NCBI GenBank assembly: GCA_002049495.1 | Contig: LLYS01000004.1 | Span: forward strand, 62,001 to 126,000 | Reading direction: 5' to 3' | DNA length: 64,000 nt | From: Epsilonproteobacteria bacterium tcs-49 | GTDB lineage: Bacteria > Campylobacterota > Campylobacteria > Campylobacterales > Sulfurovaceae | In this document: positions 1 to 64,000 of the stretch, piece after piece | Position numbering within the stretch: the first letter of the stretch is position 1 | Layout of the letters: each line of letters starts with the position of its first letter | Notes under the pieces: generated by a model | Told to the model about the DNA's origin: nothing | The model's database searches: none | The model's input: the letters and a program-made list of their open reading frames with translations, nothing else | Made by a program: the position numbers and the translations under genes

Positions 1-1
1 G

Positions 2-634
2 GGGGTCAACATCGGCAAAAACAAAACCACCCCCGAAGAGAAAGCGCTGGAGGATTACGAAACGCTGTTTAAAGCGTTTAAAGATCGCGGTGATTATCTG
101 GTGATCAACATCTCCAGCCCCAACACCCCGGGCTTACGGGATCTGCAGAATGAAAACTTTATCAAAGCGCTCTTTGCAAAGGGCAAAGAGATCACCGATA
201 CGCCCATTTTGCTCAAGATCGCCCCGGATATGGAGCCAAAGCAGGCGATCGCGCTGTGCCAAACGGCGGTGGATGCGGGCGCGGACGGCATCATCGCCAC
301 CAACACCACCGTCGATTACTCCCTCACGCCAAACGCCAGGGATTTCGGCGGCATCAGCGGCGCGCTGCTCAAAGAGAAAAGCTTTGAACTGTTCAAAGCG
401 ATCGCCGAGCAGATGTATGGCAAAACGACGCTGATCAGCGTCGGGGGCATCGACAGCGCCGAGGAAGCGTACCGTCGCATCAAAGCGGGCGCTTCGCTGG
501 TACAGGTGTACTCCGCGCTGGTTTATAAAGGCCCCTCTTTGATCAAGCAGATCAACGAAGGGCTTGTGCAGCTGCTTGAGCGCGACGGCTTTGAAAGCCT
601 TGAACAAGCGATCGGCAGCGACTGGAGCAACTAA
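2..634 (+). CDS. pyrD: Dihydroorotate dehydrogenase (quinone), 5' truncated by window edge
   Basis: This is the C-terminal two thirds (about 210 residues) of a class 2 dihydroorotate dehydrogenase, which oxidises dihydroorotate to orotate with FMN and passes electrons to quinone in pyrimidine synthesis. The frame is open from base 2. The catalytic-serine segment NISSPNTPGLRDLQ is visible, and a C-terminal FMN-phosphate segment (SVGGIDSAEEAYRRI, then AGASLVQVYSALVYKGP) is typical of the family. The true start lies upstream of the window. The next gene begins 11 bases after the stop on the same strand, so the two are probably co-transcribed. Confidence 0.93.
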   Translation, partial: GVNIGKNKTTPEEKALEDYETLFKAFKDRGDYLVINISSPNTPGLRDLQNENFIKALFAKGKEITDTPILLKIAPDMEPKQAIALCQTAVDAGADGIIATNTTVDYSLTPNARDFGGISGALLKEKSFELFKAIAEQMYGKTTLISVGGIDSAEEAYRRIKAGASLVQVYSALVYKGPSLIKQINEGLVQLLERDGFESLEQAIGSDWSN

Positions 635-645
635 AGGAGTATTTC

Positions 646-1953
646 ATGCAAATACTGCGGGTACTTTTAACAATTTTTCTTTTTACAGGAGCAGTAATGG
701 CAAACAGCTTACCAAAGCATCATAAAACCACGTTGGACAACGGCTTGGAAATCGTCGTCATCCCCATGCGAAACGGCAGCGGCGTCATCACCACCGATAT
801 CTTTTACAAGGTGGGCAGCCGCAACGAGGTGATGGGCAAAAGCGGCATCGCGCACATGCTTGAACACCTCAACTTCAAATCCACTAAAAACCTCCACGCC
901 GGGGAGTTTGACGAAATCGTCAAGGGCTTTGGGGGTGTCAACAACGCCGCGACAAGCTTTGACTATACCCACTACTTCATCAAAAGCGCGTCGCAAAATC
1001 TGGACAAGTCCCTGGAGCTGTTCGCGGAGCTGATGCAAAATCTCAATCTCAAAGATGAGGAGTTCCAGCCCGAGCGCGACGTCGTGGCCGAGGAGCGGCG
1101 CTGGCGCACGGATAACAACCCCATCGGGTATATGTATTTCCGCCTGTTTAACAATATGTACAGCCTGCACCCCTACCACTGGACGCCGATCGGGTTTATG
1201 GATGATATCCAAAGCTGGACCATCGACGATATCAGACAGTTTCACCAAACCTACTACCAACCCCAAAACGCCGTCATCATCGTCGCGGGCGATATCGACA
1301 AGGAGACGGTTTTTGCCCGGGCCAAGGAGCACTTCGGCGACATTGAGAACACGACTGCCATCCAAAACCGCATCCCCCAAGAACCCGAACACAAGGAGCA
1401 TAAGCGCGTTACGCTTTATAAACCCACCCAGGCGGAAGTGATCGCGCTGGCGTACCACATCCCCAACTTCGAGCATGAGGATCAGGTCGCCCTTTCGATC
1501 CTGAGCGAGCTGCTTACCAGCGGCAAAAGCAGCCGATTGTACAAACGGTTGGTGGATGAGGAAAAACTGGCCAATCAAGTGTACGCGTACAATATGGAGC
1601 TTAAAGACCCGGGGGTATTTTTATTTATGGCGATGTGCAACCCCGGCGTCAAAGCCGAGCAGGTGGAAGAGGTGATCCACGAAGAGATCGAGAAGCTAAA
1701 AAGCGGCGACGTCACCGACGAGGAGATCGAAAAGGTCAAGATCGCCACCAAAGCGGATTTTATTTTTAACCTGGAAGATTCCAGCAGCGTCGCCGACGTC
1801 TTTGGCAGCTACTACGTCAGAGGCAATATCGATCCGCTGCTTAGCTACGAAGAGGATGTGCAAAACATTACGAAAAAAGAGCTCAAGGAGGCGGCGCAGA
1901 AATATTTCGAGTATCCCTTGACGATGATACTCAAAGATGAAGGGCGCGATTAA
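646..1953 (+). CDS. M16 family zinc peptidase, probably periplasmic
   Basis: The product is 435 residues and starts with a hydrophobic segment (about residues 4-19) that looks like a signal peptide. An inverted zinc motif HMLEH (H70, E73, H74) is present, and the third ligand is expected in VVAEERRW near residues 147-153. The length fits a one-chain pitrilysin/PqqL-type M16 subunit with an N-terminal active half and a C-terminal half. A good ribosome site (AAAGGAG) precedes the ATG. The substrate is unknown. The 3' end overlaps the convergent cutA gene by 4 bases. Confidence 0.9.
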   Translation: MQILRVLLTIFLFTGAVMANSLPKHHKTTLDNGLEIVVIPMRNGSGVITTDIFYKVGSRNEVMGKSGIAHMLEHLNFKSTKNLHAGEFDEIVKGFGGVNNAATSFDYTHYFIKSASQNLDKSLELFAELMQNLNLKDEEFQPERDVVAEERRWRTDNNPIGYMYFRLFNNMYSLHPYHWTPIGFMDDIQSWTIDDIRQFHQTYYQPQNAVIIVAGDIDKETVFARAKEHFGDIENTTAIQNRIPQEPEHKEHKRVTLYKPTQAEVIALAYHIPNFEHEDQVALSILSELLTSGKSSRLYKRLVDEEKLANQVYAYNMELKDPGVFLFMAMCNPGVKAEQVEEVIHEEIEKLKSGDVTDEEIEKVKIATKADFIFNLEDSSSVADVFGSYYVRGNIDPLLSYEEDVQNITKKELKEAAQKYFEYPLTMILKDEGRD

Positions 1954-2267
1954 CCCTGCGCGGTCTCTTCCCCGATCCAGTCCAGATACTCCTGGGACCC
2001 CTTCTCAATCGCTACCTCAACGATCTGGGGCACGTCGTAGGGGTGGTGCTGCTTGATAAGATTTTGCAGCTTCGTATAAAGCGTGGCTTTTGTTTTGAAA
2101 ACGATACGGACCTCCCCGTCGTTTTGCAATCTGCCGTCCCACATATACAGACTCTCTATATCTTCAAGCTGCACGCAGGCCGCCAGCTTGGCCTGCAGCA
2201 CTTTCTGCGCGAGCTTTTGGGCCTGGGATCTGTTTTCTACGGTTGTAATCACCATGGAATATGACAT
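1950..2267 (-). CDS. cutA: Divalent cation tolerance protein CutA
   Basis: The 105-residue product matches the full length of CutA1, a small trimeric ferredoxin-fold protein linked to copper and divalent-metal tolerance. Family features visible are the N-terminal strand (MVITTVENRSQAQKLA), the segment AACVQLEDIESLYMW and the late HHPYDVPQIVEV motif. It is monocistronic and convergent with the M16 peptidase gene. The molecular role of CutA is unsettled in general, so the name describes the family only. Confidence 0.92.
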   Translation of the reverse strand: MSYSMVITTVENRSQAQKLAQKVLQAKLAACVQLEDIESLYMWDGRLQNDGEVRIVFKTKATLYTKLQNLIKQHHPYDVPQIVEVAIEKGSQEYLDWIGEETAQG

Positions 2268-2305
2268 AAACTCTCCTTTATGCCATATTGTACCACGAAA
2301 ATTTC

Positions 2306-4204
2306 TTAGAGCTTAAACTGCGAAAGCTGCTTATCGAGCTTGCTGACCATCTGGTTGAGCAAGTCGGCGGTTTTGGTGATCTCCTCGGTGCTGGTGGAGT
2401 CTTTTTTGGTCAAATCCTCGATCGCATCCATCCGCCGGGTGATCTGTTCGATAGCACTGCCCACCTCTTTAGAACGCGTCACCGAATCCCTTGAAACCTC
2501 TTTGGCTTTGAGCAGCACCTGTTCGGAATCGAGAATACTGGCGTTGATATCCTCTACCATCTGGTGGATATGTTCAAAGCGCTTGAAATTCGCATCCATC
2601 ATCCCCGAAGAATCCACACTGGACTGGATCACGACGCTGACGGTGGTCTCGATCTCCACCAGACTCTTTTTCGTCCGCTCCGCCAATTTGCGCACCTCGT
2701 CGGCCACGACGGCGAAACCTCTGCCGTGCTCCCCCGCACGCGCCGCTTCGATAGCGGCGTTGAGCGCAAGCAGATTGGTCTGTTCGGCGATATCACTTAT
2801 CATCCCCAGCACGTTTTTGATCTGATCCACTTCACTGTTGAGCTGGTTGAGTTTCTCATTGACGCTTTGTTCGCTTTGCAGCGACTGGTCGATTTCGCGG
2901 GAGAACTCCTGCATCTGCGTCGCGGACTCCTCCATCTTCGCCCCCGCACTTTCAAGTTCGTCGCTGACCCCCTGGGCACCTTCGATGGAAAGCTGCACAT
3001 CTGAGGAGGCTTTTTTGGTATGGGTGTTGACCTCTTCGACCACACCGATATGCTGGGCGCTTCGGTTCTGGATCGCGTGGGCGGTTTTATCCAGACTCGA
3101 AGCGTAATCGACGTTTTCGTGGGACGCATCGCGGGTTTGCTTGAGGATGCTGCGCACCGACTCCATCCGCTGCATACTCTCGATAAGATCATACACCTCT
3201 TCGGGAATCTTTTTAAAGCGGGTTTCGGAAAAGTTCACCGTCCAATCGCCGCTGCTGAGCTGATCGATCTTGCCGATGACGGACTCCAGCGGCTTAAAGC
3301 CCCGCTGCACGATATAGTAAGCGACCACTATCCCAAGCACGACGATAAAAGCGATGATCACGGAGGAAACGATCTCGTTGCGCAGCTGCGCGTTGGCTTC
3401 GGCCGTGGCGTCTTGCAGACGGACCAGATAGCCCAGTTTGCTTCCCAGGGAGTTTTGCAAAGGCATGGCGTAACTCTTGATTTTGCGCGATCCGCTGTCG
3501 TAAAGCGCCACGCGGCGTTTCTGTCCGGCCCCCGGCAAAACGTCTGCGGTAAAAGGCAGTTTTTTCAAACCGCTGGCTTCCACCTGCCCCTGCAGATTGG
3601 TGATATAGTATGAAGCGTTTTCGATCCGGTCAAGGTTTTGCAGCGTATTGGAAAGGCGTTTTGCCAGCACGACGCTGCCGACCATCAAATCCTTATGGTA
3701 TACCGGCGAAGATACCGCAGCGACGATCGTGCCGTCGATATTGGCCAACCCCCGATACACCCGGTGCTTTTGCAGCACGGCCCGCAACAGTTTGCTTTTG
3801 ATCTTTGTCACCGAGATATCGAGCTTCTTCGAGGAGCTTCTTTTGTAAACGACGTTCCCGCTTTTATCCAGAAACAGAAGCAGCAGCTCTTTGGTACCTC
3901 CGGTGATGGTGTTAAAGGGGGTCTGGGCAAACGATTCGAGAAGCTGCGCGTCTTTGCGGTGCAGTCCCAAACCGGCGTCTTTGTAGTTAAACTCGTTATA
4001 CGCCGCGACCAAAGGTTTGATCAGGGACTTTTGCTCCGCTTTAAAGATCTTGGGAATATAGGAGAAATTCCCCCGCTCGACCTTGGACTTATAACCGTTG
4101 TCGCTGATCTTTTTAAACACGAACTGCGTGATCGACGAGAGTAAAATCGCAGTGATCAGCACCATAATAATCTGCAGTTTCAAAGAGAGTTTGGAAATTT
4201 GCAT
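2306..4204 (-). CDS. Methyl-accepting chemotaxis protein with periplasmic sensor domain
   Basis: A transmembrane chemoreceptor of about 632 residues. An N-terminal membrane segment (about 10-28) is followed by a roughly 250-residue periplasmic region that looks like a CACHE-type ligand-binding domain. A second membrane segment (about 283-303), a HAMP region and a long cytoplasmic coiled coil follow. The signalling hairpin [20 protein letters not shown] is fully conserved. Two adjacent ATG codons are possible; the second has the better spacing from AAGGAG. It follows the rhodanese gene by 9 bases, so the two form an operon. The ligand is unknown. Confidence 0.93.
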
Positions 4205-4213
4205 CATCTCTCC

Positions 4214-4705
4214 TTAGTAGGGTTTGACCACGGGGTTTTTCGCCCCGTCGTCATACACGTAATCGCGGTAGGAGGGAAAACCGTCGCGGAAATAGTAGAT
4301 CGTTCCCAGCTTTTGCCCCTCCGGCTCGTCGGTTTTCCACGCAAGGAGCTTTTGCGTCGCCTTTTGGGCGCGGGTACAGCTGTGCCCGTTGCAAAAGACC
4401 AGGACGTCTGCGATGAAGCGGGGGTGGGAAACGATATTTTCCAGATTGAACTTTTCGGGTTTTTTGACATTGAGATGCACCGCTCCGGGGATGCTGCCGC
4501 CCTGTTTGAGATCTTTGATCTTGCGCGTGTCGATAAACAGCACTTCACGCATCCGTTGGCCGTTTTGTTCACTATAGCGCCGCATCAGCTCGGCGACCTC
4601 TTTTGCCGTGACTTTCGTACTGCCGGGGATCGTTTCGGCCGAAACCTTCGCCCATGTGGACAAAGGCAGCAACAACCCCGCCAATAGCAGATATATCATC
4701 CTCAT
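4214..4705 (-). CDS. Periplasmic rhodanese-like protein
   Basis: A 163-residue single rhodanese domain behind a signal peptide (residues 1-19, ending STWA). The predicted active-site loop is CNGHSCTRA, with C105 the likely persulfide-carrying cysteine and C110 a second cysteine in the same loop. The upstream GAIHL-type segment is present as GAVHLNV. The gene has a strong GGAGG ribosome site and is the first of two genes with the chemoreceptor downstream. A role in periplasmic sulfane-sulfur handling fits a sulfur-oxidising lifestyle but is inferred. Confidence 0.85.
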   Translation of the reverse strand: MRMIYLLLAGLLLPLSTWAKVSAETIPGSTKVTAKEVAELMRRYSEQNGQRMREVLFIDTRKIKDLKQGGSIPGAVHLNVKKPEKFNLENIVSHPRFIADVLVFCNGHSCTRAQKATQKLLAWKTDEPEGQKLGTIYYFRDGFPSYRDYVYDDGAKNPVVKPY

Positions 4706-4846
4706 CTTTACCTCCGTTTATACATATATGACTATTATAAACAAATGCAAGTGTAGGAAAAATGTAAGATACTGATTTTAGAAAATTAATTTTACATCAT
4801 AAGTTTAAATGATAATATTGATTAGATCATATTTCGTAGTGCGGCT

Positions 4847-5260
4847 TTAACCTTCCAATTCTTTGAGTTTATTATACTGGTGAATGGCACGGATCACTTC
4901 TGCCCTGTGGGGAATTTTGCGAGCGGCGATGTAGCCTTTTTTGCGGTTTTGTTTGTCGTATACGGGTTTGATATAACTCATAACCCAGTAGTATTTGCCG
5001 TCTTTACGCAGGTTTTTGACCAAGCCGGACCACTCCTCGTCCCTTTCGATGGTTTTCCACATATCCTTAAACGCTTCGGCGGGCATATCCGGGTGGCGCA
5101 GGATGCTGTGGGGCTGCCCCTTGAGCTCGGCCTGGGAGTAGCCCGATATCTGGGCAAACTTACGGTTGGCGTAGGTGATCACCCCCTCCAGATCCGTTTC
5201 ACTGATGATCACTCCCTCATTGAAAAAAAACTCTTCCTCTACCGGTTCGGGACGGTTCAT
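4847..5260 (-). CDS. Single PAS-domain protein (aerotaxis-receptor type)
   Basis: A 137-residue soluble protein that is almost entirely one PAS domain, similar to the sensor end of Aer-type receptors (ITYANRKFAQISGYS, HSILRHPDMP, and the KDGKYYWV segment). It lacks membrane segments and an output domain, so it would have to act through a partner. A second, clearly related single-PAS protein lies at the end of the nap operon (24903-25349). The gene stands alone, with about 140 bases to the rhodanese gene and about 95 to the Bat operon. Ligand and partner are unknown. Confidence 0.85.
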   Translation of the reverse strand: MNRPEPVEEEFFFNEGVIISETDLEGVITYANRKFAQISGYSQAELKGQPHSILRHPDMPAEAFKDMWKTIERDEEWSGLVKNLRKDGKYYWVMSYIKPVYDKQNRKKGYIAARKIPHRAEVIRAIHQYNKLKELEG

Positions 5261-5356
5261 GACTTATCCTCAACTTAAGTTTTTTTATTTTTTTATTGTA
5301 TCAGAATTTTCCCGTGAAATCCGTTACAAATTGTTAAGTTTTTATCCTCCCGACTT

Positions 5357-6742
5357 TTAAACGTCGTAGCGCTTAAGCATCTCCCGCAACCGTTTTTTAT
5401 CGATCTTAATCCCCTTTTCACCGCGCTCCTTTTTATACAGCTCATATAGCAGCTCCAGCACTTCGGGATCGTCGGCATGGGGCAGCAGGCGCTGCAGTTC
5501 AGTGTGGGCGCTGCGCTCCTTTTTATAAGCCGTCCCCTTTCTCGCCTTTGCCGCAAGATAACCCACCGCGATCCCAGCGGCAAAGATAAGCAGCGCGTAC
5601 CCAAGATCAAGATAACTGCCGCTTTTTTGCTCCACGCTCCCTGAAGCGGTCGGGGCAGCGGCGGGGAGAGGATCGGTACGGTTGATGGAGGAATCCACCT
5701 TGATCTTGTAGCGCGGGGTTTTCAAGGTGCGGATACGCTGCTCCTTCGTATCGAAATAGTGAAAATGCAGCGCCGGAACGGTGAAGTTCTGATCCGATAC
5801 CAGGGAAAACTTTTTAGTGTAAACCCCCTTTTCGATCTTGGGTTCACTCTCATAGGTTACCACGGAGGGCAGCTCCAAGGCAAAGCCTTCAAAGTCGTCA
5901 AAATTGCCGCTGCCTTTGAGGGTGATAAAAAGGTGGACGGGTTTATTGGCTTTGGTCTCAACGCTGCTGACGCGGCTTTCGAGCGTAAACTCCCCGACCA
6001 TTTTGATCGCTTCGGGCGGAGCTTTGACCGCAATTTGCAGCGGTTTTGCCGCGATGGTTCTATACTCGGGGACATAGGTGGTCCCGAAGATATCCGTCGT
6101 TTTCTTTGGAACGCCGATCTTTGCTTTGGGCGGTTCGATCGTCAGATTCCCCTCCCGTTGCGGATAGTAGCGGTAGCGCATCTCATGCAAAATAAACTCC
6201 CCCGCCTGTCTGGGTTTATCCTCCTGAATCTGCTTGACCCAAAACCCCTCCTTGGACGGAGGCGTATACACCACGTCCAGCAACCGCTTGTCCGCGCGCT
6301 CTTTGAGACGGATCGTTACCGTTACCGCTTCGTTGAGATAAGCCTCCGTTTTATCGGCACTCATGGAGATATAATACGCCTCATCCAGGTTTTGCGCGGG
6401 TTTGACCACCGCGACGGGGCGGGGCTTGCTGCGCTGGAGCTCCCCGTCGACGATAGCGCTGATGGAGGGGATGATAAAGTTTGCTTCGGGTTGGATCGTT
6501 AAACTCACCCGCTTTTCGTAACTGACGTCGTTGTTGACGATGACGGTATTGTTCGCACGCTTTACCGAAAGCACCTCGTACTCCGCGATCTTTTCGGGCA
6601 GCTCAAACTCGATCTGTTTGCCCTGGGCGATCAGATGGATGACGAACTTTTCGCCGGCGGTGGCGTTTTGTTCCGAGAGGCGCAACTCCAGCGCCAACAG
6701 CAGCGTCACGCCGAACATACTACCAAGGATTATTCGTATCAT
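5357..6742 (-). CDS. BatD-like membrane protein
   Basis: A 461-residue protein with an N-terminal signal or anchor (residues 2-18), a long extracytoplasmic beta-rich region and a single membrane segment near residues 378-395, followed by a charged cytoplasmic tail. Architecture and position after two VWA genes match BatD of the Bacteroides aerotolerance (Bat) operons. Its start overlaps the end of the VWA-TPR gene by 23 bases, so it is the last gene of the operon. Bat proteins are linked to envelope stress tolerance; no enzymatic activity is established. Confidence 0.85.
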   Translation of the reverse strand: MIRIILGSMFGVTLLLALELRLSEQNATAGEKFVIHLIAQGKQIEFELPEKIAEYEVLSVKRANNTVIVNNDVSYEKRVSLTIQPEANFIIPSISAIVDGELQRSKPRPVAVVKPAQNLDEAYYISMSADKTEAYLNEAVTVTIRLKERADKRLLDVVYTPPSKEGFWVKQIQEDKPRQAGEFILHEMRYRYYPQREGNLTIEPPKAKIGVPKKTTDIFGTTYVPEYRTIAAKPLQIAVKAPPEAIKMVGEFTLESRVSSVETKANKPVHLFITLKGSGNFDDFEGFALELPSVVTYESEPKIEKGVYTKKFSLVSDQNFTVPALHFHYFDTKEQRIRTLKTPRYKIKVDSSINRTDPLPAAAPTASGSVEQKSGSYLDLGYALLIFAAGIAVGYLAAKARKGTAYKKERSAHTELQRLLPHADDPEVLELLYELYKKERGEKGIKIDKKRLREMLKRYDV

Positions 6743-8372
6743 CTGCTCCTCTTTCTATCACAAACAGCTGCGTAGGCGGCGCCGGCAACTGTTTTTTATA
6801 TTTTTCATATTCCCTGTTTTGCCCCCCGCTTCGGGCACTTTTTCCTCCGGCCGCGGGGGCGCTGACCCGCTCGCCGCTTTGCCGATTCTTACCCTCAGCC
6901 TTTTGGGGTTGCGGCTTTTGGGATTTTGGGGCCTTTTTTCCCTTTTGCGGATCCGCTTTGGGATTTTTTTGCGAAGCCGCCGCATCGCCTTTTTGCTTTT
7001 TCTTCTCCCCGTTTTTCTGCTTGGAGCGTTCCAGCAGCTTTTTGAGCCACTCATAGTTGTAGCGCGCGTCGGCATCCTCTTGCAGCTGCAGCGAACGCTC
7101 ATATCGCTGCAAAGCCTTGTCATACTGTTTTGTCTTCACATAGGCGTTTGCCAAATTATACTCCGCCTTGGCTTTTAATTCGCTATCTTTGGTTTCTACG
7201 CGCTTGTAGTTCTCGATCGCTTCTTTGTAGCGCCCCGCTTTATAGTAACTATCGGCCAGGTTAAAATAGCTTTGCGGCGATCCCAGCACCTTCCGGTAGT
7301 GTTTGGCCGCGTTTTCATATTCATGTTTGGCATAAGCTTCCTGCGCTTTTTGCAGCGTGACGAAATCAAACAATCCCGCCCGGGAACTTACGGGCTGCAG
7401 CAAAAGAGGCAATAGCAGCAGATGCAGTTTGGGCAGCGAAGCAAACCCCAGCAGCAATACCCCCGTCGCACCCCATAGCAAGAAGGGGAAAAGTTCGATA
7501 TTTTGATCGATTGTTACCACCGCTTTGGAATTGGGGCGATGCTTTTGCATGATGCGCGCAAAGAGCTTTTGCATCCTGGTCGAGTCAAAATCCGCCGCTA
7601 CGGAGTAGGCTCCGGTTGCACGGGAGAGCTGTCCGATCGTATCGTTGCGGTTGCTCCACGCATCACCGATGGGCTTTTGGTTGGCATCCAGCACCGGAGC
7701 GCCCTGCTGCGTAGCGACCAAAACGGTATAGAGGCTTATCCCCTTCTCCTTTGCCGCGGCGATCTCTTTGTGCCAGTCGCGTTTATCGCCGCCGTCGGTG
7801 AAAACCACCACCGGTTTCTCCCTTTCACCCTCGAGCAGTTTCGCCGCGCTGTTTATCACTACTGCGATATCGGTCGCGCCGGAAGTGATACGGTCGGGAC
7901 GCAAATGCTTAAGCTTCTCAAGCAGAACCTGCTTATTATCCGTCGAAGGCGATACCAAAAACCCGTGGGAGGAAAAGGCCATAAGCGCAAAGGAGGCCCG
8001 CTCGCCCGCGGCTATGAAATCTCCCAGTTTCTGCTTGGCAAACTCCAGGCGGTTTGGATAAAGATCCCGTGAGCGCATCGAACCGCTGATATCCAGCGCC
8101 AAAAGGATCTTTGTCTGCGCCACCTCCACCTTCTTGGGCTCCTTCTCGATCACCGGACGCGCCAGGGCAAGTACCATACAAAGCAAGGCGATGCTCATCA
8201 GCGTATTGCGCATCGCCTTCCCTACCCCCGGGGTCTGTGCGGTAAGTTTGGCAAACACCTCCTTCTCAAACACGCGCGAAATTTTATCCTTGTTGGTAAA
8301 AATCAGTCCCAAAAGCCCCAAAAGCGGCAACAGGACAAACCAAAGCACCTCAGGATTGACAAAAGAGATCAT
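6720..8372 (-). CDS. BatB/BatC fusion: VWA domain plus TPR protein
   Basis: A 550-residue protein joining two functions that are separate genes in some organisms. Two N-terminal membrane segments (about 10-26 and 57-74) flank a cytoplasmic stretch. A von Willebrand A domain with MIDAS motif DISGS (about 93-97) and FTDGGD follows, then a membrane stretch around 295-330, TPR repeats (about 335-440), and a low-complexity K/Q/P-rich tail (about 450-530). It starts immediately after the BatA stop. It probably acts as a metal-dependent protein-interaction scaffold at the membrane. Confidence 0.87.
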   Translation of the reverse strand: MISFVNPEVLWFVLLPLLGLLGLIFTNKDKISRVFEKEVFAKLTAQTPGVGKAMRNTLMSIALLCMVLALARPVIEKEPKKVEVAQTKILLALDISGSMRSRDLYPNRLEFAKQKLGDFIAAGERASFALMAFSSHGFLVSPSTDNKQVLLEKLKHLRPDRITSGATDIAVVINSAAKLLEGEREKPVVVFTDGGDKRDWHKEIAAAKEKGISLYTVLVATQQGAPVLDANQKPIGDAWSNRNDTIGQLSRATGAYSVAADFDSTRMQKLFARIMQKHRPNSKAVVTIDQNIELFPFLLWGATGVLLLGFASLPKLHLLLLPLLLQPVSSRAGLFDFVTLQKAQEAYAKHEYENAAKHYRKVLGSPQSYFNLADSYYKAGRYKEAIENYKRVETKDSELKAKAEYNLANAYVKTKQYDKALQRYERSLQLQEDADARYNYEWLKKLLERSKQKNGEKKKQKGDAAASQKNPKADPQKGKKAPKSQKPQPQKAEGKNRQSGERVSAPAAGGKSARSGGQNREYEKYKKQLPAPPTQLFVIERGADDTNNPW

Positions 8373-9269
8373 CTACAGCCCCCTTTGGTTGCGCAGATAC
8401 AGATACAGCAGCAAACTGATCAAGGCGGTAAAAAGCGGATAGATATAGAGGTAATCGTAGTTGACGTAGCTGCGGGCCTCGACCTTTGTACGCTCCCTCC
8501 GGTCGATCTGTTCATAGATGCTGCGCAGCTTCTGTTTGTCACGGGCACGGAAAAAACTGCCCTGCCCCAATTCGGCAAGCTCCTTTAGCAGCTTCTCGTT
8601 GGTATTGCCGAAACTGATGGTATAGAGTTTTACCGGGCTTTCCTTAATACGTTTTTTGATCACGTCAAGGGGGATTTTACCCGCGGAGTTGATCCCGTCG
8701 GTGAGCAAAATGATCGTTTTGGACTCCACCCGGGAAGGTTTGAGCAGTTCGTAGGTTTGAAACAAGGCGTCGTAGATAGCGGTTTTTTCCCCTAAAATCC
8801 CCACCTGCTGCATCGAAAGGATCTGCGAAACATATTCGCGGTCAAAGCTCAAAGGCGAACTTACCGCACTGTAACTGCCAAAAGTCACCACCGCGATGCG
8901 GTCTCCTTCTCTGGCGTCGATAAACTCGCCCACCGCCTTTTGGACCGCTTCAAACTTGCTCTCGCTCTCATTGAGCCCGTAGCGCATGGAACCGCTGGCA
9001 TCAAGCACCAAAACGATATCATGCACCTCCTCAAACCCCTTTTTATAGCGCTTTTCCAAGACGGGGCTGGCCGAAGCGGTCACCAAGGAAACGATGGCGA
9101 TCCATTTCAAAACGATGCTCAAACGATCGGGCAGCGCCTTTTTATGCAGCAGCGTGCCCAGATGGGGAAAATAGATCGCTTTGGAACGGGCGGGACAAAA
9201 CTCCGCGCACAGCAAAAAGAAAAACAGTACCAGAAACACTTTGGGATATTGGAAACTAAATGCGTCCAT
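8373..9269 (-). CDS. BatA-like VWA-domain membrane protein
   Basis: A 298-residue protein with N-terminal membrane segments (about 10-23 and 49-67), a VWA domain carrying the MIDAS motif DASGS (about 90-94) and LLTDGIN, and a C-terminal membrane segment (about 272-292). This is the BatA layout. Its start lies inside the end of the preceding small membrane gene (14-base overlap), which implies translational coupling. MoxR ATPase and DUF58 genes usually precede batA; here the operon begins with the small gene and abuts metK. Confidence 0.87.
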   Translation of the reverse strand: MDAFSFQYPKVFLVLFFFLLCAEFCPARSKAIYFPHLGTLLHKKALPDRLSIVLKWIAIVSLVTASASPVLEKRYKKGFEEVHDIVLVLDASGSMRYGLNESESKFEAVQKAVGEFIDAREGDRIAVVTFGSYSAVSSPLSFDREYVSQILSMQQVGILGEKTAIYDALFQTYELLKPSRVESKTIILLTDGINSAGKIPLDVIKKRIKESPVKLYTISFGNTNEKLLKELAELGQGSFFRARDKQKLRSIYEQIDRRERTKVEARSYVNYDYLYIYPLFTALISLLLYLYLRNQRGL

Positions 9270-9624
9270 GAACCAACTCTATAAACAGCGCCAGCTGCTT
9301 TTTTGTTTCCCCGTCAACCGCCGCAACTTCCTTTTTATATTTGTAGCGCTCCAGCCGGGCGTTGAGCACCGCAAACTTTTCGCGCAGCTGCTCATCGACC
9401 AGCAGCTGCCGCCCCAGAGGCGTTACGGCGTAGGCATCGCGTTTAGGGTCGGAAAGATCAAGGGCTTCCAGCTTTTCCAAAACTTCGCGTTTGGGATCTT
9501 TTTGCAGCGTTTTATAGATAAAATACCCGATCACCCCCGCCAGCAGCAGCGCCAGCACGACAAGGGCTATAAAGAGAAAAAGGGAGTAATCGGGTACGGC
9601 GACGGGGGGTTTGATATCTCTCAT
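9256..9624 (-). CDS. Small membrane protein heading the Bat operon (DUF4381-like)
   Basis: A 122-residue protein with one membrane segment (about 14-36) near the N-terminus and a charged soluble C-terminal part of about 85 residues. The in-frame ATG at 9624 is preferred to upstream codons because the longer reading would run into the metK promoter region. Size, topology and location before batA match the DUF4381-type proteins of Bat operons. The assignment is by context; sequence similarity was not tested. Confidence 0.7.
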   Translation of the reverse strand: MRDIKPPVAVPDYSLFLFIALVVLALLLAGVIGYFIYKTLQKDPKREVLEKLEALDLSDPKRDAYAVTPLGRQLLVDEQLREKFAVLNARLERYKYKKEVAAVDGETKKQLALFIELVHGRI

Positions 9625-9706
9625 TGCGCTTCTTTCTTTTAGCGTAAATCTTATCGGTTTTTGGGTATTATACCATACACGACAATTCAACAATTAAAGG
9701 CGTTTT

Positions 9707-10870
9707 ATGAGTAACGAGAACTATATATTTACCTCCGAATCGGTCACCGAGGGGCATCCGGACAAGATGGCGGATCAGATAAGCGACGCTATTTTGGATT
9801 ATATTATCGCCAAGGACCCCCAGGCCAGGGTCGCGTGTGAAACTCTCCTTTCCAACGGCTACTGCATTATCGCCGGCGAACTCAAAACCAGCACCTACGC
9901 TCCCATGCAAGAGATCGCCAGGGAGGTGATCCGCCAGATCGGCTACACCGACGCCAGTTTCGGCTTTGACTACCGAAGCGCGGGCGTACTCAACGGCATC
10001 GGCGAGCAAAGCCCCGATATCAACCAGGGCGTGGACCGCCAAGGCGGCGAAATGGGTGCCGGGGATCAGGGGCTGATGTTCGGTTATGCGTGCAAGGAGA
10101 CCGAGGAGCTCATGCCCCTGCCCATCAGCCTGGCACATACGCTCACAAAAGGGCTCAGCACCAACCGCAAAAACGGCAACCTTCCCTTTCTGCGCCCCGA
10201 CGGCAAGGCACAGGTAAGCGTACGCTACGAAGGGGGAAAACCCGCCAAGATCGATACCATCGTCGTCTCCACGCAGCACGATCCCGACGTCACGCAAGAT
10301 CGCATCAAAGACGCGGTGATCGAGGAGATCATCTATAAACAGATTGACCGCACTCTCCTGGCTGACGATATCACTTACCATATCAATCCCACGGGGCGCT
10401 TCGTCATCGGAGGTCCGCAGGGAGATGCGGGGTTGACGGGGCGCAAAATCATCGTCGACACCTACGGGGGCAGCTGTCCCCACGGCGGCGGCGCCTTTAG
10501 CGGTAAAGACCCCAGCAAAGTAGATCGAAGCGGCGCGTACGCGGCGCGCTACGTAGCCAAAAACCTGGTCGCCTCCGGAGCCTGCGAACGGGCGACGGTA
10601 CAGCTGTCCTATGCTATCGGAGTGGTAGAACCGGTTTCGATCCATATCGATACCCACGGCAGCGCCAGCGTTGCATACGACCGGTTGGTTTCGTGCGTCA
10701 GGGAGCTGTTTGATTTGACCCCAAAGGGTATAATCGAAACACTCGATCTGCTGCGCCCCATCTATAAACGAACCGCCGCATACGGGCATTTTGGGCGCAA
10801 GGAGCCGGAATTCAGCTGGGAAAAAACCGATAAAGCGGAAGAAATTAAAGAGTATTTAAAGATAAAATAG
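9707..10870 (+). CDS. metK: S-adenosylmethionine synthetase
   Basis: The 387-residue product makes S-adenosylmethionine from methionine and ATP. All signature segments are intact: [16 protein letters not shown] at the start, [12 protein letters not shown] in the middle, and the glycine-rich [16 protein letters not shown] loop. The length is normal for the bacterial enzyme. AAAGGCG precedes the ATG. It is transcribed away from the Bat operon, so the 80-base gap must hold both promoters. The ferredoxin gene follows after 37 bases. Confidence 0.97.
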
Positions 10871-10907
10871 GCTATAGTTTCTTGTTAATTTACCAAAAGG
10901 AGAAACT

Positions 10908-11180
10908 ATGGCTGTAGTTATTAATGATACCTGTATCAACTGTGGTGCTTGCATTGACGAATGTCCTGTAGAAGCGATCGTTGATGAGGATGATAACCCA
11001 ACGGGTGAAGAAATTTACTATGTTTACGAAGATAAATGTGTAGAGTGCGTGGGACACCACGATGAGCCTGCATGTGCGGAAGCATGCCCTACGGAGGGCT
11101 GTATCGTTTGGGGTGAAGCAAAAGACGGTTTGACCCTTGCTGAAAACAGAGGTGACGCAGGCGAGCCTGTCGTAGAATAA
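10908..11180 (+). CDS. 2[4Fe-4S] ferredoxin, Allochromatium type
   Basis: A 90-residue ferredoxin. The first cluster motif is CINCGACIDECP. The second is expanded (CVECVGHHDEPACAEACP), the insertion seen in Allochromatium/Campylobacterota-type low-potential ferredoxins. It probably carries electrons for 2-oxoacid:ferredoxin oxidoreductases, such as the IorAB pair at 47.8-50.1 kb, and other reductive reactions. A strong AAAAGGAG ribosome site is present. An AT-rich hairpin at 11229-11249 (TTTCTTAT paired with ATAAGAAA), followed by TTTTA, may end the transcript. Confidence 0.93.
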   Translation: MAVVINDTCINCGACIDECPVEAIVDEDDNPTGEEIYYVYEDKCVECVGHHDEPACAEACPTEGCIVWGEAKDGLTLAENRGDAGEPVVE

Positions 11181-11277
11181 TCCTTTTCGGGGCGGATCCC
11201 TTCCGCTCCGCTGCCGACCTCTATCCCCTTTCTTATGAAAAATAAGAAATTTTATTCAATTTATAACTTTTTTATGG

Positions 11278-11283
11278 TATAAT
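11278..11283 (+). promoter_or_regulatory. Predicted -10 element of the ndk operon
   Basis: A perfect TATAAT lies 31 bases before the ndk start in an AT-rich stretch with periodic T-runs upstream, the usual look of a Campylobacterota housekeeping promoter. No clear -35 element is seen. Confidence 0.6.
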
Positions 11284-11314
11284 TCGCTTCATTTTTTAAT
11301 CTGGAGAAGTATTT

Positions 11315-11728
11315 ATGGAGCAAACACTATCTATTATTAAACCCGACGCAGTGAAAAAAGGTGTGATCGGTCAAATTGTCAGCAGATTCGAAAGTAACGG
11401 ATTGCGCGTGGCGGCTATGAAGAAGCTGCAACTCAGCGATGCCGACGCGGGCGAATTTTATGCGGTACACAAAGAAAGACCCTTTTTCGGGGAACTTGTA
11501 GAGTTCATGACAAGCGGACCCGTCGTGGTCATGGTCCTTGAAGGGGAAGACGCGGTAGCGAAAAACAGAGAGCTTATGGGCGCCACAAACCCCAAAGAAG
11601 CGGAAGCCGGAACAATCAGAGCGGACTTTGCCGAAAGCATCGACGCAAACGCCGTTCACGGTAGCGACAGTCTAGAAAATGCTCAGATCGAAATCAACTT
11701 TTTCTTCGCGCAAAGAGAAATTGTATAA
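11315..11728 (+). CDS. ndk: Nucleoside diphosphate kinase
   Basis: The 137-residue product exchanges phosphate between nucleoside tri- and diphosphates. The active-site segment NAVHGSDS is intact with the phosphorylated histidine at H115, and the N-terminal [12 protein letters not shown] motif is conserved. It heads a run of closely spaced genes (DUF177, rpmF, plsX, fabH, HIT) that probably forms one operon joining nucleotide, ribosome and lipid functions. Confidence 0.97.
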
Positions 11729-11738
11729 TTTCTGATCT

Positions 11739-12107
11739 ATGCAGATCCCGTTTCGGAAAGTTTTAACCTATAAAAACGACATCGATTACGATGACGAAAC
11801 CCTCTCTTTTAAAGGGAGTATCGAAAAAACGGACACCCACGAGGTGAATCTCGAAGGAACGCTTCGTGCCAAACCCGCCCTGCTTTGCAACCGCTGCGGT
11901 GCCGGGTATGAAGTTGATTTTGAAGAGAAGATCCGTCTGAACCTGACCGACAAACCTGTATCTGTAGATGATTTAGATACAATAGAGTGTTTAGAGGGTA
12001 CGATAGATATAGGCGCGATCCTTCACAGTGAAGTCGAAGCGCTAAACAGTGACTATAACTACTGTCCCGAGTGTCAAAATGATGAAGAGTTTGAAGTAGA
12101 GTTGTAA
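11739..12107 (+). CDS. DUF177/YceD-family protein
   Basis: A 122-residue protein of the DUF177 family, which sits upstream of rpmF in many bacteria and has been linked to 23S rRNA accumulation. Two CxxC pairs (CNRCG near residue 49 and CPEC near residue 112) suggest a bound metal. It begins 10 bases after the ndk stop and has a poor ribosome site, so translation is probably coupled. The location just before rpmF supports the assignment. Confidence 0.85.
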   Translation: MQIPFRKVLTYKNDIDYDDETLSFKGSIEKTDTHEVNLEGTLRAKPALLCNRCGAGYEVDFEEKIRLNLTDKPVSVDDLDTIECLEGTIDIGAILHSEVEALNSDYNYCPECQNDEEFEVEL

Positions 12108-12149
12108 TCCCGAGCGGATCAAAAAATATTTTAAATACAGGAGAATAAC

Positions 12150-12302
12150 ATGGCAGTACCAAAGACCAGAGTGAGTAAAACACGAGGAAGAAAAAGAAGA
12201 ACACACTACAAGGTAAACATCCCCAGACCCGTAAAAGACAAAGACGGTACGTGGAGAATGCCACACCACATGAACATGACTACAGGTGAGTACAAGTCAT
12301 AA
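12150..12302 (+). CDS. rpmF: 50S ribosomal protein L32
   Basis: A 50-residue basic protein beginning [17 protein letters not shown], the hallmark of L32. Like other campylobacterial L32 proteins it lacks the two CxxC zinc pairs. ACAGGAGAATAAC gives a strong ribosome site. It is easily missed because it is so short. The DUF177-rpmF-plsX-fabH order is conserved across many bacteria. Confidence 0.95.
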
Positions 12303-12303
12303 G

Positions 12304-13284
12304 ATGGTAAAGGTCGCAATTGATGTGATGGGCGGGGACTTCGGTCCTGAGCCCATTCTTATAGGAACCCTGCGGGCTTTAAAATATAAAAAGTTCGAAC
12401 CGTTGTTGGTAGGTGATCCCGAGCAGATCAAACAGATGGCTCCCAAAGAGTTATTATCGGTTTCAAAGATAGTTGAGAGCAGCGACGTCATCGGTATGGC
12501 AGAAGCTGCAACCGATGCGATGAAACGTAAGGATTCATCTATCTTTAAAGCTGTTAACCTTGTGCGCGAAGGGGAAGCGGACGCCGTCGTCTCCGCGGGA
12601 CACAGCGGAGCGAGCATGAGTCTCTCTACGGTGCGTATCGGCCGTCTCGACGGTGTCGCGCGCCCGGCGATCGCGACGCTGATGCCCACGCATACGGAGA
12701 AAAAAACCCTCGTTCTTGACGTGGGCGCAAACGTGGATTGCAAAAGCGAACACCTCTTTCAATTTGCCGTTATGGGTGAAGCGTACGTCAAGGATATGTT
12801 CGGCATCGAAAATCCCAAAGTGGGGCTGCTGGCCAACGGCGAAGAGAAGAGCAAAGGCAATGAAGCGGTCAAACAGGCCCACGAAAAGCTCAAAGCGCTG
12901 GACTCTTTCGCGGGCAACGTCGAGGGCAATAACATCTTTGACGGCAGCGTCGACGTCGTGGTATGCGACGGCTTCGTAGGCAACGTTTTGCTTAAAACGG
13001 GAGAAGGGGTCGCCGACGCGATCTATCAGTATATGAAGACCGAGATCAAAAAATCCCCCATCACCATCTTTGCCGCACTGATTATGAAAAAGGTGTTTAA
13101 AAGCCTCAAAAAACATATTGATTACGCCGAATACGGCGGTGCGCCCCTGCTGGGGATCAAAGGCTGCACTATCATCAGCCACGGCAAGAGTAACTCCAAG
13201 GCGATCAAAAACGCGATCTTCCAGGCGGTAGATTACGTGGAATCCGGCGTCAATAAACATATCGAAAACAGTTTAAAACAGTAA
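12304..13284 (+). CDS. plsX: Phosphate acyltransferase PlsX
   Basis: The 326-residue product makes acyl-phosphate from acyl-ACP for the PlsX/PlsY route of phospholipid synthesis. The N-terminal [13 protein letters not shown] motif is intact. The ATG at 12304, two bases after the rpmF stop, is preferred to a GTG at 12286 because the upstream codons belong to rpmF and family members start at [11 protein letters not shown]. It is coupled to rpmF and followed by fabH. Confidence 0.95.
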
Positions 13285-13302
13285 ACAGGTAAAGGCAGGT
13301 TA

Positions 13303-14310
13303 ATGTACGCAGCTTTAAAATCCATCGGTTCATACGTCCCCGAAACAATTCTTTCCAACAAAGATTTTGAAAAGATGGTGGACACTACCGATGAATGGAT
13401 CTTAAAGCGTACCGGCATCAGCACCCGCCACATCGCCGCAGAGGATGAAGCGACCAGCGACCTGGGCTATAAAGCCGCGCAGATCGCACTGGATCGTGCC
13501 CCCGTCGAGGAAAGCGAAATCGACCTGATCATCTGTGCGACGATCAGTCCCGATTATCTGTGTATGCCCTCCACCGCGTGTATGATCGGGGAAAAGCTGG
13601 GCATCAACAACGTCGCGGCGTTTGATATCAGCGCGGCGTGCAGCGGCTTTGTGTACCTGCTCAGCGTGGCCAAAGCGTTTATTGAATCGGGTATGAAAAA
13701 AAACGTCCTCATCGTCGGCGCGGAGAAGCTCAGCAGTATCGTCGATTACAGCGACCGCACCACCTGTGTCCTTTTCGGTGACGGCGCGGGTGCTGCGGTG
13801 ATCAGTGCCACGGAGGATAAAAGCGAAGCGATCGTCGATATCCACACCTCCGCAGACGGCAGATACGGCGACTTTCTCATCACGCCCGGATGCGGGTCTA
13901 AAAACCCCTGTTCCAACGAAGTGATCGAAAACAATATGCAGTTTATGAAGATGCGCGGCAACGAAACTTTTAAGCTGGCGGTAAAAACCCTGACCAAGGA
14001 CGTGATCGATATCCTGGATAAAAACGGGATCAAAAGTGCCGACATCAAGCACTTCGTCCCCCACCAAGCCAACTACCGCATCATCAACGCCGTGGGTAAA
14101 GCTTTGAACCTCACCCCCGAACAGGTGGTGCTCACCGTGGGCAAATACGGCAACACCTCCTCGGCTTCGGTGCCTATGGCGATGAACGATATCTATGAAA
14201 GCGGCCGCTTGCAAAAGGGCGAGCTGATGCTGCTTGATACCTTCGGAGGCGGGTTGACCTGGGGCAGCTGCCTGCTTCCCTTTAGCGGCACAAACTATGC
14301 GGATCTTTGA
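13303..14310 (+). CDS. fabH: 3-oxoacyl-ACP synthase III
   Basis: The 335-residue product starts fatty acid synthesis by condensing acetyl-CoA with malonyl-ACP. The catalytic triad is visible: C113 in [11 protein letters not shown], a histidine in VPHQANYRI, and an asparagine in [10 protein letters not shown]. It follows plsX by 18 bases, behind an AAAGGCAGG ribosome site. The end overlaps the HIT gene by 14 bases. Confidence 0.96.
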
Positions 14311-14662
14311 AAACGGCCACATCTATATCGAGGTAGAACCCTCACGCATTCCCTGGCTTAAAATTTTCAGCCATCACCCCTACAAAGAGTTCAGCCAATG
14401 CGACCCGGAAACGAAAACCGCGATCTGGGAAGCTTTGGAGATAATCGAAAAAACGATGCTGGCATATTATACCCCCGCAAAGATCAACATCGCTTCCTTC
14501 GGCAACTACCTGCCCCATGTACATTTCCACATCATGGCCCGCTTTGAAAACGACGCTTTTTTCCCCGAACCCATGTGGGGCAAAGCGCAGCGCCCCGAAA
14601 CCGATCTGAACCTTCCCGATTTCGACACCTTTATAAAGCGGCTGCAAGACAAGCTTGCATAA
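14297..14662 (+). CDS. HIT-family (histidine triad) nucleotide-binding protein
   Basis: A 121-residue protein with the alternating histidine motif HVHFHIMAR near residues 75-83, characteristic of HIT-fold hydrolases/transferases acting on nucleotide phosphoanhydrides or phosphoramidates. The rest of the chain is diverged from HinT, so the substrate is not known. Its start lies within fabH, implying coupled translation at the end of the lipid operon. Confidence 0.83.
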
Positions 14663-14719
14663 ATCTATATTTGACTATAATCGATAAATAGAGTATCTCT
14701 TCTCTTAAAAGGATCGTTT

Positions 14720-15544
14720 ATGAAGATAGCTATCAGCGGTGCTTCGGGCTTTGTGGGAACGGCGCTGCGCGACACGTTTGAAAACGTCGTGTCCCTTTCA
14801 AGGGAAGATTTTTCCCGAAATAGAATCAAAGAAAAAATCAAAGATTGCGACCTGGTGATCAACCTTGCGGGTGCGCCGATCATCAAGCGCTGGAGCGAAA
14901 GTTATAAAAGGGAGCTTTATAACAGCCGTATCGACACGACAAAGGCCCTCGTCGAAGCGATGGAGGGCTCGCAGGTCAAACACTTCATCTCCGCTTCCGC
15001 CGTGGGCTTTTACCCCGAAGATAAAGCGTGCGATGAGCAAAAGTGCCCCGACCCCGCCGAAGATTTTTTAGCAAAAATCTGCGTCGATTGGGAAAAGGAA
15101 GCGCTCAAAGCTCCGGTGGATACGGCGATCGTGCGTTTTGGGATCATCCTGGACAGAAACGGCGGTGCGCTGGAGCACATGCATCTACCCTTTAGCCTAG
15201 GGATCGGCGGGCCCATAGCCGACGGTGAAGCGTGGTTTTCCTGGATCGACCTGCAGGATTTGATCAAATCGATCCACCATATCGCCGATAACCGACTCAC
15301 GGGGACGTTCAACGCCACCGCTCCCCATCCGGTCAAAAACAAGGACTTTACCAAAATCTTTGGCAAAGTCCTGCACCGGCCGGCCTTCATCCCCGTACCG
15401 AAGTTTGTCCTGCGCCTTATATTTTCCGAAGGGGCGATCGTACTGACGGGATCAAAACAGGTGTATCCGAAAAATCTGCTTGAAAGCGGGTTTGAGTTTG
15501 ATTATAAAACGGTGGAGGAGTGTTTGCGGAAAAACTACCCGTAA
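14720..15544 (+). CDS. TIGR01777-family NAD-dependent epimerase/SDR protein (YfcH-like)
   Basis: A 274-residue extended SDR-type protein. The N-terminal nucleotide-binding glycine motif is GASGFVGTAL, followed by the family segments VINLAGAPI, SASAVGFYP and the C-terminal DUF1731-like part. It stands alone behind AAAAGGATC, with a TATAAT at 14676-14681. Members of this family (YfcH in E. coli, SDR39U1 in humans) have no firm biochemical role. A hairpin after the stop probably ends transcription. Confidence 0.88.
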   Translation: MKIAISGASGFVGTALRDTFENVVSLSREDFSRNRIKEKIKDCDLVINLAGAPIIKRWSESYKRELYNSRIDTTKALVEAMEGSQVKHFISASAVGFYPEDKACDEQKCPDPAEDFLAKICVDWEKEALKAPVDTAIVRFGIILDRNGGALEHMHLPFSLGIGGPIADGEAWFSWIDLQDLIKSIHHIADNRLTGTFNATAPHPVKNKDFTKIFGKVLHRPAFIPVPKFVLRLIFSEGAIVLTGSKQVYPKNLLESGFEFDYKTVEECLRKNYP

Positions 15545-15550
15545 GTTAAT

Positions 15551-15568
15551 CGGCGGCAGAAGCCGCCG
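15551..15568. terminator. Shared hairpin between convergent genes
   Basis: A perfect 7-bp GC stem (CGGCGGC, loop AGAA, GCCGCCG) lies between the epimerase gene and the small convergent lipoprotein gene. There is no long T-run on either side, so it may be a weak bidirectional terminator or an mRNA-end stabiliser. Confidence 0.55.
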
Positions 15569-15579
15569 GAAAATTGATC

Positions 15580-15681
15580 TTAATTTCTATGGAGGGGGTG
15601 TCTGTACTCTTTTTTTTCACAGCCGGTAAACGTACCGACGGCGGCCATCGCTAAAAGAGCTACTACGATAAACCTTTTCAT
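15580..15681 (-). CDS. Very small predicted lipoprotein, 33 residues
   Basis: A 34-codon frame starting at 15681 encodes a short basic N-terminus, a hydrophobic core (IVVALLAMAAVG) and a lipobox FTGC with C21, leaving only 13 residues after the lipidated cysteine. It has the shape of an entericidin-like or lysis-type mini-lipoprotein, although no sequence relation was established. A purine-rich GGAGTCTCAA lies before the ATG. It is convergent with the epimerase gene and shares its hairpin. The function is unknown. Confidence 0.6.
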   Translation of the reverse strand: MKRFIVVALLAMAAVGTFTGCEKKEYRHPLHRN

Positions 15682-15745
15682 TTGAGACTCCTTTATTCGC
15701 ATTGTCTGCCAAAGCATTATACCATATTCAAAAACTTTTCCTCCC

Positions 15746-15788
15746 TTGACCTACATCAAAAAAAATTATGGGAAAAAGAGTATATAAT
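15746..15788 (+). promoter_or_regulatory. FNR/DNR-type box and -10 for cytochrome c gene
   Basis: TTGAC-CTAC-ATCAA at 15746-15759 is followed, 23 bp later, by TATAAT at 15783-15788. This puts the box near -41.5 or -42.5, the class II activator position. The target is the cytochrome c gene starting at 15820. It is one of eight such sites in the window. Confidence 0.75.
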
Positions 15789-15819
15789 TGTATTATAATA
15801 ACCATAAAAAAGGATGATT

Positions 15820-16116
15820 ATGAAAAAGGTATTGATAAGTGCGGCAGCGGCGGCACTGATGGCAACGGCCGCGTGTGCGGCAAACGGTCAGGCGCTTTAT
15901 GCCAAATGTGCGGGCTGTCACGGGCCAAAAGGCGGGAAAGTGGCCCTTGGTAACAGTAAGATTATCAAAGATATGAGTAAAGCCGATTTTGTCAATGCGC
16001 TTAAGGGCTACAAAAACGGTACCTACGGAGGAGCGATGAAGGGAGTTATGACCGGTCAAGCTGCGGGACTCAGTGAAGCGGATATGCAAGCGATCGCCGA
16101 TTTCATCGTCAAATAG
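15820..16116 (+). CDS. Small periplasmic class I cytochrome c
   Basis: A mono-haem cytochrome of 98 residues with a signal peptide (residues 1-20, ending ACA) and the haem-binding motif CAGCH. A C-terminal MTGQAAGL stretch probably supplies the axial methionine. It resembles the cytochrome c-553 electron carriers of Campylobacterota. The second of two in-frame ATG codons (15820) is chosen because AAAAAGG directly abuts the first. The FNR-type box upstream suggests it carries electrons for anaerobic respiration. Confidence 0.88.
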   Translation: MKKVLISAAAAALMATAACAANGQALYAKCAGCHGPKGGKVALGNSKIIKDMSKADFVNALKGYKNGTYGGAMKGVMTGQAAGLSEADMQAIADFIVK

Positions 16117-16179
16117 ATTTACTCCCCCTAAAGCCGCGGGTGGATACAATCTGTTATCCCCCCGCCTTAGGATCTGCCG

Positions 16180-16839
16180 ATGATAGTGGATATATTAAAA
16201 AAGATCGATCTATTTCAAAGCGTGAACGAGGAGGAGCTGGAGCAAATCGCCGATTGCAGCACCATCTCAAGCTACGATAAAGACAGTGTGCTATACTATG
16301 AGGCTGAAAGTACCAACCGCCTGCTGTTTTTAACGGAAGGCTTATTAAAAGTATACAAAATAGATAAATATGACAATGAGATATTTCTGTATTATGTGTA
16401 TAAAAATACGATGATCTCCGAACTTTCCAGTTTGGAAAACAATGAGATACACTGCTTTTCCAACGCGGAATTCGCACAGGACAGCAAGATCCTCTCCATC
16501 GGTTTTGAACAGTTCAAAGAGATCTTCATGCACTCGCCGCAGCTTTCCTACGCGTTTTCAAAGGAGTTGATCGCGAAAAACCATCAACTGCAGTGTATCG
16601 TCAACCGCGAACTGGTTTTTGACGCTACCTCCAAAGTGGCGTTTATGCTTTTTAACGATCTGGAGATGTTTAACCAGCTCAAGCGCACCGAAGCGGCCTT
16701 TTTGCTGCATATCCAGCCCGAGACCCTTTCTCGGGTGTTGAAGCGTCTGGTGAGAAACGAAATTATAGAAATTGAAAAGGGAACGGTCGCTATTATTGAA
16801 AAAGAGCGGCTGCAGGCAATCTTTATGGATGTAGGATAG
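16180..16839 (+). CDS. Crp/Fnr-family transcription regulator (DNR/NssR-like, no Fe-S cysteines)
   Basis: A 219-residue regulator with an N-terminal cyclic-nucleotide-like sensor barrel (about 1-115), a dimer helix and a C-terminal winged helix. The recognition helix contains ETLSR (E181, S184, R185), the FNR-type E-x-x-S-R pattern that reads TTGA half-sites. The only cysteines (C26, C92, C139) do not form the FNR cluster motif, so a [4Fe-4S] oxygen sensor is unlikely and a haem/NO-type (DNR, NssR) sensor is more plausible. Its gene is 3 bases from the PilJ-type gene. Eight TTGA-N6-TCAA boxes in the window make it the natural candidate regulator. Confidence 0.88.
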   Translation: MIVDILKKIDLFQSVNEEELEQIADCSTISSYDKDSVLYYEAESTNRLLFLTEGLLKVYKIDKYDNEIFLYYVYKNTMISELSSLENNEIHCFSNAEFAQDSKILSIGFEQFKEIFMHSPQLSYAFSKELIAKNHQLQCIVNRELVFDATSKVAFMLFNDLEMFNQLKRTEAAFLLHIQPETLSRVLKRLVRNEIIEIEKGTVAIIEKERLQAIFMDVG

Positions 16840-16842
16840 ATT

Positions 16843-17832
16843 ATGACAACCAATAAAATCAGTACCAAGATCAAACTGCTCGGAGCGCTGCTTATCGTCT
16901 CCACCTTTACCGTTATCGTGGTTTCGATCATGCTCAATCAAAAAAACGTCAGCGACGCGCTTATTATCAATATCGCAGGGAAAGAGCGGATGCTTTCGCA
17001 AAAGATCACCAAAAGCGTATACTTTCTCAAAAATACGGGAAAAACGGATTTTCGCGAACTCGACGGGGCGATCGAGGATTTTTTGTGGGGGATCAACACC
17101 CTTAAAAACGGCCGGGAAAATTTAAACATCACCCCCGCCCCCACGCAGCAGATACGCGACCAGATCGACAAAGTGCTCAAACTGTGGAAACCGTTTCACG
17201 ACAATGTCGAAACCTTTAAAAAAGCGTTGATAAACGGCAACGAAGAGGTGATTAACCAAACCTTTATGGAAATTTCCCGATCGAACAATACCCTGCTCAA
17301 CGAAATCGACAATATCGTCACCCTCTATACCAACTACACCCGGGAAAAAACCGACTTTATCAAAAACTTCCAGTACGGCGGTTTTACGGTGCTGTTTTTA
17401 CTCGTGGCCTTTTCGATCCTCAAACTCAAACGCATCGAAAGCCACGCCAAGGAGTTTCTCAACAAATCCAAAGAGATCATGCAGCGGGATTTAAACGCCC
17501 CCATCGAACCCATGGATATCGACGGGGAAAACGAGATCGAAGAGGTAGCCAATTCGCTCAACTGCTTTATCGGTAAGGTCAACTCCGCCATGAGTTTTTC
17601 CAAATCCGCCATGGAGCAATCCAAGCAGGCATCGCACAAGCTTGAGGAGCTCACCGAGGAGTTCAGCACGATTATCGACGATCTGCACGATTGCAAAGGA
17701 GTTTCCACCCAGATCGATAAAAGCGAAGATATCATGATCCAATCCTCGGAGGATCTGCTGCGCTCCACCCAAAAGCTTGAAAATCTCAAAAGCGAACTCG
17801 ATGCCCTTTTAAAAAGTTGTAAAAGCCCTTGA
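16843..17832 (+). CDS. PilJ/NarX-type sensor membrane protein without output domain
   Basis: A 329-residue protein with membrane segments at about 11-30 and 178-193 enclosing a helical periplasmic domain. That domain starts with INIAGKERMLSQKI (about 42-55), closely resembling the NarX nitrate P-box and PilJ N-terminal domain. A HAMP-like region and a coiled coil (about 240-325) follow, but there is no methyl-accepting hairpin, kinase or cyclase. It must signal through a partner. It is in one operon with the Crp/Fnr gene. The stop codon lies inside the FNR-type box that serves moaA. Confidence 0.82.
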   Translation: MTTNKISTKIKLLGALLIVSTFTVIVVSIMLNQKNVSDALIINIAGKERMLSQKITKSVYFLKNTGKTDFRELDGAIEDFLWGINTLKNGRENLNITPAPTQQIRDQIDKVLKLWKPFHDNVETFKKALINGNEEVINQTFMEISRSNNTLLNEIDNIVTLYTNYTREKTDFIKNFQYGGFTVLFLLVAFSILKLKRIESHAKEFLNKSKEIMQRDLNAPIEPMDIDGENEIEEVANSLNCFIGKVNSAMSFSKSAMEQSKQASHKLEELTEEFSTIIDDLHDCKGVSTQIDKSEDIMIQSSEDLLRSTQKLENLKSELDALLKSCKSP

Positions 17833-17870
17833 CGCAGGTCAACCCCTCCCGTTATCAAAGCTGTTATCAT
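17829..17870 (+). promoter_or_regulatory. FNR/DNR-type box and -10 for moaA
   Basis: TTGAC-GCAG-GTCAA at 17829-17842 is followed, 22 bp later, by TATCAT at 17865-17870. A second candidate -10, TATAAT, lies at 17873-17878. The leader then carries a GC hairpin (CGGGG paired with CCCCG, 17882-17897) before the moaA ribosome site. The box overlaps the stop of the preceding gene. Confidence 0.72.
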
Positions 17871-17908
17871 TGTATAATCTTCGGGGCCCGGACCCCGCAT
17901 AAGGATAT

Positions 17909-18880
17909 ATGATGTTGATAGATTCCTTCGAGCGGCGGGTAAACTACCTGCGCGTCTCCGTCACCCAGCGGTGCAACTTCCGCTGCCGCTACTGTATGCC
18001 CGAAAAACCCTTCGAGTGGACGCCCAAAGAGAATATCCTCTCCTACGAGGAGCTGTTTGCTTTTATCAAAGTCGCCATCGACGAAGGGGTAAGCAAGATC
18101 CGCATCACCGGCGGCGAACCCCTGGTCAGAGATGATCTGGACAGCTTTGTCAAAATGATCTGCAATTACGCTCCAAAGATCGATGTGGCTATCACCACCA
18201 ACGGCGTACTGCTTGAGCGCTACGCCAAAGCGTTGGCAAATGCGGGCTTAAAAAGGCTCAACATCTCCCTGGATTCCCTGGAGAGAACCACCTTTCACCA
18301 CCTGAGCAAAAAAGATGCGCTGGAATCTGTATTGAAAGGGATCGATGCCGCTTTACAAGCGGGACTCAAGGTCAAACTTAACAGCGTTATCATCAAAGGT
18401 ATCAACGAGCGTGAAATTCTGCCCCTATACGAGTATGCCAAGTCCCGCGATATGGAGATCCGCTTTATCGAATTTATGGAAAATGAAAGTGCGGATCGCT
18501 CCTTGCGAACCGTCTCCTCCGCCGCTATCATCGAAGCGATCACCGGAAAATACGCCGTGGCCCCTTTACAAAATAAAACCCACAGCGCGGCAAAACCCTA
18601 TATGGATGAAGACGGCTACACCTTCGGCATCATCGAACCTTACGACGACAGTTTCTGCAAAACCTGCAACCGCATCCGCCTCAGTGCGGAGGGGGATCTG
18701 ATCCCCTGTCTCTATTACGAGGATGCGCAGAGTATCAAACCCGCACTGGGTGGCGGCGAGAAGCAGCTGCACTCCGTATTGCACGACGTGGTAGCAAACA
18801 AACCCGAAAAGAATCGCTGGAGTTACCAGGAGGAGCAAAAACAGCTCTCCGCGCGAGCCTTTTACTACACGGGGGGATAG
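17909..18880 (+). CDS. moaA: GTP 3',8-cyclase MoaA (molybdenum cofactor)
   Basis: A 323-residue radical-SAM enzyme that starts molybdopterin synthesis from GTP. The SAM-cluster motif is C22-C26-C29 (CNFRCRYC). The second 4Fe-4S cluster is C250-C253-C267. The chain ends in Gly-Gly, as functional MoaA proteins do. Either of two adjacent ATG codons could be used. The FNR-type box upstream fits the need for molybdopterin when NapA is made. The 3' end overlaps the convergent GGDEF-EAL gene by 16 bases. Confidence 0.95.
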   Translation: MMLIDSFERRVNYLRVSVTQRCNFRCRYCMPEKPFEWTPKENILSYEELFAFIKVAIDEGVSKIRITGGEPLVRDDLDSFVKMICNYAPKIDVAITTNGVLLERYAKALANAGLKRLNISLDSLERTTFHHLSKKDALESVLKGIDAALQAGLKVKLNSVIIKGINEREILPLYEYAKSRDMEIRFIEFMENESADRSLRTVSSAAIIEAITGKYAVAPLQNKTHSAAKPYMDEDGYTFGIIEPYDDSFCKTCNRIRLSAEGDLIPCLYYEDAQSIKPALGGGEKQLHSVLHDVVANKPEKNRWSYQEEQKQLSARAFYYTGG

Positions 18881-21153
18881 GTGTCGATAAAGCGCTCACA
18901 CTCTTTGATACCCAGCGGTTTGGAGTAGAGAAACCCTTGCAAAATATCGGCGCGCAACGCGGTGAGATAGTTTGCCTGGGGTTGCGTTTCCACCCCCTCT
19001 ACGATGGTTTGTAGCGACATATTCCGAGCCATATCCAAAATCGTTTTAACGATCACCTCATCCTCGCGGTCGGTGAGGATATTATCCACAAACACTTTAT
19101 CGATCTTGATATAGTCGATGGGCATCTTTTTCAAATACATCAGCGACGAATACCCCGTCCCGAAATCGTCTATCGCCGTTTGGACGCCGAGCCTGCTGCA
19201 CTCCCCGATAAATTCGCGCATCTTTTCAAAACTGTCCACCAAAGAGTGCTCGGTGATTTCAAAGATCAGATTGTTACAAACCTCCGGTTCCAAGTCGTTG
19301 ATAATCCCCACAATATCGGAATAGAACACTTGCTTTGGCGAAATGTTGACCGAGACGGGGATCTTTTTGTATACGGGGTTATGCTGCCACCTGTGCAGCA
19401 GTGCAATCACCTGTTGCAGCACGCGATCACCGATTTTTAAGATCAGATCCGACTCCTCCGCGATGGGGATAAACATGCCCGGGGCCACCAGATGATCCCC
19501 CTGCCGCCACCGCACCAGCGCCTCAAGACTGTAAACGCGGTTCGCGTGGGGATCGATCTTGGGTTGCAGGTGGATAATAAACTCATCCCTTTCCAGCGCC
19601 TTCTCCATGCTTGTTTGAAACCGCAGCTTCTCAAGCAGTTTTTGCTGGATCCTTTTATCGTAGTAGTGGAACTTGTTCTTGCCGCTGTTTTTGGCTTTAT
19701 ACATCGCCATATCCGCAAACTTGATCAACTCGTCCACGTCATCGGTATCGTCGGGGTAGAAACTGATCCCGATACTGCCGGAGATAGTGTAGTGCATCCT
19801 CTCCAGTTCAAAGGGTTTGGCCAAAATATCCAGAATCTTTTGCGCCAGTACATCCATATCGCTTTTTCGCTCCACTCCTTCGATGATGAAGATAAACTCG
19901 TCCCCGCCCACGCGGCAGATGGTATCGCTTTTTCGCAGCAGTTTTTGCAAAAGCTTCACCACATCCACCAGCAGCCGATCGCCGTAACTATGCCCCAGCG
20001 AATCGTTCACCAATTTAAAATCATCCAGATCCAGATACAAGATCGCGATCGATTTGCCCGTTCGTCTGGCGGCGACCATCGCCTTGTTTAAAATCTCATA
20101 CATCAAATTACGATTGGGGATCTTTGTCAGTGCGTCGTAATTGGCTAAAAAGTTGAGCTGCTTCTGGGTTTCATACTTTTGGGTGATATCGGAGATGATA
20201 CCCACATAGTTGTTTACCGCCCCGCCATTGTCGTAGATGGTAAAGATATCCACCTCCTGGATATATTCCGACCCATCTTTGGCTTTGTTGATCACCTCCC
20301 CGCTGAAGCGTCCCCGCTCCTTGATATCTGCCCACATCTTTTGATAAAACAGCTGGTCATGTTTGCCCGATTTTAAAAAGGAGGGATCCTGCCCGAGAAC
20401 CTCATTTCGCGTGTAGCCCGTGATCTTGCTAAAAGAGGGATTGCAATCGACGATCCTGTTCTCCCTGTCGGTGATGATGATCCCGTCTTTGGTGTGGTTA
20501 TACACCTTCGCCTGCAAAAGGATCTTGCGGTACTGGCGATCCAGGCGCTTGCGGAACACTTCAAACTTCATGCGGATACGATCGATGATGGGACGGGCGA
20601 AAAAATGCGCTTCGAGCAAAATCGTCAGCACCGTCGCCACGTAGATAAACAGCTCCCTGTTTTGCAACTCCCGCGTTTTGGCTTCACTCTCCTTTTGGAA
20701 AAGGCTGACGGCACGGTCCAGGTCGGGCAAAATCTTTTTTGAATAGTTCAAAACCTCGGGCAGCAACGCCGCATCACGGGTTTGCACGTAACGGCGCAGC
20801 AACTCCATGTAGCGTTCTATCCGTTCATTGATCCCGCCCTTTTTAAAATAGAGCTCTTTTGATTGTTTCGTTTTGAGGTTGGAAACGATATAGCCGTAAT
20901 CGGTTTGCAGCGTCTCCATAAGCTTTCGCAGTTCGCTAAGGTAGCGCTGCTTGCCCTCCTTGGCGTGCAGGTGGACGTAAAAAGCGGTTTTTTGCGAAAG
21001 CATCCGCTGCTTGCCGCTGAGATTGATCAGCTTTGCGTAGTAACTTTGCGACTGGATCAGCGAGTGCATGGTGTAGTAGGCAAAGGAAGCCCAGAAGATC
21101 AGCAGTGCAAAGATGAGTGCATAGGATTGCTTCAGCGTCATCGCTTTGAGCAT
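18865..21153 (-). CDS. PilJ-type sensor, PAS, GGDEF and EAL protein
   Basis: A 762-residue c-di-GMP protein. Two membrane segments (about 10-27 and 170-190) flank a periplasmic domain with a P-box-like INLSGKQRMLSQKT (about 43-56). A PAS domain (about 210-330), a GGDEF domain with intact GGDEF and an RxxD inhibitory site, and an EAL domain with EALVRW and DDFGTGYSS follow. Both catalytic halves look competent. The start at 21153 is chosen because CAAGGAG precedes it. The sensor matches those of the gene at 16843 and the kinase at 38812. Confidence 0.93.
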   Translation of the reverse strand: MLKAMTLKQSYALIFALLIFWASFAYYTMHSLIQSQSYYAKLINLSGKQRMLSQKTAFYVHLHAKEGKQRYLSELRKLMETLQTDYGYIVSNLKTKQSKELYFKKGGINERIERYMELLRRYVQTRDAALLPEVLNYSKKILPDLDRAVSLFQKESEAKTRELQNRELFIYVATVLTILLEAHFFARPIIDRIRMKFEVFRKRLDRQYRKILLQAKVYNHTKDGIIITDRENRIVDCNPSFSKITGYTRNEVLGQDPSFLKSGKHDQLFYQKMWADIKERGRFSGEVINKAKDGSEYIQEVDIFTIYDNGGAVNNYVGIISDITQKYETQKQLNFLANYDALTKIPNRNLMYEILNKAMVAARRTGKSIAILYLDLDDFKLVNDSLGHSYGDRLLVDVVKLLQKLLRKSDTICRVGGDEFIFIIEGVERKSDMDVLAQKILDILAKPFELERMHYTISGSIGISFYPDDTDDVDELIKFADMAMYKAKNSGKNKFHYYDKRIQQKLLEKLRFQTSMEKALERDEFIIHLQPKIDPHANRVYSLEALVRWRQGDHLVAPGMFIPIAEESDLILKIGDRVLQQVIALLHRWQHNPVYKKIPVSVNISPKQVFYSDIVGIINDLEPEVCNNLIFEITEHSLVDSFEKMREFIGECSRLGVQTAIDDFGTGYSSLMYLKKMPIDYIKIDKVFVDNILTDREDEVIVKTILDMARNMSLQTIVEGVETQPQANYLTALRADILQGFLYSKPLGIKECERFIDTYPPV

Positions 21154-21191
21154 CAATACTCCTTGCCACAGCACAGGGGCTCCGTTTTTCA

Positions 21192-21560
21192 TCATTGTAC
21201 CATTTTTCTATTATTTTGAGAAAACTCCGCTTCATATATATAAGCCGCAATTTGGCGCAGGGTATCTTTGTCATAGCCCAGCTGGGGCATCACCCCGTAC
21301 CTCTTCACCGCTTTTTCCATCACCGCCGTCCGAGCATCCGGATTTGCTACCCAGCGGGTCATATAGGAGACAAACTCCCTCTTGGCCGGAAAGATCGCTT
21401 TGTAGCGGCTTTGTACGCTGTTGATAGAGGGCGCGGAGAGGGATCTGCCGATCTCGTGGCAGGTAACGCAGTTGCCGTTAAAAAGAAGCTTCGCATACTG
21501 GGTTGATGTTTGTGCACACAGGGGGAAAAAGATCATAAATTTTAGCAGTACCGTTTTCAT
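21192..21560 (-). CDS. Mono-haem cytochrome c, periplasmic
   Basis: A 122-residue protein with a signal peptide (about 1-16), the haem motif CVTCH and later methionines (GVMPQLGYD) that could ligate the iron. It is a class I-type cytochrome but unlike the one at 15820. Its ribosome site is AAAGGATAGATA. An FNR-type promoter about 135 bases upstream (21697-21738) suggests anaerobic expression, giving a leader of roughly 130 bases. Its redox partner is unknown. Confidence 0.85.
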   Translation of the reverse strand: MKTVLLKFMIFFPLCAQTSTQYAKLLFNGNCVTCHEIGRSLSAPSINSVQSRYKAIFPAKREFVSYMTRWVANPDARTAVMEKAVKRYGVMPQLGYDKDTLRQIAAYIYEAEFSQNNRKMVQ

Positions 21561-21655
21561 TATCTATCCTTTAAAACCCGCCCGCGGAAAGTTTCATCGA
21601 TCGTAGTTGTATTGTCGGTGGGGTTATGTTTCGTTGTATATTATAAGGAGGATAA

Positions 21656-21703
21656 ATGAAAAGTTCTTTCCGCGAACTTCGGGTTTTACAGGAACAATTA
21701 TAA
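21656..21703 (+). CDS. Possible 15-residue leader or mini-ORF with strong ribosome site
   Basis: TAAGGAGGATAA directly precedes an ATG that opens a 15-codon frame (MKSSFRELRVLQEQL) on the strand opposite to the cytochrome c leader. A TATATTATA stretch sits just upstream. Nothing else in this gap is coding. The strong Shine-Dalgarno match is the only support, and it may be coincidence. Confidence 0.25.
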   Translation: MKSSFRELRVLQEQL

Positions 21704-21738
21704 AGTTTTTTTCTCCTAAGAGGTTTGACCTTAGTCAA
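21697..21738 (-). promoter_or_regulatory. FNR/DNR-type box and -10 for the cytochrome c at 21560
   Basis: On the minus strand the palindrome at 21738-21725 (TTGAC-TAAG-GTCAA) is followed 22 bp later by TATAAT (21702-21697), the same class II spacing as the napA promoter. The box overlaps the nrdG stop codon. Confidence 0.75.
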
Positions 21739-22441
21739 AATTTCGCAAGTTTAAGTCGATTTTCCGTCGTGTTGCCGCTTCTTGCAGCAGTTGCATATCA
21801 TAGCTTTGTGCACAGGGACTCAACTCGCCTATATTTTCCGCTTCCCGAAAGTTTTGCAAATGGTAAGTCCCCCGGTAACTTTTCTTTCTCAGCGTTTCCA
21901 TGATTTCGCACAGATCCGTTTCCTGCAGCAACTCCTTGTGCACCGTGGTACGCACCTCAAACTCCACCCCGCTTTGCCCCAGCAGATCAAGACTTTGCAG
22001 CAATCTGTCGTAATACTCCTTTTTGACTCTGGTGATTTTATGGAAGTGGCGCTTCGTGGCTTTGAAATCTATGGCTACGTAATCCAGCAGCTTTTGTTCC
22101 AGCAGGGTTTGGATCATCCTGGGCTGGGTACCGTTGGTATCAAGTTTGATCGCATAGCCCATCTGCTTCAGCGTAGCGGCAAAGCGGGGCAGTTTGCTGT
22201 AAAGCGTAGCTTCCCCGCCCGAGAGCACCACCCCTTTGAGCAGCCCTTTGCGGCTTTGCAAAAAGGTTAGTACCTCCTCGGTATGCAATCTGCCGTTGGA
22301 GTAGACGATGTGGGGGTTGTAGCAGTAGCTGCAGCGCATATTGCACCCGCGGAACCAAACGATCGCCGAAGGGTATTTGGGAAAATCCAAAAGCGTAAAG
22401 GGCGTAATGCTCTCTACGGGCTTGCGTCTGGTCGGGGGCAT
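21731..22441 (-). CDS. nrdG: Anaerobic ribonucleotide reductase activating protein
   Basis: A 236-residue radical-SAM activase. The cluster motif is CNMRCSYC near residues 33-40, and the SGGEATL segment follows. It installs the glycyl radical on the anaerobic reductase. It begins 5 bases after the stop of the 53-residue tail protein that carries the radical glycine, so substrate and activase are translationally adjacent. It is the last gene of the nrdD unit. Confidence 0.92.
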   Translation of the reverse strand: MPPTRRKPVESITPFTLLDFPKYPSAIVWFRGCNMRCSYCYNPHIVYSNGRLHTEEVLTFLQSRKGLLKGVVLSGGEATLYSKLPRFAATLKQMGYAIKLDTNGTQPRMIQTLLEQKLLDYVAIDFKATKRHFHKITRVKKEYYDRLLQSLDLLGQSGVEFEVRTTVHKELLQETDLCEIMETLRKKSYRGTYHLQNFREAENIGELSPCAQSYDMQLLQEAATRRKIDLNLRNFD

Positions 22442-22446
22442 AACAT

Positions 22447-22608
22447 CTATCCGGCGTTGCGTTTAAAGTAGCGGCGCTGGGCGTGTTCACTCTGTTTGCC
22501 GATATTGAAACTTTCCACGGGTCTGTGATAGCCCATCACTCTTGTGTAGACCACGCATTTTGTTCTTTTATCTTCGTTTGCTTTGAGGACTTGATCTTTT
22601 GTTTTCAT
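22447..22608 (-). CDS. Separate glycyl-radical C-terminal tail of anaerobic ribonucleotide reductase
   Basis: A 53-residue protein with TKCVVYTRVMGYHRP (residues 16-30) followed by FNIGKQSE. In ordinary NrdD proteins this R-V-x-G-Y segment is the extreme C-terminus and carries the catalytic radical glycine, here G26. The large NrdD gene upstream ends before this segment, so the enzyme appears to be made as two chains. CAAAGGAGAGAGCC is a strong ribosome site, arguing for deliberate expression rather than decay. Gene order is nrdD, tail, nrdG. Confidence 0.88.
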   Translation of the reverse strand: MKTKDQVLKANEDKRTKCVVYTRVMGYHRPVESFNIGKQSEHAQRRYFKRNAG

Positions 22609-22632
22609 GGCTCTCTCCTTTGTATTAAATTT

Positions 22633-22681
22633 CTCTCACTAAAGCCTCGACAATCGTCTCGGCTCCGCTGTGAGCAAGCGG
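22633..22681 (-). repeat. Structured repeat element, copy in nrdD-tail gap
   Basis: Read on the minus strand, an inner hairpin AGCC-GA-GAC-loop-GTC-GA-GGCT is enclosed by CTCAC pairing with GTGAG. Compared with the two copies near napD, the three inner pairs change from GCC/GGC to GAC/GTC while the paired GA steps are kept. It begins just after the nrdD stop and ends before the ribosome site of the tail gene. Confidence 0.7.
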
Positions 22682-22689
22682 TATAAAAC

Positions 22690-24789
22690 CTACCCCGTTT
22701 GTTCCGCTTCGAGGATCTCCGCGTCGCACTTGGGGCAGTACTCATGCTCTCCGCTGAGATAGCCGTGCTTGGGGCACACGGAAAACAGCGGCGTCAACGT
22801 CACGTAGGGCAATCGGAAGTTTTCCATCACCGATTTTAAAAACTCCCTGGTCGCATCGATCCCCTCCACACGCTCGTTCATATACAGGTGCAGCACCGTC
22901 CCGCCGGTATATTTGGTCTGCAGCGCATCCTGCTTTTGCAGCGCCTCAAAAGGATCGGCGGTAAAATCCACGGGCAGTTGGGAACTGTTGGTATAGTAGA
23001 TATGCTTGCCCTCCCCCGCTTGCAAAATATCGGGGTAGCGCTTTTTATCCTCCTTGGCAAAACGGTAGGTCGTGCCTTCTGCGGGGGTGGCTTCAAGGTT
23101 GTACAGATTACCCGTCTCCTCCTGAAACTCCTTCATCCGCTCTCTGATATGATCCAAAATCTCCACGGCAAACACCTCTCCGAAACTGCCGGAGATATCC
23201 TCGCGATCACCGGTGAAGTTGCGCACCATCTCATTGATCCCGTTGACCCCGATAGTGGAGAAGTGGTTGTCAAAGCCTTTGAGATAGCGGTGGGTAAAGG
23301 GGTAGAGTCCTTTTAAAAACAGTTCATGGATCACCCTGCGCTTTTTCTCCAGCGTTGATTTTGCCATCTCCAGCAAACGGTCCAGCTCGGCAAAAAGCTT
23401 TTGTTTATCCCCTTTATACAGGTAGCCAAGGCGCGCCATATTCACCGTCACTACCCCGATGCTGCCCGTCATCTCCGCGCTGCCGAAAAGCCCGTTGCCG
23501 CGCTTGAGCAGTTCGCGCAGGTCCAGCTGCAAGCGGCAGCACATACTGCGTACGGCTCCGGGTTTGTACGCGTCGGGGTTTTCTTTTCTTTCGCCGTTTT
23601 CATCCACGATATACTGGCTGCCCATGAAGTTTTGAAAATAACTTGAGCCGATCTTTGCGCTGTTTTCCAGCAACACGTCCACGTTTTTGCCGTACCAGTC
23701 AAACTCTTCGGTGATGTTGACCGTGGGGATGGGAAAAGTAAAGGGCTGTCCCGTGCGGTCCCCTTCGGTCATCACTTCGTAAAAGGCGCGGTTTATCATA
23801 TCCATCTCGGGTTGAAAATCCTTAAACGTCATCTGCTCCACATCCTCAAAGCCGCGCTCTTTTGCCTTTTGCATAATCTTTGCGTCGTTTTTGAAAGAGC
23901 GAAGCAGATGCACATCCTCTCTGGTGGGGATCTGGTCTTTGAGATCCTCCGGAACCGTCCAATCGATGGTGATGTTTGTAAAGGGCGATTGCCCCCAGCG
24001 TGAGGGGACGTTGAGGTTGTACACAAAACTCTTGACCGCTTTTTTCACGTCGGTGTAGCTTAGGTCGTCGGCAAACAGATAGGGGCTGAGGTAGGTATCA
24101 AAGGAGGAAAACGCCTGCGCCCCCGCCCACTCGCTTTGCAAAATCCCCAGAAAATTCGCCATCTGTCCCAGGGCTTCCCTTAAGTGCTTGGGCGCTTTTG
24201 ACTCAACCCTGCCGCGTACGCCGTTGAAGCCCTCGTTCAGCAGTTGGCGCAGACTCCACCCCGCGCAGTAACCCGTCAGACAATCCAGATCGTGGATATG
24301 CAGATCGCCGTTTCTGTGGGCGTACCCCTCATCTTTGGAATAAATCTTATCCAGCCAGTAGTTGGCGATCACTTTGCCCGCGAGGTTATTTACCAGCCCC
24401 GAGTTGGAGTACCCCGTATTGGCGTTGGCGTTGATGCGCCAATCCTGCTTGAAGATATACTCCTCCACGCTGGCGGTGGAGTCGATAAAAGTGGTATCTT
24501 TGTTCAATCCCAGGATATGTTCCCGCTGCATCTTATGCATAAAACGGTAGGTGATAAAAGATTTCATCACCTCAAAATATCCCGCTTCATACAAAGCCTT
24601 TTCAATCATATCCTGGATCTCTTCAACGGAGTTGATCCCCTCGGTCTCAATCCGCTGTAAAACGGCGTAATACACGCCCTTGTCGTATGCTATACTTCTG
24701 CTTTTGAAAGCTTTTTTTATGGCATCTTCGATCTTGTAGGCGGCAAACTCCTCCTTGGAACCGTCGCGCTTAAAAATAATATTTAACAT
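22690..24789 (-). CDS. nrdD: Anaerobic ribonucleoside-triphosphate reductase, large chain lacking radical-glycine tail
   Basis: A 699-residue protein with an N-terminal ATP-cone (MLNIIFKRDGSKEEF onward) and the NrdD catalytic barrel. It ends shortly after the metal-site motifs CPKHGYLSG and CPKC, without the R-V-x-G-Y glycyl-radical segment that normally follows. That segment is encoded separately at 22447-22608. The start at 24789 (after AAAGGGAAAACG) gives the expected ATP-cone start; longer frames upstream are not supported. It makes deoxyribonucleotides in anoxic growth and lies downstream of the nap operon on the same strand. Confidence 0.93.
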   Translation of the reverse strand: MLNIIFKRDGSKEEFAAYKIEDAIKKAFKSRSIAYDKGVYYAVLQRIETEGINSVEEIQDMIEKALYEAGYFEVMKSFITYRFMHKMQREHILGLNKDTTFIDSTASVEEYIFKQDWRINANANTGYSNSGLVNNLAGKVIANYWLDKIYSKDEGYAHRNGDLHIHDLDCLTGYCAGWSLRQLLNEGFNGVRGRVESKAPKHLREALGQMANFLGILQSEWAGAQAFSSFDTYLSPYLFADDLSYTDVKKAVKSFVYNLNVPSRWGQSPFTNITIDWTVPEDLKDQIPTREDVHLLRSFKNDAKIMQKAKERGFEDVEQMTFKDFQPEMDMINRAFYEVMTEGDRTGQPFTFPIPTVNITEEFDWYGKNVDVLLENSAKIGSSYFQNFMGSQYIVDENGERKENPDAYKPGAVRSMCCRLQLDLRELLKRGNGLFGSAEMTGSIGVVTVNMARLGYLYKGDKQKLFAELDRLLEMAKSTLEKKRRVIHELFLKGLYPFTHRYLKGFDNHFSTIGVNGINEMVRNFTGDREDISGSFGEVFAVEILDHIRERMKEFQEETGNLYNLEATPAEGTTYRFAKEDKKRYPDILQAGEGKHIYYTNSSQLPVDFTADPFEALQKQDALQTKYTGGTVLHLYMNERVEGIDATREFLKSVMENFRLPYVTLTPLFSVCPKHGYLSGEHEYCPKCDAEILEAEQTG

Positions 24790-24902
24790 CGTTTTCCCTT
24801 TGTCTTCACTCTTTTTAGCATACTCTTTTGAAGATAAATCCACCATAAAAGTTTTTTTAAAAAAACTTGAAAATCGACGGGTTTGCGTGGGCAAAACCCC
24901 CG

Positions 24903-25349
24903 TCAATTCGAGTATAAAACGGTACGGATATTTTCCTTGTCGATATTGCGCATTTGATCATATTTTTTTTGAAATTCGATCTTTTGCGCTTTTGTAATAG
25001 GTGTTCTTATGGATTTGTATTCGACCAGCTTATCATCCTTGTACATGCCGCTGACGATAGCGTGTACCCAGTAATACCCCGTATCTTTGCGCATATTTTT
25101 GATCACGCCCTCCCACTTTTGACCGTTTTTGAGCTTTTCCCACATCTGCTTGAACACTCTTTTGGGCATATCGGGATGGCGGACGATGCTGTGGGGTTTG
25201 CCCACAAGCTCCGCCACGCTGTAGCCGCTGATCTGGGCAAACAGGTCGTTGGCGTAGGTGATGCGACCTTTGAGATCGGTGCGGGAGATGATCAGCTCCC
25301 CCTCGGGCACCTCCGTTTCAAACAGAAACTCCGATCGGTTAAACTCCAT
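24903..25349 (-). CDS. Single PAS-domain protein at the end of the nap operon
   Basis: A 148-residue soluble Aer-type PAS protein (GRITYANDLFAQISGYS, HSIVRHPDMPKRVF, KDTGYYWV), related to the one at 4847-5260. It starts 1 base after the napD stop (TAAGATG), so it is read with the nap genes. It has no output domain. Its location suggests sensing of redox state or flavin status linked to nitrate respiration and perhaps energy taxis, but no direct evidence is visible. Confidence 0.85.
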   Translation of the reverse strand: MEFNRSEFLFETEVPEGELIISRTDLKGRITYANDLFAQISGYSVAELVGKPHSIVRHPDMPKRVFKQMWEKLKNGQKWEGVIKNMRKDTGYYWVHAIVSGMYKDDKLVEYKSIRTPITKAQKIEFQKKYDQMRNIDKENIRTVLYSN

Positions 25350-25350
25350 C

Positions 25351-25737
25351 TTACTGTCCTTTATCCAACTGATCGGCAAACTCTCCGAGGTTTTGCTTCT
25401 TTTTCAAATCCCCGTTGTAAACGATCGTCGTGGGGTCCACATCCTCACGGGCCAGAATTTCGGGAACCGCGTCGTTGTTGTTCATCACCTCCATATTGCT
25501 GTTAAGCTCATCTTCGCTGTACGCCATCTGCATATCCGCCGCCATGACGTTATCGATCTCTTCGATCACGCGAAGCTTTTCAAGCTCCTCTTTGACCCCC
25601 TCGCCCTCGATGGTAACGATCACCCGTCCCTTCTCGTCGTGAAGATGGTAATCACACACGTCGCAGTTTTGCAGATCCTGCACCACCTGTTCTAAATGCT
25701 CCGGTCTTGTTTGTACTACTATGCTTGAAATGTTCAT
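25351..25737 (-). CDS. napD: NapD chaperone of periplasmic nitrate reductase, C-terminally extended
   Basis: A 128-residue protein whose first about 78 residues (MNISSIVVQTRPEHL onward) match NapD, the cytoplasmic chaperone that binds the NapA Tat signal during cofactor loading. About 50 extra acidic residues follow (from about 79), beyond the core fold of the short enterobacterial NapD. Start is at AAAGGAGACAAG-ATG. A repeat-rich stretch of 262 bases separates it from napL. Confidence 0.85.
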   Translation of the reverse strand: MNISSIVVQTRPEHLEQVVQDLQNCDVCDYHLHDEKGRVIVTIEGEGVKEELEKLRVIEEIDNVMAADMQMAYSEDELNSNMEVMNNNDAVPEILAREDVDPTTIVYNGDLKKKQNLGEFADQLDKGQ

Positions 25738-25798
25738 CTTGTCTCCTTTAGTATTTGATCTATCTCTCCTTTTTGCCGGGCAAAGCCCGTCAAAAATT

Positions 25799-25860
25799 CC
25801 TCTCACTTAAGCCTCGCCCTTGGCTCGGCTCCACTGCGAGTAAGCAAAGCTCACTCTCCG
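25799..25860 (-). repeat. Structured repeat element, copy 1 upstream of napD
   Basis: Contains a 50-base stretch (25811-25860) repeated exactly at 25912-25961. On the minus strand it folds as AGCC-GA-GCC-AAG-GGC-GA-GGCT, with CTTAC paired to GTGAG outside, and a GAGTGAGC-TTT-GCTTACTC alternative on the 5' side. A further hairpin (GGGC-TTT-GCCC, 25771-25791) lies between it and napD. Confidence 0.75.
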
Positions 25861-25903
25861 CTTCTATCCTTCTCCTGTTTTTCGCGAACAAAGTCCGCTA
25901 AAA

Positions 25904-25961
25904 CCTCTAAAGCCTCGCCCTTGGCTCGGCTCCACTGCGAGTAAGCAAAGCTCACTCTCCG
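25904..25961 (-). repeat. Structured repeat element, copy 2 between napL and napD
   Basis: An exact copy of the 50-base core at 25811-25860, offset by 101 bases. The outer GTGAG half is lost here. A hairpin with a TTT loop (CGGAC paired with GTTCG) follows in the direction of napD. Confidence 0.75.
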
Positions 25962-25999
25962 TTCCGTTTTGATCCATTTATCCTCTTGTTGCGAGAAGT

Positions 26000-26947
26000 T
26001 CACGGCAATCGCCAAAAGTTGATCACCCTGTCGTCGCTGGCGCTAAAGAGGCTGCGCTCCTTTGTAAACAGAATCTGCGTCATCGTCGCATTTTGCCCCT
26101 TGAGATCATACAGCTTCTCTTTGCTGCCGACATCAAAGATCAAAATATTGTTTTGCTCATTGTACGCCACCGCCGCCAGCTGCGCCTTGGGACTCAGCGC
26201 GCAAGCGTAAAGCAAAAAATCAAACTGCAGATAGTACGCACCGTAGCGTTTATATACCGCCGCACGCCTATCCTGTCCGGCGGTAAGCACAACGCCGTTT
26301 TTATAATCCACCTGATACGCCCGGTCCACATTTTGCCCCTTTAGCTCCTTTTGGATCGCTCCGGTATCGGTTTGTACCAGATGCACCACCCCGCTTTCAT
26401 CGGTGGAAGCGTAGGTATCCCCATCCTTAGCCAAGGCAAAATCGCTAAAGGAGGAGTAACTCATCTGCTTGATATACAGCGGCTTTTGCTCCGCCAGATC
26501 ATAGAGCACCAACTGATTGCTCAAAAGCCCGATAAGCAGATGCTCACCATCCACAAAAGCCGCTTTGACCATAAACCAGTGGCGGGAGATATCGATCTTT
26601 TTTTCCAGCTTGCCATCTTCATAGATCCACAGGTTACGGTACCCCTTCATCCCCTGTGACACGATCAGCAGCCGATCTGCGAACTTATCGATGGAGTAGA
26701 TCTTCGCGGGTACCTCATCGCCCATAAAATCTTTAATCTTTGGCAGCACCACCTGCTTTATGCGCTCCTTGCTTGAAAGATCGAAAATATCCACCGTTCC
26801 GCTGCTCGTGCCCGCATAGAGACGGTTTGGTTCATAGTAGATGCTTTGTACCAAACCGCTGGCTTGCAGCGAATAGGCGGGGTCGATACGCTCAAGTGCT
26901 AACAGCTGTCCGCAAAAGAGCAGCACCAAAAGGGCAAAACGCATCAT
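26000..26947 (-). CDS. napL: NapL-type periplasmic beta-propeller protein
   Basis: A 315-residue protein with a signal peptide (residues 1-18) and WD40-like repeats, for example DIFDLSSKERI, LVLYDLAEQKPL and SASDDRVINFWRLP. Size and place between napF and napD match NapL, a protein found in campylobacterial nap operons whose role is unclear. It overlaps the small gene upstream by 4 bases (ATGA). Confidence 0.85.
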   Translation of the reverse strand: MMRFALLVLLFCGQLLALERIDPAYSLQASGLVQSIYYEPNRLYAGTSSGTVDIFDLSSKERIKQVVLPKIKDFMGDEVPAKIYSIDKFADRLLIVSQGMKGYRNLWIYEDGKLEKKIDISRHWFMVKAAFVDGEHLLIGLLSNQLVLYDLAEQKPLYIKQMSYSSFSDFALAKDGDTYASTDESGVVHLVQTDTGAIQKELKGQNVDRAYQVDYKNGVVLTAGQDRRAAVYKRYGAYYLQFDFLLYACALSPKAQLAAVAYNEQNNILIFDVGSKEKLYDLKGQNATMTQILFTKERSLFSASDDRVINFWRLP

Positions 26948-27219
26948 GCCTGCGCCTTTCTTTGCTCCTCCATCTCAAGTTCGATCTTTTGAATCTCCGC
27001 CTGGACTTGAAAGAAGTGATCCTGGGTGACGTTATCGTTCTTACTCCATTTCACCTCGATCTCGCCGCCGTATTCAGAACCCATCTCCTCAATCTTGTGT
27101 GCGAAAACCTCCATGTTTTCGCATACCGCCTCTTTGCCGTCAAAGCCGTCGGTTAAGCGTATCTGCCATCCCCCCCGGCCGTTTTCTTCGATATTTGCCT
27201 GAAACTCCACCTTTGCCAT
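26944..27219 (-). CDS. Conserved-context small protein in nap operon, function unknown
   Basis: A 91-residue soluble acidic protein (MAKVEFQANIEENGRGGWQ onward) with a predicted beta-rich first half and a charged helical end. No cysteine motif beyond one C, no signal peptide. It is translationally coupled to napL and follows napF, and is not part of the canonical napAGHBFLD set. I do not recognise the family. Its place suggests a maturation or regulatory part in nitrate reductase assembly. Confidence 0.75.
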   Translation of the reverse strand: MAKVEFQANIEENGRGGWQIRLTDGFDGKEAVCENMEVFAHKIEEMGSEYGGEIEVKWSKNDNVTQDHFFQVQAEIQKIELEMEEQRKAQA

Positions 27220-27266
27220 TTTTTCCTCCTTTTATCTGTTTATTGTCCTCTTTTTTTGATTCATAT

Positions 27267-27755
27267 TTATTTTTCATGGACCCCCTTTATACCGATGGCA
27301 CCTGCGGGGCATACCCCGACGCAAAAGCCGCACGCCGTGCACTTTTGCGCATCGATCTCGGGACGAAACATCCCCAGAAAATCGATCGCTTTGTCCAAAC
27401 AGGGGTCCTTACACGAAAAGCACATGGTGTGATTCCAGCTGAGACATTTGAGCATATCGATGGCAAACTCCGCTTTGATACGCTGTTTGTGCTCCACTTG
27501 CAACACCCCCGGTTCGCACGCTTTGGCACACTCGTCACAGTAGGTGCACCCTCCTTTGGTAAAATCCAGCACCGGGGTTTTATCCTCTGCGATGACGATG
27601 ATCTGTTCTTGGCAAAGAGTCGCGCATTTTCCATCACAACTGGCGCACTCTTTGGCAAAAACACTTTCATCCTTTGCATAGGGGGGTCTGATAACGGGGT
27701 ATTGCTCCTGCTGCTTTTTAAAAGAGGTAAAAAGCTTTCGTCTGCCTATATCCAT
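27267..27755 (-). CDS. napF: NapF ferredoxin-type protein
   Basis: A 162-residue cytoplasmic iron-sulfur protein with several cysteine groups: CASCDGKCATLC, CTYCDECAKACEP, CFSCKDPC and CTACGFCVGVCPAG. This pattern and the MDIGRRKLF start match NapF, which aids NapA maturation or electron input. It lies after napB across a stable hairpin. Confidence 0.9.
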   Translation of the reverse strand: MDIGRRKLFTSFKKQQEQYPVIRPPYAKDESVFAKECASCDGKCATLCQEQIIVIAEDKTPVLDFTKGGCTYCDECAKACEPGVLQVEHKQRIKAEFAIDMLKCLSWNHTMCFSCKDPCLDKAIDFLGMFRPEIDAQKCTACGFCVGVCPAGAIGIKGVHEK

Positions 27756-27778
27756 AACCGCTCCTTGTGCATCTTTAA

Positions 27779-27806
27779 CGTTTCAGGCGGAAAGCCGCCT
27801 GAAACG
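27779..27806. repeat. Perfect 12-bp stem-loop between napB and napF
   Basis: CGTTTCAGGCGG, loop AAAG, then the exact complement. No T-run follows in the transcription direction, so mRNA processing or stabilisation of the upstream part is more likely than termination. A close relative (CAGGCGG-AAAA-CCGCCTG) occurs at 46466-46483. Confidence 0.7.
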
Positions 27807-27810
27807 CTGT

Positions 27811-28467
27811 TTACTCCTGGACCGTATCCAAGCCCTCATAGAGTTTCGTACCTTCCCATGTGGATTTGTGTTTTCCCTCCGGGTCGGTGTACTCGGGCCG
27901 GAACGTGTTATCCACGGCAAGATCCGTCTGCGACTGCGGTGCGTGGCACTGCGTACAGTTGAATCTCGCTCCGGCGAGCTTGTTGATCTTTTTGACCGAC
28001 GTTTCGTTTTTCATATTGTCGATACTCTTTTTAAACTCTTTTCCGTCAAACTTGTGTTTGGGACGCATATCCAAAAAGTGTGAAGAGGGGATCGCCGTCG
28101 CCTGAACCGCCGGGGCGATATTTGGCATGTGGCACCCTTTACACGCATTGTTTGCTTTGGTTACGGGCAGCATCCCTTCTACCCCGTGGGGGATCATGGG
28201 CGGCGCGTCCTGAAACGCCCTGTTGAAGGTTTGTCCGCTTCCCGCCGGGGTGTTAATATACTCCGTTTTTTCCGGAGCAACCCCCTGCTCGCTGTATAGA
28301 GTCGTTTTCCGCAACCCCAGACTCTCTTCCGTTACCGCGGTTTTTACTGCGTCAGGTTCACCTGCCGCAGGTTTTGCCGCATTCGTTTCGGTACAACCCG
28401 TCATCACTGCCGCGGCAGCTGCTAAACCGATCACGGTCAATCCAAATCGTTTTCCTAGTTTCATCAT
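27811..28467 (-). CDS. napB: NapB di-haem cytochrome c subunit
   Basis: A 218-residue electron-transfer subunit of periplasmic nitrate reductase with two haem motifs (CKGCH and CTQCH) and the nearby histidines expected as second ligands. The N-terminal signal ends AAVMTGC, which reads as a lipobox, so this NapB may be membrane-tethered. The product is longer than enterobacterial NapB. Two adjacent ATG codons (28467, 28464) are possible after AGGAGAGA. Confidence 0.92.
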   Translation of the reverse strand: MMKLGKRFGLTVIGLAAAAAVMTGCTETNAAKPAAGEPDAVKTAVTEESLGLRKTTLYSEQGVAPEKTEYINTPAGSGQTFNRAFQDAPPMIPHGVEGMLPVTKANNACKGCHMPNIAPAVQATAIPSSHFLDMRPKHKFDGKEFKKSIDNMKNETSVKKINKLAGARFNCTQCHAPQSQTDLAVDNTFRPEYTDPEGKHKSTWEGTKLYEGLDTVQE

Positions 28468-28528
28468 TCTCTCCTACTCAAAAATTACCGATGCGATAAA
28501 AGCACATCTTTAACTTATACGTGTTTTT

Positions 28529-29350
28529 CTACTTCTTTTGGGCACTCAGGTTTTTAATGGCAAAACCCAAAGCGTCGTCGTCGCATACTTCCACACAGCG
28601 GCCACAGTTGGTACACTCCCCCGATAGAACCGGTTCGGAGTGTTTGCCGACCATATGCAGCACCTGCTTCTCCGGACACACCTCTTTGCACTTCATACAA
28701 AGCGTACACTTTGCTTCGTTGTGGTGGACCCGGATAAAGCTGAACCGCCCTACCAGCGAGTAAAACCCGCCCAAAGGACAGATATGGCCGCACCAACCGT
28801 TTTTCAAAACAAAAAGGTCAAATAAAAAGAGCACCAACATCGCCGCCCAGCCAAAGCCAAGGCCGAAGATCAACCCCCTGTGCACCATCGAAATGGGCGA
28901 GACAAACTCAAAGGCCGTAATTCCGAAGGCAAAGGAGATCACAAGACTGATGCCGATCACCCAGTAGCGCATATTGCGCGTCGCGGGCTGCCGTTTCTGG
29001 ATAGCGTTGAACCCCAGCTTTCGTCTTAAAAAGTTGGCCAGATCGGTGATCATATTCACCGGACATACCCAGCTGCAAAACATTCTGCCGCCAAGGAGCG
29101 CGTAAAAAAGCAAAATGACCGCCGCTCCCACCAAAACATTGGTTGCGAGCAAAGAGCCCGCAGCAAACATTTGCAACACGGCGTAAGGATCGCTTAGGGG
29201 GACCGTCTCAAAAAGCAGCGAACTGCTCAAATTCCCCTGTAAAATCTTCCAACCCCATACGTTGGCGCCGATATACAGCCCCATCAGTGAGATCTGAACG
29301 ATCCGTCTGAGGATAAGGAAGCGGTACTTATCGTAAATTCTACTCATCAA
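28529..29350 (-). CDS. napH: NapH membrane quinol dehydrogenase subunit
   Basis: A 273-residue membrane protein with four predicted helices (about 13-30, 54-90, 126-150, 165-185), the CxxxCP-type motifs facing the cytoplasm (CSWVCPVN, CGHICPLGG), and two C-terminal 4Fe-4S motifs (CTLCMKCKEVCP and CTNCGRCVEVC). With NapG it moves electrons from quinol to NapB, replacing NapC, which is absent here. Its start overlaps napG by 11 bases. Confidence 0.93.
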   Translation of the reverse strand: MMSRIYDKYRFLILRRIVQISLMGLYIGANVWGWKILQGNLSSSLLFETVPLSDPYAVLQMFAAGSLLATNVLVGAAVILLFYALLGGRMFCSWVCPVNMITDLANFLRRKLGFNAIQKRQPATRNMRYWVIGISLVISFAFGITAFEFVSPISMVHRGLIFGLGFGWAAMLVLFLFDLFVLKNGWCGHICPLGGFYSLVGRFSFIRVHHNEAKCTLCMKCKEVCPEKQVLHMVGKHSEPVLSGECTNCGRCVEVCDDDALGFAIKNLSAQKK

Positions 29351-30146
29351 GCAATCCTCCCATATCGTTCAGCGAATCCATCGGAGACCGTTCACTCAGC
29401 TCCGTTTTGGTCTCTTCCCCGAAGGCGTTTTCCAAACGCTTCTCATCTTCGGCGTCCCAGCCTTTGATATAGTGGTCTCCCACTTTCCCCTGGGCTACCT
29501 CTTTTGGCAAGACAAAGATCGCGGCTTTTTCGGTCACACAGGCACGCTCGCACAGACCGCAGCCGGTACAGGCGTCGCTGTGGACCACCGGTTTTAAAAA
29601 GGCGTGTTTGCCCGTCCGCTCATTTTTCGAATACTCCAGCGTGATCGCTTCATCCAGAAGCGGGCAGGCCCTGTAGCACGCATCGCACTGTATCCCCCAA
29701 AAGGCGATACAGTTCTCCACATCCACTACGGCAAGTCCCATCTGGGCTTTGGTGATATCAAGCTCGCCCTCATCGTTACTGACAAGCTTTTCCTCCAAAG
29801 CGTTCGTGGGGCAAACGGGCACGCAGGGAATATCGGTGCACATATAGCACGGTACCTCCCGCGGGATAAAGTACGGCGTTCCAAGGGGCTTGTTATCGCC
29901 GGGCTTGGCCAGTTCCAAAGTGTCAAAGGGGCAGTGTTCCACACAGAGCCCGCATTTGATGCAGGTTTTTAAAAACTCCTCCTCCTCGATTGCGCCGGGA
30001 GGTCGCAGCAAAAGCTGTGATGCGGTCACTTCATCAACATATGCACTCCAAACCAAACCTCCCAACGCGGCAAGGCCTAAGCCCCGCGCCGTATTGAGAA
30101 GAAAAGTCCGTCTTGCACTGTTTTGCTCACCCTGCTTCTTTGACAT
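29340..30146 (-). CDS. napG: NapG iron-sulfur subunit, Tat-exported
   Basis: A 268-residue periplasmic ferredoxin-type protein. The Tat motif is SARRTFLLN, and four 4Fe-4S cysteine groups follow (CIKCGLCVEHCP, CVPVCP, CDACYRACP, CTGCGLCERAC). The ATG at 30146 gives a typical short Tat n-region. A TTG at 30179 after AAAAGG is a real alternative that would add 11 residues. It partners NapH. Confidence 0.92.
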   Translation of the reverse strand: MSKKQGEQNSARRTFLLNTARGLGLAALGGLVWSAYVDEVTASQLLLRPPGAIEEEEFLKTCIKCGLCVEHCPFDTLELAKPGDNKPLGTPYFIPREVPCYMCTDIPCVPVCPTNALEEKLVSNDEGELDITKAQMGLAVVDVENCIAFWGIQCDACYRACPLLDEAITLEYSKNERTGKHAFLKPVVHSDACTGCGLCERACVTEKAAIFVLPKEVAQGKVGDHYIKGWDAEDEKRLENAFGEETKTELSERSPMDSLNDMGGLLDE

Positions 30147-30217
30147 CTTTTTCTCACTTTCAAGATTGTTATTGCTCAAGACAATACACCTTTTGTTTCT
30201 GCACTCGTTTTAAAACT

Positions 30218-33016
30218 TTACGCTTGGTAAATTTTCACCGCACACTTTTTAAAATCCGTCTGTTTGGACATGGGACACGTCGCATCAAGACACACTTTGT
30301 TGATAAATACTTTCTCATCGAACCACGGCACGAACACAAGACCTCTCGGGGGTCTGTTTCTTCCTCTGGTTTCCACTCTTGCTTTGACTTTGCCCCGTCT
30401 GGATTCAACCCAGCACAGACCGCCCTGTTTCAAGCCTTTGTCCTGCGCATCACGGGGGTGCATATAGCACAGCGCTTCGGGAACGGCGCGGTAGAGTTCG
30501 GGTACTCTCATGGTCATGGTACCGCTGTGCCAGTGTTCAAGCACACGCCCGGTACACAACCATGTATCATACTCCGCATCCGGTTTTTCCGGCGGATCCA
30601 TATAGGGTCTGGCAAAGATTTTCGCTTTGTTTTTCAAACTCTTCTTGGTTTTATCGGTAATTCCGGTCAAATTACCCTGCGATAACGCTTTGGCCAGCGT
30701 TCCGTAGAAGGCGAAATCCCCGTAGTTTTCCTTTTTCGCGTAGGGGTCGTATTTGGAGTTGAATCTCCACTGCGTTTCCTTGCCGTCTACAACGGGCCAC
30801 TTCAGCCCACGCACTCTGTGGTAGGTATCAAAATCCGCCAGGTCGTGCCCGTGGCCTCTGCCAAACCACGCATACTCCTCAAACAGGTACTTGTGGATAA
30901 AGAAGCCATACCCCTCAAACACTTTTCCGTCGCTGCCGACCACGTTTCTAAAATCACCGTAGCCCTCAGAGTTGTCGTACCCTCTTTGGATCGGATCGTT
31001 TTGATCAAGCTTGTAACTTCTGGCTTCCTCGTTGGCAAAGAGGATGTCAAACATCGTCGTATCTTCGCTGTAGCCCATCTTTTTGGCTTCGCCGACCACG
31101 TCGGGGAGTTTCACGCCGTTTCGCAGCGTATATCCGCCCCAGAGATCTTTGACCGTAAAGCGCTTTGAAAGTTCTACCCACTGCCAGGTATCACTCATCG
31201 CATCCCCTACCGGGACAACCTGCTGTCTCCAGTGCTGGGTACGTCTTTCGGCGTTGCCGTACGCGCCCCATTTTTCATAGATCATCGCACTGGGCAGTAC
31301 CAGGTCGCTGACTTTTGCCGAGATGCCGGGGTAGCCGTCGGAGGTAACGATGAAGTTGTCCATCTCCCGCGCGGCTTTGATCCAGTGGTGCGCGTTGGCG
31401 CTGTCTTGATAGGCGTTACATACATTCACCCACGCAAACTTCACCACACCGTCTTCGATATCTCTGTGGATCTTCATAATGTGCTGGTTGCCTACGGGGT
31501 TGAGCGTACCGTTGGGGATCTTCCAGCGATCTTCGGTGATCTTTCTGTGCTTGGGGTTTTTGACCATCATATCCGCAGGCAGCCTGTGGGCAAAGGTCCC
31601 GACCTCTCTTGCCGTACCGCACGCGCTGGGCTGACCCGTGAGGGAAAAGGCGCCGCTGCCGGGGCGGGCTTGCTTGTTGAGCATAAAGTGTACATTGTAT
31701 GAAAGGGTGTTTGTCCAGCTTCCTCTGGTGTGCTGGTTCATCCCCATCGTCCAGAAGCTGACCACTTTTCGCCCCTTTTCGATATAGAGGTTCGCCAATG
31801 TCTGCAGCTTTTGCTTAAACTGATCCAAAGGCTCGTCGGGATCACCTTTGGAGATTCTTGCTACATAATCAAGGGTATAGGGTTCAAGGAACCTTTTATA
31901 CTCTTCAAAAGAGATCTCCCAGTGCTTCAAGCCCGCGGGCTTGTTTTCCATCATGTCGCCCTCTTTGTAGCCAAAGACGCTCAATGCCGGCGCTTCCGTA
32001 TCTGAAACCTCTTTTCGCATCTCCTTTCTCAGCGTCTCCATCTCTTTACCGTCATATTTGCCCTGCTGTACCGATTTTTCGTCGGAACGGCGCATACCGT
32101 ACCCCATATTCACCGGTTGGGAAGCGAAAACGATATACTTTTTGACAAAATCCCAATCGATCGCTTCGGGGTGATTGTATACGATCTCTCTTGCGATATA
32201 GTTCCACATCGCCATATCGGTATTTGGCGTAAAGATGATTTCGATATCGGCCAGATCGGAGGTTCTGTGCGTATAGGTAGACATATTGATCACCTTCACG
32301 CGATCGGGATCGGAAAGTTTTCTATCGGTTACACGCGACCACAAAATGGGGTGCATCTCCGCCATATTGGACCCCCAGGAAACCACCGTATCGGTCAATT
32401 CGATATCATCGTAACACCCGGCGGGTTCATCGATACCGAAGGTTTGGTAAAAGCCCACGACCGCACTGGCCATGCAGTGTCTGGCGTTGGGGTCGATGGC
32501 GTTGGAGCGAAAGCCGCCTTTCATCATCTTTTGCGCGGCGTAACCCTCCATCACGGTATACTGCCCCGATGCGAAGACACCCACACCCTCGGGTCCGCTT
32601 GCTTTGAGCGCTTTTTTGATGTGGACCTCCATCTCGTCAAAGGCACGCTTCCAGCTTACGGGCTTAAATTGTCCCTTTTTGCTGAAGTTGCCGTTGTCAT
32701 CCACACGCAAAAGCGGAGTTTTCAGCCTGTCGGCACCATACATAATCTTTGCATTAAAGTAACCTTTGATACAATTGAGCCCTCTGTTTACGGGAGCTGC
32801 GGGGTCACCCTTGACGGCAACGATTCGTCCATTTTTAGTCGCCATCATAATCCCGCACCCCGTACCGCAGAAACGGCACGCAGCTTTGTCCCATCTCCAA
32901 CCGCTTTGCGCCTGCTCTGAGCGCGCTTGAAGCTCACTTGGAACGGACATCCCAACAGCTGCCGCCGCTGAAGCCGCCGCAGAACTCTTGAGAAAATCTC
33001 TTCGTGATACTGACAT
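30218..33016 (-). CDS. napA: NapA, catalytic subunit of periplasmic nitrate reductase
   Basis: A 932-residue molybdopterin enzyme that reduces nitrate to nitrite in the periplasm. The Tat motif SRRDFLK opens the chain. The 4Fe-4S cysteines are C47, C50, C54 and C82 (CRFCGTGCG, then [11 protein letters not shown]). The start at 33016 follows AAAAGGAGAGAAC. It is the first gene of nap A-G-H-B-F-orf-L-D-PAS. An FNR-type class II promoter lies 30-75 bases upstream. Confidence 0.97.
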
Positions 33017-33047
33017 GTTCTCTCCTTTTTTTAGCATATCAGAGAAA

Positions 33048-33089
33048 ATTGTAACAGTATTACAAAGACGATTCCTTGACCTATGTCAA
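33048..33089 (-). promoter_or_regulatory. FNR/DNR-type box and -10 for the nap operon
   Basis: Minus strand TTGAC-ATAG-GTCAA (33089-33076), then 22 bp, then TACAAT (33053-33048). The napA start is 32 bases further on, behind a strong ribosome site. The spacing equals that of the other seven sites within one base. Confidence 0.8.
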
Positions 33090-33132
33090 ATATAAAATTT
33101 TATGATCAGCTTTATTTAAGAGTAAGAAAGTC

Positions 33133-34398
33133 TTAATTACTCTGTGCTTTAGCGCTGTTTTCTTTGTAGACGCGCAGTGCCAGCAAGAGATTGCCGCCGT
33201 GGAGAAGATTAAGCAGGATAAACAGCAAAGCAAGCAGGTAAAAAAACGGCTCTGCACCCAACCAAAGGGTTAGCAAAAACAACCCCAGCCACCCGCAGTA
33301 GAGGTAAAATCCCGCGGCGACTCTTTTTTGCGGGATCATTTCACGCATGGTGGGCACGTCGAAAAAGCCGCGAGCGCTGAGGTGGAACCAGGTGATAAAG
33401 GGGACGATTTTGTACAGCATGGCGCTGATGGTGCCGTAGATAAAGCCAAAGCCCAGCAGCACAAGCGCGTAGCTATTGTCCGTGCCAAACCATACGCTCA
33501 GCCCCCACAGTGCCGACCCCGCGATCAATGATCCCATGGCGACGAAGAAATAGCGCACCGAGAAATCTTTGAGTTTGCGTTTTCTTTTTGCAAGGCGCAA
33601 AATAACGGCCGCGGCGTAGAAACAAAACAGGGCGCTTAACAGCACCGTAAAAAGCGCGGCAAAAGAGACCTGCATCAATACCGCGAGAATAAACAGCACC
33701 AAAAGCGCGGCGCTTACCGTAACCATATCGCTTTTAAAGCGCGGGGAAAAATCCTTGGTAACCCAGAACATGGGGATCACTTGAAAGCTGACGCCCATGA
33801 TCAAAAGTCCCACCCATCCAAAAAACATCGTTACCAGATGCAGCCGCACGAAGTCGGTATAAGTACCGGAAAACTCACCCAAAGCGTGGAAGCTTAGCAG
33901 CATCATCCCTATCAAAACGGAGAAAGCGAGAAAAAGCGTCGCGTAGAAGATGGCGCGCAAAGAGAGGTTGTCGCGGTTTTCCCGAAACAGCCGCCACGCT
34001 ACCAGCAGGGCAAAAAACAGCAGCGTCGCCCCGAGTAAAGCCGCGGCGCCCCACAGCAAAGGTTTGTTATAGAGTAAAAACCCCGCCGCAAAGAGCAGCG
34101 TCCCGAGGTTCAACCCCCCATAAACCATATTGGTCACACGTTTGATATGCGTAAACGTCACGCCGCCGACAACGGGCAAAAATTGAAACACCGCGCCGAT
34201 CATCACCATCATCATAAACCCGAGAGTAAACAGATGAACCAGCGCAATCTGTCCGGGCAGATGCGAAGGGGTATGCAGCACCCCCGCTTCCAGCGCCATC
34301 ACCACCCCCGCCAAAACCGCGTAAAAGGGAGCGGTCAGGAAAAACTTGATCGTACTTTCATAGGGAGGGGCTTGATCCAGACTCAATCCGCTAAACAT
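33133..34398 (-). CDS. NnrS-family membrane protein
   Basis: A 421-residue protein with about 12 hydrophobic helices and scattered histidines (for example HLPGQIALVHLF, LLSFHALGEF and RLHLVTMFFGW), which fit the haem/copper-binding NnrS family tied to nitric oxide tolerance. It is the third gene behind hemerythrin and DUF2249, starting 3 bases after the latter ends, so it falls under the FNR-type promoter at 35117-35158. Confidence 0.87.
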   Translation of the reverse strand: MFSGLSLDQAPPYESTIKFFLTAPFYAVLAGVVMALEAGVLHTPSHLPGQIALVHLFTLGFMMMVMIGAVFQFLPVVGGVTFTHIKRVTNMVYGGLNLGTLLFAAGFLLYNKPLLWGAAALLGATLLFFALLVAWRLFRENRDNLSLRAIFYATLFLAFSVLIGMMLLSFHALGEFSGTYTDFVRLHLVTMFFGWVGLLIMGVSFQVIPMFWVTKDFSPRFKSDMVTVSAALLVLFILAVLMQVSFAALFTVLLSALFCFYAAAVILRLAKRKRKLKDFSVRYFFVAMGSLIAGSALWGLSVWFGTDNSYALVLLGFGFIYGTISAMLYKIVPFITWFHLSARGFFDVPTMREMIPQKRVAAGFYLYCGWLGLFLLTLWLGAEPFFYLLALLFILLNLLHGGNLLLALRVYKENSAKAQSN

Positions 34399-34401
34399 CT
34401 G

Positions 34402-34668
34402 CTACTCCTTTTTTGCCTCCAGGGCTAGGGTCAACTCTCCGCCGTCATCTTCCCAGACGTAGACGATAACCCCCTCACCGGGTTCGATCGTCTTGCTGCA
34501 AAGCCCCTTTTGCTTTAAAATATCGTACAGCTTACACGGCCGCATCCGGTGGGTGATGCGCAGATAGGTGCGATCTCCTACCCGCGGCAGTTCCCGTGCG
34601 ATGCGCATGAGCGGTTCGGGGGCTTCAAGCTCGGATACGTCCAGCTCGATTTGGCGAAAGTTTTGCAT
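34402..34668 (-). CDS. DUF2249 protein
   Basis: An 88-residue soluble protein of the TusA-like DUF2249 type, with the segment LDVSELEAPEPLMRIARELP (about 9-28) and a C-terminal strand-rich part. DUF2249 genes often accompany hemerythrin and NO-metabolism genes. Here it lies between them with a 0-3 base spacing, so it is translationally coupled. Biochemical role unknown. Confidence 0.82.
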   Translation of the reverse strand: MQNFRQIELDVSELEAPEPLMRIARELPRVGDRTYLRITHRMRPCKLYDILKQKGLCSKTIEPGEGVIVYVWEDDGGELTLALEAKKE

Positions 34669-35094
34669 CTACAGCGCTTTCATCTTTTCGATGATCGCTT
34701 CGGAATCCAGTGCGTTATCGGCAAGGGAGTACATGATCTGTTCCTCTTTCATATTGTGCTGCCCCATGACAAAAAGCAGATTTTCCGAATTGCCCAAAAA
34801 CTTCTCTTTGTCTCTGTTTTCGATCGCCTCAGCCATCTGGCGCATAATTGTGCGCATCTGCTCATGCTCCATGATCATAACGCCCGTGGGGTTGCACCCC
34901 TCGCCGCCGCTTTCGTTGAAGGCGGGAAACATCACCTCCTCCTCCATGGCAAAATGCTTGAGCATATGGCCCTCAAAGGCGGCAAACTGCTCCAGCGCTT
35001 CATCCCATTGCTGGGCATCGACACTGCTTTCAAGCTGCGCGAACTCGCCGTCGCACTCCTTGTGATCTGCGCTCATAAATGTGTGAATATTCAT
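34669..35094 (-). CDS. Hemerythrin-domain protein
   Basis: A 141-residue four-helix protein with the histidine/acid pattern of a diiron site: HTFMSADHKECD, FEGHMLKHFAMEEEVMFP, EHEQM and GQHNMKEEQIMY. It could bind O2 or NO, or act in diiron repair like the RIC/YtfE type. It is the first gene of the hemerythrin-DUF2249-NnrS operon, which starts just below an FNR-type box, pointing to nitrosative stress defence. Confidence 0.88.
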   Translation of the reverse strand: MNIHTFMSADHKECDGEFAQLESSVDAQQWDEALEQFAAFEGHMLKHFAMEEEVMFPAFNESGGEGCNPTGVMIMEHEQMRTIMRQMAEAIENRDKEKFLGNSENLLFVMGQHNMKEEQIMYSLADNALDSEAIIEKMKAL

Positions 35095-35116
35095 AATCTA
35101 TCCTTTTTTAAAAGAT

Positions 35117-35158
35117 ATCATATACTATTTATATAGTACCCGCATTGACGCAGGTCAA
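35117..35158 (-). promoter_or_regulatory. FNR/DNR-type box and -10 for hemerythrin-DUF2249-nnrS
   Basis: Minus strand TTGAC-CTGC-GTCAA (35158-35145), then 22 bp, then TATGAT (35122-35117). The hemerythrin ATG is 23 bases further on behind AAAAAGGATAG. Confidence 0.78.
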
Positions 35159-35204
35159 GTTTAAAAAGATGGGTGTTTGGGGAAAATTTTGTAGATGTGT
35201 GTAG

Positions 35205-35234
35205 AAAAACGCAGGTGCTAAAGCACCTGCAAAG
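35205..35234 (-). terminator. Rho-independent terminator of cspA
   Basis: On the minus strand an 8-bp stem (GCAGGTGC, loop TTTA, GCACCTGC) is followed by GTTTTTC just after the cspA stop. A standard intrinsic terminator that isolates cspA from the hemerythrin promoter. Confidence 0.85.
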
Positions 35235-35237
35235 CGA

Positions 35238-35462
35238 TTATACCGCCGTAACGTTTTCGGCTTGCGGGCCTTTTTGTCCCTCACCGATCTCAAAGGTGAC
35301 CTTTTGACCGTCGTTAAGAGAAACTCTTTCAAAGGCGTTACCGCTTTTGTTGATCTGTGAAAAGTGTACAAATACGTCTTTTCCGCCGTCTTCCTGTTCG
35401 ATAAAACCGAACCCTTTATCGCTGTTGAACCATTTTACTGTTCCGTTTACTAATGTTGCCAT
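35238..35462 (-). CDS. Cold-shock domain protein
   Basis: A 74-residue CspA-type single-strand nucleic-acid binding protein with both RNP motifs (KGFGFI and DVFVHF). The end contains the usual GPQAENV. It is monocistronic with its own terminator, and the AT-rich upstream stretch is long enough for the extended leader typical of cold-shock genes. Confidence 0.95.
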
Positions 35463-35750
35463 TGTAGTACCTTTTATGTATGTTTTGTGAAAGGTAATGT
35501 TTGAAGTTGTCTTTTAGGTGGATTTTTACTGGAGATTTTTTGTCGTCAATATAAATACAGTCTAAAGATGTAATTCGTATCATCTTTCATTGGCAGCCAG
35601 TATAACTGAATCGAGCGCAAAACACAAGGATTTTGGAACAAATGACGAAATTTAATCGATTTTACTGTATTATCTTGCAAAATTGGCAAAAACAGCTTAC
35701 ATAACTATAAGCGCTTATGGTTGTATAAGCAGTTTGGGAAGGAACTTTTC
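35463..35750. other. Non-coding divergent region between cspA and sulP
   Basis: About 290 bases with no convincing gene. The cspA-proximal half is T/A-rich and probably contains the cspA leader and promoter. TATAAGCGCTTATGG (35707-35721) is a small palindrome before the transporter. No FNR-type box is present here. Confidence 0.5.
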
Positions 35751-37298
35751 TTGCAACAACCATACACTATCCGGGGAGATCTTTTCGGAGGGATCACCGC
35801 CGCCGTAGTGGCTCTGCCGCTGGGACTGGCCTTTGGCGTAGCCAGCGGTCTGGGGGCCGCTGCGGGGGTGTACGGGGCGATCATCCTGGGGTTTTTCGCA
35901 TCCTTGCTAGGGGGTACGAAAACCCAGATCTCGGGTCCTACGGGTCCCATGACCGTGGTTATGGCTTCCGCCGTCGTGGCGCTGGAGGGCGATCCGGCGC
36001 TGATCGCTGCGGTGGTGCTGCTCTCGGGCGTGTTTCAGATCGCTTTCTCCCTTGCGCGCATCGGCAAATATGTACGCTACATCCCCTACCCCGTCATTTC
36101 GGGGTTTATGAGCGGGATCGGCGTGATCATCATCTTGCTGCAGCTCAACCCCTTTTTGGGACAAAGCGCAGACGCCGATACGGTCCATATCCTCCAAACC
36201 CTGCCCCAAACGCTGCAAAATGCGCACCTTGACGCGGCCGCTTTGGGGCTGGCGACGCTGGCGATCATGTTTTTCACCCCCGCCAAGGTAGCCAAATTGC
36301 TGCCCACGCCGCTGATCGCGCTGCTGGTTTTAACGCCCCTTTCCGCAGGCTTGAACCTGGATATAGAAACCATCGGTACCATCCCCACGGGCTTGCCCGA
36401 GTTTGTGATGCCCGCTTTGAGCTTCGAAGTGTACAAAACGGTGCTCACCCTTGCCGTCACGCTCGCACTGCTTGGTTCCATCGATACCCTGCTGACCTCT
36501 TTGGTCGCCGATTCCATGACGGCAACAAAGCATCATCCCGACAGGGAGCTGTTTGGACAGGGGGTAGGCAACGCCCTGTGCTCCTTTGTCGGTGCGATCC
36601 CCGGGGCGGGAGCAACCATGCGTACGGTGATCAACATCAAAAGCGGTGGCACCACGAAACGCTCGGGGATGCTGCACGCCCTGACGCTTTTGCTCATCGT
36701 TTTGTTTTTCGCGCCTCTGGCTTCCCAGATCCCCATGGCGGTTTTAGCGGGGATTTTGATCAAGGTGGGCTTGGATATTTTGGATTACAAGTTTCTGAAA
36801 GTGTTTAACACCGCCCCGAGAAACGATCTTTTAGTGATGCTTAGCGTCTTTTTCGTCACGGTTTTTATCGATCTGATCACCGCCGTGGGGCTGGGGATCG
36901 TGCTGGCGTCTTTGCTGATCGTATACCGCATCACAAAGGAGACGAAGATTACCACCGCCAACACGGACAACGGCGACCACCCCCACATCAACGATCCAAA
37001 CACCCACATCGTCACCATCGACGGGGCCTTCTTCTTTGGGTCCAGTACCGCTTTCGAGCGGGAGATCCACTCCATTTTAGATACCAAAACAGTAATCATC
37101 GACTGCTTGAAAGTCCCCTTTATCGATATCACCGCCATCTTTACCCTGCAGGAACTCTTAGAACACCTGCAAAACCGCGGCATCGAAACGGTACTGCTTG
37201 TTACCCCCGCACACAGACAAAAACTGCGCAATTTGAAACCCCGGGGGATCTTTCACGATATTCGCATGGAGGATTCGATACAAAAGGCTTGCACCTAA
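35751..37298 (+). CDS. SulP-family anion transporter with STAS domain
   Basis: A membrane transporter of about 515 residues with the SulP signature region near the N-terminus (ALPLGLAFG, SGPTGPMTVV), about 10-12 helices and a C-terminal STAS domain (about 430-510). The TTG at 35751 preceded by GGGAAGGA is preferred, although an in-frame TTG at 35721 is possible. The family moves sulfate, bicarbonate or other anions; the substrate cannot be read from the sequence. Confidence 0.88.
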   Translation: MQQPYTIRGDLFGGITAAVVALPLGLAFGVASGLGAAAGVYGAIILGFFASLLGGTKTQISGPTGPMTVVMASAVVALEGDPALIAAVVLLSGVFQIAFSLARIGKYVRYIPYPVISGFMSGIGVIIILLQLNPFLGQSADADTVHILQTLPQTLQNAHLDAAALGLATLAIMFFTPAKVAKLLPTPLIALLVLTPLSAGLNLDIETIGTIPTGLPEFVMPALSFEVYKTVLTLAVTLALLGSIDTLLTSLVADSMTATKHHPDRELFGQGVGNALCSFVGAIPGAGATMRTVINIKSGGTTKRSGMLHALTLLLIVLFFAPLASQIPMAVLAGILIKVGLDILDYKFLKVFNTAPRNDLLVMLSVFFVTVFIDLITAVGLGIVLASLLIVYRITKETKITTANTDNGDHPHINDPNTHIVTIDGAFFFGSSTAFEREIHSILDTKTVIIDCLKVPFIDITAIFTLQELLEHLQNRGIETVLLVTPAHRQKLRNLKPRGIFHDIRMEDSIQKACT

Positions 37299-37312
37299 CC
37301 TTTCGCCAAATT

Positions 37313-37354
37313 TTGATACAGGTCAATAAATCTGATCTAATAATTGGCGACAAT
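37313..37354 (+). promoter_or_regulatory. FNR/DNR-type box and weak -10 for the HD-GYP regulator
   Basis: TTGAT-ACAG-GTCAA (37313-37326), then 22 bp, then GACAAT (37349-37354, four of six consensus bases). The response regulator ATG is at 37385. Confidence 0.62.
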
Positions 37355-37384
37355 GCCGTAGCGTAACCTCAAAAGGAGCATGCT

Positions 37385-38842
37385 ATGGCACTGCAAAACC
37401 TTTCTATTTTACTGGTTGATGACGAGATGCAGATTCGCCGCCTGCTTTCGCGCTTTTTAAAAAAGCTGTGCGGCGAAGTCTTAAGCGCAAAAAACGGCAA
37501 AGAGGCGCTGGAACTTTTTGAACGCCGCCCCGTCGATATCGTCATTACCGATATCCGGATGCCGGCTATGAACGGGATCGAACTGCTCAAGGCGATCAAA
37601 GCATCCGATCCCGAACAAACGGTGATTCTTTTTTCCGGCTCCAACGATTACGACTTTTTAATAGAGGCGATCAATCTGGGAGCGGACAGGTTTTTCAACA
37701 AACCGCTGGATTTTGACAAACTCCGCTCGGGGTTGGAAAACATCGCCAAAAAACTTTCGGCGCAGAAAGAAAATGCGCAGTACCAAAAGATGATGCAGCG
37801 CCAGTGGGATATGCAGCTGCAAAACTCCAAAGAGCAGCTGCATGAGTTTGAGCAGTACCAGCAGCTGCTGATGAACTCCACCTGTATCAGAAGGTTCGAC
37901 ACAAAGGGAAAGGTCACCTACGCCAATACAAAGCTCGCGCGAAAAATGCGGCGGAAGCCGGAACAGATGTACGGTACCCCCGCATATAAAGACGCCGCAC
38001 GGAAGCAGCGCCCCCTCTCTTTTGAAAAAGTGCGCAGCATCCTCAAACAAAGCCCCCGGTTTCAATCTATCATCGCCCACTCCCGCGAGGGGGATTCCCC
38101 GTTGTACCTTGACAGCTTTATAGCCCCTATCAAGGATCAAAGCGGCGGCATCAAAGAGTTTCTCGAAATCGGCTACGACGTCAGCAGGATCTATTCGCTC
38201 AACCGCCGTATGGAGAAACTCAACGATGAAGTGATCTACCTGTTGGGGTCCGTTGCCGAAAGCCGCTCTATCGAGACGGCTTCCCATCTGCACAGAGTCA
38301 CGGGCTACTGCTCAATTTTGGCAAAATACACCGATATGAGCAAAGAGGAGCGGGAAATTTTTAAACGTGCCGTACCGCTGCACGATATCGGCAAGATCGC
38401 CGTACCAAACCGCATCTTGCAAAAACGGGGCCCCTTAGACGACGAAGAGTTTGAGCAGGTCAAGGAACACACCACGATAGGCCACAATATCCTGTGCAGC
38501 GTAGACAATGATATCTTTACCGCGGCGGCCGATATCGCTTTAAGCCACCATGAAAAATATGACGGCAGCGGTTACCCGCTGGGACTCAAGGGCACCGAGA
38601 TCAGCTTCATGGGGCGCCTCGTGGCTATAGCGGACGTATTTGACGCCCTGACTTCCAAACGCGCTTATAAGAAGGAGTGGGATATTGACCAATCGCTGCA
38701 CATCATAAAAAAAGAGCGGGGATCCCACTTTGATCCGCAGATACACGATCTGTTTTTTGATCATATCGATGAGATTTTAGAGTTCAAACAGCAGATCAGA
38801 GAGGGAAAACTGTGCAGTTTTTTACACCGCCGCTGCAACTGA
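37385..38842 (+). CDS. Response regulator with PAS-like and HD-GYP domains
   Basis: A 485-residue protein. The receiver (1-120) carries the acidic pair DDE and a phosphorylation aspartate in VITDIRMP. A coiled coil and a degenerate PAS domain (about 165-275) follow. The HD-GYP domain has HDIGK and GSGYPLGLKG intact, so c-di-GMP hydrolysis is expected. It overlaps the downstream kinase gene by 31 bases, making a tight two-component pair under an FNR-type box. Confidence 0.93.
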   Translation: MALQNLSILLVDDEMQIRRLLSRFLKKLCGEVLSAKNGKEALELFERRPVDIVITDIRMPAMNGIELLKAIKASDPEQTVILFSGSNDYDFLIEAINLGADRFFNKPLDFDKLRSGLENIAKKLSAQKENAQYQKMMQRQWDMQLQNSKEQLHEFEQYQQLLMNSTCIRRFDTKGKVTYANTKLARKMRRKPEQMYGTPAYKDAARKQRPLSFEKVRSILKQSPRFQSIIAHSREGDSPLYLDSFIAPIKDQSGGIKEFLEIGYDVSRIYSLNRRMEKLNDEVIYLLGSVAESRSIETASHLHRVTGYCSILAKYTDMSKEEREIFKRAVPLHDIGKIAVPNRILQKRGPLDDEEFEQVKEHTTIGHNILCSVDNDIFTAAADIALSHHEKYDGSGYPLGLKGTEISFMGRLVAIADVFDALTSKRAYKKEWDIDQSLHIIKKERGSHFDPQIHDLFFDHIDEILEFKQQIREGKLCSFLHRRCN

Positions 38843-40245
38843 TCCGCCAACTCCGTGACTCCCTTTGCAGCGGTGAAAAGGCAAGCCGAAAGTTGGTGCG
38901 GATGCACCTGCTGGCGTTTGTGATAACGACCTCGGCAATCATCAGCTCCTTTTTGGCGCTGTATTACTTAAGCGGTTTGCAAAAACAGGATGCGCACGTT
39001 ATCAATCTCAGCGGCAAGCAGCGGATGCTGACGCAAAAAACGATCCTGCTTGCGACCAAATACACCTATGTTAAAAATCCCGACGATATGGAAACCCTGC
39101 AGCGGCTGCTGCACCGTATCCATCAAAACGAAACCGTCCTCAGAAAGAGGGCAAACCTGCAACAAAGCCCGCTGCATGGAAAGATCGATCAAAAGATACA
39201 AACCCTCATCCGCTATAAGGAGATGCTGCAAACCTCCGCTCCCTCCCTGAAAATTCTCGCGCGGTTTGAACGGACGGCGCTGGAGCTGCAAAACCTCTTT
39301 GACCGAAGCACGGAGACAAAAGAGCGCGCCCTGGGCCAAAAGATCGAACTGCTGCACAAAGTGCTCCTTCTTACCGCCACCGTCTTGCTGCTGACCGTCG
39401 TCGCGGAGACACTGCTGATCTTTCGCCCCGCTATCTTCGAGATACTTAAACGCACCCAACAGCTGCACACGCTCAACGGGCAGCTGCACAAACGGGTGGA
39501 ACAAGCGGTCGCGCAAAAAAGGGAGCAGGAGCTGCTGCTGATGCAAAAGACCAAAGCCGCCGAAATGGGAGAACTGATCAACAATATCGCCCACCAGTGG
39601 CGCCAACCCATCACCATCGTCAATCTCTACCTCGATTCCGTAGCCGAGGATTTGAAAGAGGGCTCTTTTGATAAAAAAGAGTTGCTGCAGATGCTGCAAA
39701 GTGCCAAGGAGACCATGGGGCACATGTCCGAAACCATCGATGAGTTCCGCAGCTTTTTTCTCCCCGCAAAAACACGGGAGCGATTCAACCTGAAAGACTC
39801 CATCCTCCGTGTTGAAAGGTTGATGCACCACCATTTAAGCTACCTTGATATCGATGTGTGTTACGACTTCAACGAAGGGGATTTTAGCGCATTCGGCCGC
39901 CGCGGGGAGCTGGAACAATGCCTTATGGTCCTGATCAACAACGCCAAAGACGCCATCCTTTCCCGAAGAAAAAACTCAAAACACAAAGGCGGGACGCTGC
40001 TGTTTAGCCTGCAAAAAGACACCGCAGGAACCAGCCTCTCCCTGACCGATGACGGAGGGGGTATCCCCAAGGGGATCGGTTCAAAAATCTTTGAACCCTA
40101 CTTTAGCACAAAAGAGAGTGAAGGCACGGGCGTGGGGCTGTATATGTGCAAAAAGATCATCACCGACCGTTTCGGCGGTGATCTGGTATTTAGCGTGGCA
40201 AACGGTTATACCACCTTTACGATCATCCTTCCGGAGGATCCATAA
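38812..40245 (+). CDS. Sensor histidine kinase with PilJ/NarX-like periplasmic domain
   Basis: A 477-residue kinase. Two membrane segments (about 33-52 and 185-203) enclose a helical domain with the P-box-like INLSGKQRMLTQKT (64-77). The phosphoacceptor helix is NIAHQWRQP (H261), the form common in Campylobacterota, and the ATPase part has DDGGGIPKG and GTGVGLYMCK. It probably controls the HD-GYP regulator with which its gene overlaps. Confidence 0.92.
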   Translation: MQFFTPPLQLIRQLRDSLCSGEKASRKLVRMHLLAFVITTSAIISSFLALYYLSGLQKQDAHVINLSGKQRMLTQKTILLATKYTYVKNPDDMETLQRLLHRIHQNETVLRKRANLQQSPLHGKIDQKIQTLIRYKEMLQTSAPSLKILARFERTALELQNLFDRSTETKERALGQKIELLHKVLLLTATVLLLTVVAETLLIFRPAIFEILKRTQQLHTLNGQLHKRVEQAVAQKREQELLLMQKTKAAEMGELINNIAHQWRQPITIVNLYLDSVAEDLKEGSFDKKELLQMLQSAKETMGHMSETIDEFRSFFLPAKTRERFNLKDSILRVERLMHHHLSYLDIDVCYDFNEGDFSAFGRRGELEQCLMVLINNAKDAILSRRKNSKHKGGTLLFSLQKDTAGTSLSLTDDGGGIPKGIGSKIFEPYFSTKESEGTGVGLYMCKKIITDRFGGDLVFSVANGYTTFTIILPEDP

Positions 40246-40924
40246 ACGACAGCGGTGTTCTTTTCTGTATCCGCTTACGCAGACTCTCTTTAAAGGAGGG
40301 TGCCGCCGCGTTGGAGAAGAGCAGGTTTTTAACTGTTTTTTCATTATCGCTCGGATTTTGAAACGCCCGGGTCGCTTCCATAACGGTGACGGCGATAGGA
40401 GGACGCTGCACCAGATACAACCCGTCCGCGCGGCAGACCACTCCCTCTTGCAAAACCCGCATATACCACCCGGTTTTCCCGCTATCGTAAATATATCTTG
40501 TAAAGCCGCTCTCCTCCCAGCGTTTGGAAATTTTCCAGCAGGGTTTTCGGGGTTGCGTTACTTCAAAAAGCGCGGTTCCGATACGGTAGATATCCCCGAT
40601 ACACACCTGCTCTTCGCTCAGCGTACTGACGGTAAAGTTTTCCCCCAACGCGCCGAAGGGCAGATGGGATCGCTGTAAAAAGCGGCACCAGGATTCGTAA
40701 TGCAGTACGGAGTTGACAAAGATCGCTTTATCCACTCCGCCGTGATGCGCCGTATCGGCGACCTCATCTCCCTCAAGCCCGTCAAACCCCACGTTTAACA
40801 TGCCATCAACGCTCTCTTTAAAAAAAGCGGTGGTCCATTTGGGAGTGACGCAACTGTGTTTTTGCTCTATGGTCTGTACTTTTCCAGTCTGTATCGACAG
40901 TAGCTGCGCTACATTGATTGCCAT
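40223..40924 (-). CDS. MOSC-domain protein (YiiM-like)
   Basis: A 233-residue protein with the YiiM/MOSC pattern: DGLEGDEVADTAHHGG, FGALGENFTV, IGTALFEVTQPRKPCWKI. The conserved cysteine in RKPCWK is the expected Mo-cofactor ligand. YiiM-type proteins reduce N-hydroxylated compounds and confer resistance to hydroxylaminopurine. It has its own FNR-type box next to the hydroxylamine-linked hcp gene, supporting a role against N-hydroxylated stress products. Confidence 0.85.
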   Translation of the reverse strand: MAINVAQLLSIQTGKVQTIEQKHSCVTPKWTTAFFKESVDGMLNVGFDGLEGDEVADTAHHGGVDKAIFVNSVLHYESWCRFLQRSHLPFGALGENFTVSTLSEEQVCIGDIYRIGTALFEVTQPRKPCWKISKRWEESGFTRYIYDSGKTGWYMRVLQEGVVCRADGLYLVQRPPIAVTVMEATRAFQNPSDNEKTVKNLLFSNAAAPSFKESLRKRIQKRTPLSFMDPPEG

Positions 40925-40949
40925 CGGATATTCTCCTTTTCACGGCAAG

Positions 40950-40991
40950 ATCGTAGCAAATTATAAAAAGAAAGGGTTTGATCCGTATCAA
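40950..40991 (-). promoter_or_regulatory. FNR/DNR-type box and -10 for the MOSC gene
   Basis: Minus strand TTGAT-ACGG-ATCAA (40991-40978), a full match to the FNR consensus, then 22 bp, then TACGAT (40955-40950). A TATAAT also occurs 12 bp after the box; at that spacing the box would block rather than activate. Confidence 0.68.
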
Positions 40992-41019
40992 AATCCCCGC
41001 AGAAGATGCGGGGAGGGTT

Positions 41020-42342
41020 TTAGGCGGCTTGAAGAAGTTTTTTCAAATCCTCTTCGGCGTCGCCGGTGAGGTGCAGATTGAAGTGCTGCGCAAGGAAGTT
41101 GAAGATATCCTCGTTGACAAACTGCGGCGGCTTCGGCCCCAGATAGATATCTTGAACACCCAGACTAAACAGCGCCAGCAGAATGATCACCGCTTTTTGC
41201 TCCATCCAGGAAAGCACGATGGAGACGGGCAGGTCGTTGATAGGCGTATCCAGCGCTTCGCTCAGCGCTTTGGCGATCTCGACGGCGCCGTTGCTGTCGT
41301 TGCACTGCCCAAGGTCGATATAGCGGGGGATATCGGTCCCTTCGATATTGCCAAAATCGATATCGTTAAAGCGGAACTTCCCGCAGCTTGAGGTGATGAT
41401 GACGCAGTCTTTTGGCAGGTTTTGCGCCATTTCACGGTAGTAGTTGCCCGCTTTTCCGGGAGCATCGCAACCGGCGATGACGAAAAACTTGCGGATTTTG
41501 CCCTCTTGCAGCGCTTGCAGAATTTGCGGCGCCAAAGTAAGCACGGTTTTGTAGTGGTGTCCGGTGTTGAGTGTGGTATCCGCGTCCCAGCCGTCGGCGT
41601 CTTCACACTGCAGCGTACGCTCGATCAACTCGCTGAAATCGTCGTTTTCGATCTGTGTGGCTCCCTCCACACCCACGATCTTGTAGGTAAAAAGCCGGTC
41701 CAGATAGCCGCAATCTTTTTTAGGAGGTACGATGCAGTTGGTGTTGACTACGAAGGTTCCGGGAAAGTGCTCCATCAGTTTGGCCTGATCGAACCACGCT
41801 TTGCCCACGTTGCCTTTGAGGTGTTCATACTTTCGCAGCTCGGGATAGCCGTGCGCGGGCAGCATCTCGGAGTGGGTGTAGATATTGATCCCCCTGTCTT
41901 TGGTCGCTTCCAGCAGCTTTTCAAGCATCTCCAGGTTGTGGCCGCTGACCAGAATCGCTTTGCCCTCGACCCGGTTTTGCGATACGGTTACGGGCGTGGG
42001 GACGCCGAACTTGCCCGTATGGGCGTTTGAAAGCTTATCCATCACCTCCACGCCCGCGCTGCCCACTTTCATCAGCTGGGCGATGTGGTCTTGGAAATTG
42101 AAATTGACGTTTGTAAGCGTAAAGTACAGCGTCTCGCTCATCACGTCATCGACGCTTTTGGTCTGCGCGGGCTGCAGCTCGTTGAGGTGTTCACGGTACG
42201 CCGACAACCCTTTGAGACCGAAAATCATCGTATCTTGCAATCTGGTTAAATTCTCATCTTTCCCGCAGGTCCCTACCTCGGCGCCGTTGCTGCCGCATCC
42301 GCCCGGGGCACTCATTTCGCATTGGTAACAAAACATACTCAT
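41020..42342 (-). CDS. hcp: Hydroxylamine reductase (hybrid-cluster protein), short class III form
   Basis: A 440-residue hybrid-cluster protein. The N-terminal cysteines C5, C8, C16 and C26 bind a 4Fe-4S cluster, and later cysteines/histidines (HNLEM, NTNCIVPP, GCDAPGK, SSCGKFRFND) bind the hybrid cluster. The length is about 100 residues below E. coli Hcp and fits the class III form missing one helical bundle. Hcp removes NO or hydroxylamine in anaerobes. An FNR-type box lies upstream. Confidence 0.92.
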   Translation of the reverse strand: MSMFCYQCEMSAPGGCGSNGAEVGTCGKDENLTRLQDTMIFGLKGLSAYREHLNELQPAQTKSVDDVMSETLYFTLTNVNFNFQDHIAQLMKVGSAGVEVMDKLSNAHTGKFGVPTPVTVSQNRVEGKAILVSGHNLEMLEKLLEATKDRGINIYTHSEMLPAHGYPELRKYEHLKGNVGKAWFDQAKLMEHFPGTFVVNTNCIVPPKKDCGYLDRLFTYKIVGVEGATQIENDDFSELIERTLQCEDADGWDADTTLNTGHHYKTVLTLAPQILQALQEGKIRKFFVIAGCDAPGKAGNYYREMAQNLPKDCVIITSSCGKFRFNDIDFGNIEGTDIPRYIDLGQCNDSNGAVEIAKALSEALDTPINDLPVSIVLSWMEQKAVIILLALFSLGVQDIYLGPKPPQFVNEDIFNFLAQHFNLHLTGDAEEDLKKLLQAA

Positions 42343-42373
42343 AATTGTCTCCTGATTTTTTATTTCAGGGAGT

Positions 42374-42415
42374 ATGGTATTGGCTTTTCATCTCCTTTGC
42401 ATTGACGCGTATCAA
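42374..42415 (-). promoter_or_regulatory. FNR/DNR-type box and -10 for hcp
   Basis: Minus strand TTGAT-ACGC-GTCAA (42415-42402), then 22 bp, then TACCAT (42379-42374). The hcp ATG is 32 bases further on after CAGGAGACAATT. Confidence 0.77.
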
Positions 42416-42421
42416 GAAAAT

Positions 42422-43052
42422 TCACACCCCGACGGAGGGGCGGGGGCCAAACAGCATTTTCAAAAATGCCGCCACATAGGTTTTGACGCACCGTCGCTTT
42501 CGCTGCGGGGCGGGGTCTTCCCATCCCAGCTTCCGCATAAACCCGCTTTCAAAACACTCATCGATCAGCAGCATCTGCTTGGGCCCCAGACGCATGGAGA
42601 GCGCGTAGATGTCGCCGCCGTGTTCAAAGTAGCGGAACTCCCTGCTCTCTTCACGGTAAAATTGCGTCGCAAACACTTCATCCGCGGGCGTATACAGCAG
42701 CAAGATACCCTCCTTGCTTTTTGAGAGGTATATCTTTTCTTGCAACAGCCGCCTTAAGCAGCCGCTCGGGGAAAGCCACGGGCAGCAGATTTGAGCGCTG
42801 CGTATCCAAAAGTCCCGGATGGAACTCCAGACGCAACTGTTCGATAAAAGCGGGCTCTTCAATTGTGCGGCGATTAAGCTCGTGCAGGAGCGCTTTGGGG
42901 CAAAACAGGGCGTTTCGGCTATAGTCGCTGTCAAGATACTCGCTTTGCAAAAACTCCTGCGTGCCGTGAAGTTGTTCAATGATAAAATAAAACAGCGGCT
43001 TCTCCTCCACCTTGTAGGAGCGGATCGCGCTGATAATTCGATCTTTTTTCAT
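42422..43052 (-). pseudogene. Frameshifted conserved gene of unknown function
   Basis: The first part reads from 43052 as MKKDRIISAIRSYKVEEKP for roughly 100 residues and then loses coherence before a stop at 42678. The other minus frame becomes protein-like from about 42755 (LLQEKIYLSKSKEG onward) and runs to 42422. A single-base shift near 42740-42770 would join them into a product of about 209 residues. I do not recognise the family. It may be a real pseudogene, an assembly error at an A-rich stretch, or a +1 recoding site. Confidence 0.6.
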
Positions 43053-43154
43053 ATGCTATTTTCCGTTATATTTTTCTTAAATCCTTTTAAGCAAAAGAAG
43101 TTCCATTAAGAAACTCTGTGTTATAGTACACGAACTTTATCCCAAAGGTAGGTG

Positions 43155-45032
43155 ATGGATCTTTTTCAACGAGGAACATTTTACGCGAAATTCATTTTAT
43201 ATTTTATTCTTTTTGGCATGATCATCGCCGTCGCTACGTCAACGATCAATTATAAACTCAGTTATAAAAATATAGAAAAACAGGTCAAGACCGATGCCCA
43301 ACTGGTTGCCCGGACCAAACAGATGCAGATCGAAAACTTCATGGAAGATATTCGCCGCAAACTGCGCGCCGTGGAAAACAACCCCCTGTTTCAAAGCTAT
43401 CTGGACGATCCGGCAAATAAAAAAGCGGTGCAAAACCTCCTCTACGCGATGCTGGCGGGAAATAAAAACTTTTTTCAGGTACGCTACCTGGACGCCTCGG
43501 GAAAAGAGCAGATCCGCGCAGAGCGGCTGCGCTTTGGCCGCGGAATGCAGCTTGTCAAGGAGCAGAACCTGCAGAATAAATCCAACCGATACTACTTTCA
43601 AGAGACCAAACTGCTCTCCTCGCAGCTATACTACACCTCCAATCTTGATCTCAACGTAGAAAACGGGAAGATCGAAAAACCGATACGTCCCACCCTGCGT
43701 ATCGCGAAACCGATCTATAGCGACGAACGTTTCCGTGGCATCGTAATCATCAACGTTTCAATGCGCCACCTTTTAAACCTGCTGGCGCAATCAAGCATTT
43801 TCAACGTTTATATCGTCGACAAGGAGGGGTATTTCCTCCTGCATCCGGACAAAGACGCCGCCTGGGGCCGCTACCTCGAAGGCGATACGCTCCTTGAGAG
43901 CCTCGCCGGACGCAAAAGCGCAAAACTGCTTGATTCGCAGGAGTATTTCTCTACCACCTTCAGCGCAGTCACCTTAGAACACCTCTTTCAAAACAGGGAG
44001 GGGTTGCAGCTGATTTTGCAGACGAAACAGAACTACCTTCAAAGAATGGAGCAGGATAATTACAAGCTTGCGCTTATCATCGCCGCCCTGATCGTCGCCA
44101 TCTCCATCCCTTTGGGCTTTTTACTGGCGATCCGCCCCGCAAAAACCCAGCAGCGCCTGGACGAACTCAATAAACTCAATAAGCGTTCACTGGATATTAT
44201 CGACCGCTACGTCCTGACATCGACCACCGACCCCAAAGGCTATATCGTCGATATCAGCAGCGCCTACTGCCGCCTGAGCGGTTACGACAGAAGCGAACTT
44301 ACGGGCCGGAAGCACTCCTTTTTTAAAAGCGATAAGTTCTCCAGCGAAGAGTACGCTCAGCTGTGGAAAACGATCGGCAGCGGCAACGTTTGGCGCGGCG
44401 AGATGCAAAATCGCGCCAAAAACGGCGAATATTTCTGGATCGATCTGACTATTTTGCCGCTGAGAAACGCTCAGGACAGGATAGAGGGCTATACGGGAAT
44501 CGCCACCGATATTACCGATAAGAAACTGATAGAAAAGCTTTCCCAGGAAGACAAACTGACCAAAACATACAACCGCACCAAACTGGATTTGACCCTGGAG
44601 CGCGAATATGAGAAATACCAAAGCGCCGATAAACCCCTGAGCGTCATCCTGGTCGATATCGACCACTTCAAAGCGGTCAACGACACCTACGGCCACCTCG
44701 TGGGCGATAGCGTCCTTGTGGAGGTAAGTACCGTTTTAAAAGACAATGTCGATCGCGACGACCTGGTGGGACGCTGGGGCGGAGAAGAGTTTTTGATCAT
44801 CTGCAAAGCCGCCGAACTCTCCCACGCCGCACAGATCGCCCGGCGCCTGCAAGAGCGCATCGCCGCAAAGGATTTTAGCAGCGTCGGAAAAGTGACGGCC
44901 AGCTTCGGCGTTGCCCAACTGCACCCCGAAGATACCGCGGATACTTTGATCAAAAAGGCCGACGACGCCCTTTACCGGGCGAAAGAGGCGGGGAGAAACC
45001 GGGTTGAGACGGAGGATCAGTCGGCCAGATAG
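43155..45032 (+). CDS. Diguanylate cyclase with periplasmic CACHE-type sensor and PAS domain
   Basis: A 625-residue membrane protein. The N-terminal membrane helix (about 11-31), a large double-CACHE-type periplasmic region (about 35-295), and a second helix (about 305-325) precede a PAS domain (about 345-460) and a GGDEF domain with GGEEF. The RxxD inhibitory site is replaced (D at the arginine position), so product inhibition may be absent. The ATG at 43155 follows AAAGGTAGG. Ligand unknown. Confidence 0.92.
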   Translation: MDLFQRGTFYAKFILYFILFGMIIAVATSTINYKLSYKNIEKQVKTDAQLVARTKQMQIENFMEDIRRKLRAVENNPLFQSYLDDPANKKAVQNLLYAMLAGNKNFFQVRYLDASGKEQIRAERLRFGRGMQLVKEQNLQNKSNRYYFQETKLLSSQLYYTSNLDLNVENGKIEKPIRPTLRIAKPIYSDERFRGIVIINVSMRHLLNLLAQSSIFNVYIVDKEGYFLLHPDKDAAWGRYLEGDTLLESLAGRKSAKLLDSQEYFSTTFSAVTLEHLFQNREGLQLILQTKQNYLQRMEQDNYKLALIIAALIVAISIPLGFLLAIRPAKTQQRLDELNKLNKRSLDIIDRYVLTSTTDPKGYIVDISSAYCRLSGYDRSELTGRKHSFFKSDKFSSEEYAQLWKTIGSGNVWRGEMQNRAKNGEYFWIDLTILPLRNAQDRIEGYTGIATDITDKKLIEKLSQEDKLTKTYNRTKLDLTLEREYEKYQSADKPLSVILVDIDHFKAVNDTYGHLVGDSVLVEVSTVLKDNVDRDDLVGRWGGEEFLIICKAAELSHAAQIARRLQERIAAKDFSSVGKVTASFGVAQLHPEDTADTLIKKADDALYRAKEAGRNRVETEDQSAR

Positions 45033-45460
45033 TGGGCAAACAACTCCTCCAGCGCCAAATCTCCGTCGGCTTTGCGGTATTTGTACACTTTTTTATACAG
45101 GATATACTTTTCGATAATGTTCATCTGCGCAAGCTTGTCGTAAACCGAAAGGATAAGCTCCCCGTTGGAGGGGATATTTTTATACTCCACCTTCATAAAC
45201 TCTTTGTGAAAATGCTTCACCTCTTCGATACTGGTCAACTCCATGCTCGAACGGGCGATATACTCGATCTCTTCTTTCGTAAAGTGGCGGTCTATGCTGT
45301 GCAGGTACTGCTCAAGCAGTACGTTGATCTCTTCGTTGCGGTCGCTGTTGTAATCGGCGTTTTGTAAATATTTATAGAGTTTGGGCTTGGTTTTTTTCCA
45401 ATTATACAGGGTGCTGACCTGTACCTCGAATCGTTGACTGATCTCTTTATTGCTTAACAA
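45017..45460 (-). CDS. Predicted helix-turn-helix protein of unknown function
   Basis: A 147-residue protein starting at a TTG (GGAGAGAACC upstream). The first about 25 residues (NKEISQRFEVQVSTLYNWK) form a convincing helix-turn-helix; the remainder is helical and charged (about 50-145) with no known domain. It overlaps the end of the convergent cyclase gene by 16 bases. A DNA-binding role is likely, its targets unknown. Confidence 0.7.
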   Translation of the reverse strand: MLSNKEISQRFEVQVSTLYNWKKTKPKLYKYLQNADYNSDRNEEINVLLEQYLHSIDRHFTKEEIEYIARSSMELTSIEEVKHFHKEFMKVEYKNIPSNGELILSVYDKLAQMNIIEKYILYKKVYKYRKADGDLALEELFAHYLAD

Positions 45461-45482
45461 GGTTCTCTCCGTTTCTCGTTAT

Positions 45483-45908
45483 TTATTTCTCATCTTGGCT
45501 GCGCTTGATCATCGCCGCTTCGTTGATGATGGCGTATGTCCCCGTGGCGTAGGCCACAAGCGTATCTTTGGCAAACAGTTCGACCGTGGCAAAGGCGGTG
45601 CGCTTGGTGCGATTGATCACCCTGGCTTCGGCGCGCAGCAGGTCCCCTTTTGCGGGTTTGAGGTAGTTGATCTTGATCTCGATGGTTACGCTGGTGTAGC
45701 CCTTCTCTAACTCCGAAATCACGGCATACCACCCCGTATGGTCGGCAAGCGTAGCGATCGCGCCGCCGTGAACAACGCCCAGGTGCTGCTTGTGGTGGGG
45801 GCGGATCTCAAAAGCCAACTGCGCGTACCCGCTGTCAAAATCGGTCATCTGGGCACCGATATATTCTAAAAAGCCGATATCCTCACGGTCAAGTTCATCT
45901 CTATGCAT
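45483..45908 (-). CDS. PaaI-family hotdog thioesterase
   Basis: A 141-residue hotdog-fold protein with the PaaI-type segment HLGVVHGGAIATLADHTGWYA carrying the catalytic-loop HGG and aspartate. It likely hydrolyses aryl- or acyl-CoA thioesters. It is the last gene of a leftward cluster with an ACT protein, phenylacetate-CoA ligase and IorAB, consistent with rescue of CoA from stalled arylacetyl-CoA. Confidence 0.85.
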   Translation of the reverse strand: MHRDELDREDIGFLEYIGAQMTDFDSGYAQLAFEIRPHHKQHLGVVHGGAIATLADHTGWYAVISELEKGYTSVTIEIKINYLKPAKGDLLRAEARVINRTKRTAFATVELFAKDTLVAYATGTYAIINEAAMIKRSQDEK

Positions 45909-45915
45909 ACAATTA

Positions 45916-46344
45916 TTATACCCTATCCAATACTTTGACGCCGCTGTTTCGTAACAGTTGTAATGTATTTGAAATCATAGCGGGATTGACTTTGAAAACA
46001 AACGCCCCCTCCTCTTTGTTGCTAAGTGTATAGGTGTATTCGATATTGATCCCGTTTTCTGAGAGCAGCCGCACCACTTCGTTGAAGCTGCCCACGTGGT
46101 CCTCGATCGCCACGGCGAAGATTTCGGTAATCTTGACCGAGAAGCCCGCGGCATCGAGAATCTCCTTGGCAAAGGCCGCGTCATCGACGATGACACGCAA
46201 AAGTCCGAAATCACTTGCTTCGGCCAGGTTGATCGATTTGATCGAAAGGTTGTTTTTACTCAGCAGCGTCGTCACGTCGGTGAGTTCGCCCATCTTGTTT
46301 TCCATAAAGATGGAAACCTGCTTGATCTTTCCCGCTATTGCCAT
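45916..46344 (-). CDS. Tandem ACT-domain protein
   Basis: A 142-residue protein made of two ACT domains (about 5-70 and 72-140; QVSIFMENKMGELTDV and EDHVGSFNEVVRLLSENG). ACT proteins bind amino acids. Proteins of this shape regularly sit beside phenylacetate-CoA ligase and indolepyruvate oxidoreductase genes, so it may sense aromatic amino acids. It starts behind AAAAGGATAGAT. Confidence 0.87.
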   Translation of the reverse strand: MAIAGKIKQVSIFMENKMGELTDVTTLLSKNNLSIKSINLAEASDFGLLRVIVDDAAFAKEILDAAGFSVKITEIFAVAIEDHVGSFNEVVRLLSENGINIEYTYTLSNKEEGAFVFKVNPAMISNTLQLLRNSGVKVLDRV

Positions 46345-46380
46345 ATCTATCCTTTTGTTTATGTGAGATTCAAGACCTCC

Positions 46381-46483
46381 TCCCTAAGCTTATCGAAAGG
46401 CTCAGACCATAAGAAGGCTTTGCCCTGTAGATAAGTCTGCGAAGGTGTCAAAAGCTTGCTTCGAACAGGCGGAAAACCGCCTG
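46381..46483 (-). repeat. Hairpin-rich intercistronic region between paaK and the ACT gene
   Basis: Three stem-loops follow one another on the minus strand: ACAGGCGG-TTTT-CCGCCTGT (46466-46483), GGC-AAA-GCC near 46415-46425, and CTGAGC...GCTTAG (46385-46404). The first is related to the napB-napF hairpin. No T-run is seen, so RNA processing is more likely than full termination. Confidence 0.55.
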
Positions 46484-46488
46484 TAAAG

Positions 46489-47790
46489 TCAGGTCCGCTT
46501 ATCGACGATGCGTACCGCTTTGCCCATGCTCCGCTCGATGCTGCGCGGTTCGACCAGCTTGACCGCCGCGTTGATATAGAGATTGTTCAGCAGCGAACTC
46601 TGGATATCTTTTTTGATCTTCTCCACCTCCGAGACGTTGTCGCTCATCACCTCATCACTTACTTCGATCTGGATCTCAAGCTTATCCAGGTGCCCCTTCT
46701 TATCGGCGATAATTTGATAATTGAGCGTCACACCCTCGGCGTTGGCGATGACGTGTTCGATCTGGGAGGGGTAGACGTTGACCCCGTTGACGATGAGCAT
46801 ATCATCGGCTCTGCCCACGATCGACTCCATACGCTGCAGCGTTCTGCCGCATTTGCACGGTTCGGTGGTGATGGAGGTGATATCCCCTGTGCGGTAGCGG
46901 ATGATGGGCAGGGCCTGCTTGGTCAAAGGCGTGATCACCAATTCGCCGCGCTCGCCTTCTGGAAGCACTTCCCCCGTTTTGGGATCTATAATTTCGGCGT
47001 AAAAGTGATCTTCAAAGATATGCAGCAGCTCCGATTCCTTGCAGCTGCAGCTTACCCCCGGCCCGATGATTTCGCTCAAACCGTACACTTCGTGGTAATC
47101 GATCCCCCACGCTTTGGAAACCTCCTCTTTGAGCCCCTTGCTTGTGGGTTCGGCACCGAAGATACCGGCTTTGAGTTTGTAGTGCTTGAGGTAGTCGCTG
47201 CCCGCTTTGGACGCCACTTCGGCCATATGCAGGGCAAACGAGGGCGTACACGCCAGTACGGTCGCTTGAAAATCACGCATAAGCATCAATTGGCGCTCGG
47301 TAAAACCGCCGCTGGCGGGGACGATGGTCGCCCCCACCGTTTCCGCGCCGTTGTGAAAGCCAAGCCCTCCGGTAAAAAGCCCGTAGCCGTAGCCGTTGTG
47401 CACCACGTCTTCGCTGCTTGCACCGCTCATGGTAAAAACCCGCGCCATCACCTCATCCCAGATATCCATATCCGCCTGGGTATAGCCCACAACCGTGGGT
47501 TTTCCCGTGGTCCCGCTGCTGCTGTGCACACGCACCACTTCACTCATGGGGACGGTAAACAGCCCAAACGGGTAGTGATCGCGAAGATCCTTTTTACGCG
47601 TAAAGGGCAGCTTTTGCAGATCCTCCAAGCGGGTGATATCGCAAGGCTTTATCCCCGCTTCGTCGAATTTTTCCCTGTAAAAGGGGGTGAGGGTATACAC
47701 CCGCTCTACCGTATCTTTAAGCCTTTCAAGCTGCAGTGTTTGCAAATCCTCTCTTCTGGCGCTTTCGATCCTATTCCATAACATTGGCAT
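46489..47790 (-). CDS. paaK: Phenylacetate-CoA ligase
   Basis: A 433-residue AMP-forming ligase that activates arylacetates to CoA thioesters. The phosphate-binding motif SSSGTTGKPT and later YGLSEIIGPG and YRTGDI segments are intact. It overlaps iorB by 20 bases. With IorAB it either degrades aromatic amino acids or, run in reverse in an autotroph, supplies arylacetyl-CoA for reductive carboxylation to arylpyruvates. Confidence 0.94.
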   Translation of the reverse strand: MPMLWNRIESARREDLQTLQLERLKDTVERVYTLTPFYREKFDEAGIKPCDITRLEDLQKLPFTRKKDLRDHYPFGLFTVPMSEVVRVHSSSGTTGKPTVVGYTQADMDIWDEVMARVFTMSGASSEDVVHNGYGYGLFTGGLGFHNGAETVGATIVPASGGFTERQLMLMRDFQATVLACTPSFALHMAEVASKAGSDYLKHYKLKAGIFGAEPTSKGLKEEVSKAWGIDYHEVYGLSEIIGPGVSCSCKESELLHIFEDHFYAEIIDPKTGEVLPEGERGELVITPLTKQALPIIRYRTGDITSITTEPCKCGRTLQRMESIVGRADDMLIVNGVNVYPSQIEHVIANAEGVTLNYQIIADKKGHLDKLEIQIEVSDEVMSDNVSEVEKIKKDIQSSLLNNLYINAAVKLVEPRSIERSMGKAVRIVDKRT

Positions 47791-48304
47791 ACCCCTTTTC
47801 CAAGATTTCGATATTTTGCGCGGCGACCTTGGCGTTCATCTGCGTAATCGCCTCTTTGAGATCCTCCAGCGTAAACGGGAAGTTTTTATCGTTGCGTGCG
47901 GCGACGCCGAGCATATACACATTTAGCCCCTGAATGGGAAAATCCCCCGCTTTGGCTTTGGCAAAGGCGTCCACTCTGGCTACGTCGGTGTAAACATCCG
48001 CCGCGGGGAAGTCATCCTCGGCGTTAACCGCCATGATCCCGCCGCTTTTGAGGTACTGCATATTGCGCAGCGCCTCATCCGCTTCCAATCCGATCAACAG
48101 ATCGGCTTGATAGGTGTCGATCACGGGGTTTGAAAAATCCCCCAGCTTGATAAAGCAGCTCACCGCGCCGCCGCGCTGGCTCATTCCGTGGTTTTCCGTC
48201 CCCAGACACTCTATGTTTTTATTGCCCGCGCACAGGGCCAGCACCTTGACCAAAAAGACCGCTCCCTGTCCGCCGAAGCCGGCTATGACCACTTGATATC
48301 TCAT
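47771..48304 (-). CDS. iorB: Indolepyruvate:ferredoxin oxidoreductase beta subunit
   Basis: A 177-residue gamma/delta-type subunit with the N-terminal GFGGQGAVFLVKVLA motif and the GTENHGMSQRGGAVS segment characteristic of 2-oxoacid oxidoreductase CoA/structural domains. Its ATG overlaps the iorA stop (TAATG). It pairs with IorA in the oxidoreductase. Confidence 0.93.
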   Translation of the reverse strand: MRYQVVIAGFGGQGAVFLVKVLALCAGNKNIECLGTENHGMSQRGGAVSCFIKLGDFSNPVIDTYQADLLIGLEADEALRNMQYLKSGGIMAVNAEDDFPAADVYTDVARVDAFAKAKAGDFPIQGLNVYMLGVAARNDKNFPFTLEDLKEAITQMNAKVAAQNIEILEKGYANVME

Positions 48305-50118
48305 TATTTCCCCCTCTTTTCATCCAAAACAAACGCATCGGTGGGGCACACCACGTTCAGACACGCCCCGCAACCCACGCACAGAAACGGATCGATCTCG
48401 ATCTTATCCTTTTCATTGTAGGACATGGGAGGGCAGTTAAACACCGTCGTACACTGGTCACACGCCACGCAGTCATCCTCGTTGACGGTGACAAACTCCC
48501 CGGGCAGCTGCTCGCTCGCTTTTTCTTTGTCCAGGACGCAGAATTCGCGTACCACCGCCACGACGGGGCCGTCGGCTTTATCATACTCCTCTTTCATCCG
48601 TTTGAAAAAATCCACCGTTTTATTCATATCGTTATCATAGACGTACTCAAAGGTGCTCGCCCCGCAGCCCTCGGCCACTTTGACGATGTCGACCTCTTTG
48701 TTTTGCCGCTGGGGCGGTTCCTGCCGTCCGGTCATGGCGACGACGGAGTTATCCAGCACCACCAGCAAAAACTTGTGCTTTTGGTACACGGCGTTGATCA
48801 GCGGGGGAATCCCCCCGTGGAAGAAGGTACTGTCACCGATAGTGGCGACCACGTACTTGTCCGGGTCGGCCAGGGCAAAGCCGCTTGCCATGGAAACCGA
48901 TCCGCCCATGCACAGCACCGTATCGATGGCGCCTTGATTGATCCCCAGCGTGTAGCAGCCGATATCGGAGGGGTAGATCGATTTTTTCTTTTTAAACACT
49001 TTCATGATGGAGTAGTACACATCCCTGTGGGGACAGCCCGGACAGAGGTTGGGCGGCCGCGCGGGGATCTGCTCTTTGAAGGGGTTGGCCGGATAAAGGT
49101 CTTTTCCTTCATACAGTCCGAGCTTGCGCATCGCTTCCTGGATATAGACCTTGCTCATCTCATCGATTTGATGCATCGTTTTATCCAATCTGCCGTGGAC
49201 TTTGGGATCCATCACCTGCTCCTCGATACAGGGCATGGGCTCTTCGACGACAAGCACCTTCTCATAGTCGGCAAACTGCTCTTTGATCTTTTCTACGGGC
49301 AGCGGATAGGGCATCAATACTTTGACCACGTCGGCTTCGATCCCCATATCCTCCAGCGCTTCCTTGGCAAAGCCGTATCCCGTACCGCCTGCGAGGATCA
49401 GCACCCTGCCCCCTTTGCACTTGTCGAATTCGGGTTTGAGCAGGTGCTCCCAGTTGTACCGTTCAAGCTTCTCCACGCGCTCTAAAAGCTGCTCTCCCTG
49501 TTTAAAGCGTCCCGCTCTGGGCACGCCCGCCCAGCGGGGAATGTCGCGTTGAAATTCCCCCTTTTGCGGAGAAAAGTCGTGTTCGGATTTTACCTCGACG
49601 ATCTGTCTGGCGTGGCAAACGCGCATCACCGGGCGCAGCATCACCGGAATCTCAAACTCCTGGGAAAGATCCACCCCGTATCGAGTCAAATCATACGCAT
49701 CCTGCGGCGTGGCGGGATCGAGTACGGGGATCTTGGCAAACTTGGCAAAAACCCGGCTGTCCTGCTCCGTTTGCGAAGAGTGGAACCCCGGATCATCGGC
49801 GCTGACGAGCAGCATCCCGCCCAGATTGCCGATATAGCTGGCACTCATCAGCGCGTCGCTGGCGACGTTGAGCCCCACCTGCTTCATGGTCGCCGCGGTT
49901 CGCTTCCCCGCTATCGCCCCGGCGTACGCCACTTCAAAACCCACCTTCTCATTGGTCGCCCACTGGGCGTACAGCTCAAGATCCTGCTGCTTTTGCAGCT
50001 TCTGCACCGTCGTTAAAATTTCGCTTGAAGGGGTTCCCGGGTAACCGGAAACCATATCCACGTCCGCGTGGACAAGCCCCAAAGCGATCGCTTCATTTCC
50101 CATCAGTGTCTTTTTCAT
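48304..50118 (-). CDS. iorA: Indolepyruvate:ferredoxin oxidoreductase alpha subunit
   Basis: A 604-residue thiamine-diphosphate enzyme that decarboxylates arylpyruvates to aryl-acetyl-CoA with ferredoxin reduction. The start MKKTLMGNEAIALG and segment GYPGTPSSEIL are typical. The ThDP motif is GDSTFFHGG, and two C-terminal ferredoxin motifs (CVACDQCTTVFNCPP and CVGCGACLNVVCP) are present. The start at 50118 follows TTAGGATGCGT; longer frames are not supported. The ferredoxin at 10908 is a plausible partner. Confidence 0.94.
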   Translation of the reverse strand: MKKTLMGNEAIALGLVHADVDMVSGYPGTPSSEILTTVQKLQKQQDLELYAQWATNEKVGFEVAYAGAIAGKRTAATMKQVGLNVASDALMSASYIGNLGGMLLVSADDPGFHSSQTEQDSRVFAKFAKIPVLDPATPQDAYDLTRYGVDLSQEFEIPVMLRPVMRVCHARQIVEVKSEHDFSPQKGEFQRDIPRWAGVPRAGRFKQGEQLLERVEKLERYNWEHLLKPEFDKCKGGRVLILAGGTGYGFAKEALEDMGIEADVVKVLMPYPLPVEKIKEQFADYEKVLVVEEPMPCIEEQVMDPKVHGRLDKTMHQIDEMSKVYIQEAMRKLGLYEGKDLYPANPFKEQIPARPPNLCPGCPHRDVYYSIMKVFKKKKSIYPSDIGCYTLGINQGAIDTVLCMGGSVSMASGFALADPDKYVVATIGDSTFFHGGIPPLINAVYQKHKFLLVVLDNSVVAMTGRQEPPQRQNKEVDIVKVAEGCGASTFEYVYDNDMNKTVDFFKRMKEEYDKADGPVVAVVREFCVLDKEKASEQLPGEFVTVNEDDCVACDQCTTVFNCPPMSYNEKDKIEIDPFLCVGCGACLNVVCPTDAFVLDEKRGK

Positions 50119-50272
50119 ACGCATCCTAACTATTTGTATTTTTAAAAAGTTTTGCACTATTTTAATACAAATTTTACATTATACAATTTCGTAACATTTT
50201 GGAATAATTGCTATTTTTGTGCTACCAACTTCTTTTAAAATGCTTGGATTATTGATTTGGAAGGATCTGTAT

Positions 50273-51556
50273 ATGGATACGGTAACACTCACGGACAACC
50301 GAAGCGGCAAGAGTTTTGACGCCGCGATCAAGTACCCCAAAGGCGGCACTCCGGCGATGGATATCGCCGACTTGCACAAAGAGTTTGAGCTCTACTCCTT
50401 TGACCCCAGCCTGGGCAATACGGTCAGTTGTGAATCCAAAGTCACCCATCTTAACGCCAAAGAGGGTAAACTCTACCACCGAGGCTACCCCATCGAAGAG
50501 TTGGCGCAGGAGAAAAACTACCTGGAGGTGTGCTACCTGCTGCTCACCGGCGAACTGCCCGATACGCAGCAATACGGCGAATTTGACGATTTGATTCGAA
50601 AACGCTACTTTCTGCACGAAAAGCTCAATCGCCTCTTTAGCGCTTTTCCCGACGATTCCCACCCCATGTCCACGCTCTCTTCGGCGGTGGCGGCACTGAC
50701 TTCGTTTTACCACAACTTCATCGAAATCCACGGTTCTACCGACTTTGACGTCAACGAATACTACGTCATGGCGCAGCGTATCATCGGCAAGATTCCCACG
50801 ATCGCCGCGCAAGCGTACCGCCAAAGCGTGGGACTGCCCTCGATCTATCCCGATATGGACCGCTACTTTACCGAAAACTTTCTGTATATGCTGCGCGCCT
50901 ATCCCAACAACGAACCCGAAATAAAAGATATCGAAATCAAAGCCTTAGATACCATCTTTACCCTGCACGCCGACCACGGACAAAACGCTTCCACCACCGC
51001 CGTACGGGTGGTATGTTCCACGGGAGCGCACCCCTATGCCGCGATCTCCGCAGGCATCTCGGCGCTTTGGGGCCCCAAACACGGGGGCGCGAATGAAGCG
51101 GTGATCAACCAGCTCAAAGCCATAGGCAGTGTTGATAACGTTGAGAAGTATATCCGCAAAGCCAAGGATAAAAACGACCCCTTCCGCCTCATGGGCTTTG
51201 GGCACCGGGTTTATAAAAACTACGACCCCCGCGCCAAAATTCTGAAAAAGATTCTCGAAGAGATCAAAACCGAGATAGAGATCGACAACAAGCTTTTGGA
51301 GATCGCTTACAAGATCGAAGAGATCGCTTTAAGCGATGAGTACTTTATCTCCAGAAACCTCTACCCCAACGTGGATTTTTACTCGGGGATCATCCTGACG
51401 GCGCTGAAGATCCCTTTGAATATGTTTACGCCCATCTTCGTCATCGGCCGCTCCGTAGGCTGGGTAGCGCAGTGGTTTGAGCTGCGAAGCGAGGAAAATA
51501 TGAAGATTACCCGCCCCAGACAGCTGTATATGGGAGATGTGAACAAACACCTCTAA
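50273..51556 (+). CDS. gltA: Citrate synthase
   Basis: A 427-residue type II citrate synthase that condenses oxaloacetate with acetyl-CoA. The active-site segments HADHGQNASTTAVR and MGFGHRVYKNYDPRA are intact. The ATG at 50273 after AAGGATCTGTAT is chosen over an in-frame upstream ATG at 50219. It is divergent from iorA, and about 150 AT-rich bases between them hold both promoters. A strong hairpin follows. Confidence 0.96.
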   Translation: MDTVTLTDNRSGKSFDAAIKYPKGGTPAMDIADLHKEFELYSFDPSLGNTVSCESKVTHLNAKEGKLYHRGYPIEELAQEKNYLEVCYLLLTGELPDTQQYGEFDDLIRKRYFLHEKLNRLFSAFPDDSHPMSTLSSAVAALTSFYHNFIEIHGSTDFDVNEYYVMAQRIIGKIPTIAAQAYRQSVGLPSIYPDMDRYFTENFLYMLRAYPNNEPEIKDIEIKALDTIFTLHADHGQNASTTAVRVVCSTGAHPYAAISAGISALWGPKHGGANEAVINQLKAIGSVDNVEKYIRKAKDKNDPFRLMGFGHRVYKNYDPRAKILKKILEEIKTEIEIDNKLLEIAYKIEEIALSDEYFISRNLYPNVDFYSGIILTALKIPLNMFTPIFVIGRSVGWVAQWFELRSEENMKITRPRQLYMGDVNKHL

Positions 51557-51560
51557 GCGC

Positions 51561-51590
51561 TTCCCCCTTTTTGGGGAACTTCTTTATCTT
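51561..51590 (+). terminator. Probable terminator after citrate synthase
   Basis: TTCCCC, loop CTTTTT, GGGGAA (51561-51578) is followed by a pyrimidine-rich CTTCTTTATC tract. Confidence 0.65.
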
Positions 51591-51695
51591 TTATTATCAG
51601 TTATAACTATTTGTAACGGTTTTGTCTTATTTTATAATTAACTAAGTTTTCATGGTATAAAATAGATATCAACTTCCATTATGAAAGGAGATATC

Positions 51696-52220
51696 ATGAA
51701 TTTGGAAAAATTGGCACCGTGGAACTGGTTTGAAAAAGAGGAGAAGGAGCAGGGTTCTACTCCCGTAAAAGGCGGGAACGACACCTTCGGCTTGAGCGAG
51801 CTGCACAAAGAGTTTGACCGGCTCTTTCACTCCATGCAGCGCAACTTCGGTTTCTCCAGGGATTTGGAACTGCCCGGCGGCGGTTTTTTCAAACCTTCGC
51901 TTGATATCGCTTCCGACGGAGAGCACTATACGGTCAAGGTGGAACTTCCCGGCGTCAGTTCAAAGGATATCGACGTGGAGATCGAAGATGAGCTGCTGCG
52001 CATTAAAGGGGAGAAAAAACAAGAAAGTGAAGAAAAGAAAAAGGGCTATTACAAAATGGAGCGCAGCTACGGCTCCTTTGAACGGGTTTTAAACCTTCCC
52101 GAAGATTGTGACAAAGAGAGCGTTGCCTCGGAATTCAAAGATGGGGTTTTGACCGTTACGATGAAAAGAAAACCCCTTACTAAGAACAATGTCAAAAAGG
52201 TCGAAATCAAGCATAAATAG
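51696..52220 (+). CDS. Hsp20-family small heat shock protein, 174 residues
   Basis: A small heat-shock chaperone with an alpha-crystallin domain (about 65-170): FKPSLDIASDGEHYTVKVEL and the conserved GVLTVTM near the end. The ATG at 51696 follows AAAGGAGATATC. TATAAAAT at 51656-51663 is a likely -10. No CIRCE-like sequence is seen upstream, unlike the second hsp20 gene at 60081. The N-terminal arm is charged and longer than that of the second copy. Confidence 0.92.
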   Translation: MNLEKLAPWNWFEKEEKEQGSTPVKGGNDTFGLSELHKEFDRLFHSMQRNFGFSRDLELPGGGFFKPSLDIASDGEHYTVKVELPGVSSKDIDVEIEDELLRIKGEKKQESEEKKKGYYKMERSYGSFERVLNLPEDCDKESVASEFKDGVLTVTMKRKPLTKNNVKKVEIKHK

Positions 52221-52227
52221 CTGCGAA

Positions 52228-52252
52228 AGTCTGCTCCTTAGGGCAGGCTTTT
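52228..52252 (+). terminator. Terminator after hsp20
   Basis: AGTCTGC, loop TCCTTAGG, GCAGGCT, then TTTT; a 7-bp stem with one G-T pair. Confidence 0.75.
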
Positions 52253-52490
52253 ACAACTGTTCCTTTTTTTAACCTCAATATTACAAATAATATAAAAATT
52301 CTTTATATTCATACTTTCAAAACCCTAAATACTCATATATTGGATAAAATTACGTAAATACAGCAGATATTTTATAAATGTTGTAGAATCTAAACACTTC
52401 GTTTAATTTTTATACAGTTTCTCCGCTTTTCCATCCCCGCTTTACGCTTTTTGTATTACAATTGGTTACAAACTATAAAAGGAAGAGGCT

Positions 52491-52658
52491 ATGGAGTATT
52501 TTGACACGGGGGTCAACGCCGCACTCTGGCTGACGCTGCTCAGTGCTGCGCTGTGTATCTACTACGGAGCGCGCAACTGGAACAGCGACGGCATCGAAGA
52601 CAAAGAGGAGCTTCGCCGCTGGGCGGAAACCGAGGATAAGATCGAGGAGGGACTGTAG
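52491..52658 (+). CDS. Small single-helix partner of the sodium symporter
   Basis: A 55-residue protein with one membrane helix (about 9-24, NAALWLTLLSAALCIYY) and an acidic cytoplasmic tail. AAAAGGAAGAGGCT precedes the ATG, and its stop is directly followed by the symporter ATG. The arrangement matches small accessory proteins found before some Na+/solute symporters. The gap of about 270 bases upstream is AT-rich and shows nothing else but the hsp20 terminator. Confidence 0.85.
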   Translation: MEYFDTGVNAALWLTLLSAALCIYYGARNWNSDGIEDKEELRRWAETEDKIEEGL

Positions 52659-54296
52659 ATGGGCGCATTTGAAAATATTGTCATCATCCTCTACCTCGCA
52701 CTGGTCAGTTGCCTGGGATTTTTGGGCTATAAAAGAACCAAAAACACCACCGATTACCTCATCGCCGGGCGGGATACACACCCCTTTATCATGGCGCTGA
52801 GCTACGGGGCGACCTTCATCTCCACCGCCGCGATAGTGGGCTTTGGCGGCGTAGCCGCGTGGCTGGGAAACTCGCTGTTGTGGCTGACCTTTTTCAATAT
52901 CTTCGTGGGTATCTTTATCGCTTTTGTCTTTCTGGGCAACCCCACGCGAAAGATGGGCTACCACCTGCAAGCCCACACCTTTCCCGAATTTCTGGGCAAA
53001 CGGTTTGATTCCAAATTTATCCAAATCTTTGCGGCGGTGATCATTTTGCTTTTTATGCCGCTGTACGCCACGGCGGTGCTGATCGGCGGGACGCACTTTA
53101 TCTCTTTGTATTTCACCGTCGATTACCACACCGCTTTGCTGGTCTTTTCAGTCATCATCACCGCTTATGTCATCGCCGGGGGGCTTAAAGGGGTCATGCT
53201 CACCGATGCGCTGCAGGGATCGATCATGTTTATCGCCATGACGATTTTGCTGCTTTTTACTTTTGATTCTTTAGGCGGCGTGGCAAGTGCGTATGCCAAG
53301 CTGGAGCAGACGTGGCAAGCCACCGTCGCACCTTTAGCCGATGTTTCCATGAAGCAGCTGCAGCCCGGAGGTGCGGATTTTATGATGAAGCTTTCCATGA
53401 TGTGGGGCTTTGAGGGGTGGAACGCCATGCCCGCTTTTCTCAGCCCGGGGTGGCTGTTTGTGATCACCACCATCACGCTGGGCGTGGGGATAGGCGTATT
53501 GGCACAGCCGCAGCTGATCGTGCGCTTCATGACCGTGCGCAGCAAAAAGGAGCTCAACCGCGCCGTGCTGATCGGGGGGATCTTTATCATCTCCATGACC
53601 GGCTTTATCTTCATCGTCGGCGCTTTGGCCAACGCCTGGTACTTTGAATTCAACGGCGGCAAAAACGCGCTGCAAAGCGCGGGGACCATCGGCAAAGTGA
53701 TCCCGCACTTTATCAACGCCTCCATGCCCAAGTGGTTTGCGTTTATCTTTCTCTTTGCGCTGATCAGCGCCGCGATGAGTACCCTCTCCAGCCAGTTTCA
53801 CACCATGGGCACGGCGGTGGGGCGCGACCTGGTTGAACAGCTCAGCAAAAAAGAGCTCAACTCCACGCTGGTGACGCGTATCGGTATCATCGTGATGATC
53901 TCCTTTGCGGTGACGCTTGCCTACGCCTTTGACGAGCAGCCCGCCATCATCGCCCGCAGTACGGCGATCTTTTTCGCCCTGTGCGCGGCGATCTTTCTGC
54001 CCAGTTTCATCGGGGGGCTGTTTTGGAAGCGCATGACCACCAAAGGCGCCATCGCTTCGATGCTGGTAGGGTTAGCGGTTTCAAGCTTTTGGCTGCTGTT
54101 TGTGCACTTCAAAGAGGCCAAAGCCCTGGGTGTGGCAAAGATGCTTTTTGGAACCGATTCGCTGCTAAGCGGCAAGATCATCTTCGTCGACGCGCTCGTT
54201 ATCGCGCTGCCGCTTTCGGCGTTGACCGCCGTCGTAGTTTCACTTATGACAAAAAAGATGGAGAAAGAACACCTGGAGGTTTGCTTTAAAAAGTAA
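52659..54296 (+). CDS. Sodium:solute symporter family protein
   Basis: A 545-residue SSS-family transporter with about 13 helices; family features include GRDTHPFIMALSYGATFIST near the N-terminus and SAAMSTLSSQFHTMGTAVGRD in the middle. The substrate may be a monocarboxylate such as acetate, but this cannot be read from the sequence. It is coupled to the small helix protein upstream and ends with a strong terminator. Confidence 0.92.
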   Translation: MGAFENIVIILYLALVSCLGFLGYKRTKNTTDYLIAGRDTHPFIMALSYGATFISTAAIVGFGGVAAWLGNSLLWLTFFNIFVGIFIAFVFLGNPTRKMGYHLQAHTFPEFLGKRFDSKFIQIFAAVIILLFMPLYATAVLIGGTHFISLYFTVDYHTALLVFSVIITAYVIAGGLKGVMLTDALQGSIMFIAMTILLLFTFDSLGGVASAYAKLEQTWQATVAPLADVSMKQLQPGGADFMMKLSMMWGFEGWNAMPAFLSPGWLFVITTITLGVGIGVLAQPQLIVRFMTVRSKKELNRAVLIGGIFIISMTGFIFIVGALANAWYFEFNGGKNALQSAGTIGKVIPHFINASMPKWFAFIFLFALISAAMSTLSSQFHTMGTAVGRDLVEQLSKKELNSTLVTRIGIIVMISFAVTLAYAFDEQPAIIARSTAIFFALCAAIFLPSFIGGLFWKRMTTKGAIASMLVGLAVSSFWLLFVHFKEAKALGVAKMLFGTDSLLSGKIIFVDALVIALPLSALTAVVVSLMTKKMEKEHLEVCFKK

Positions 54297-54299
54297 GCC

Positions 54300-54482
54300 T
54301 TAGCCCTTTTGGGCTTTTTTCTCCTCCTTAAGCTCCTTTTTGGTCACCTTTATGCGATCCTCGATCTCTTCGATCTCCTCATCGATCTCTTTGATCTCCT
54401 GCTTGATATACCTCTTTTGCTGCTGCAGCACCTCGATCTGGGCTTTGAGGTACTCGATGATCTCCTCTTTGGTCTGGGGCAT
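54300..54482 (-). CDS. Small coiled-coil protein
   Basis: A 60-residue, highly charged heptad protein (EEIIEYLKAQIEVLQQQKRY, then repeated I/E/K patterns) that is predicted to be one long coiled coil. The start at 54482 after AAAAGGTGATGCC is chosen because upstream codons look non-coding. Its 3' end is used by the terminator of the convergent symporter gene. Function unknown. Confidence 0.7.
   Translation of the reverse strand: MPQTKEEIIEYLKAQIEVLQQQKRYIKQEIKEIDEEIEEIEDRIKVTKKELKEEKKAQKG
54302..54321 (+). terminator. Rho-independent terminator of the symporter operon
   Basis: AGCCC, loop TTTT, GGGCT, then TTTTT: a perfect intrinsic terminator 5 bases after the symporter stop. It overlaps the 3' end of the convergent coiled-coil gene. 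Confidence 0.9.
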
Positions 54483-54645
54483 GGCATCACCTTTTCTGTG
54501 TTTGATACCTAAATTGTAGGCTAAAGAAGATAAAAGTACTATAAAACGGCAAATTGTATCTTTTTTATACATGTGTGGTGTATATTTAGATCACTATTGC
54601 AAGTATAATAAACATATAAAAGATTGAGGCGGGACACTAAAAACG

Positions 54646-55740
54646 ATGGGCGACTTAGACAAAACCATAGCCATATCCAAATCCAAATTAGCACTCTTCA
54701 TAACAGCCCTTCTCCTAATTTTTAGCATCATCCTTTTCGCCCAATCTTTTATCACCTTTGAAGGCGTGATCCTTCTGTTTCTTTTTTTACTTTTTACCCT
54801 TGCATATATCGCTTTGCACCTGGGCAGTTCCCTGCGGGGATACCAAAAACGTTTAACCGCTTTATTGCAAAAAAAAATTTTCGACAACTTGCCAAACGGC
54901 GTAACTATCACCGACTCTACGGGGACTATCACCTACGTCAACCCCTGCTTTGAACAGATTACGGGGTTTTCCAAACATGAAGTGATCGGGCAAAACCCCA
55001 GTATTTTGAAATCGGGCTACCACGACAACGCCTTTTATACCACCATGTGGAACAAACTCCAGCAGGAGGGCTTTTTCGTAGGCGAAATTTGGAACCGAAA
55101 AAAAGACGGCAGCGTCTACCCCGAAAAGATTCAGATCAGTGCCGTGTTCGACGTCGAGGGGGAGATTGAGTATATCATCGCCATCTTCAGTGATATCACC
55201 GTTGAGAAGGACCGGTTGCAAAAACTCAAAAACGATAAGCGCGAACTGGAGACAAAAGCGAGCATGGACAACTTGACCGGTCTGTATAACCGCAGGAAGT
55301 TTAACGATATCTTCCACCGCGAAATCCAGATATCCAACCGCTACTTCAGCCACCTCTCCCTGCTGCTGATCGATATAGATTTTTTCAAAAAGATCAACGA
55401 CGGCTACGGCCACAATATCGGCGACGGCGTTTTAAAAGAGTTTGCCGCCCTTTTGAAAAACAGCGTACGCAAAACCGACACCCTGGCACGCTGGGGCGGG
55501 GAGGAGTTTGTTTTGCTGCTGCCAAAGACCAACAAATCCCTGGCCTATATCCTGGCTTCCAAGCTGCTGGAGCGGCTGCGTGAACACCGTTTTGACACGG
55601 TCGGGAGGGTAACGGCGAGCATCGGTATCAGCCAGTACGATAAGTTTGATACCCCCGCGCAGTTTATCGACAAAGCCGACAAAGCACTGTATGATTCCAA
55701 ACAAAACGGCAGGGACCGTATAACCCTATACCAAGAGTGA
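54646..55740 (+). CDS. Diguanylate cyclase with PAS domain
   Basis: A 364-residue protein with two membrane helices (about 14-33 and 38-58) and no periplasmic domain, a PAS domain (about 75-190) and a GGDEF domain with intact GGEEF and RxxD inhibitory site (RKTDTLARW). It should make c-di-GMP. The EAL gene starts 8 bases after its stop, giving a synthesis-and-breakdown pair. Confidence 0.92.
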   Translation: MGDLDKTIAISKSKLALFITALLLIFSIILFAQSFITFEGVILLFLFLLFTLAYIALHLGSSLRGYQKRLTALLQKKIFDNLPNGVTITDSTGTITYVNPCFEQITGFSKHEVIGQNPSILKSGYHDNAFYTTMWNKLQQEGFFVGEIWNRKKDGSVYPEKIQISAVFDVEGEIEYIIAIFSDITVEKDRLQKLKNDKRELETKASMDNLTGLYNRRKFNDIFHREIQISNRYFSHLSLLLIDIDFFKKINDGYGHNIGDGVLKEFAALLKNSVRKTDTLARWGGEEFVLLLPKTNKSLAYILASKLLERLREHRFDTVGRVTASIGISQYDKFDTPAQFIDKADKALYDSKQNGRDRITLYQE

Positions 55741-55748
55741 GGAACCTT

Positions 55749-56939
55749 ATGTTTACTAAATTTATGGAAAATTTCACCATTACTATTCACTATCAACCTA
55801 TTTTATCCTTTAAAGCGGAAAAGGTCGTAGGCTACGAAGCCCTGTGCCGCGCACACAACGGCAGTGGAGACCGGATCTCCCCCCTGCGGCTTTTTGCTAT
55901 GGCGAGGGAGGAGAATTTGAGCTTTGAGCTCGATACCCATATACGGAAAAAGGCGATCGAAAACTTTGTACCCTTTTACCGGCAGGACTCCGGGGTGCTG
56001 CTCTTTTTAAACTTTGAATCCCACCTCATCGATACCGTCGCCAAAGCCGAAGAGTTTCTTTTTGAAAACTATTGCGAAGACAGCGGCATTGCTCCCAAAA
56101 ATATCGTTTTGGAGATCAAAGAGGACGCTATCGGCGACAATGGACAGCTGCAGCGCTTTTGCGAACACTACAAATCCCGGGGCTTTGCCATCGCTTTGGA
56201 TGATTTCGGCACGGGCAGCTCCACCTTCGACCGTCTCTCTGTGGCCAAACCCGATATCGTCAAGATCGACCGCTCCATCATTTCAAACGTACAGGAAAAC
56301 TTCGTCAACAGCGAAGTGCTGCGCTCCCTGTCAAATATGTGCCACACCATCGGCGCTCTCCCCCTGGCCGAAGGGGTGGAGCAGGAATCGGAAGTGTTTC
56401 AGTGCCTGGGGACCGATATCAATCTTTTCCAGGGGTTTTTGTTTGCCAAACCCTCCCCCGAGATCCCCGACGTGGGACAGATACGCTCTCATATCCAGCA
56501 GATAGGGATACACCACCTTGACCGTATCCAAAAAAGTATCCAAAAAAAGGAGAGGATCCTCCAAAAAGCGGAAGATTACGCCCAGCTGGCGATCAGACAT
56601 TTCCAGCAAACCGGGTCGCTGGATATTTCGGAGCTTAAGCGCTATCTGCAAAAAGAGAGCGTCCTGGAAGCGATCTACCTGATCAACGCCTGCGACGCCA
56701 TGCAGCGGGGTGATACCCTCTTGCTCAAAAAGACGAAAAACCTCTTTTTCACCCCCGCAAAAGATGGAGAGAGCCACTTTTTAAAGGAGTATTACTACAT
56801 CACCAAAGAATCCAAACGCGGCTCCTACCTCAGCCCCAAATATATCTCCCAGGCTACGGGCAATATGTGCCGCACCTTTTCCACGAAGTTTGAAAACGAA
56901 GGCAAACACTATATCCTCTGCTTCGATTTTACCCTCTGA
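55749..56939 (+). CDS. EAL-domain c-di-GMP phosphodiesterase
   Basis: A 396-residue soluble protein. The EAL domain (about 1-240) has YEALCR and DDFGTGSS intact, so it is probably active. The C-terminal 150 residues are helical with no recognised domain, ending in a segment that resembles a small sensory (SiGA/GAF-like) fold (FSTKFENEGKHYILCFDF). The ATG at 55749 after GAGGAACCTT is preferred to a GTG at 55737. It pairs with the cyclase upstream. Confidence 0.88.
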   Translation: MFTKFMENFTITIHYQPILSFKAEKVVGYEALCRAHNGSGDRISPLRLFAMAREENLSFELDTHIRKKAIENFVPFYRQDSGVLLFLNFESHLIDTVAKAEEFLFENYCEDSGIAPKNIVLEIKEDAIGDNGQLQRFCEHYKSRGFAIALDDFGTGSSTFDRLSVAKPDIVKIDRSIISNVQENFVNSEVLRSLSNMCHTIGALPLAEGVEQESEVFQCLGTDINLFQGFLFAKPSPEIPDVGQIRSHIQQIGIHHLDRIQKSIQKKERILQKAEDYAQLAIRHFQQTGSLDISELKRYLQKESVLEAIYLINACDAMQRGDTLLLKKTKNLFFTPAKDGESHFLKEYYYITKESKRGSYLSPKYISQATGNMCRTFSTKFENEGKHYILCFDFTL

Positions 56940-56985
56940 TTTGGGTACAATAATCAAAACTCTTTACACGGTATAAAGGACACCG

Positions 56986-58170
56986 ATGAGTGCAACCGAA
57001 GAGATCGAACAAACCCTGAAGGGTGCAAAAACACCCCTGTGGAAAAAACTTTTTATCCCCCTTTTGCTTGTTGCGGCGGTAACGGGAGCATGGCGCTTTT
57101 ACTATCTCACCTTCGCCGTCGCCAAACCGCCTTCGTACGTGACGCAAGCCCCGCGCAAAGGCGATCTGGATATCTTCGTCTCCGCCACGGGCAACCTGGA
57201 ACCCACCAACAGCGTCGATATCGGGATCGAAGTCTCGGGGACCATACAAGAGATCTACGTCGATTACAACGATCGGGTCAAAAAGGGCGACCTGCTGGCC
57301 AAGCTCGATACCACCAAACTGCGCTCGCAGCTCAACAGTTCCCTGGCCGCACTGGAGGTGGCGCAGGCGCAAGCGGCGCAGGCTCAGGCGTCCATGGAGC
57401 AAAAACACAACGAGTATACACGGCTGCAAAGGCTTTTTGACACTTCGGGGGGTGTCCAGCCTCCGCAGCAGGAGCTCGATAGCGCCAGATTCGCCTATAA
57501 GATAGCGCAGGCGACCTACCGTTCGGCGCAGGCTTCGGTCAAGCAGGCGCAATACAGCGTCGACAGCAACAAAGAGGATTTGCAAAAGGCGGTGGTGCGC
57601 TCCTCCATCGACGGCATCGTCCTGGACAAACTCACGGAAGTGGGACAAACCGTCGCCGCGACGCTGCAAACGCCGAAGCTTTTCACCCTTGCCAGGGATC
57701 TTTCAAAGATGGAACTTATCATCAGCGTCGATGAAGCCGATATCGGCCGTATCAAAGAGGGGATGGAGGTGCGCTTCGGCGTGGATGCGTATATGGATAA
57801 AACCTTCAAAGGCACCGTACGCCAAATCCGGTTAAACCCCGTGGAAGTGGGCGGCGTCATCACCTACGATACCGTCGTCAGCGTCAAAAACGAGCAGCTG
57901 CTGCTCAAACCCGGCATGACCGCTACGGCGCGCATCATCACCCAAAACTTCAACGACGTCTGGATCGTGCCAAACGCGGCCCTGCGCTACCGCCCCGACG
58001 CTGCAGCCGGCACCGAAGACGAAGAGCGGATCTGGTATCTTGAGGGGCAAACCCCCAAAGCCAAGCCGGTGACGGTACTGGGAACCGACGGGATGGAGAG
58101 TGCGGTCAAAGCCTCCGGGATGGAGGAGCTTGCAAAAATAATCATCGCGCAAAAGATCCCCGATGCCTAG
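56986..58170 (+). CDS. MacA-like periplasmic adaptor (HlyD family)
   Basis: A 394-residue adaptor with one N-terminal membrane helix (about 22-42), a lipoyl/barrel-sandwich half (SATGNLEPTNSVDIG), a coiled-coil hairpin (about 110-200), and beta-barrel domains. It links the ABC pump to an outer-membrane channel. The end overlaps the ATPase gene by 8 bases. A TACAAT-type promoter lies just upstream. No TolC-like gene is in the window. Confidence 0.9.
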   Translation: MSATEEIEQTLKGAKTPLWKKLFIPLLLVAAVTGAWRFYYLTFAVAKPPSYVTQAPRKGDLDIFVSATGNLEPTNSVDIGIEVSGTIQEIYVDYNDRVKKGDLLAKLDTTKLRSQLNSSLAALEVAQAQAAQAQASMEQKHNEYTRLQRLFDTSGGVQPPQQELDSARFAYKIAQATYRSAQASVKQAQYSVDSNKEDLQKAVVRSSIDGIVLDKLTEVGQTVAATLQTPKLFTLARDLSKMELIISVDEADIGRIKEGMEVRFGVDAYMDKTFKGTVRQIRLNPVEVGGVITYDTVVSVKNEQLLLKPGMTATARIITQNFNDVWIVPNAALRYRPDAAAGTEDEERIWYLEGQTPKAKPVTVLGTDGMESAVKASGMEELAKIIIAQKIPDA

Positions 58171-58858
58171 TTTGATCAACCTGAAAGAGATCAGCAAGGT
58201 ATACGGCCGCGAAGAAGCCACGACCTACGCCCTTAGAGAGATTGATCTCTCCATCGACAGGGGAGAGTTTGTCTCCATCATGGGTTCCAGCGGCAGCGGC
58301 AAATCCACGGCGATGAACATCATCGGCTGCCTGGACACCCCCACCTCCGGCAGCTACCGCTTTGAAGGGGTCGACGTCAACGCGCTGGATCGCAACCAAA
58401 AAGCGCTGCTAAGGCGCCACTACATCGGTTTTGTGTTTCAGGGGTTCAACCTGCTGGGGCGCACCTCCGCCCTGGAAAACGTGGAGCTGCCTTTGATCTA
58501 CCGCCAATTGCCCCCGACAAAGCGGCGTAAAATGGCCCTGGAAGCGCTGGAAAAGGTGGGGCTGGAGCAGGTGGTGCACCACACCCCAGCCCAGCTTTCG
58601 GGCGGCCAGCAGCAGCGCGTCGCCATCGCCAGGGCGATCGTTACCAACCCGCTTTTGCTACTGGCCGATGAGCCCACGGGCAATCTGGACAGTATCAAAA
58701 GCCAAGAGATCATGGAGCTTTTAAAAAGGATCAATGAGCACAACGGCATCACCATCGTCATGGTCACCCACGAAGCGGAGATGGCGGCGTTTACCCACCG
58801 CCGCATCTACTTTAGAGACGGCGAAGTACAGAGCCGTTTTGAAAAGGGAAACCGCTGA
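58163..58858 (+). CDS. MacB-type ABC transporter ATPase
   Basis: A 231-residue ATPase with Walker A GSSGSGKST, signature LSGGQQQRVAIARA and Walker B LLLADEPTGNLDS, of the LolD/MacB class. In E. coli MacB it is fused to the permease; here it is a separate chain, as in many bacteria. Its stop overlaps the permease start by 1 base (TGATG). Confidence 0.95.
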   Translation: MPSLINLKEISKVYGREEATTYALREIDLSIDRGEFVSIMGSSGSGKSTAMNIIGCLDTPTSGSYRFEGVDVNALDRNQKALLRRHYIGFVFQGFNLLGRTSALENVELPLIYRQLPPTKRRKMALEALEKVGLEQVVHHTPAQLSGGQQQRVAIARAIVTNPLLLLADEPTGNLDSIKSQEIMELLKRINEHNGITIVMVTHEAEMAAFTHRRIYFRDGEVQSRFEKGNR

Positions 58859-60069
58859 TGCTTTTCAACGCCTTTATCCTCGCCCTGCGTGCCATAAAGC
58901 GCAACCTGCTGCGCTCCTTTTTAACCGTACTGGGGATCGTCATCGGCGTGGCTTCGGTGATCGCTATGGTGATCCTGGGAGATGGAACCACCGCGCATAT
59001 CACCAACTCTATCACGAAACTGGGCAGCAATATGCTCATCATCCGCCCCGGCCAGATCCGCAAGGGCCACGGGGGCAGTTCCGACAGTGCCGAACCCTTT
59101 GAGATGAGCGATATCCAGGCGCTGCAGCGCCAGCTGCCCGGCATCGACGCCATCGCTCCCAACACCACCTTGACCATCAACGCCATCTACGGCAACAACA
59201 GCTACTCCACCGGGGTGACGGGTTCGACCAACCAGTACTTCTCCGTCCGCGACTGGGAGTTGGAGCGGGGGCGCTACTTTACCCAGACCGAACTGCACTC
59301 GGGAGTCTCGGTATGCGTGATCGGTAAAAAGATCATCGACGAACTCTACGGCGACAAAGACCCTTTGGGCAGCAACCTGCGGCTCAAAAACTTCTCCTGC
59401 CAGGTGGTGGGGCTTCTGCGCTCCAAAGGTGCGGCGTCCTTTGGCATCAATCAAGACGATATCATCGTCGTCCCCCTGCGCATGATGCAGCGGCGTTTGA
59501 CGGGCAACAGCGATATCTCCTCCATTATGGTCTCGGTGAAGGAGCAGTACGGCATCAAACAGGTCAAAGCCGCAATTGAGCAGGTGCTTTTAGAGCGCAG
59601 ACGCATCAAAAAGAACGAGGAAGCGGACTTTCACGTCCAGGATATGAAAGAGGTGATCGACACCGTCACCTCCACGACCAAGATGCTGACGCTGCTGCTG
59701 GGGGCCGTAGCCGCGATCAGCCTGCTTGTGGGGGGTATCGGGATCATGAACATTATGCTCGTCTCCGTCACCGAACGCACCAGAGAGATCGGGATCAGGC
59801 TTGCCGTGGGGGCGCTGGAGCGCGACGTCTTGCTGCAGTTTCTCGTCGAATCGGTAGTGCTTTCTTCTATCGGGGGAGTTTTGGGTATCGTGTTGGAACT
59901 GGGGCTTGCTTACGCCGGGACCGAGATCTTTGACATCCCGTTTATCTTCAACGCCGGCATCATCGCCATCGCCTTTCTGTTTTCCACGGTTATCGGGGTC
60001 GTTTTCGGATTTTTCCCCGCGCGCAAAGCGGCCAAGCTCGACCCCATAGACGCCCTGCGCCACGAATAG
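58858..60069 (+). CDS. MacB-type ABC transporter permease
   Basis: A 403-residue permease with an N-terminal helix (about 18-40), a large periplasmic MacB core domain (about 45-270), and three C-terminal helices (about 280-303, 330-350 and 365-390). The layout is the FtsX/MacB type VII ABC fold. With the adaptor and ATPase it would export a peptide, toxin or antibiotic; the substrate is unknown. It is convergent with the hsp20 gene, 11 bases apart. Confidence 0.92.
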   Translation: MLFNAFILALRAIKRNLLRSFLTVLGIVIGVASVIAMVILGDGTTAHITNSITKLGSNMLIIRPGQIRKGHGGSSDSAEPFEMSDIQALQRQLPGIDAIAPNTTLTINAIYGNNSYSTGVTGSTNQYFSVRDWELERGRYFTQTELHSGVSVCVIGKKIIDELYGDKDPLGSNLRLKNFSCQVVGLLRSKGAASFGINQDDIIVVPLRMMQRRLTGNSDISSIMVSVKEQYGIKQVKAAIEQVLLERRRIKKNEEADFHVQDMKEVIDTVTSTTKMLTLLLGAVAAISLLVGGIGIMNIMLVSVTERTREIGIRLAVGALERDVLLQFLVESVVLSSIGGVLGIVLELGLAYAGTEIFDIPFIFNAGIIAIAFLFSTVIGVVFGFFPARKAAKLDPIDALRHE

Positions 60070-60080
60070 CGCGGGATGGG

Positions 60081-60509
60081 TTATTTGACGGCGATCTTCT
60101 TCTTTTTGCTGTCTTGCTCTTTTTTCGGGATCGTTACTTCCAGTACGCCGTCTTGCGTCGCGGCGGAGATGGCGTCCACGTCGACGTTGTCGGGCAGGGA
60201 GAAGGTACGCTGGAACTTGCCGAAGCTGGTTTCGACTTTGTAGTAATCCTCCTCCTTGACCTCCTCTTTAAAATCACGCTCTCCGTAGATGCTCAGCGTT
60301 CCCTCATCCACGTCGATATTGATATCTTCTTTTTTAACCCCCGGAAGGTCCAGGTCGATATAGTAGTTTTGTTCGTCTTCTCGCGTATTGACCTTGGGAA
60401 TAAAGGCGCTGATCGATTCATCTTCACCGTTTCCTCTTTTGGCAAGGGTTGAAAATGCTCTTTGCATATTTTCCATCTCTCCGAACGGATCAAATTTTGA
60501 GAGTAACAT
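60081..60509 (-). CDS. Hsp20-family small heat shock protein, 142 residues
   Basis: A compact alpha-crystallin chaperone (about 35-135) with FIPKVNTREDEQNYYIDLDL and the conserved GVLEVTIPK at the end. The start at 60509 after AAAGGAGTTAAA is preferred. A CIRCE operator and a promoter lie about 70-110 bases upstream, so it is probably repressed by HrcA and induced by heat. It is about 30 residues shorter than the other Hsp20 in the window. Confidence 0.93.
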   Translation of the reverse strand: MLLSKFDPFGEMENMQRAFSTLAKRGNGEDESISAFIPKVNTREDEQNYYIDLDLPGVKKEDINIDVDEGTLSIYGERDFKEEVKEEDYYKVETSFGKFQRTFSLPDNVDVDAISAATQDGVLEVTIPKKEQDSKKKKIAVK

Positions 60510-60593
60510 TTTAACTCCTTTCATCTATAGTTTTGATATTTTATCACAAGGTTGATACTATCCACATCAACTTTATAATTTTATCATATATTT

Positions 60594-60620
60594 TTAGCAC
60601 TTGTCAACACAGAGTGCCAG
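60594..60620 (-). promoter_or_regulatory. CIRCE-like HrcA operator of hsp20
   Basis: The plus strand reads TTAGCACTT, nine bases, GAGTGCCAG, against the consensus TTAGCACTC-N9-GAGTGCTAA (8 of 9 and 7 of 9 matches). On the minus strand a -35 TTGACA (60607-60602) lies within the spacer, and TAAAAT follows 18 bp later (60583-60578), so repressor binding would cover the promoter. Confidence 0.78.
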
Positions 60621-60700
60621 GTGCAATGTCACATCTTTATCATTCTGTTAAAATATAATGATAATTACCAAAATTTAGGCCATCAAAGGACTATCGCTCT

Positions 60701-62461
60701 ATGCTCAAAAGTTTAAATCATAAGATTGTATTATTTATCACTATCATTATCGCGATCTTCTTTTTTATCAATTTCACGGCCTATCAAAACTTGAAACACA
60801 ATCTGGATTTGACCCACCAACAAAAGGATAAACTGATCTTTGCGAAGATCAAAAACCAAAGCGCAAAGCTCCTTGATGAGATGATCACGGACTTTTTGAT
60901 CACCCGCAACGATATCCTGAAACAGCATGGTGCGATCGCCTCGAAGCTGCACGGCAATCCCGACGCTTTACACGACCTCGCGGCGCTGATAGCAGACCTT
61001 TCACCGCGTTTTGGAAAAACCCCCGACGCCCTCTTTGTGATGAGCCGCTCGGGGAAGGTGGTCGCGGCGAGCACGGATAAAGAGTTGATCCACGGTAAGC
61101 ATTTTTTTCATATGGATAAGCTCCAATTGGGGCCCTTCGTCTCAAAGCCGATCTACGAACCCCATGCAGAAGCGTTTTACTCCTATGCCAACGGCTTGGT
61201 AAGGGTCGGCGGCAGCGAATATATCCTGCAGCTGGCCTACTCCAACGGCGATTATAAAAAGTTTCTCCGTCCCATCAAGGAGTATATGCACGCCAATCCC
61301 GCTATCCTCAGCGTCCAAGCGTATATCATTTGCCAAAACGGCTACACCTACAAACTGCACATCGACGGGGACGGCAGCTCCCACATCGCCAAAAGCGCAA
61401 AGGTGCAAAAGATCTTTGAGAAGTTGCAAAAAGATCCCGTCTATATCGAAACCAAAAAGCGGCAAAAGCATATCTTTTTCCAAGAGGATAACACGAAGTT
61501 TGATCACTCCATCTCCGCGGCATACCGCATCGTCTTGGATCAAAGCGATGCGATCGCGCAAAATAAGCGGCTGGATTATCTTTTTATCATCGCTGCGCTG
61601 CTGAGCGTCTTTCTCATCTTTGCGGCGTATCTGTTTATCAAAAACATCTTTTTACGCCCGATTCTGGCGATGCAAGACGCCATCACCAAGCAGCTTCCCC
61701 TGGCCGACAGGAACGCTCTGAAACGCCGGGACGAACTGGGGGTTTTGGCTCGCAACTACAATGATATGTATGAGGCGATCCACCGCCAGCTGGAGAAGAA
61801 GGACGATCTGATCAAACAGCAGGATATCTTCGTCAAAGATTCCATCCACGAGATCCGTACGCCCCTGAGTATCATCACGCTCAACAACGAACTGCGCAAC
61901 AAAAAATACGGTACCGACAAATACTCCAAGCAGATCGCCGCGGCGGTCAAGTCGCTCAACGTCGCCTATGAGGACCTCAACTTCAGTATCGAACAAGAAC
62001 GCGACGGCTTTGTCAGAGAGGAGCTGGATCTGGGGATCATCCTGGAGGAGCGGGTACACTACTTTAAAGCGATCGCGGAGGTGAACAAAAAGCGGCTGCT
62101 GCTGACGATGAATCACAGCTGTATCGTCCATATGAGCCGCAAAGAGATCGCGCGATTGATTGACAACAATCTCTCCAATGCAATAAAGTACGCTTATCCC
62201 GATACGACGATAAAGATAGAGTTGACCAAACGCTCGGGGAACGACTGCATCGCCATCAGCTTTATCAGCCATAGCCCCAAGATCTCCGATACGGATGTGA
62301 TCTTTGAACGGTATCAGCGGGAGAACAACGTCAAAGGGGGACACGGACTGGGGCTGAGCATCGTCAAAAAGATCGCAGAAAAATACGATATCTCTATCGA
62401 TGTGCAATCAAGCAATGAAGAAACGCGGTTTACCTATGTATTTTATTGCTACACATTATAG
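60701..62461 (+). CDS. Sensor histidine kinase with large periplasmic domain
   Basis: A 586-residue kinase. Two helices (about 9-27 and 293-313) enclose a CACHE-type periplasmic domain of about 265 residues. HAMP region, phosphoacceptor DSIHEIRTPLS and ATPase motifs (DNNLSNAIKYAYP, GGHGLGLSIVKK) follow. The response regulator gene starts 31 bases after it ends. The ligand is unknown. Confidence 0.93.
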   Translation: MLKSLNHKIVLFITIIIAIFFFINFTAYQNLKHNLDLTHQQKDKLIFAKIKNQSAKLLDEMITDFLITRNDILKQHGAIASKLHGNPDALHDLAALIADLSPRFGKTPDALFVMSRSGKVVAASTDKELIHGKHFFHMDKLQLGPFVSKPIYEPHAEAFYSYANGLVRVGGSEYILQLAYSNGDYKKFLRPIKEYMHANPAILSVQAYIICQNGYTYKLHIDGDGSSHIAKSAKVQKIFEKLQKDPVYIETKKRQKHIFFQEDNTKFDHSISAAYRIVLDQSDAIAQNKRLDYLFIIAALLSVFLIFAAYLFIKNIFLRPILAMQDAITKQLPLADRNALKRRDELGVLARNYNDMYEAIHRQLEKKDDLIKQQDIFVKDSIHEIRTPLSIITLNNELRNKKYGTDKYSKQIAAAVKSLNVAYEDLNFSIEQERDGFVREELDLGIILEERVHYFKAIAEVNKKRLLLTMNHSCIVHMSRKEIARLIDNNLSNAIKYAYPDTTIKIELTKRSGNDCIAISFISHSPKISDTDVIFERYQRENNVKGGHGLGLSIVKKIAEKYDISIDVQSSNEETRFTYVFYCYTL

Positions 62462-62492
62462 CTATACTTCGCAAAAGGAAGAAGGATCATAG

Positions 62493-63140
62493 ATGAAGAT
62501 TATGCTTTTAGAAGATGATGTTTCCCTCAATCATACCATCCGTGATATTTTGCAAACCCTGCAGCATTGTGAAGTAGACAGCTTTTACGACGGGTCAACC
62601 GCAAGCGATCACATTAACGATATGTACGATCTGTATATTATCGATATCAATATCCCCAATATCAACGGCATGGAGCTGCTGCAGTTTATCAAAAACAGCG
62701 GCCTGCACTCGCCGGTGATCATCATCAGCTCCGATACTCAGATCGACACCCTGTCAAAAGCATACAAAATGGGATGTAACGACTTTTTGAAAAAACCCTT
62801 TCACGTGGAGGAGCTGCTTTTTAAAGTCAAGCAGTACGTGGACGTGATGGATATCTTGCCCCTGGGGCCAACGCTGCAATACGACGTACGCTCGCGAAAG
62901 CTTTACGAAAACGACCGGGAGGTATACCTGACCAAAAAGGAGGGGGATCTGCTCTATCTGCTGATTTCGAACAAGGAGGACGTGGTCAGCCCCGAACTGA
63001 TCAGGAATTTCGTTTACCAGGATCAATTCATGTCCAACGACTCCCTGCGCGCTTTGATCAAGCGGCTGCGCAAGATCGTGGGAAAGGAAACGGTGATCAA
63101 CGTCCCCTCTCAGGGGTATCGGATCAACTTATCACAGTAA
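62493..63140 (+). CDS. OmpR-family response regulator
   Basis: A 215-residue regulator. Receiver (1-115) with acidic pair EDD at 7-9 and phosphorylation site D51; winged-helix DNA-binding domain (about 125-213) with SLRALIKRLRKIVG as the recognition region. It is paired with the kinase upstream. A 7-bp AT-rich palindrome (CTATTTG-TTAT-CAAATAG, 63159-63176) lies before the next gene and could be an operator. Confidence 0.94.
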   Translation: MKIMLLEDDVSLNHTIRDILQTLQHCEVDSFYDGSTASDHINDMYDLYIIDINIPNINGMELLQFIKNSGLHSPVIIISSDTQIDTLSKAYKMGCNDFLKKPFHVEELLFKVKQYVDVMDILPLGPTLQYDVRSRKLYENDREVYLTKKEGDLLYLLISNKEDVVSPELIRNFVYQDQFMSNDSLRALIKRLRKIVGKETVINVPSQGYRINLSQ

Positions 63141-63193
63141 AATCACATTACTTGGCTACTATTTGTTATCAAATAGATCGGTAACGGAGCGGA

Positions 63194-63640
63194 ATGAAAC
63201 GAAAAAATATTCTTTTTATCAATTCCAGTCCCAAGCGGCTCAGTGAGGACAGCAGCCTCGTGTTGCGGATGCTTGAAAAGCGCTACGACGTCACGACCAT
63301 TTTAAAAGATAACCAAAAGGTGATCCTGCCGCTTTTTGAGGCGCAGGTACACCGCCACGATATCGTCATCTTCGACCACAACACCCGCCACGGCATCGAT
63401 ATCTTTGAAAAGATGCTGGCTATAGCCCCCAAAGCCAACTATATCACGCTGACGAGTTCCATCTACTGCAGCGACCCCAGAGGCTGCGACCACTGTATGC
63501 GCCACTACCGCAAAGTGCGTATCCTCAAGCCCCTGCGTAAAAAGGAGCTGTTTTTTGCCATAGAGCATTTCAACAAAGCCGAATGCTTCTACCGCGACCT
63601 TTGCGAACCGCCGCCAAAGCACAGCTTTTTGTATGCGTAA
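63194..63640 (+). CDS. Degenerate receiver-like protein with inserted cysteine cluster
   Basis: A 148-residue protein that follows the fold pattern of a receiver: strands KNILFIN and HDIVIFD (D61 in the phospho-acceptor place), the TLTSS switch strand (84-89) and LKP (K112). The N-terminal acidic pair is lost (INSSPK). Between the switch strand and lysine is an insertion with CSDPRGCDHC (C92, C98, C101) that could bind metal or sense redox. Starts with GGAGCGGA-ATG, 53 bases after the OmpR-type gene. Function not known; the receiver reading is inference. Confidence 0.7.
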   Translation: MKRKNILFINSSPKRLSEDSSLVLRMLEKRYDVTTILKDNQKVILPLFEAQVHRHDIVIFDHNTRHGIDIFEKMLAIAPKANYITLTSSIYCSDPRGCDHCMRHYRKVRILKPLRKKELFFAIEHFNKAECFYRDLCEPPPKHSFLYA

Positions 63641-63689
63641 CTTTATCCGCTCTTTGGGTACAATGGGAAAATTTATCCAAGGAGCGTAG

Positions 63690-64000
63690 ATGCTGACTTT
63701 CACCGGCGAATCGATGCTGGAGATTATCCGATCCCTGCAAGATGCCCTGCAACAACTCAAAGAGGGAGAGTCTCTCTCCTTCCGCGTCCTTGATCCCGAC
63801 GTTGCTCCGGGCAGCTACGCGGGGGAAGTCATAGAGGTAGATAACCGGCACTATCTCTACCGGGGCTATAAAAGCTGGATCGATCTGGCGCAGCAGCTCT
63901 TTTGTCGCTTTGGTACGCCCCTTTGCGCCGAGGCCCCGCTGGTAACCCTGCGCTTTACGAAGCTGCGGCAAGACAATTCCTTCCACCGCCAAAGCGAACG
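63690..64000 (+). CDS. N-terminal part of a conserved protein, cut by window end
   Basis: The frame opens at an ATG after AAGGAGCGTAG and stays open for 103 codons to the window end. The chain (GESMLEIIRSLQDALQQL, later YRGYKSWIDLAQQLFCR) resembles N-terminal regions of class I SAM-dependent methyltransferases common in Campylobacterota, but the SAM-binding core lies outside the window, so the assignment is tentative. Confidence 0.6.
   Translation, partial: MLTFTGESMLEIIRSLQDALQQLKEGESLSFRVLDPDVAPGSYAGEVIEVDNRHYLYRGYKSWIDLAQQLFCRFGTPLCAEAPLVTLRFTKLRQDNSFHRQSE

Follow-up and report, generated by a model that had tools for sequence, protein, structure and literature searches.

The finding of eight copies of one palindrome, each ahead of a gene start, in DNA that also encodes a Crp/Fnr protein raises the question of whether the copies are activator sites, which protein reads them, and how a nitrate signal could reach that protein. 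The window (the whole stretch analysed, 64,000 nucleotides) contains exactly eight matches to the pattern TTGAYNNNNRTCAA (TTGAY-N4-RTCAA), all at positions given in a preliminary description and none beyond them; the looser TTGA-N6-TCAA returns the same eight sites (Table 1), and dinucleotide shuffles of the window yield a mean of 0.27 boxes and at most 2. Read toward the gene, seven of the eight are followed at 22 bp by a hexamer that matches TATAAT at four or more of six positions, by far the strongest box-to-hexamer offset in the window, and the eighth, at 15746, by TATAAT at 23 bp. This is the spacing first described. Agreement as good never arose by chance, either in 20,000 dinucleotide shuffles or in 20,000 draws of AT-matched genome 60-mers. 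Three of the eight hexamers, the "several" of the preliminary description, match TATAAT at only four of six positions, and a competing perfect TATAAT lies 30 bp from box 17829 and 12 bp from box 40978. Five of the promoters face the minus strand, and the distance from box to gene start is about 50–66 bp except at 21725, where it is about 164 bp.

In the class II arrangement known for Crp/Fnr activators, the box is centred at −41.5. We consider it very probable that the boxes are Nss/DNR-type Crp/Fnr sites at class II promoters, centred near −41.5 and accompanied by a weak −10, at which transcription depends on the activator. The start sites predicted in Nitrosophilus labii, 48–49 bp from the initial T of TTGA-N6-TCAA (PMC11539149), fit a centre at this position.

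Table 1. Boxes with their −10-like hexamers, and the genes and operons assigned to them, in window coordinates; promoter assignments are predictions.
Feature	Position	Strand	Remarks
Box TTGACCTACATCAA + 23 bp + TATAAT	15746..15788	+	promoter of cytochrome c / regulator / sensor operon
Small c-type cytochrome	15814..16116	+	first gene of operon; Pfam Cytochrom_C 2.6e-10
Crp/Fnr regulator, Nss/DNR type, 219 aa	16180..16839	+	recognition helix IQPETLSR
Kinase-less NarQ/McpN-like receptor, 329 aa	16843..17832	+	N-box INIAGKERMLSQ; Pfam PilJ 1.5e-15
Box TTGACGCAGGTCAA + 22 bp + TATCAT	17829..17870	+	promoter of moaA
moaA	17909..18880	+	TIGR02666 5.8e-109
PilJ-PAS-GGDEF-EAL cyclic-di-GMP protein	18865..21195	-	N-box INLSGKQRMLSQ; domain and motif match
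c-type cytochrome	21192..21560	-	Pfam, weak
Box TTGACTAAGGTCAA + 22 bp + TATAAT	21697..21738	-	promoter of cytochrome c + PilJ-PAS-GGDEF-EAL
nap operon: napA, napG, napH, napB, napF-like, further genes	25351..33037	-	family scan; extent inferred
Box TTGACATAGGTCAA + 22 bp + TACAAT	33048..33089	-	promoter of nap operon
NnrS-like	33133-34398	-	match just under Pfam cutoff
DUF2249-like small ORF	34402-34668	-	name assigned without family scan
Hemerythrin	34669-35094	-	in 33133..35094 operon
Box TTGACCTGCGTCAA + 22 bp + TATGAT	35117..35158	-	promoter of hemerythrin / DUF2249-like / NnrS-like
Box TTGATACAGGTCAA + 22 bp + GACAAT (4/6)	37313..37354	+	promoter of HD-GYP regulator + sensor kinase
Receiver-PAS-HD-GYP regulator + PilJ histidine kinase (at 38812)	37385..40245	+	kinase N-box INLSGKQRMLTQ
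MOSC-domain protein	40223..40924	-	Pfam 8.9e-32
Box TTGATACGGATCAA + 22 bp + TACGAT	40950..40991	-	promoter of MOSC gene
Hcp (hybrid cluster protein)	41020..42342	-	TIGR01703 1.6e-160
Box TTGATACGCGTCAA + 22 bp + TACCAT	42374..42415	-	promoter of hcp

Pattern searches and retrieved stretches place 30 boxes in the 2.22-Mb genome, 8 of them in this 27-kb part of the window. A TA..AT hexamer at 22 or 23 bp accompanies seven of the eight window boxes versus 3 of the 22 elsewhere; the preliminary description had named an equal frequency of box and −10 pairs in coding regions as the result that would count against it, and the genome-wide check found no such equality. That many of the boxes outside the window fall within open reading frames is what one would expect if the boxes were chance palindromes with no regulatory role, a reading contradicted by the way the boxes cluster, by their constant spacing and by their recurrence throughout the order; we regard it as exceedingly improbable. 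The three outside boxes with the right spacing lie before a second Crp/Fnr operon (C3:34041), before petABC (C10:75756) and at C16:28918, which was discarded as a target because it is inside an open reading frame of a methyltransferase/ACP region and probably arose by chance. Ahead of the petABC (bc1) operon a box is followed after 23 bp by TATCAT (L055 5757-5835), and petA has a correctly spaced box in 5 of 30 genomes, the present one included (4 of the 29 others). A box also lies before ccoN (cbb3 oxidase; L056 3848-3861, C11:3848), but the hexamer 23 bp beyond it matches a −10 poorly; 3 of 30 genomes have a ccoN box, and just one of the 29 others combines it with TA..AT at 22 bp. The boxes reach past nitrate and NO to the bc1 operon and possibly to the cbb3 oxidase.

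The same layout is observed in relatives. When named genomes were searched with the regulator profile, 80 loci were recovered, almost all of them Arcobacter-like or Sulfurimonas-like, in which box-to-TA..AT offsets peak at 22 bp (62, versus about 3 for each other offset, range 0–11); control palindromes in these loci are rare and have no spacing peak. Boxes before napA carry TA..AT at 22 or 23 bp in 32 of 40 cases, and a box followed at 22 bp by TANNAT is present in 50 of 60 relatives' genomes, the backward control being nearly absent. So clean a promoter signature is unusual and provides a motif that can be searched for across the Campylobacterota.

As the preliminary description had it, the targets (cytochromes c, moaA, nap, hemerythrin-nnrS, the HD-GYP regulator, MOSC and hcp) form one coherent class II activator regulon. 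In itself the regulon is of a known type, Nss/DNR class II activation, extended to a large target set. Read from the sequence, the Tat start of napA is at about 33016. Three window proteins, encoded in three of the box operons, carry the PilJ/N-box nitrate-receptor motif, and their departures from the N-box consensus are Ala to Ser or Gln to Glu. At 440 aa Hcp is a short protein: its family model matches only from position 121 on, after an N-terminal Cys motif, so that it lacks a stretch of the usual N-terminal part, as short-type hybrid cluster proteins do. Divergent from hcp is a dCache-PAS-GGDEF gene (43152-45032), which shares the region with the regulon's other cyclic-di-GMP genes. Taking the locus as a whole, we think it likely that it comprises an activator regulon together with a receptor-regulator unit.

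Which protein reads the boxes? The most likely binder of all eight, judged from sequence, is the regulator encoded at 16180. Pfam families PF00027 and PF13545 match it above cutoff and assign it to the Crp/Fnr superfamily (cNMP-binding fold and Crp-type HTH), and the best PDB match of its family is DNR (3dkw, 1.5e-17). The boxes had been labelled FNR/DNR-type; given this match and the recognition helix IQPETLSR, the DNR half of the label is sound, and the FNR half must be dropped, since the regulator has no N-terminal Cys cluster. For the same reason we rejected an Fe-S FNR oxygen sensor, for which the NCBIfam Fnr model scores 19 bits versus a cutoff of 228. Because the regulator belongs to the operon behind box 15746, it is probably autoregulated through that operon, and an activator that bound the eight boxes, its own operon promoter among them, would set up positive feedback. 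At 11 of the 80 named loci a box lies no more than 250 bp ahead of the regulator gene; the feature is thus not universal.

That a single activator serves the regulon, as first proposed, is no more than one possible reading, because the genome encodes a second, distant Crp/Fnr protein (C3:32755-33378) with the motif MAPETLSR, behind its own perfect box and a TATAAT at 22 bp. Its operon (L054 7746-9013) includes an FmdE-like protein, a name given from the sequence, with no family match in the scan. From the common PETLSR motif, both Crp/Fnr proteins could bind the same boxes, the second perhaps in response to NO. It is conceivable that the second protein is the main reader of the boxes, or that both read them, leaving the 16180 regulator as one of two overlapping inputs; we rate this slightly below an even chance. 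Besides the motif and the promoter of the second operon, it draws on the report that in Wolinella the same enzymes answer to several Nss proteins (PMC6682613) and on the many relatives that have box+22+TANNAT promoters and no paired regulator, whereas the 16180 regulator sits within the cluster and its clade adjoins nap in many relatives. We continue to favor the 16180 protein as the principal reader.

The gene that follows the regulator, starting 3 bp downstream of it, bears on how nitrate might be perceived. Its product combines a PilJ domain with two apparent transmembrane helices and ends in a coiled coil. In the PDB the family profile matches PilJ, McpN (6gcv) and NarQ, the first ten Foldseek matches of its AlphaFold model (mean pLDDT 80.6, the tail being less certain) are McpN or NarQ fragments, and in the Pfam scan only PilJ passes cutoff, with no histidine-kinase domain found. 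The published N-box consensus is [IVL]-[ND]-x-A-G-x-Q-R-M-L-[ST]-Q, whose Arg binds nitrate in McpN (PMC6381276); the receptor departs from it at one position (Q to E) and retains the key Arg, and many relatives match it exactly. The Arg is kept in most family members, and we infer that the receptor may bind nitrate. In one sub-clade (L018, L132, L143, L144 and similar) the N-box is degenerate, INEQKAFTQ being an example, which suggests that the ligand there may differ from nitrate.

Regulator and receptor genes are paired with great regularity. Among the first 30 relative loci, the receptor gene lies directly downstream of 12 of 12 regulators of one type and 0 of 18 others, and the paired regulators occupy one side of a single branch (support 100/99). 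An open reading frame directly follows the regulator at 79 of the 80 named loci and is nearly always the same receptor, a few being truncated at a contig end. A survey of 150 genomes from the order found 52 strong receptor matches, of which 51 immediately follow a regulator of this Crp/Fnr clade, the gaps ranging from −8 to +32 bp; six clade members (in G068, G093, G161, G117 and G140, and one copy in G102) have no adjacent receptor. In 48 named loci the retrieved flank includes napA, which as a rule comes right after the receptor gene, roughly 1.2 kb from the stop of the regulator. No fused gene for regulator and receptor was found, and apparent fused long frames in G066 and G105 proved to be separate genes.

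Adjacency of two genes is not by itself proof that their products touch. Conceivably the receptor is cotranscribed with the regulator and nothing more, its own influence being on chemotaxis or on another kinase, for instance the N-box histidine kinase at 38812; its two-helix, coiled-coil build does resemble that of chemoreceptors, and that kinase belongs to the same regulon. We consider this unlikely: the window receptor has no MCP signalling domain and MCPsignal matches weakly in only 3 of 31 family members, the receptor pairs strongly with one Crp/Fnr clade rather than with that kinase (receptor matches in 77 of the 80 named loci versus N-box kinase matches in 6), and family members share a conserved cytoplasmic end. 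We prefer to suppose that the periplasmic NarQ/McpN-fold receptor touches the regulator at the membrane and in this way, without phosphorylation, informs it of nitrate, a proposal to which we assign about an even chance. The odds seem to us equally balanced for its generalization, that a kinase-less NarQ/McpN-type receptor directly controlling a Crp/Fnr activator, with no phosphorelay, is a unit widespread in the Campylobacterota. The conserved pair is, in any event, a concrete candidate for nitrate sensing by Nss-type regulators. We found no mention of it in the searchable literature; the original Nss paper (2016), which is outside that scope, may mention it.

Several characterized systems resemble parts of this one. 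Pseudomonas aeruginosa DNR, a heme-mediated NO sensor, is the closest solved structure to the 16180 regulator, and an FNR-type box is common to both. In Nitrosophilus labii a Crp/Fnr gene likewise lies upstream of nap, and the box begins 48–49 bp from predicted start sites (PMC11539149), as expected here; the target set is larger here, including the cyclic-di-GMP genes, moaA and hcp. NssA, NssB and NssC of Wolinella succinogenes are likewise, according to reviews, Campylobacterota Crp/Fnr activators of nap and other N-oxide genes that use TTGA-N6-TCAA, and it is to this Nss family that we assign the present system by its TTGA-N6-TCAA at the class II position before nap in a member of the same phylum. 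Unlike the regulator described here, the Wolinella proteins have no receptor partner mentioned in those reviews, and how Nss regulators sense nitrate was described as unexplained in a review from 2021. Campylobacter jejuni NssR is also a Crp/Fnr activator, of nitrosative-stress genes; it recognizes TTAAC-N4-GTTAA (PMC1274295), and its sites were not found before nap (PMC8139620). With the NarX and NarQ kinases and the McpN chemoreceptor, finally, the receptor shares the periplasmic nitrate-receptor fold and the N-box, but it has neither a kinase nor a chemoreceptor signalling domain and is encoded together with a Crp/Fnr regulator. If our proposal is correct, the link from receptor to regulator would be unlike that of NarX and NarL, nitrate being sensed without a phosphorelay, and the receptor-regulator pair, if functional, would be the new element in an otherwise familiar regulon.

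Follow-up and report, generated by a model that had tools for sequence, protein, structure and literature searches.

Organization of the regulator–receptor locus

The window, a 64,000-nucleotide stretch of the Epsilonproteobacteria bacterium tcs-49 genome, carries a gene for a Crp/Fnr-superfamily regulator followed on the same strand by a gene for a membrane receptor (Table 1). The regulator ORF extends from an ATG at 16180 to a TAG stop at 16839, and the receptor ORF from an ATG at 16843 to a TGA stop at 17832, which leaves a gap of 3 bases between them.

Table 1. Features of the regulator–receptor module, FNR-like sites and likely target genes, numbered from the first base of the window
Feature	Position	Strand	Basis
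Crp/Fnr-superfamily regulator, NssA-type (paired clade), 219 aa	16180..16839	+	Pfam; DNR best PDB relative; tree; 43.5% identity to the paired protein of W. succinogenes
Transmembrane receptor of the NarQ/PilJ type, 329 aa, lacking a kinase, cyclase or MCP module	16843..17832	+	Pfam, NCBIfam, AlphaFold, Foldseek
Receptor P-box, residues 41-60, nitrate-type G46-x-x-R49	16963..17022	+	Sequence; G46 and R49 kept in 81/81 single-domain P-box receptors
HAMP-like linker after TM2, residues 199-250	17437..17592	+	NCBIfam NarQ match to 249; Foldseek to NarQ sensor-TM-HAMP; below Pfam threshold
Conserved helix of the C-terminal tail, residues 292-322, putative output element	17716..17808	+	E295/I299 conservation; tandem-receptor motif; helix 288-326 in model
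moaA (molybdenum cofactor synthesis), next gene downstream of the pair	17909..18880	+	TIGR02666; MoaA near the pair in 21/66 loci
napA, start of nap cluster, likely target	30218..33037	-	napA adjacency in 39 P-box loci; site at 33076
hcp (hybrid cluster protein), likely target	41020..42342	-	Site at 42402; Hcp beside the W. succinogenes pair
FNR-like site TTGACCTACATCAA, upstream of c-type cytochrome gene (15814) and the pair	15746..15759	.	Motif match
FNR-like site TTGACGCAGGTCAA, 67-80 bp upstream of moaA	17829..17842	.	Motif match
FNR-like site TTGACCTATGTCAA, upstream of napA	33076..33089	.	Motif match; napA sites in 40/51 loci
FNR-like site TTGACGCGTATCAA, upstream of hcp	42402..42415	.	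Motif match; same place in W. succinogenes
Exact TTGAY-N4-RTCAA site, ~165 bp upstream of c-type cytochrome gene (21192-21560, -)	21725..21738	.	
Exact TTGAY-N4-RTCAA site	35145..35158	.	
Exact TTGAY-N4-RTCAA site, upstream of receiver/HD-GYP gene (37385)	37313..37326	.	
Exact TTGAY-N4-RTCAA site, upstream of MOSC-like gene (40223-40924, -)	40978..40991	.	

The regulator matched the Pfam families cNMP_binding (E 4.6e-9) and HTH_Crp_2 (E 4.4e-7), and thus has both the cNMP-binding-like domain and the HTH_Crp domain looked for in an Nss-type protein. Its best relative among solved structures is the NO regulator DNR (3dkw, E 7e-16). The four cysteines that hold the 4Fe-4S cluster of FNR oxygen sensors are absent from the regulator; its only cysteines, C26, C92 and C139, do not follow the FNR pattern and are not kept among relatives. 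Alignment with CRP revealed that the cAMP-binding Arg82-Ser83 is not retained either. The recognition helix reads PETLSR.

For the receptor, PilJ was the only Pfam match above threshold (E 1.5e-15). No kinase, GGDEF or MCP domain was matched in Pfam, the signalling domain that defines chemoreceptors thus being missing, and profile searches detected neither DHp nor HATPase domains. The NCBIfam NarQ model covers residues 3-249 only. Two hydrophobic stretches were predicted, at about 12-30 and 177-198, and the AlphaFold model (pLDDT 82.4) places a periplasmic helical bundle between two transmembrane helices, followed by a linker. Past the linker it shows only helices, one at 230-281 and one at 288-326, separated by a low-confidence loop. 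Confident Foldseek matches (E <= 0.001) were confined to fragments of NarQ spanning sensor, TM and HAMP (5jgp) and to the nitrate domain of McpN (6gcv). To judge from sequence and model, the first 250 residues look like NarQ, with about 80 helical residues in place of the kinase. A kinase-like (DHp) fold for this cytoplasmic hairpin was considered and rejected, NarQ sensor-TM-HAMP and McpN being the only confident matches.

The periplasmic domain is NarX-like, and its P-box, INIAGKERMLSQKI, includes G46-x-x-R49; G-x-x-R is the nitrate-binding motif (PMC8199190). Several claims of the original prediction hold at this level: two genes 3 bases apart, a sensor with a nitrate-P-box-like motif (intact here, with fold matches to NarQ and McpN) and with no kinase, cyclase or chemotaxis module, and a regulator with an FNR-type recognition helix and no Fe-S cysteines. 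The further claim that the sensor lacks any output domain stands for known output domains but overlooks a conserved C-terminal helix, which is a candidate for that role.

Three PilJ-domain proteins exceed the cut-off in the genome, all of them encoded in the window (16843-17832, 18865-21195 and 38812-40245). Each has a G-x-x-R P-box, and their outputs differ: a tail-only receptor, a PAS-GGDEF-EAL protein and a histidine kinase, respectively.

Conservation and phylogeny of the pair

Regulator and receptor form a conserved module across Campylobacterales. In total, 182 adjacent pairs were collected from families of this order, the commonest junction being a 4-base ATGA-type overlap on the same strand. 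The top regulator homologues of 60 related genomes adjoin a receptor match; a close regulator occurs in 124 of 399 genomes of the order, and the receptor profile detects a partner beside most. The regulator was also scanned against 84,980 species, and the neighbours of the best 80 named relatives were examined. All 80 look like Campylobacterota, and the receptor lies immediately downstream in 77, with two at a contig edge and one (L115) without a receptor. The original prediction had proposed a survey of co-occurrence and would have been abandoned had neighbouring genomes not conserved the pair; conservation proved strong.

Across 116 loci, the slot directly after the regulator is occupied by the receptor family in 115 by clustering (two clusters, 115 + 1) and in 113 by profile. 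Since this slot is constant while the flanking slots -1 and +2 split into 27 clusters each, general synteny does not explain the pairing. Pairing also follows regulator score: with few exceptions, regulators at or above 189 bits are paired and those at or below 184 bits are unpaired. Among ten high-scoring unpaired regulators, six are accounted for by frameshifts, runs of N, ends of contigs or a somewhat wider gap, which leaves L115, L254, L256 and L160, the last with a degraded receptor, as genuine cases.

In the tree, paired regulators form one clade (SH-aLRT 100) apart from the unpaired Nss-type regulators, and contain two receptor losses, both on long branches. Among the residues that discriminate paired from unpaired proteins are E144, M156 and D160, located in the long helix before the DNA-binding domain and just past it, and Q179 and R192 within that domain; by sequence comparison these residues are candidates for a receptor-facing surface, and no more.

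The receptor-less regulators L256 and L254 have branch lengths of 0.73 and 1.17, which suggests relaxed or changed selection after the loss. At the degraded receptor locus of a Helicobacteraceae genome (L160:2459-2656), a 65-aa open frame retains the tail motif SEDIATQSSEEFI, perhaps as a soluble remnant. A small-genome Campylobacterales family (L133-L145) carries regulator relatives without a receptor, belonging to the unpaired clade. Two records, L052 and L083, are titled Helicobacter pylori PMSS1 and Desulfosporosinus; the closest relatives of the locus are Campylobacterota, and the MAG names look wrong.

Probable correspondence to NssA of Wolinella succinogenes

NssA of Wolinella succinogenes was reportedly described by Kern & Simon 2016. 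One genome in the collection (G488) encodes an NrfA identical to PDB 1fs9, which we take to be the W. succinogenes protein, and was therefore assigned to this species. Between its napA and hcp genes lie a paired regulator and a receptor with tandem PilJ domains and two P-boxes; a second, unpaired regulator adjoins an NnrS-like gene. The window regulator is 43.5% identical to the paired protein and 33.3% to the unpaired one. Published identities of two Nitrosophilus labii regulators to NssA/NssB, given in a passage of PMC11539149, are 44.8/29.2 and 33.3/50.0. The homologues in genome G108, taken as N. labii or a close relative, gave 45.2/28.6 and 33.2/48.8 against the paired and unpaired W. succinogenes regulators. 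Because these values match, the paired regulator is with high probability NssA, an assignment made from identities and position rather than from a locus tag, and the unpaired one is, with similarly high probability, NssB. The window regulator is closer to this putative NssA than to NssB by both identity and tree.

NssA is described as a nitrate-responsive regulator that raises nap and nrf with nitrate (PMC6682613). How nitrate is sensed needs further study, according to PMC8139620.

Receptor types and their likely target operons

Three receptor architectures were distinguished: one P-box domain, as in the window; two in tandem, as in W. succinogenes and other Helicobacteraceae; and one domain without a P-box. 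All complete receptors end in an unannotated C-terminal helix with the motif SEDxxIxSxExL...LxxLK. Tail residues E295 and I299 are invariant among 105 single-domain receptors, and the motif is present in 74 of 74 complete tandem receptors. The ligand site is divided by class: G46 and R49 are each kept in 81/81 single-domain P-box receptors, and in the P-box-less class R49 is replaced by Lys in 24/24 and G46 by Asn in 20/24. NarQ and NarX turn ligand-insensitive when the P-box arginine is exchanged, even for lysine (PMC8199190). A comparison of nap-type with nos-type receptors gives 44% identity in the tail, as against about 18-25% for TM1, the rest of the periplasmic domain, the linker and the long helix. 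From this conservation, the tail helix is a candidate for the receptor output.

Exact TTGA-N6-TCAA sites occur eight times in the window, against 1.6 expected. The form TTGAY-N4-RTCAA is the one expected, by sequence, for a PETLSR helix; it lies upstream of napA in 40 of 51 loci and of nosZ in 20 of 25, and 2.7% of random 280-bp windows contain it. At the W. succinogenes locus, exact sites precede napA and hcp. Both genes are thus likely targets of the regulator there and in the window, in line with the original prediction, which had named nap and hcp. The genome also encodes an unpaired relative of the regulator, and the sites in the window may be used by either protein.

Receptor type tracks operon context. 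Among pairs with enough flanking sequence, 39 P-box pairs are accompanied by napA and one by nosZ; P-box-less pairs number 19 with nosZ and none with napA (Fisher's p 1e-14, the P-box-less class being a single clade in the tree and so representing one evolutionary event, not 19). The nosZ gene, its product confirmed by TIGR04246, directly follows nearly every P-box-less pair. Nitrate, the input that had originally been predicted, suits the P-box receptors but is not the only input, because the nos-linked paralogue has lost the nitrate-binding arginine. On sequence grounds, the Sulfurimonas-type nos-linked receptor is a candidate nitrogen-oxide input, possibly for N2O, in nos control.

Pairs with R49K (and mostly Asn at position 46) directly upstream of clade II nosZ were recorded at L035, L041, L045, L116, L128, L180, L270-L272, L274-L283 and L288. 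At L054, exceptionally, a P-box-positive pair is directly upstream of nosZ. Equating the nos-linked pair with NssC was considered and dropped, since only two such regulators, the paired one and the unpaired NssB-like one, pass the threshold in W. succinogenes.

These patterns bear on two readings in which the receptor would not signal to the regulator in the way the pairing suggests. The genes could be neighbours for operonic convenience, both being needed for nitrate respiration with no mutual signalling. In many genomes the pair does have nap or moa genes close by; yet its nap, moa and nos neighbours vary while the pair is constant, and a receptor with no known output keeps an invariant tail even where its input diverges, so we regard this as very improbable. 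It is somewhat less improbable, though still clearly disfavoured, that the regulator itself senses a nitrogen oxide (NO, like DNR), with the receptor doing no more than tuning it or playing a subsidiary part in nitrate respiration. Such self-sensing would fit the kinship with DNR, the existence of unpaired Nss-type regulators and the persistence of two paired-clade regulators without a receptor. Against it speak the near-universal adjacency, mostly as same-strand overlap, the receptor Arg to Lys change that goes hand in hand with the switch in target operon from nap to nos, and the long regulator branches that accompany receptor loss.

Tests for contact between the two proteins

Direct contact between receptor and regulator, as originally proposed, was neither supported nor excluded by two tests of coevolution and an AlphaFold model of the fused chain. 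In mean-field DCA (179 pairs, Neff 115), inter-protein scores were above those of a within-class shuffle, a null that breaks shared ancestry, and the top pairs were unclustered. With MI-APC (104 single-domain pairs), couplings of the regulator to the cytoplasmic part of the receptor were not above those to the periplasmic control. The stop codon of the regulator (TAG) and the start codon of the receptor share a reading frame, and the natural read-through product was modelled in AlphaFold solely so as to have the two chains in one prediction; this single fused chain reached a pTM of 0.46, with tail confidence no higher, and left contact unsupported.

The missing contact signal agrees with a pathway without touching, in which the tail acts on a third component, a signalling protein or small molecule, that changes the regulator. 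The genome does encode two further signalling proteins that share the receptor's input domain, a GGDEF-EAL protein and a histidine kinase. No third gene, however, is conserved beside the pair, as the variety of its flanking slots shows, and the module persists in families whose neighbouring genes differ widely. An intermediary of this kind is accordingly unlikely in our view, though it is the most serious of the alternatives.

Proposed mechanism

The pair constitutes a real and, it appears, previously unreported signalling module, in which a kinase-less nitrate receptor most likely acts directly on NssA. Specifically, we consider it probable, with appreciable room for doubt, that the module serves nitrate respiration and that the nitrate-bound receptor acts through its tail on the NssA-type regulator. 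Nitrate would bind through G-x-x-R where the periplasmic domains of the NarQ-like receptor dimerize, and the resulting change would pass the two membrane helices and the HAMP-like linker, as in NarQ, to the helical hairpin that ends in the tail. The tail would then act directly on the co-encoded Crp/Fnr regulator, which would bind TTGAY-N4-RTCAA sites at nap, hcp and related promoters. As to the sign of this action, we lean slightly towards a receptor that holds the regulator inactive at the membrane and then releases it, because two lineages have lost the receptor and kept the regulator.

More tentatively, and stopping just short of favouring it, we suggest a new signalling class: kinase-less receptors of the sensor-kinase type would control Crp/Fnr regulators directly via the C-terminal helix, with interchangeable inputs. 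The nitrate form would serve nap, and the Arg49 to Lys nosZ form would read another nitrogen oxide, possibly N2O.

Relation to known systems and significance

The receptor shares with the sensor kinases NarX and NarQ the periplasmic four-helix nitrate domain, the P-box, two transmembrane helices and a HAMP-like linker, but lacks the DHp and catalytic kinase domains and a response regulator, having a helix-loop-helix of about 80 residues with the tail instead. The chemoreceptors McpN and PilJ contain the same PilJ-type ligand-binding domain (6gcv, 7zjr) and, unlike the receptor, an MCP signalling domain. The regulator has the fold and FNR-type recognition helix of DNR and other Crp/Fnr one-component regulators; it differs from such proteins in having neither the Arg82-Ser83 of CRP nor the four cysteines of FNR, and in almost always neighbouring a receptor gene. 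In MalK-MalT, PtsG-Mlc and LysP-CadC, membrane proteins control a transcription factor by contact. The present module would likewise carry a signal from membrane to regulator without a phosphorelay, but those membrane proteins are transporters or permeases, and here the partner would be a dedicated sensor-kinase-like receptor without a kinase. If true, this would to our knowledge be the first case of a membrane receptor dedicated to a Crp/Fnr regulator.

NssA itself is among the nearest known systems: the putative NssA of W. succinogenes falls in the same clade as the window regulator, its gene lies beside nap and hcp, and TTGA-N6-TCAA sites at nap occur in the window too. The difference lies in how it is understood, as the passages on Nss in reviews treat it as stand-alone, call its sensing route unknown and mention no membrane partner (PMC6682613, PMC8139620, PMC11539149). 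In the open-licence PMC literature, no paper describing the regulator-receptor pair was found, and the part of it examined names no N2O sensor.

Together, these results offer a concrete, testable answer to the open question of how NssA-type regulators of Campylobacterota sense nitrate. Among the Campylobacterota are bacteria that reduce nitrate and N2O in vents, sediments and wastewater, and the nos-linked paralogue is a candidate input protein for the control of clade II nitrous oxide reductase. The module points to a new route by which a nitrate signal may travel from outside the cell to DNA.
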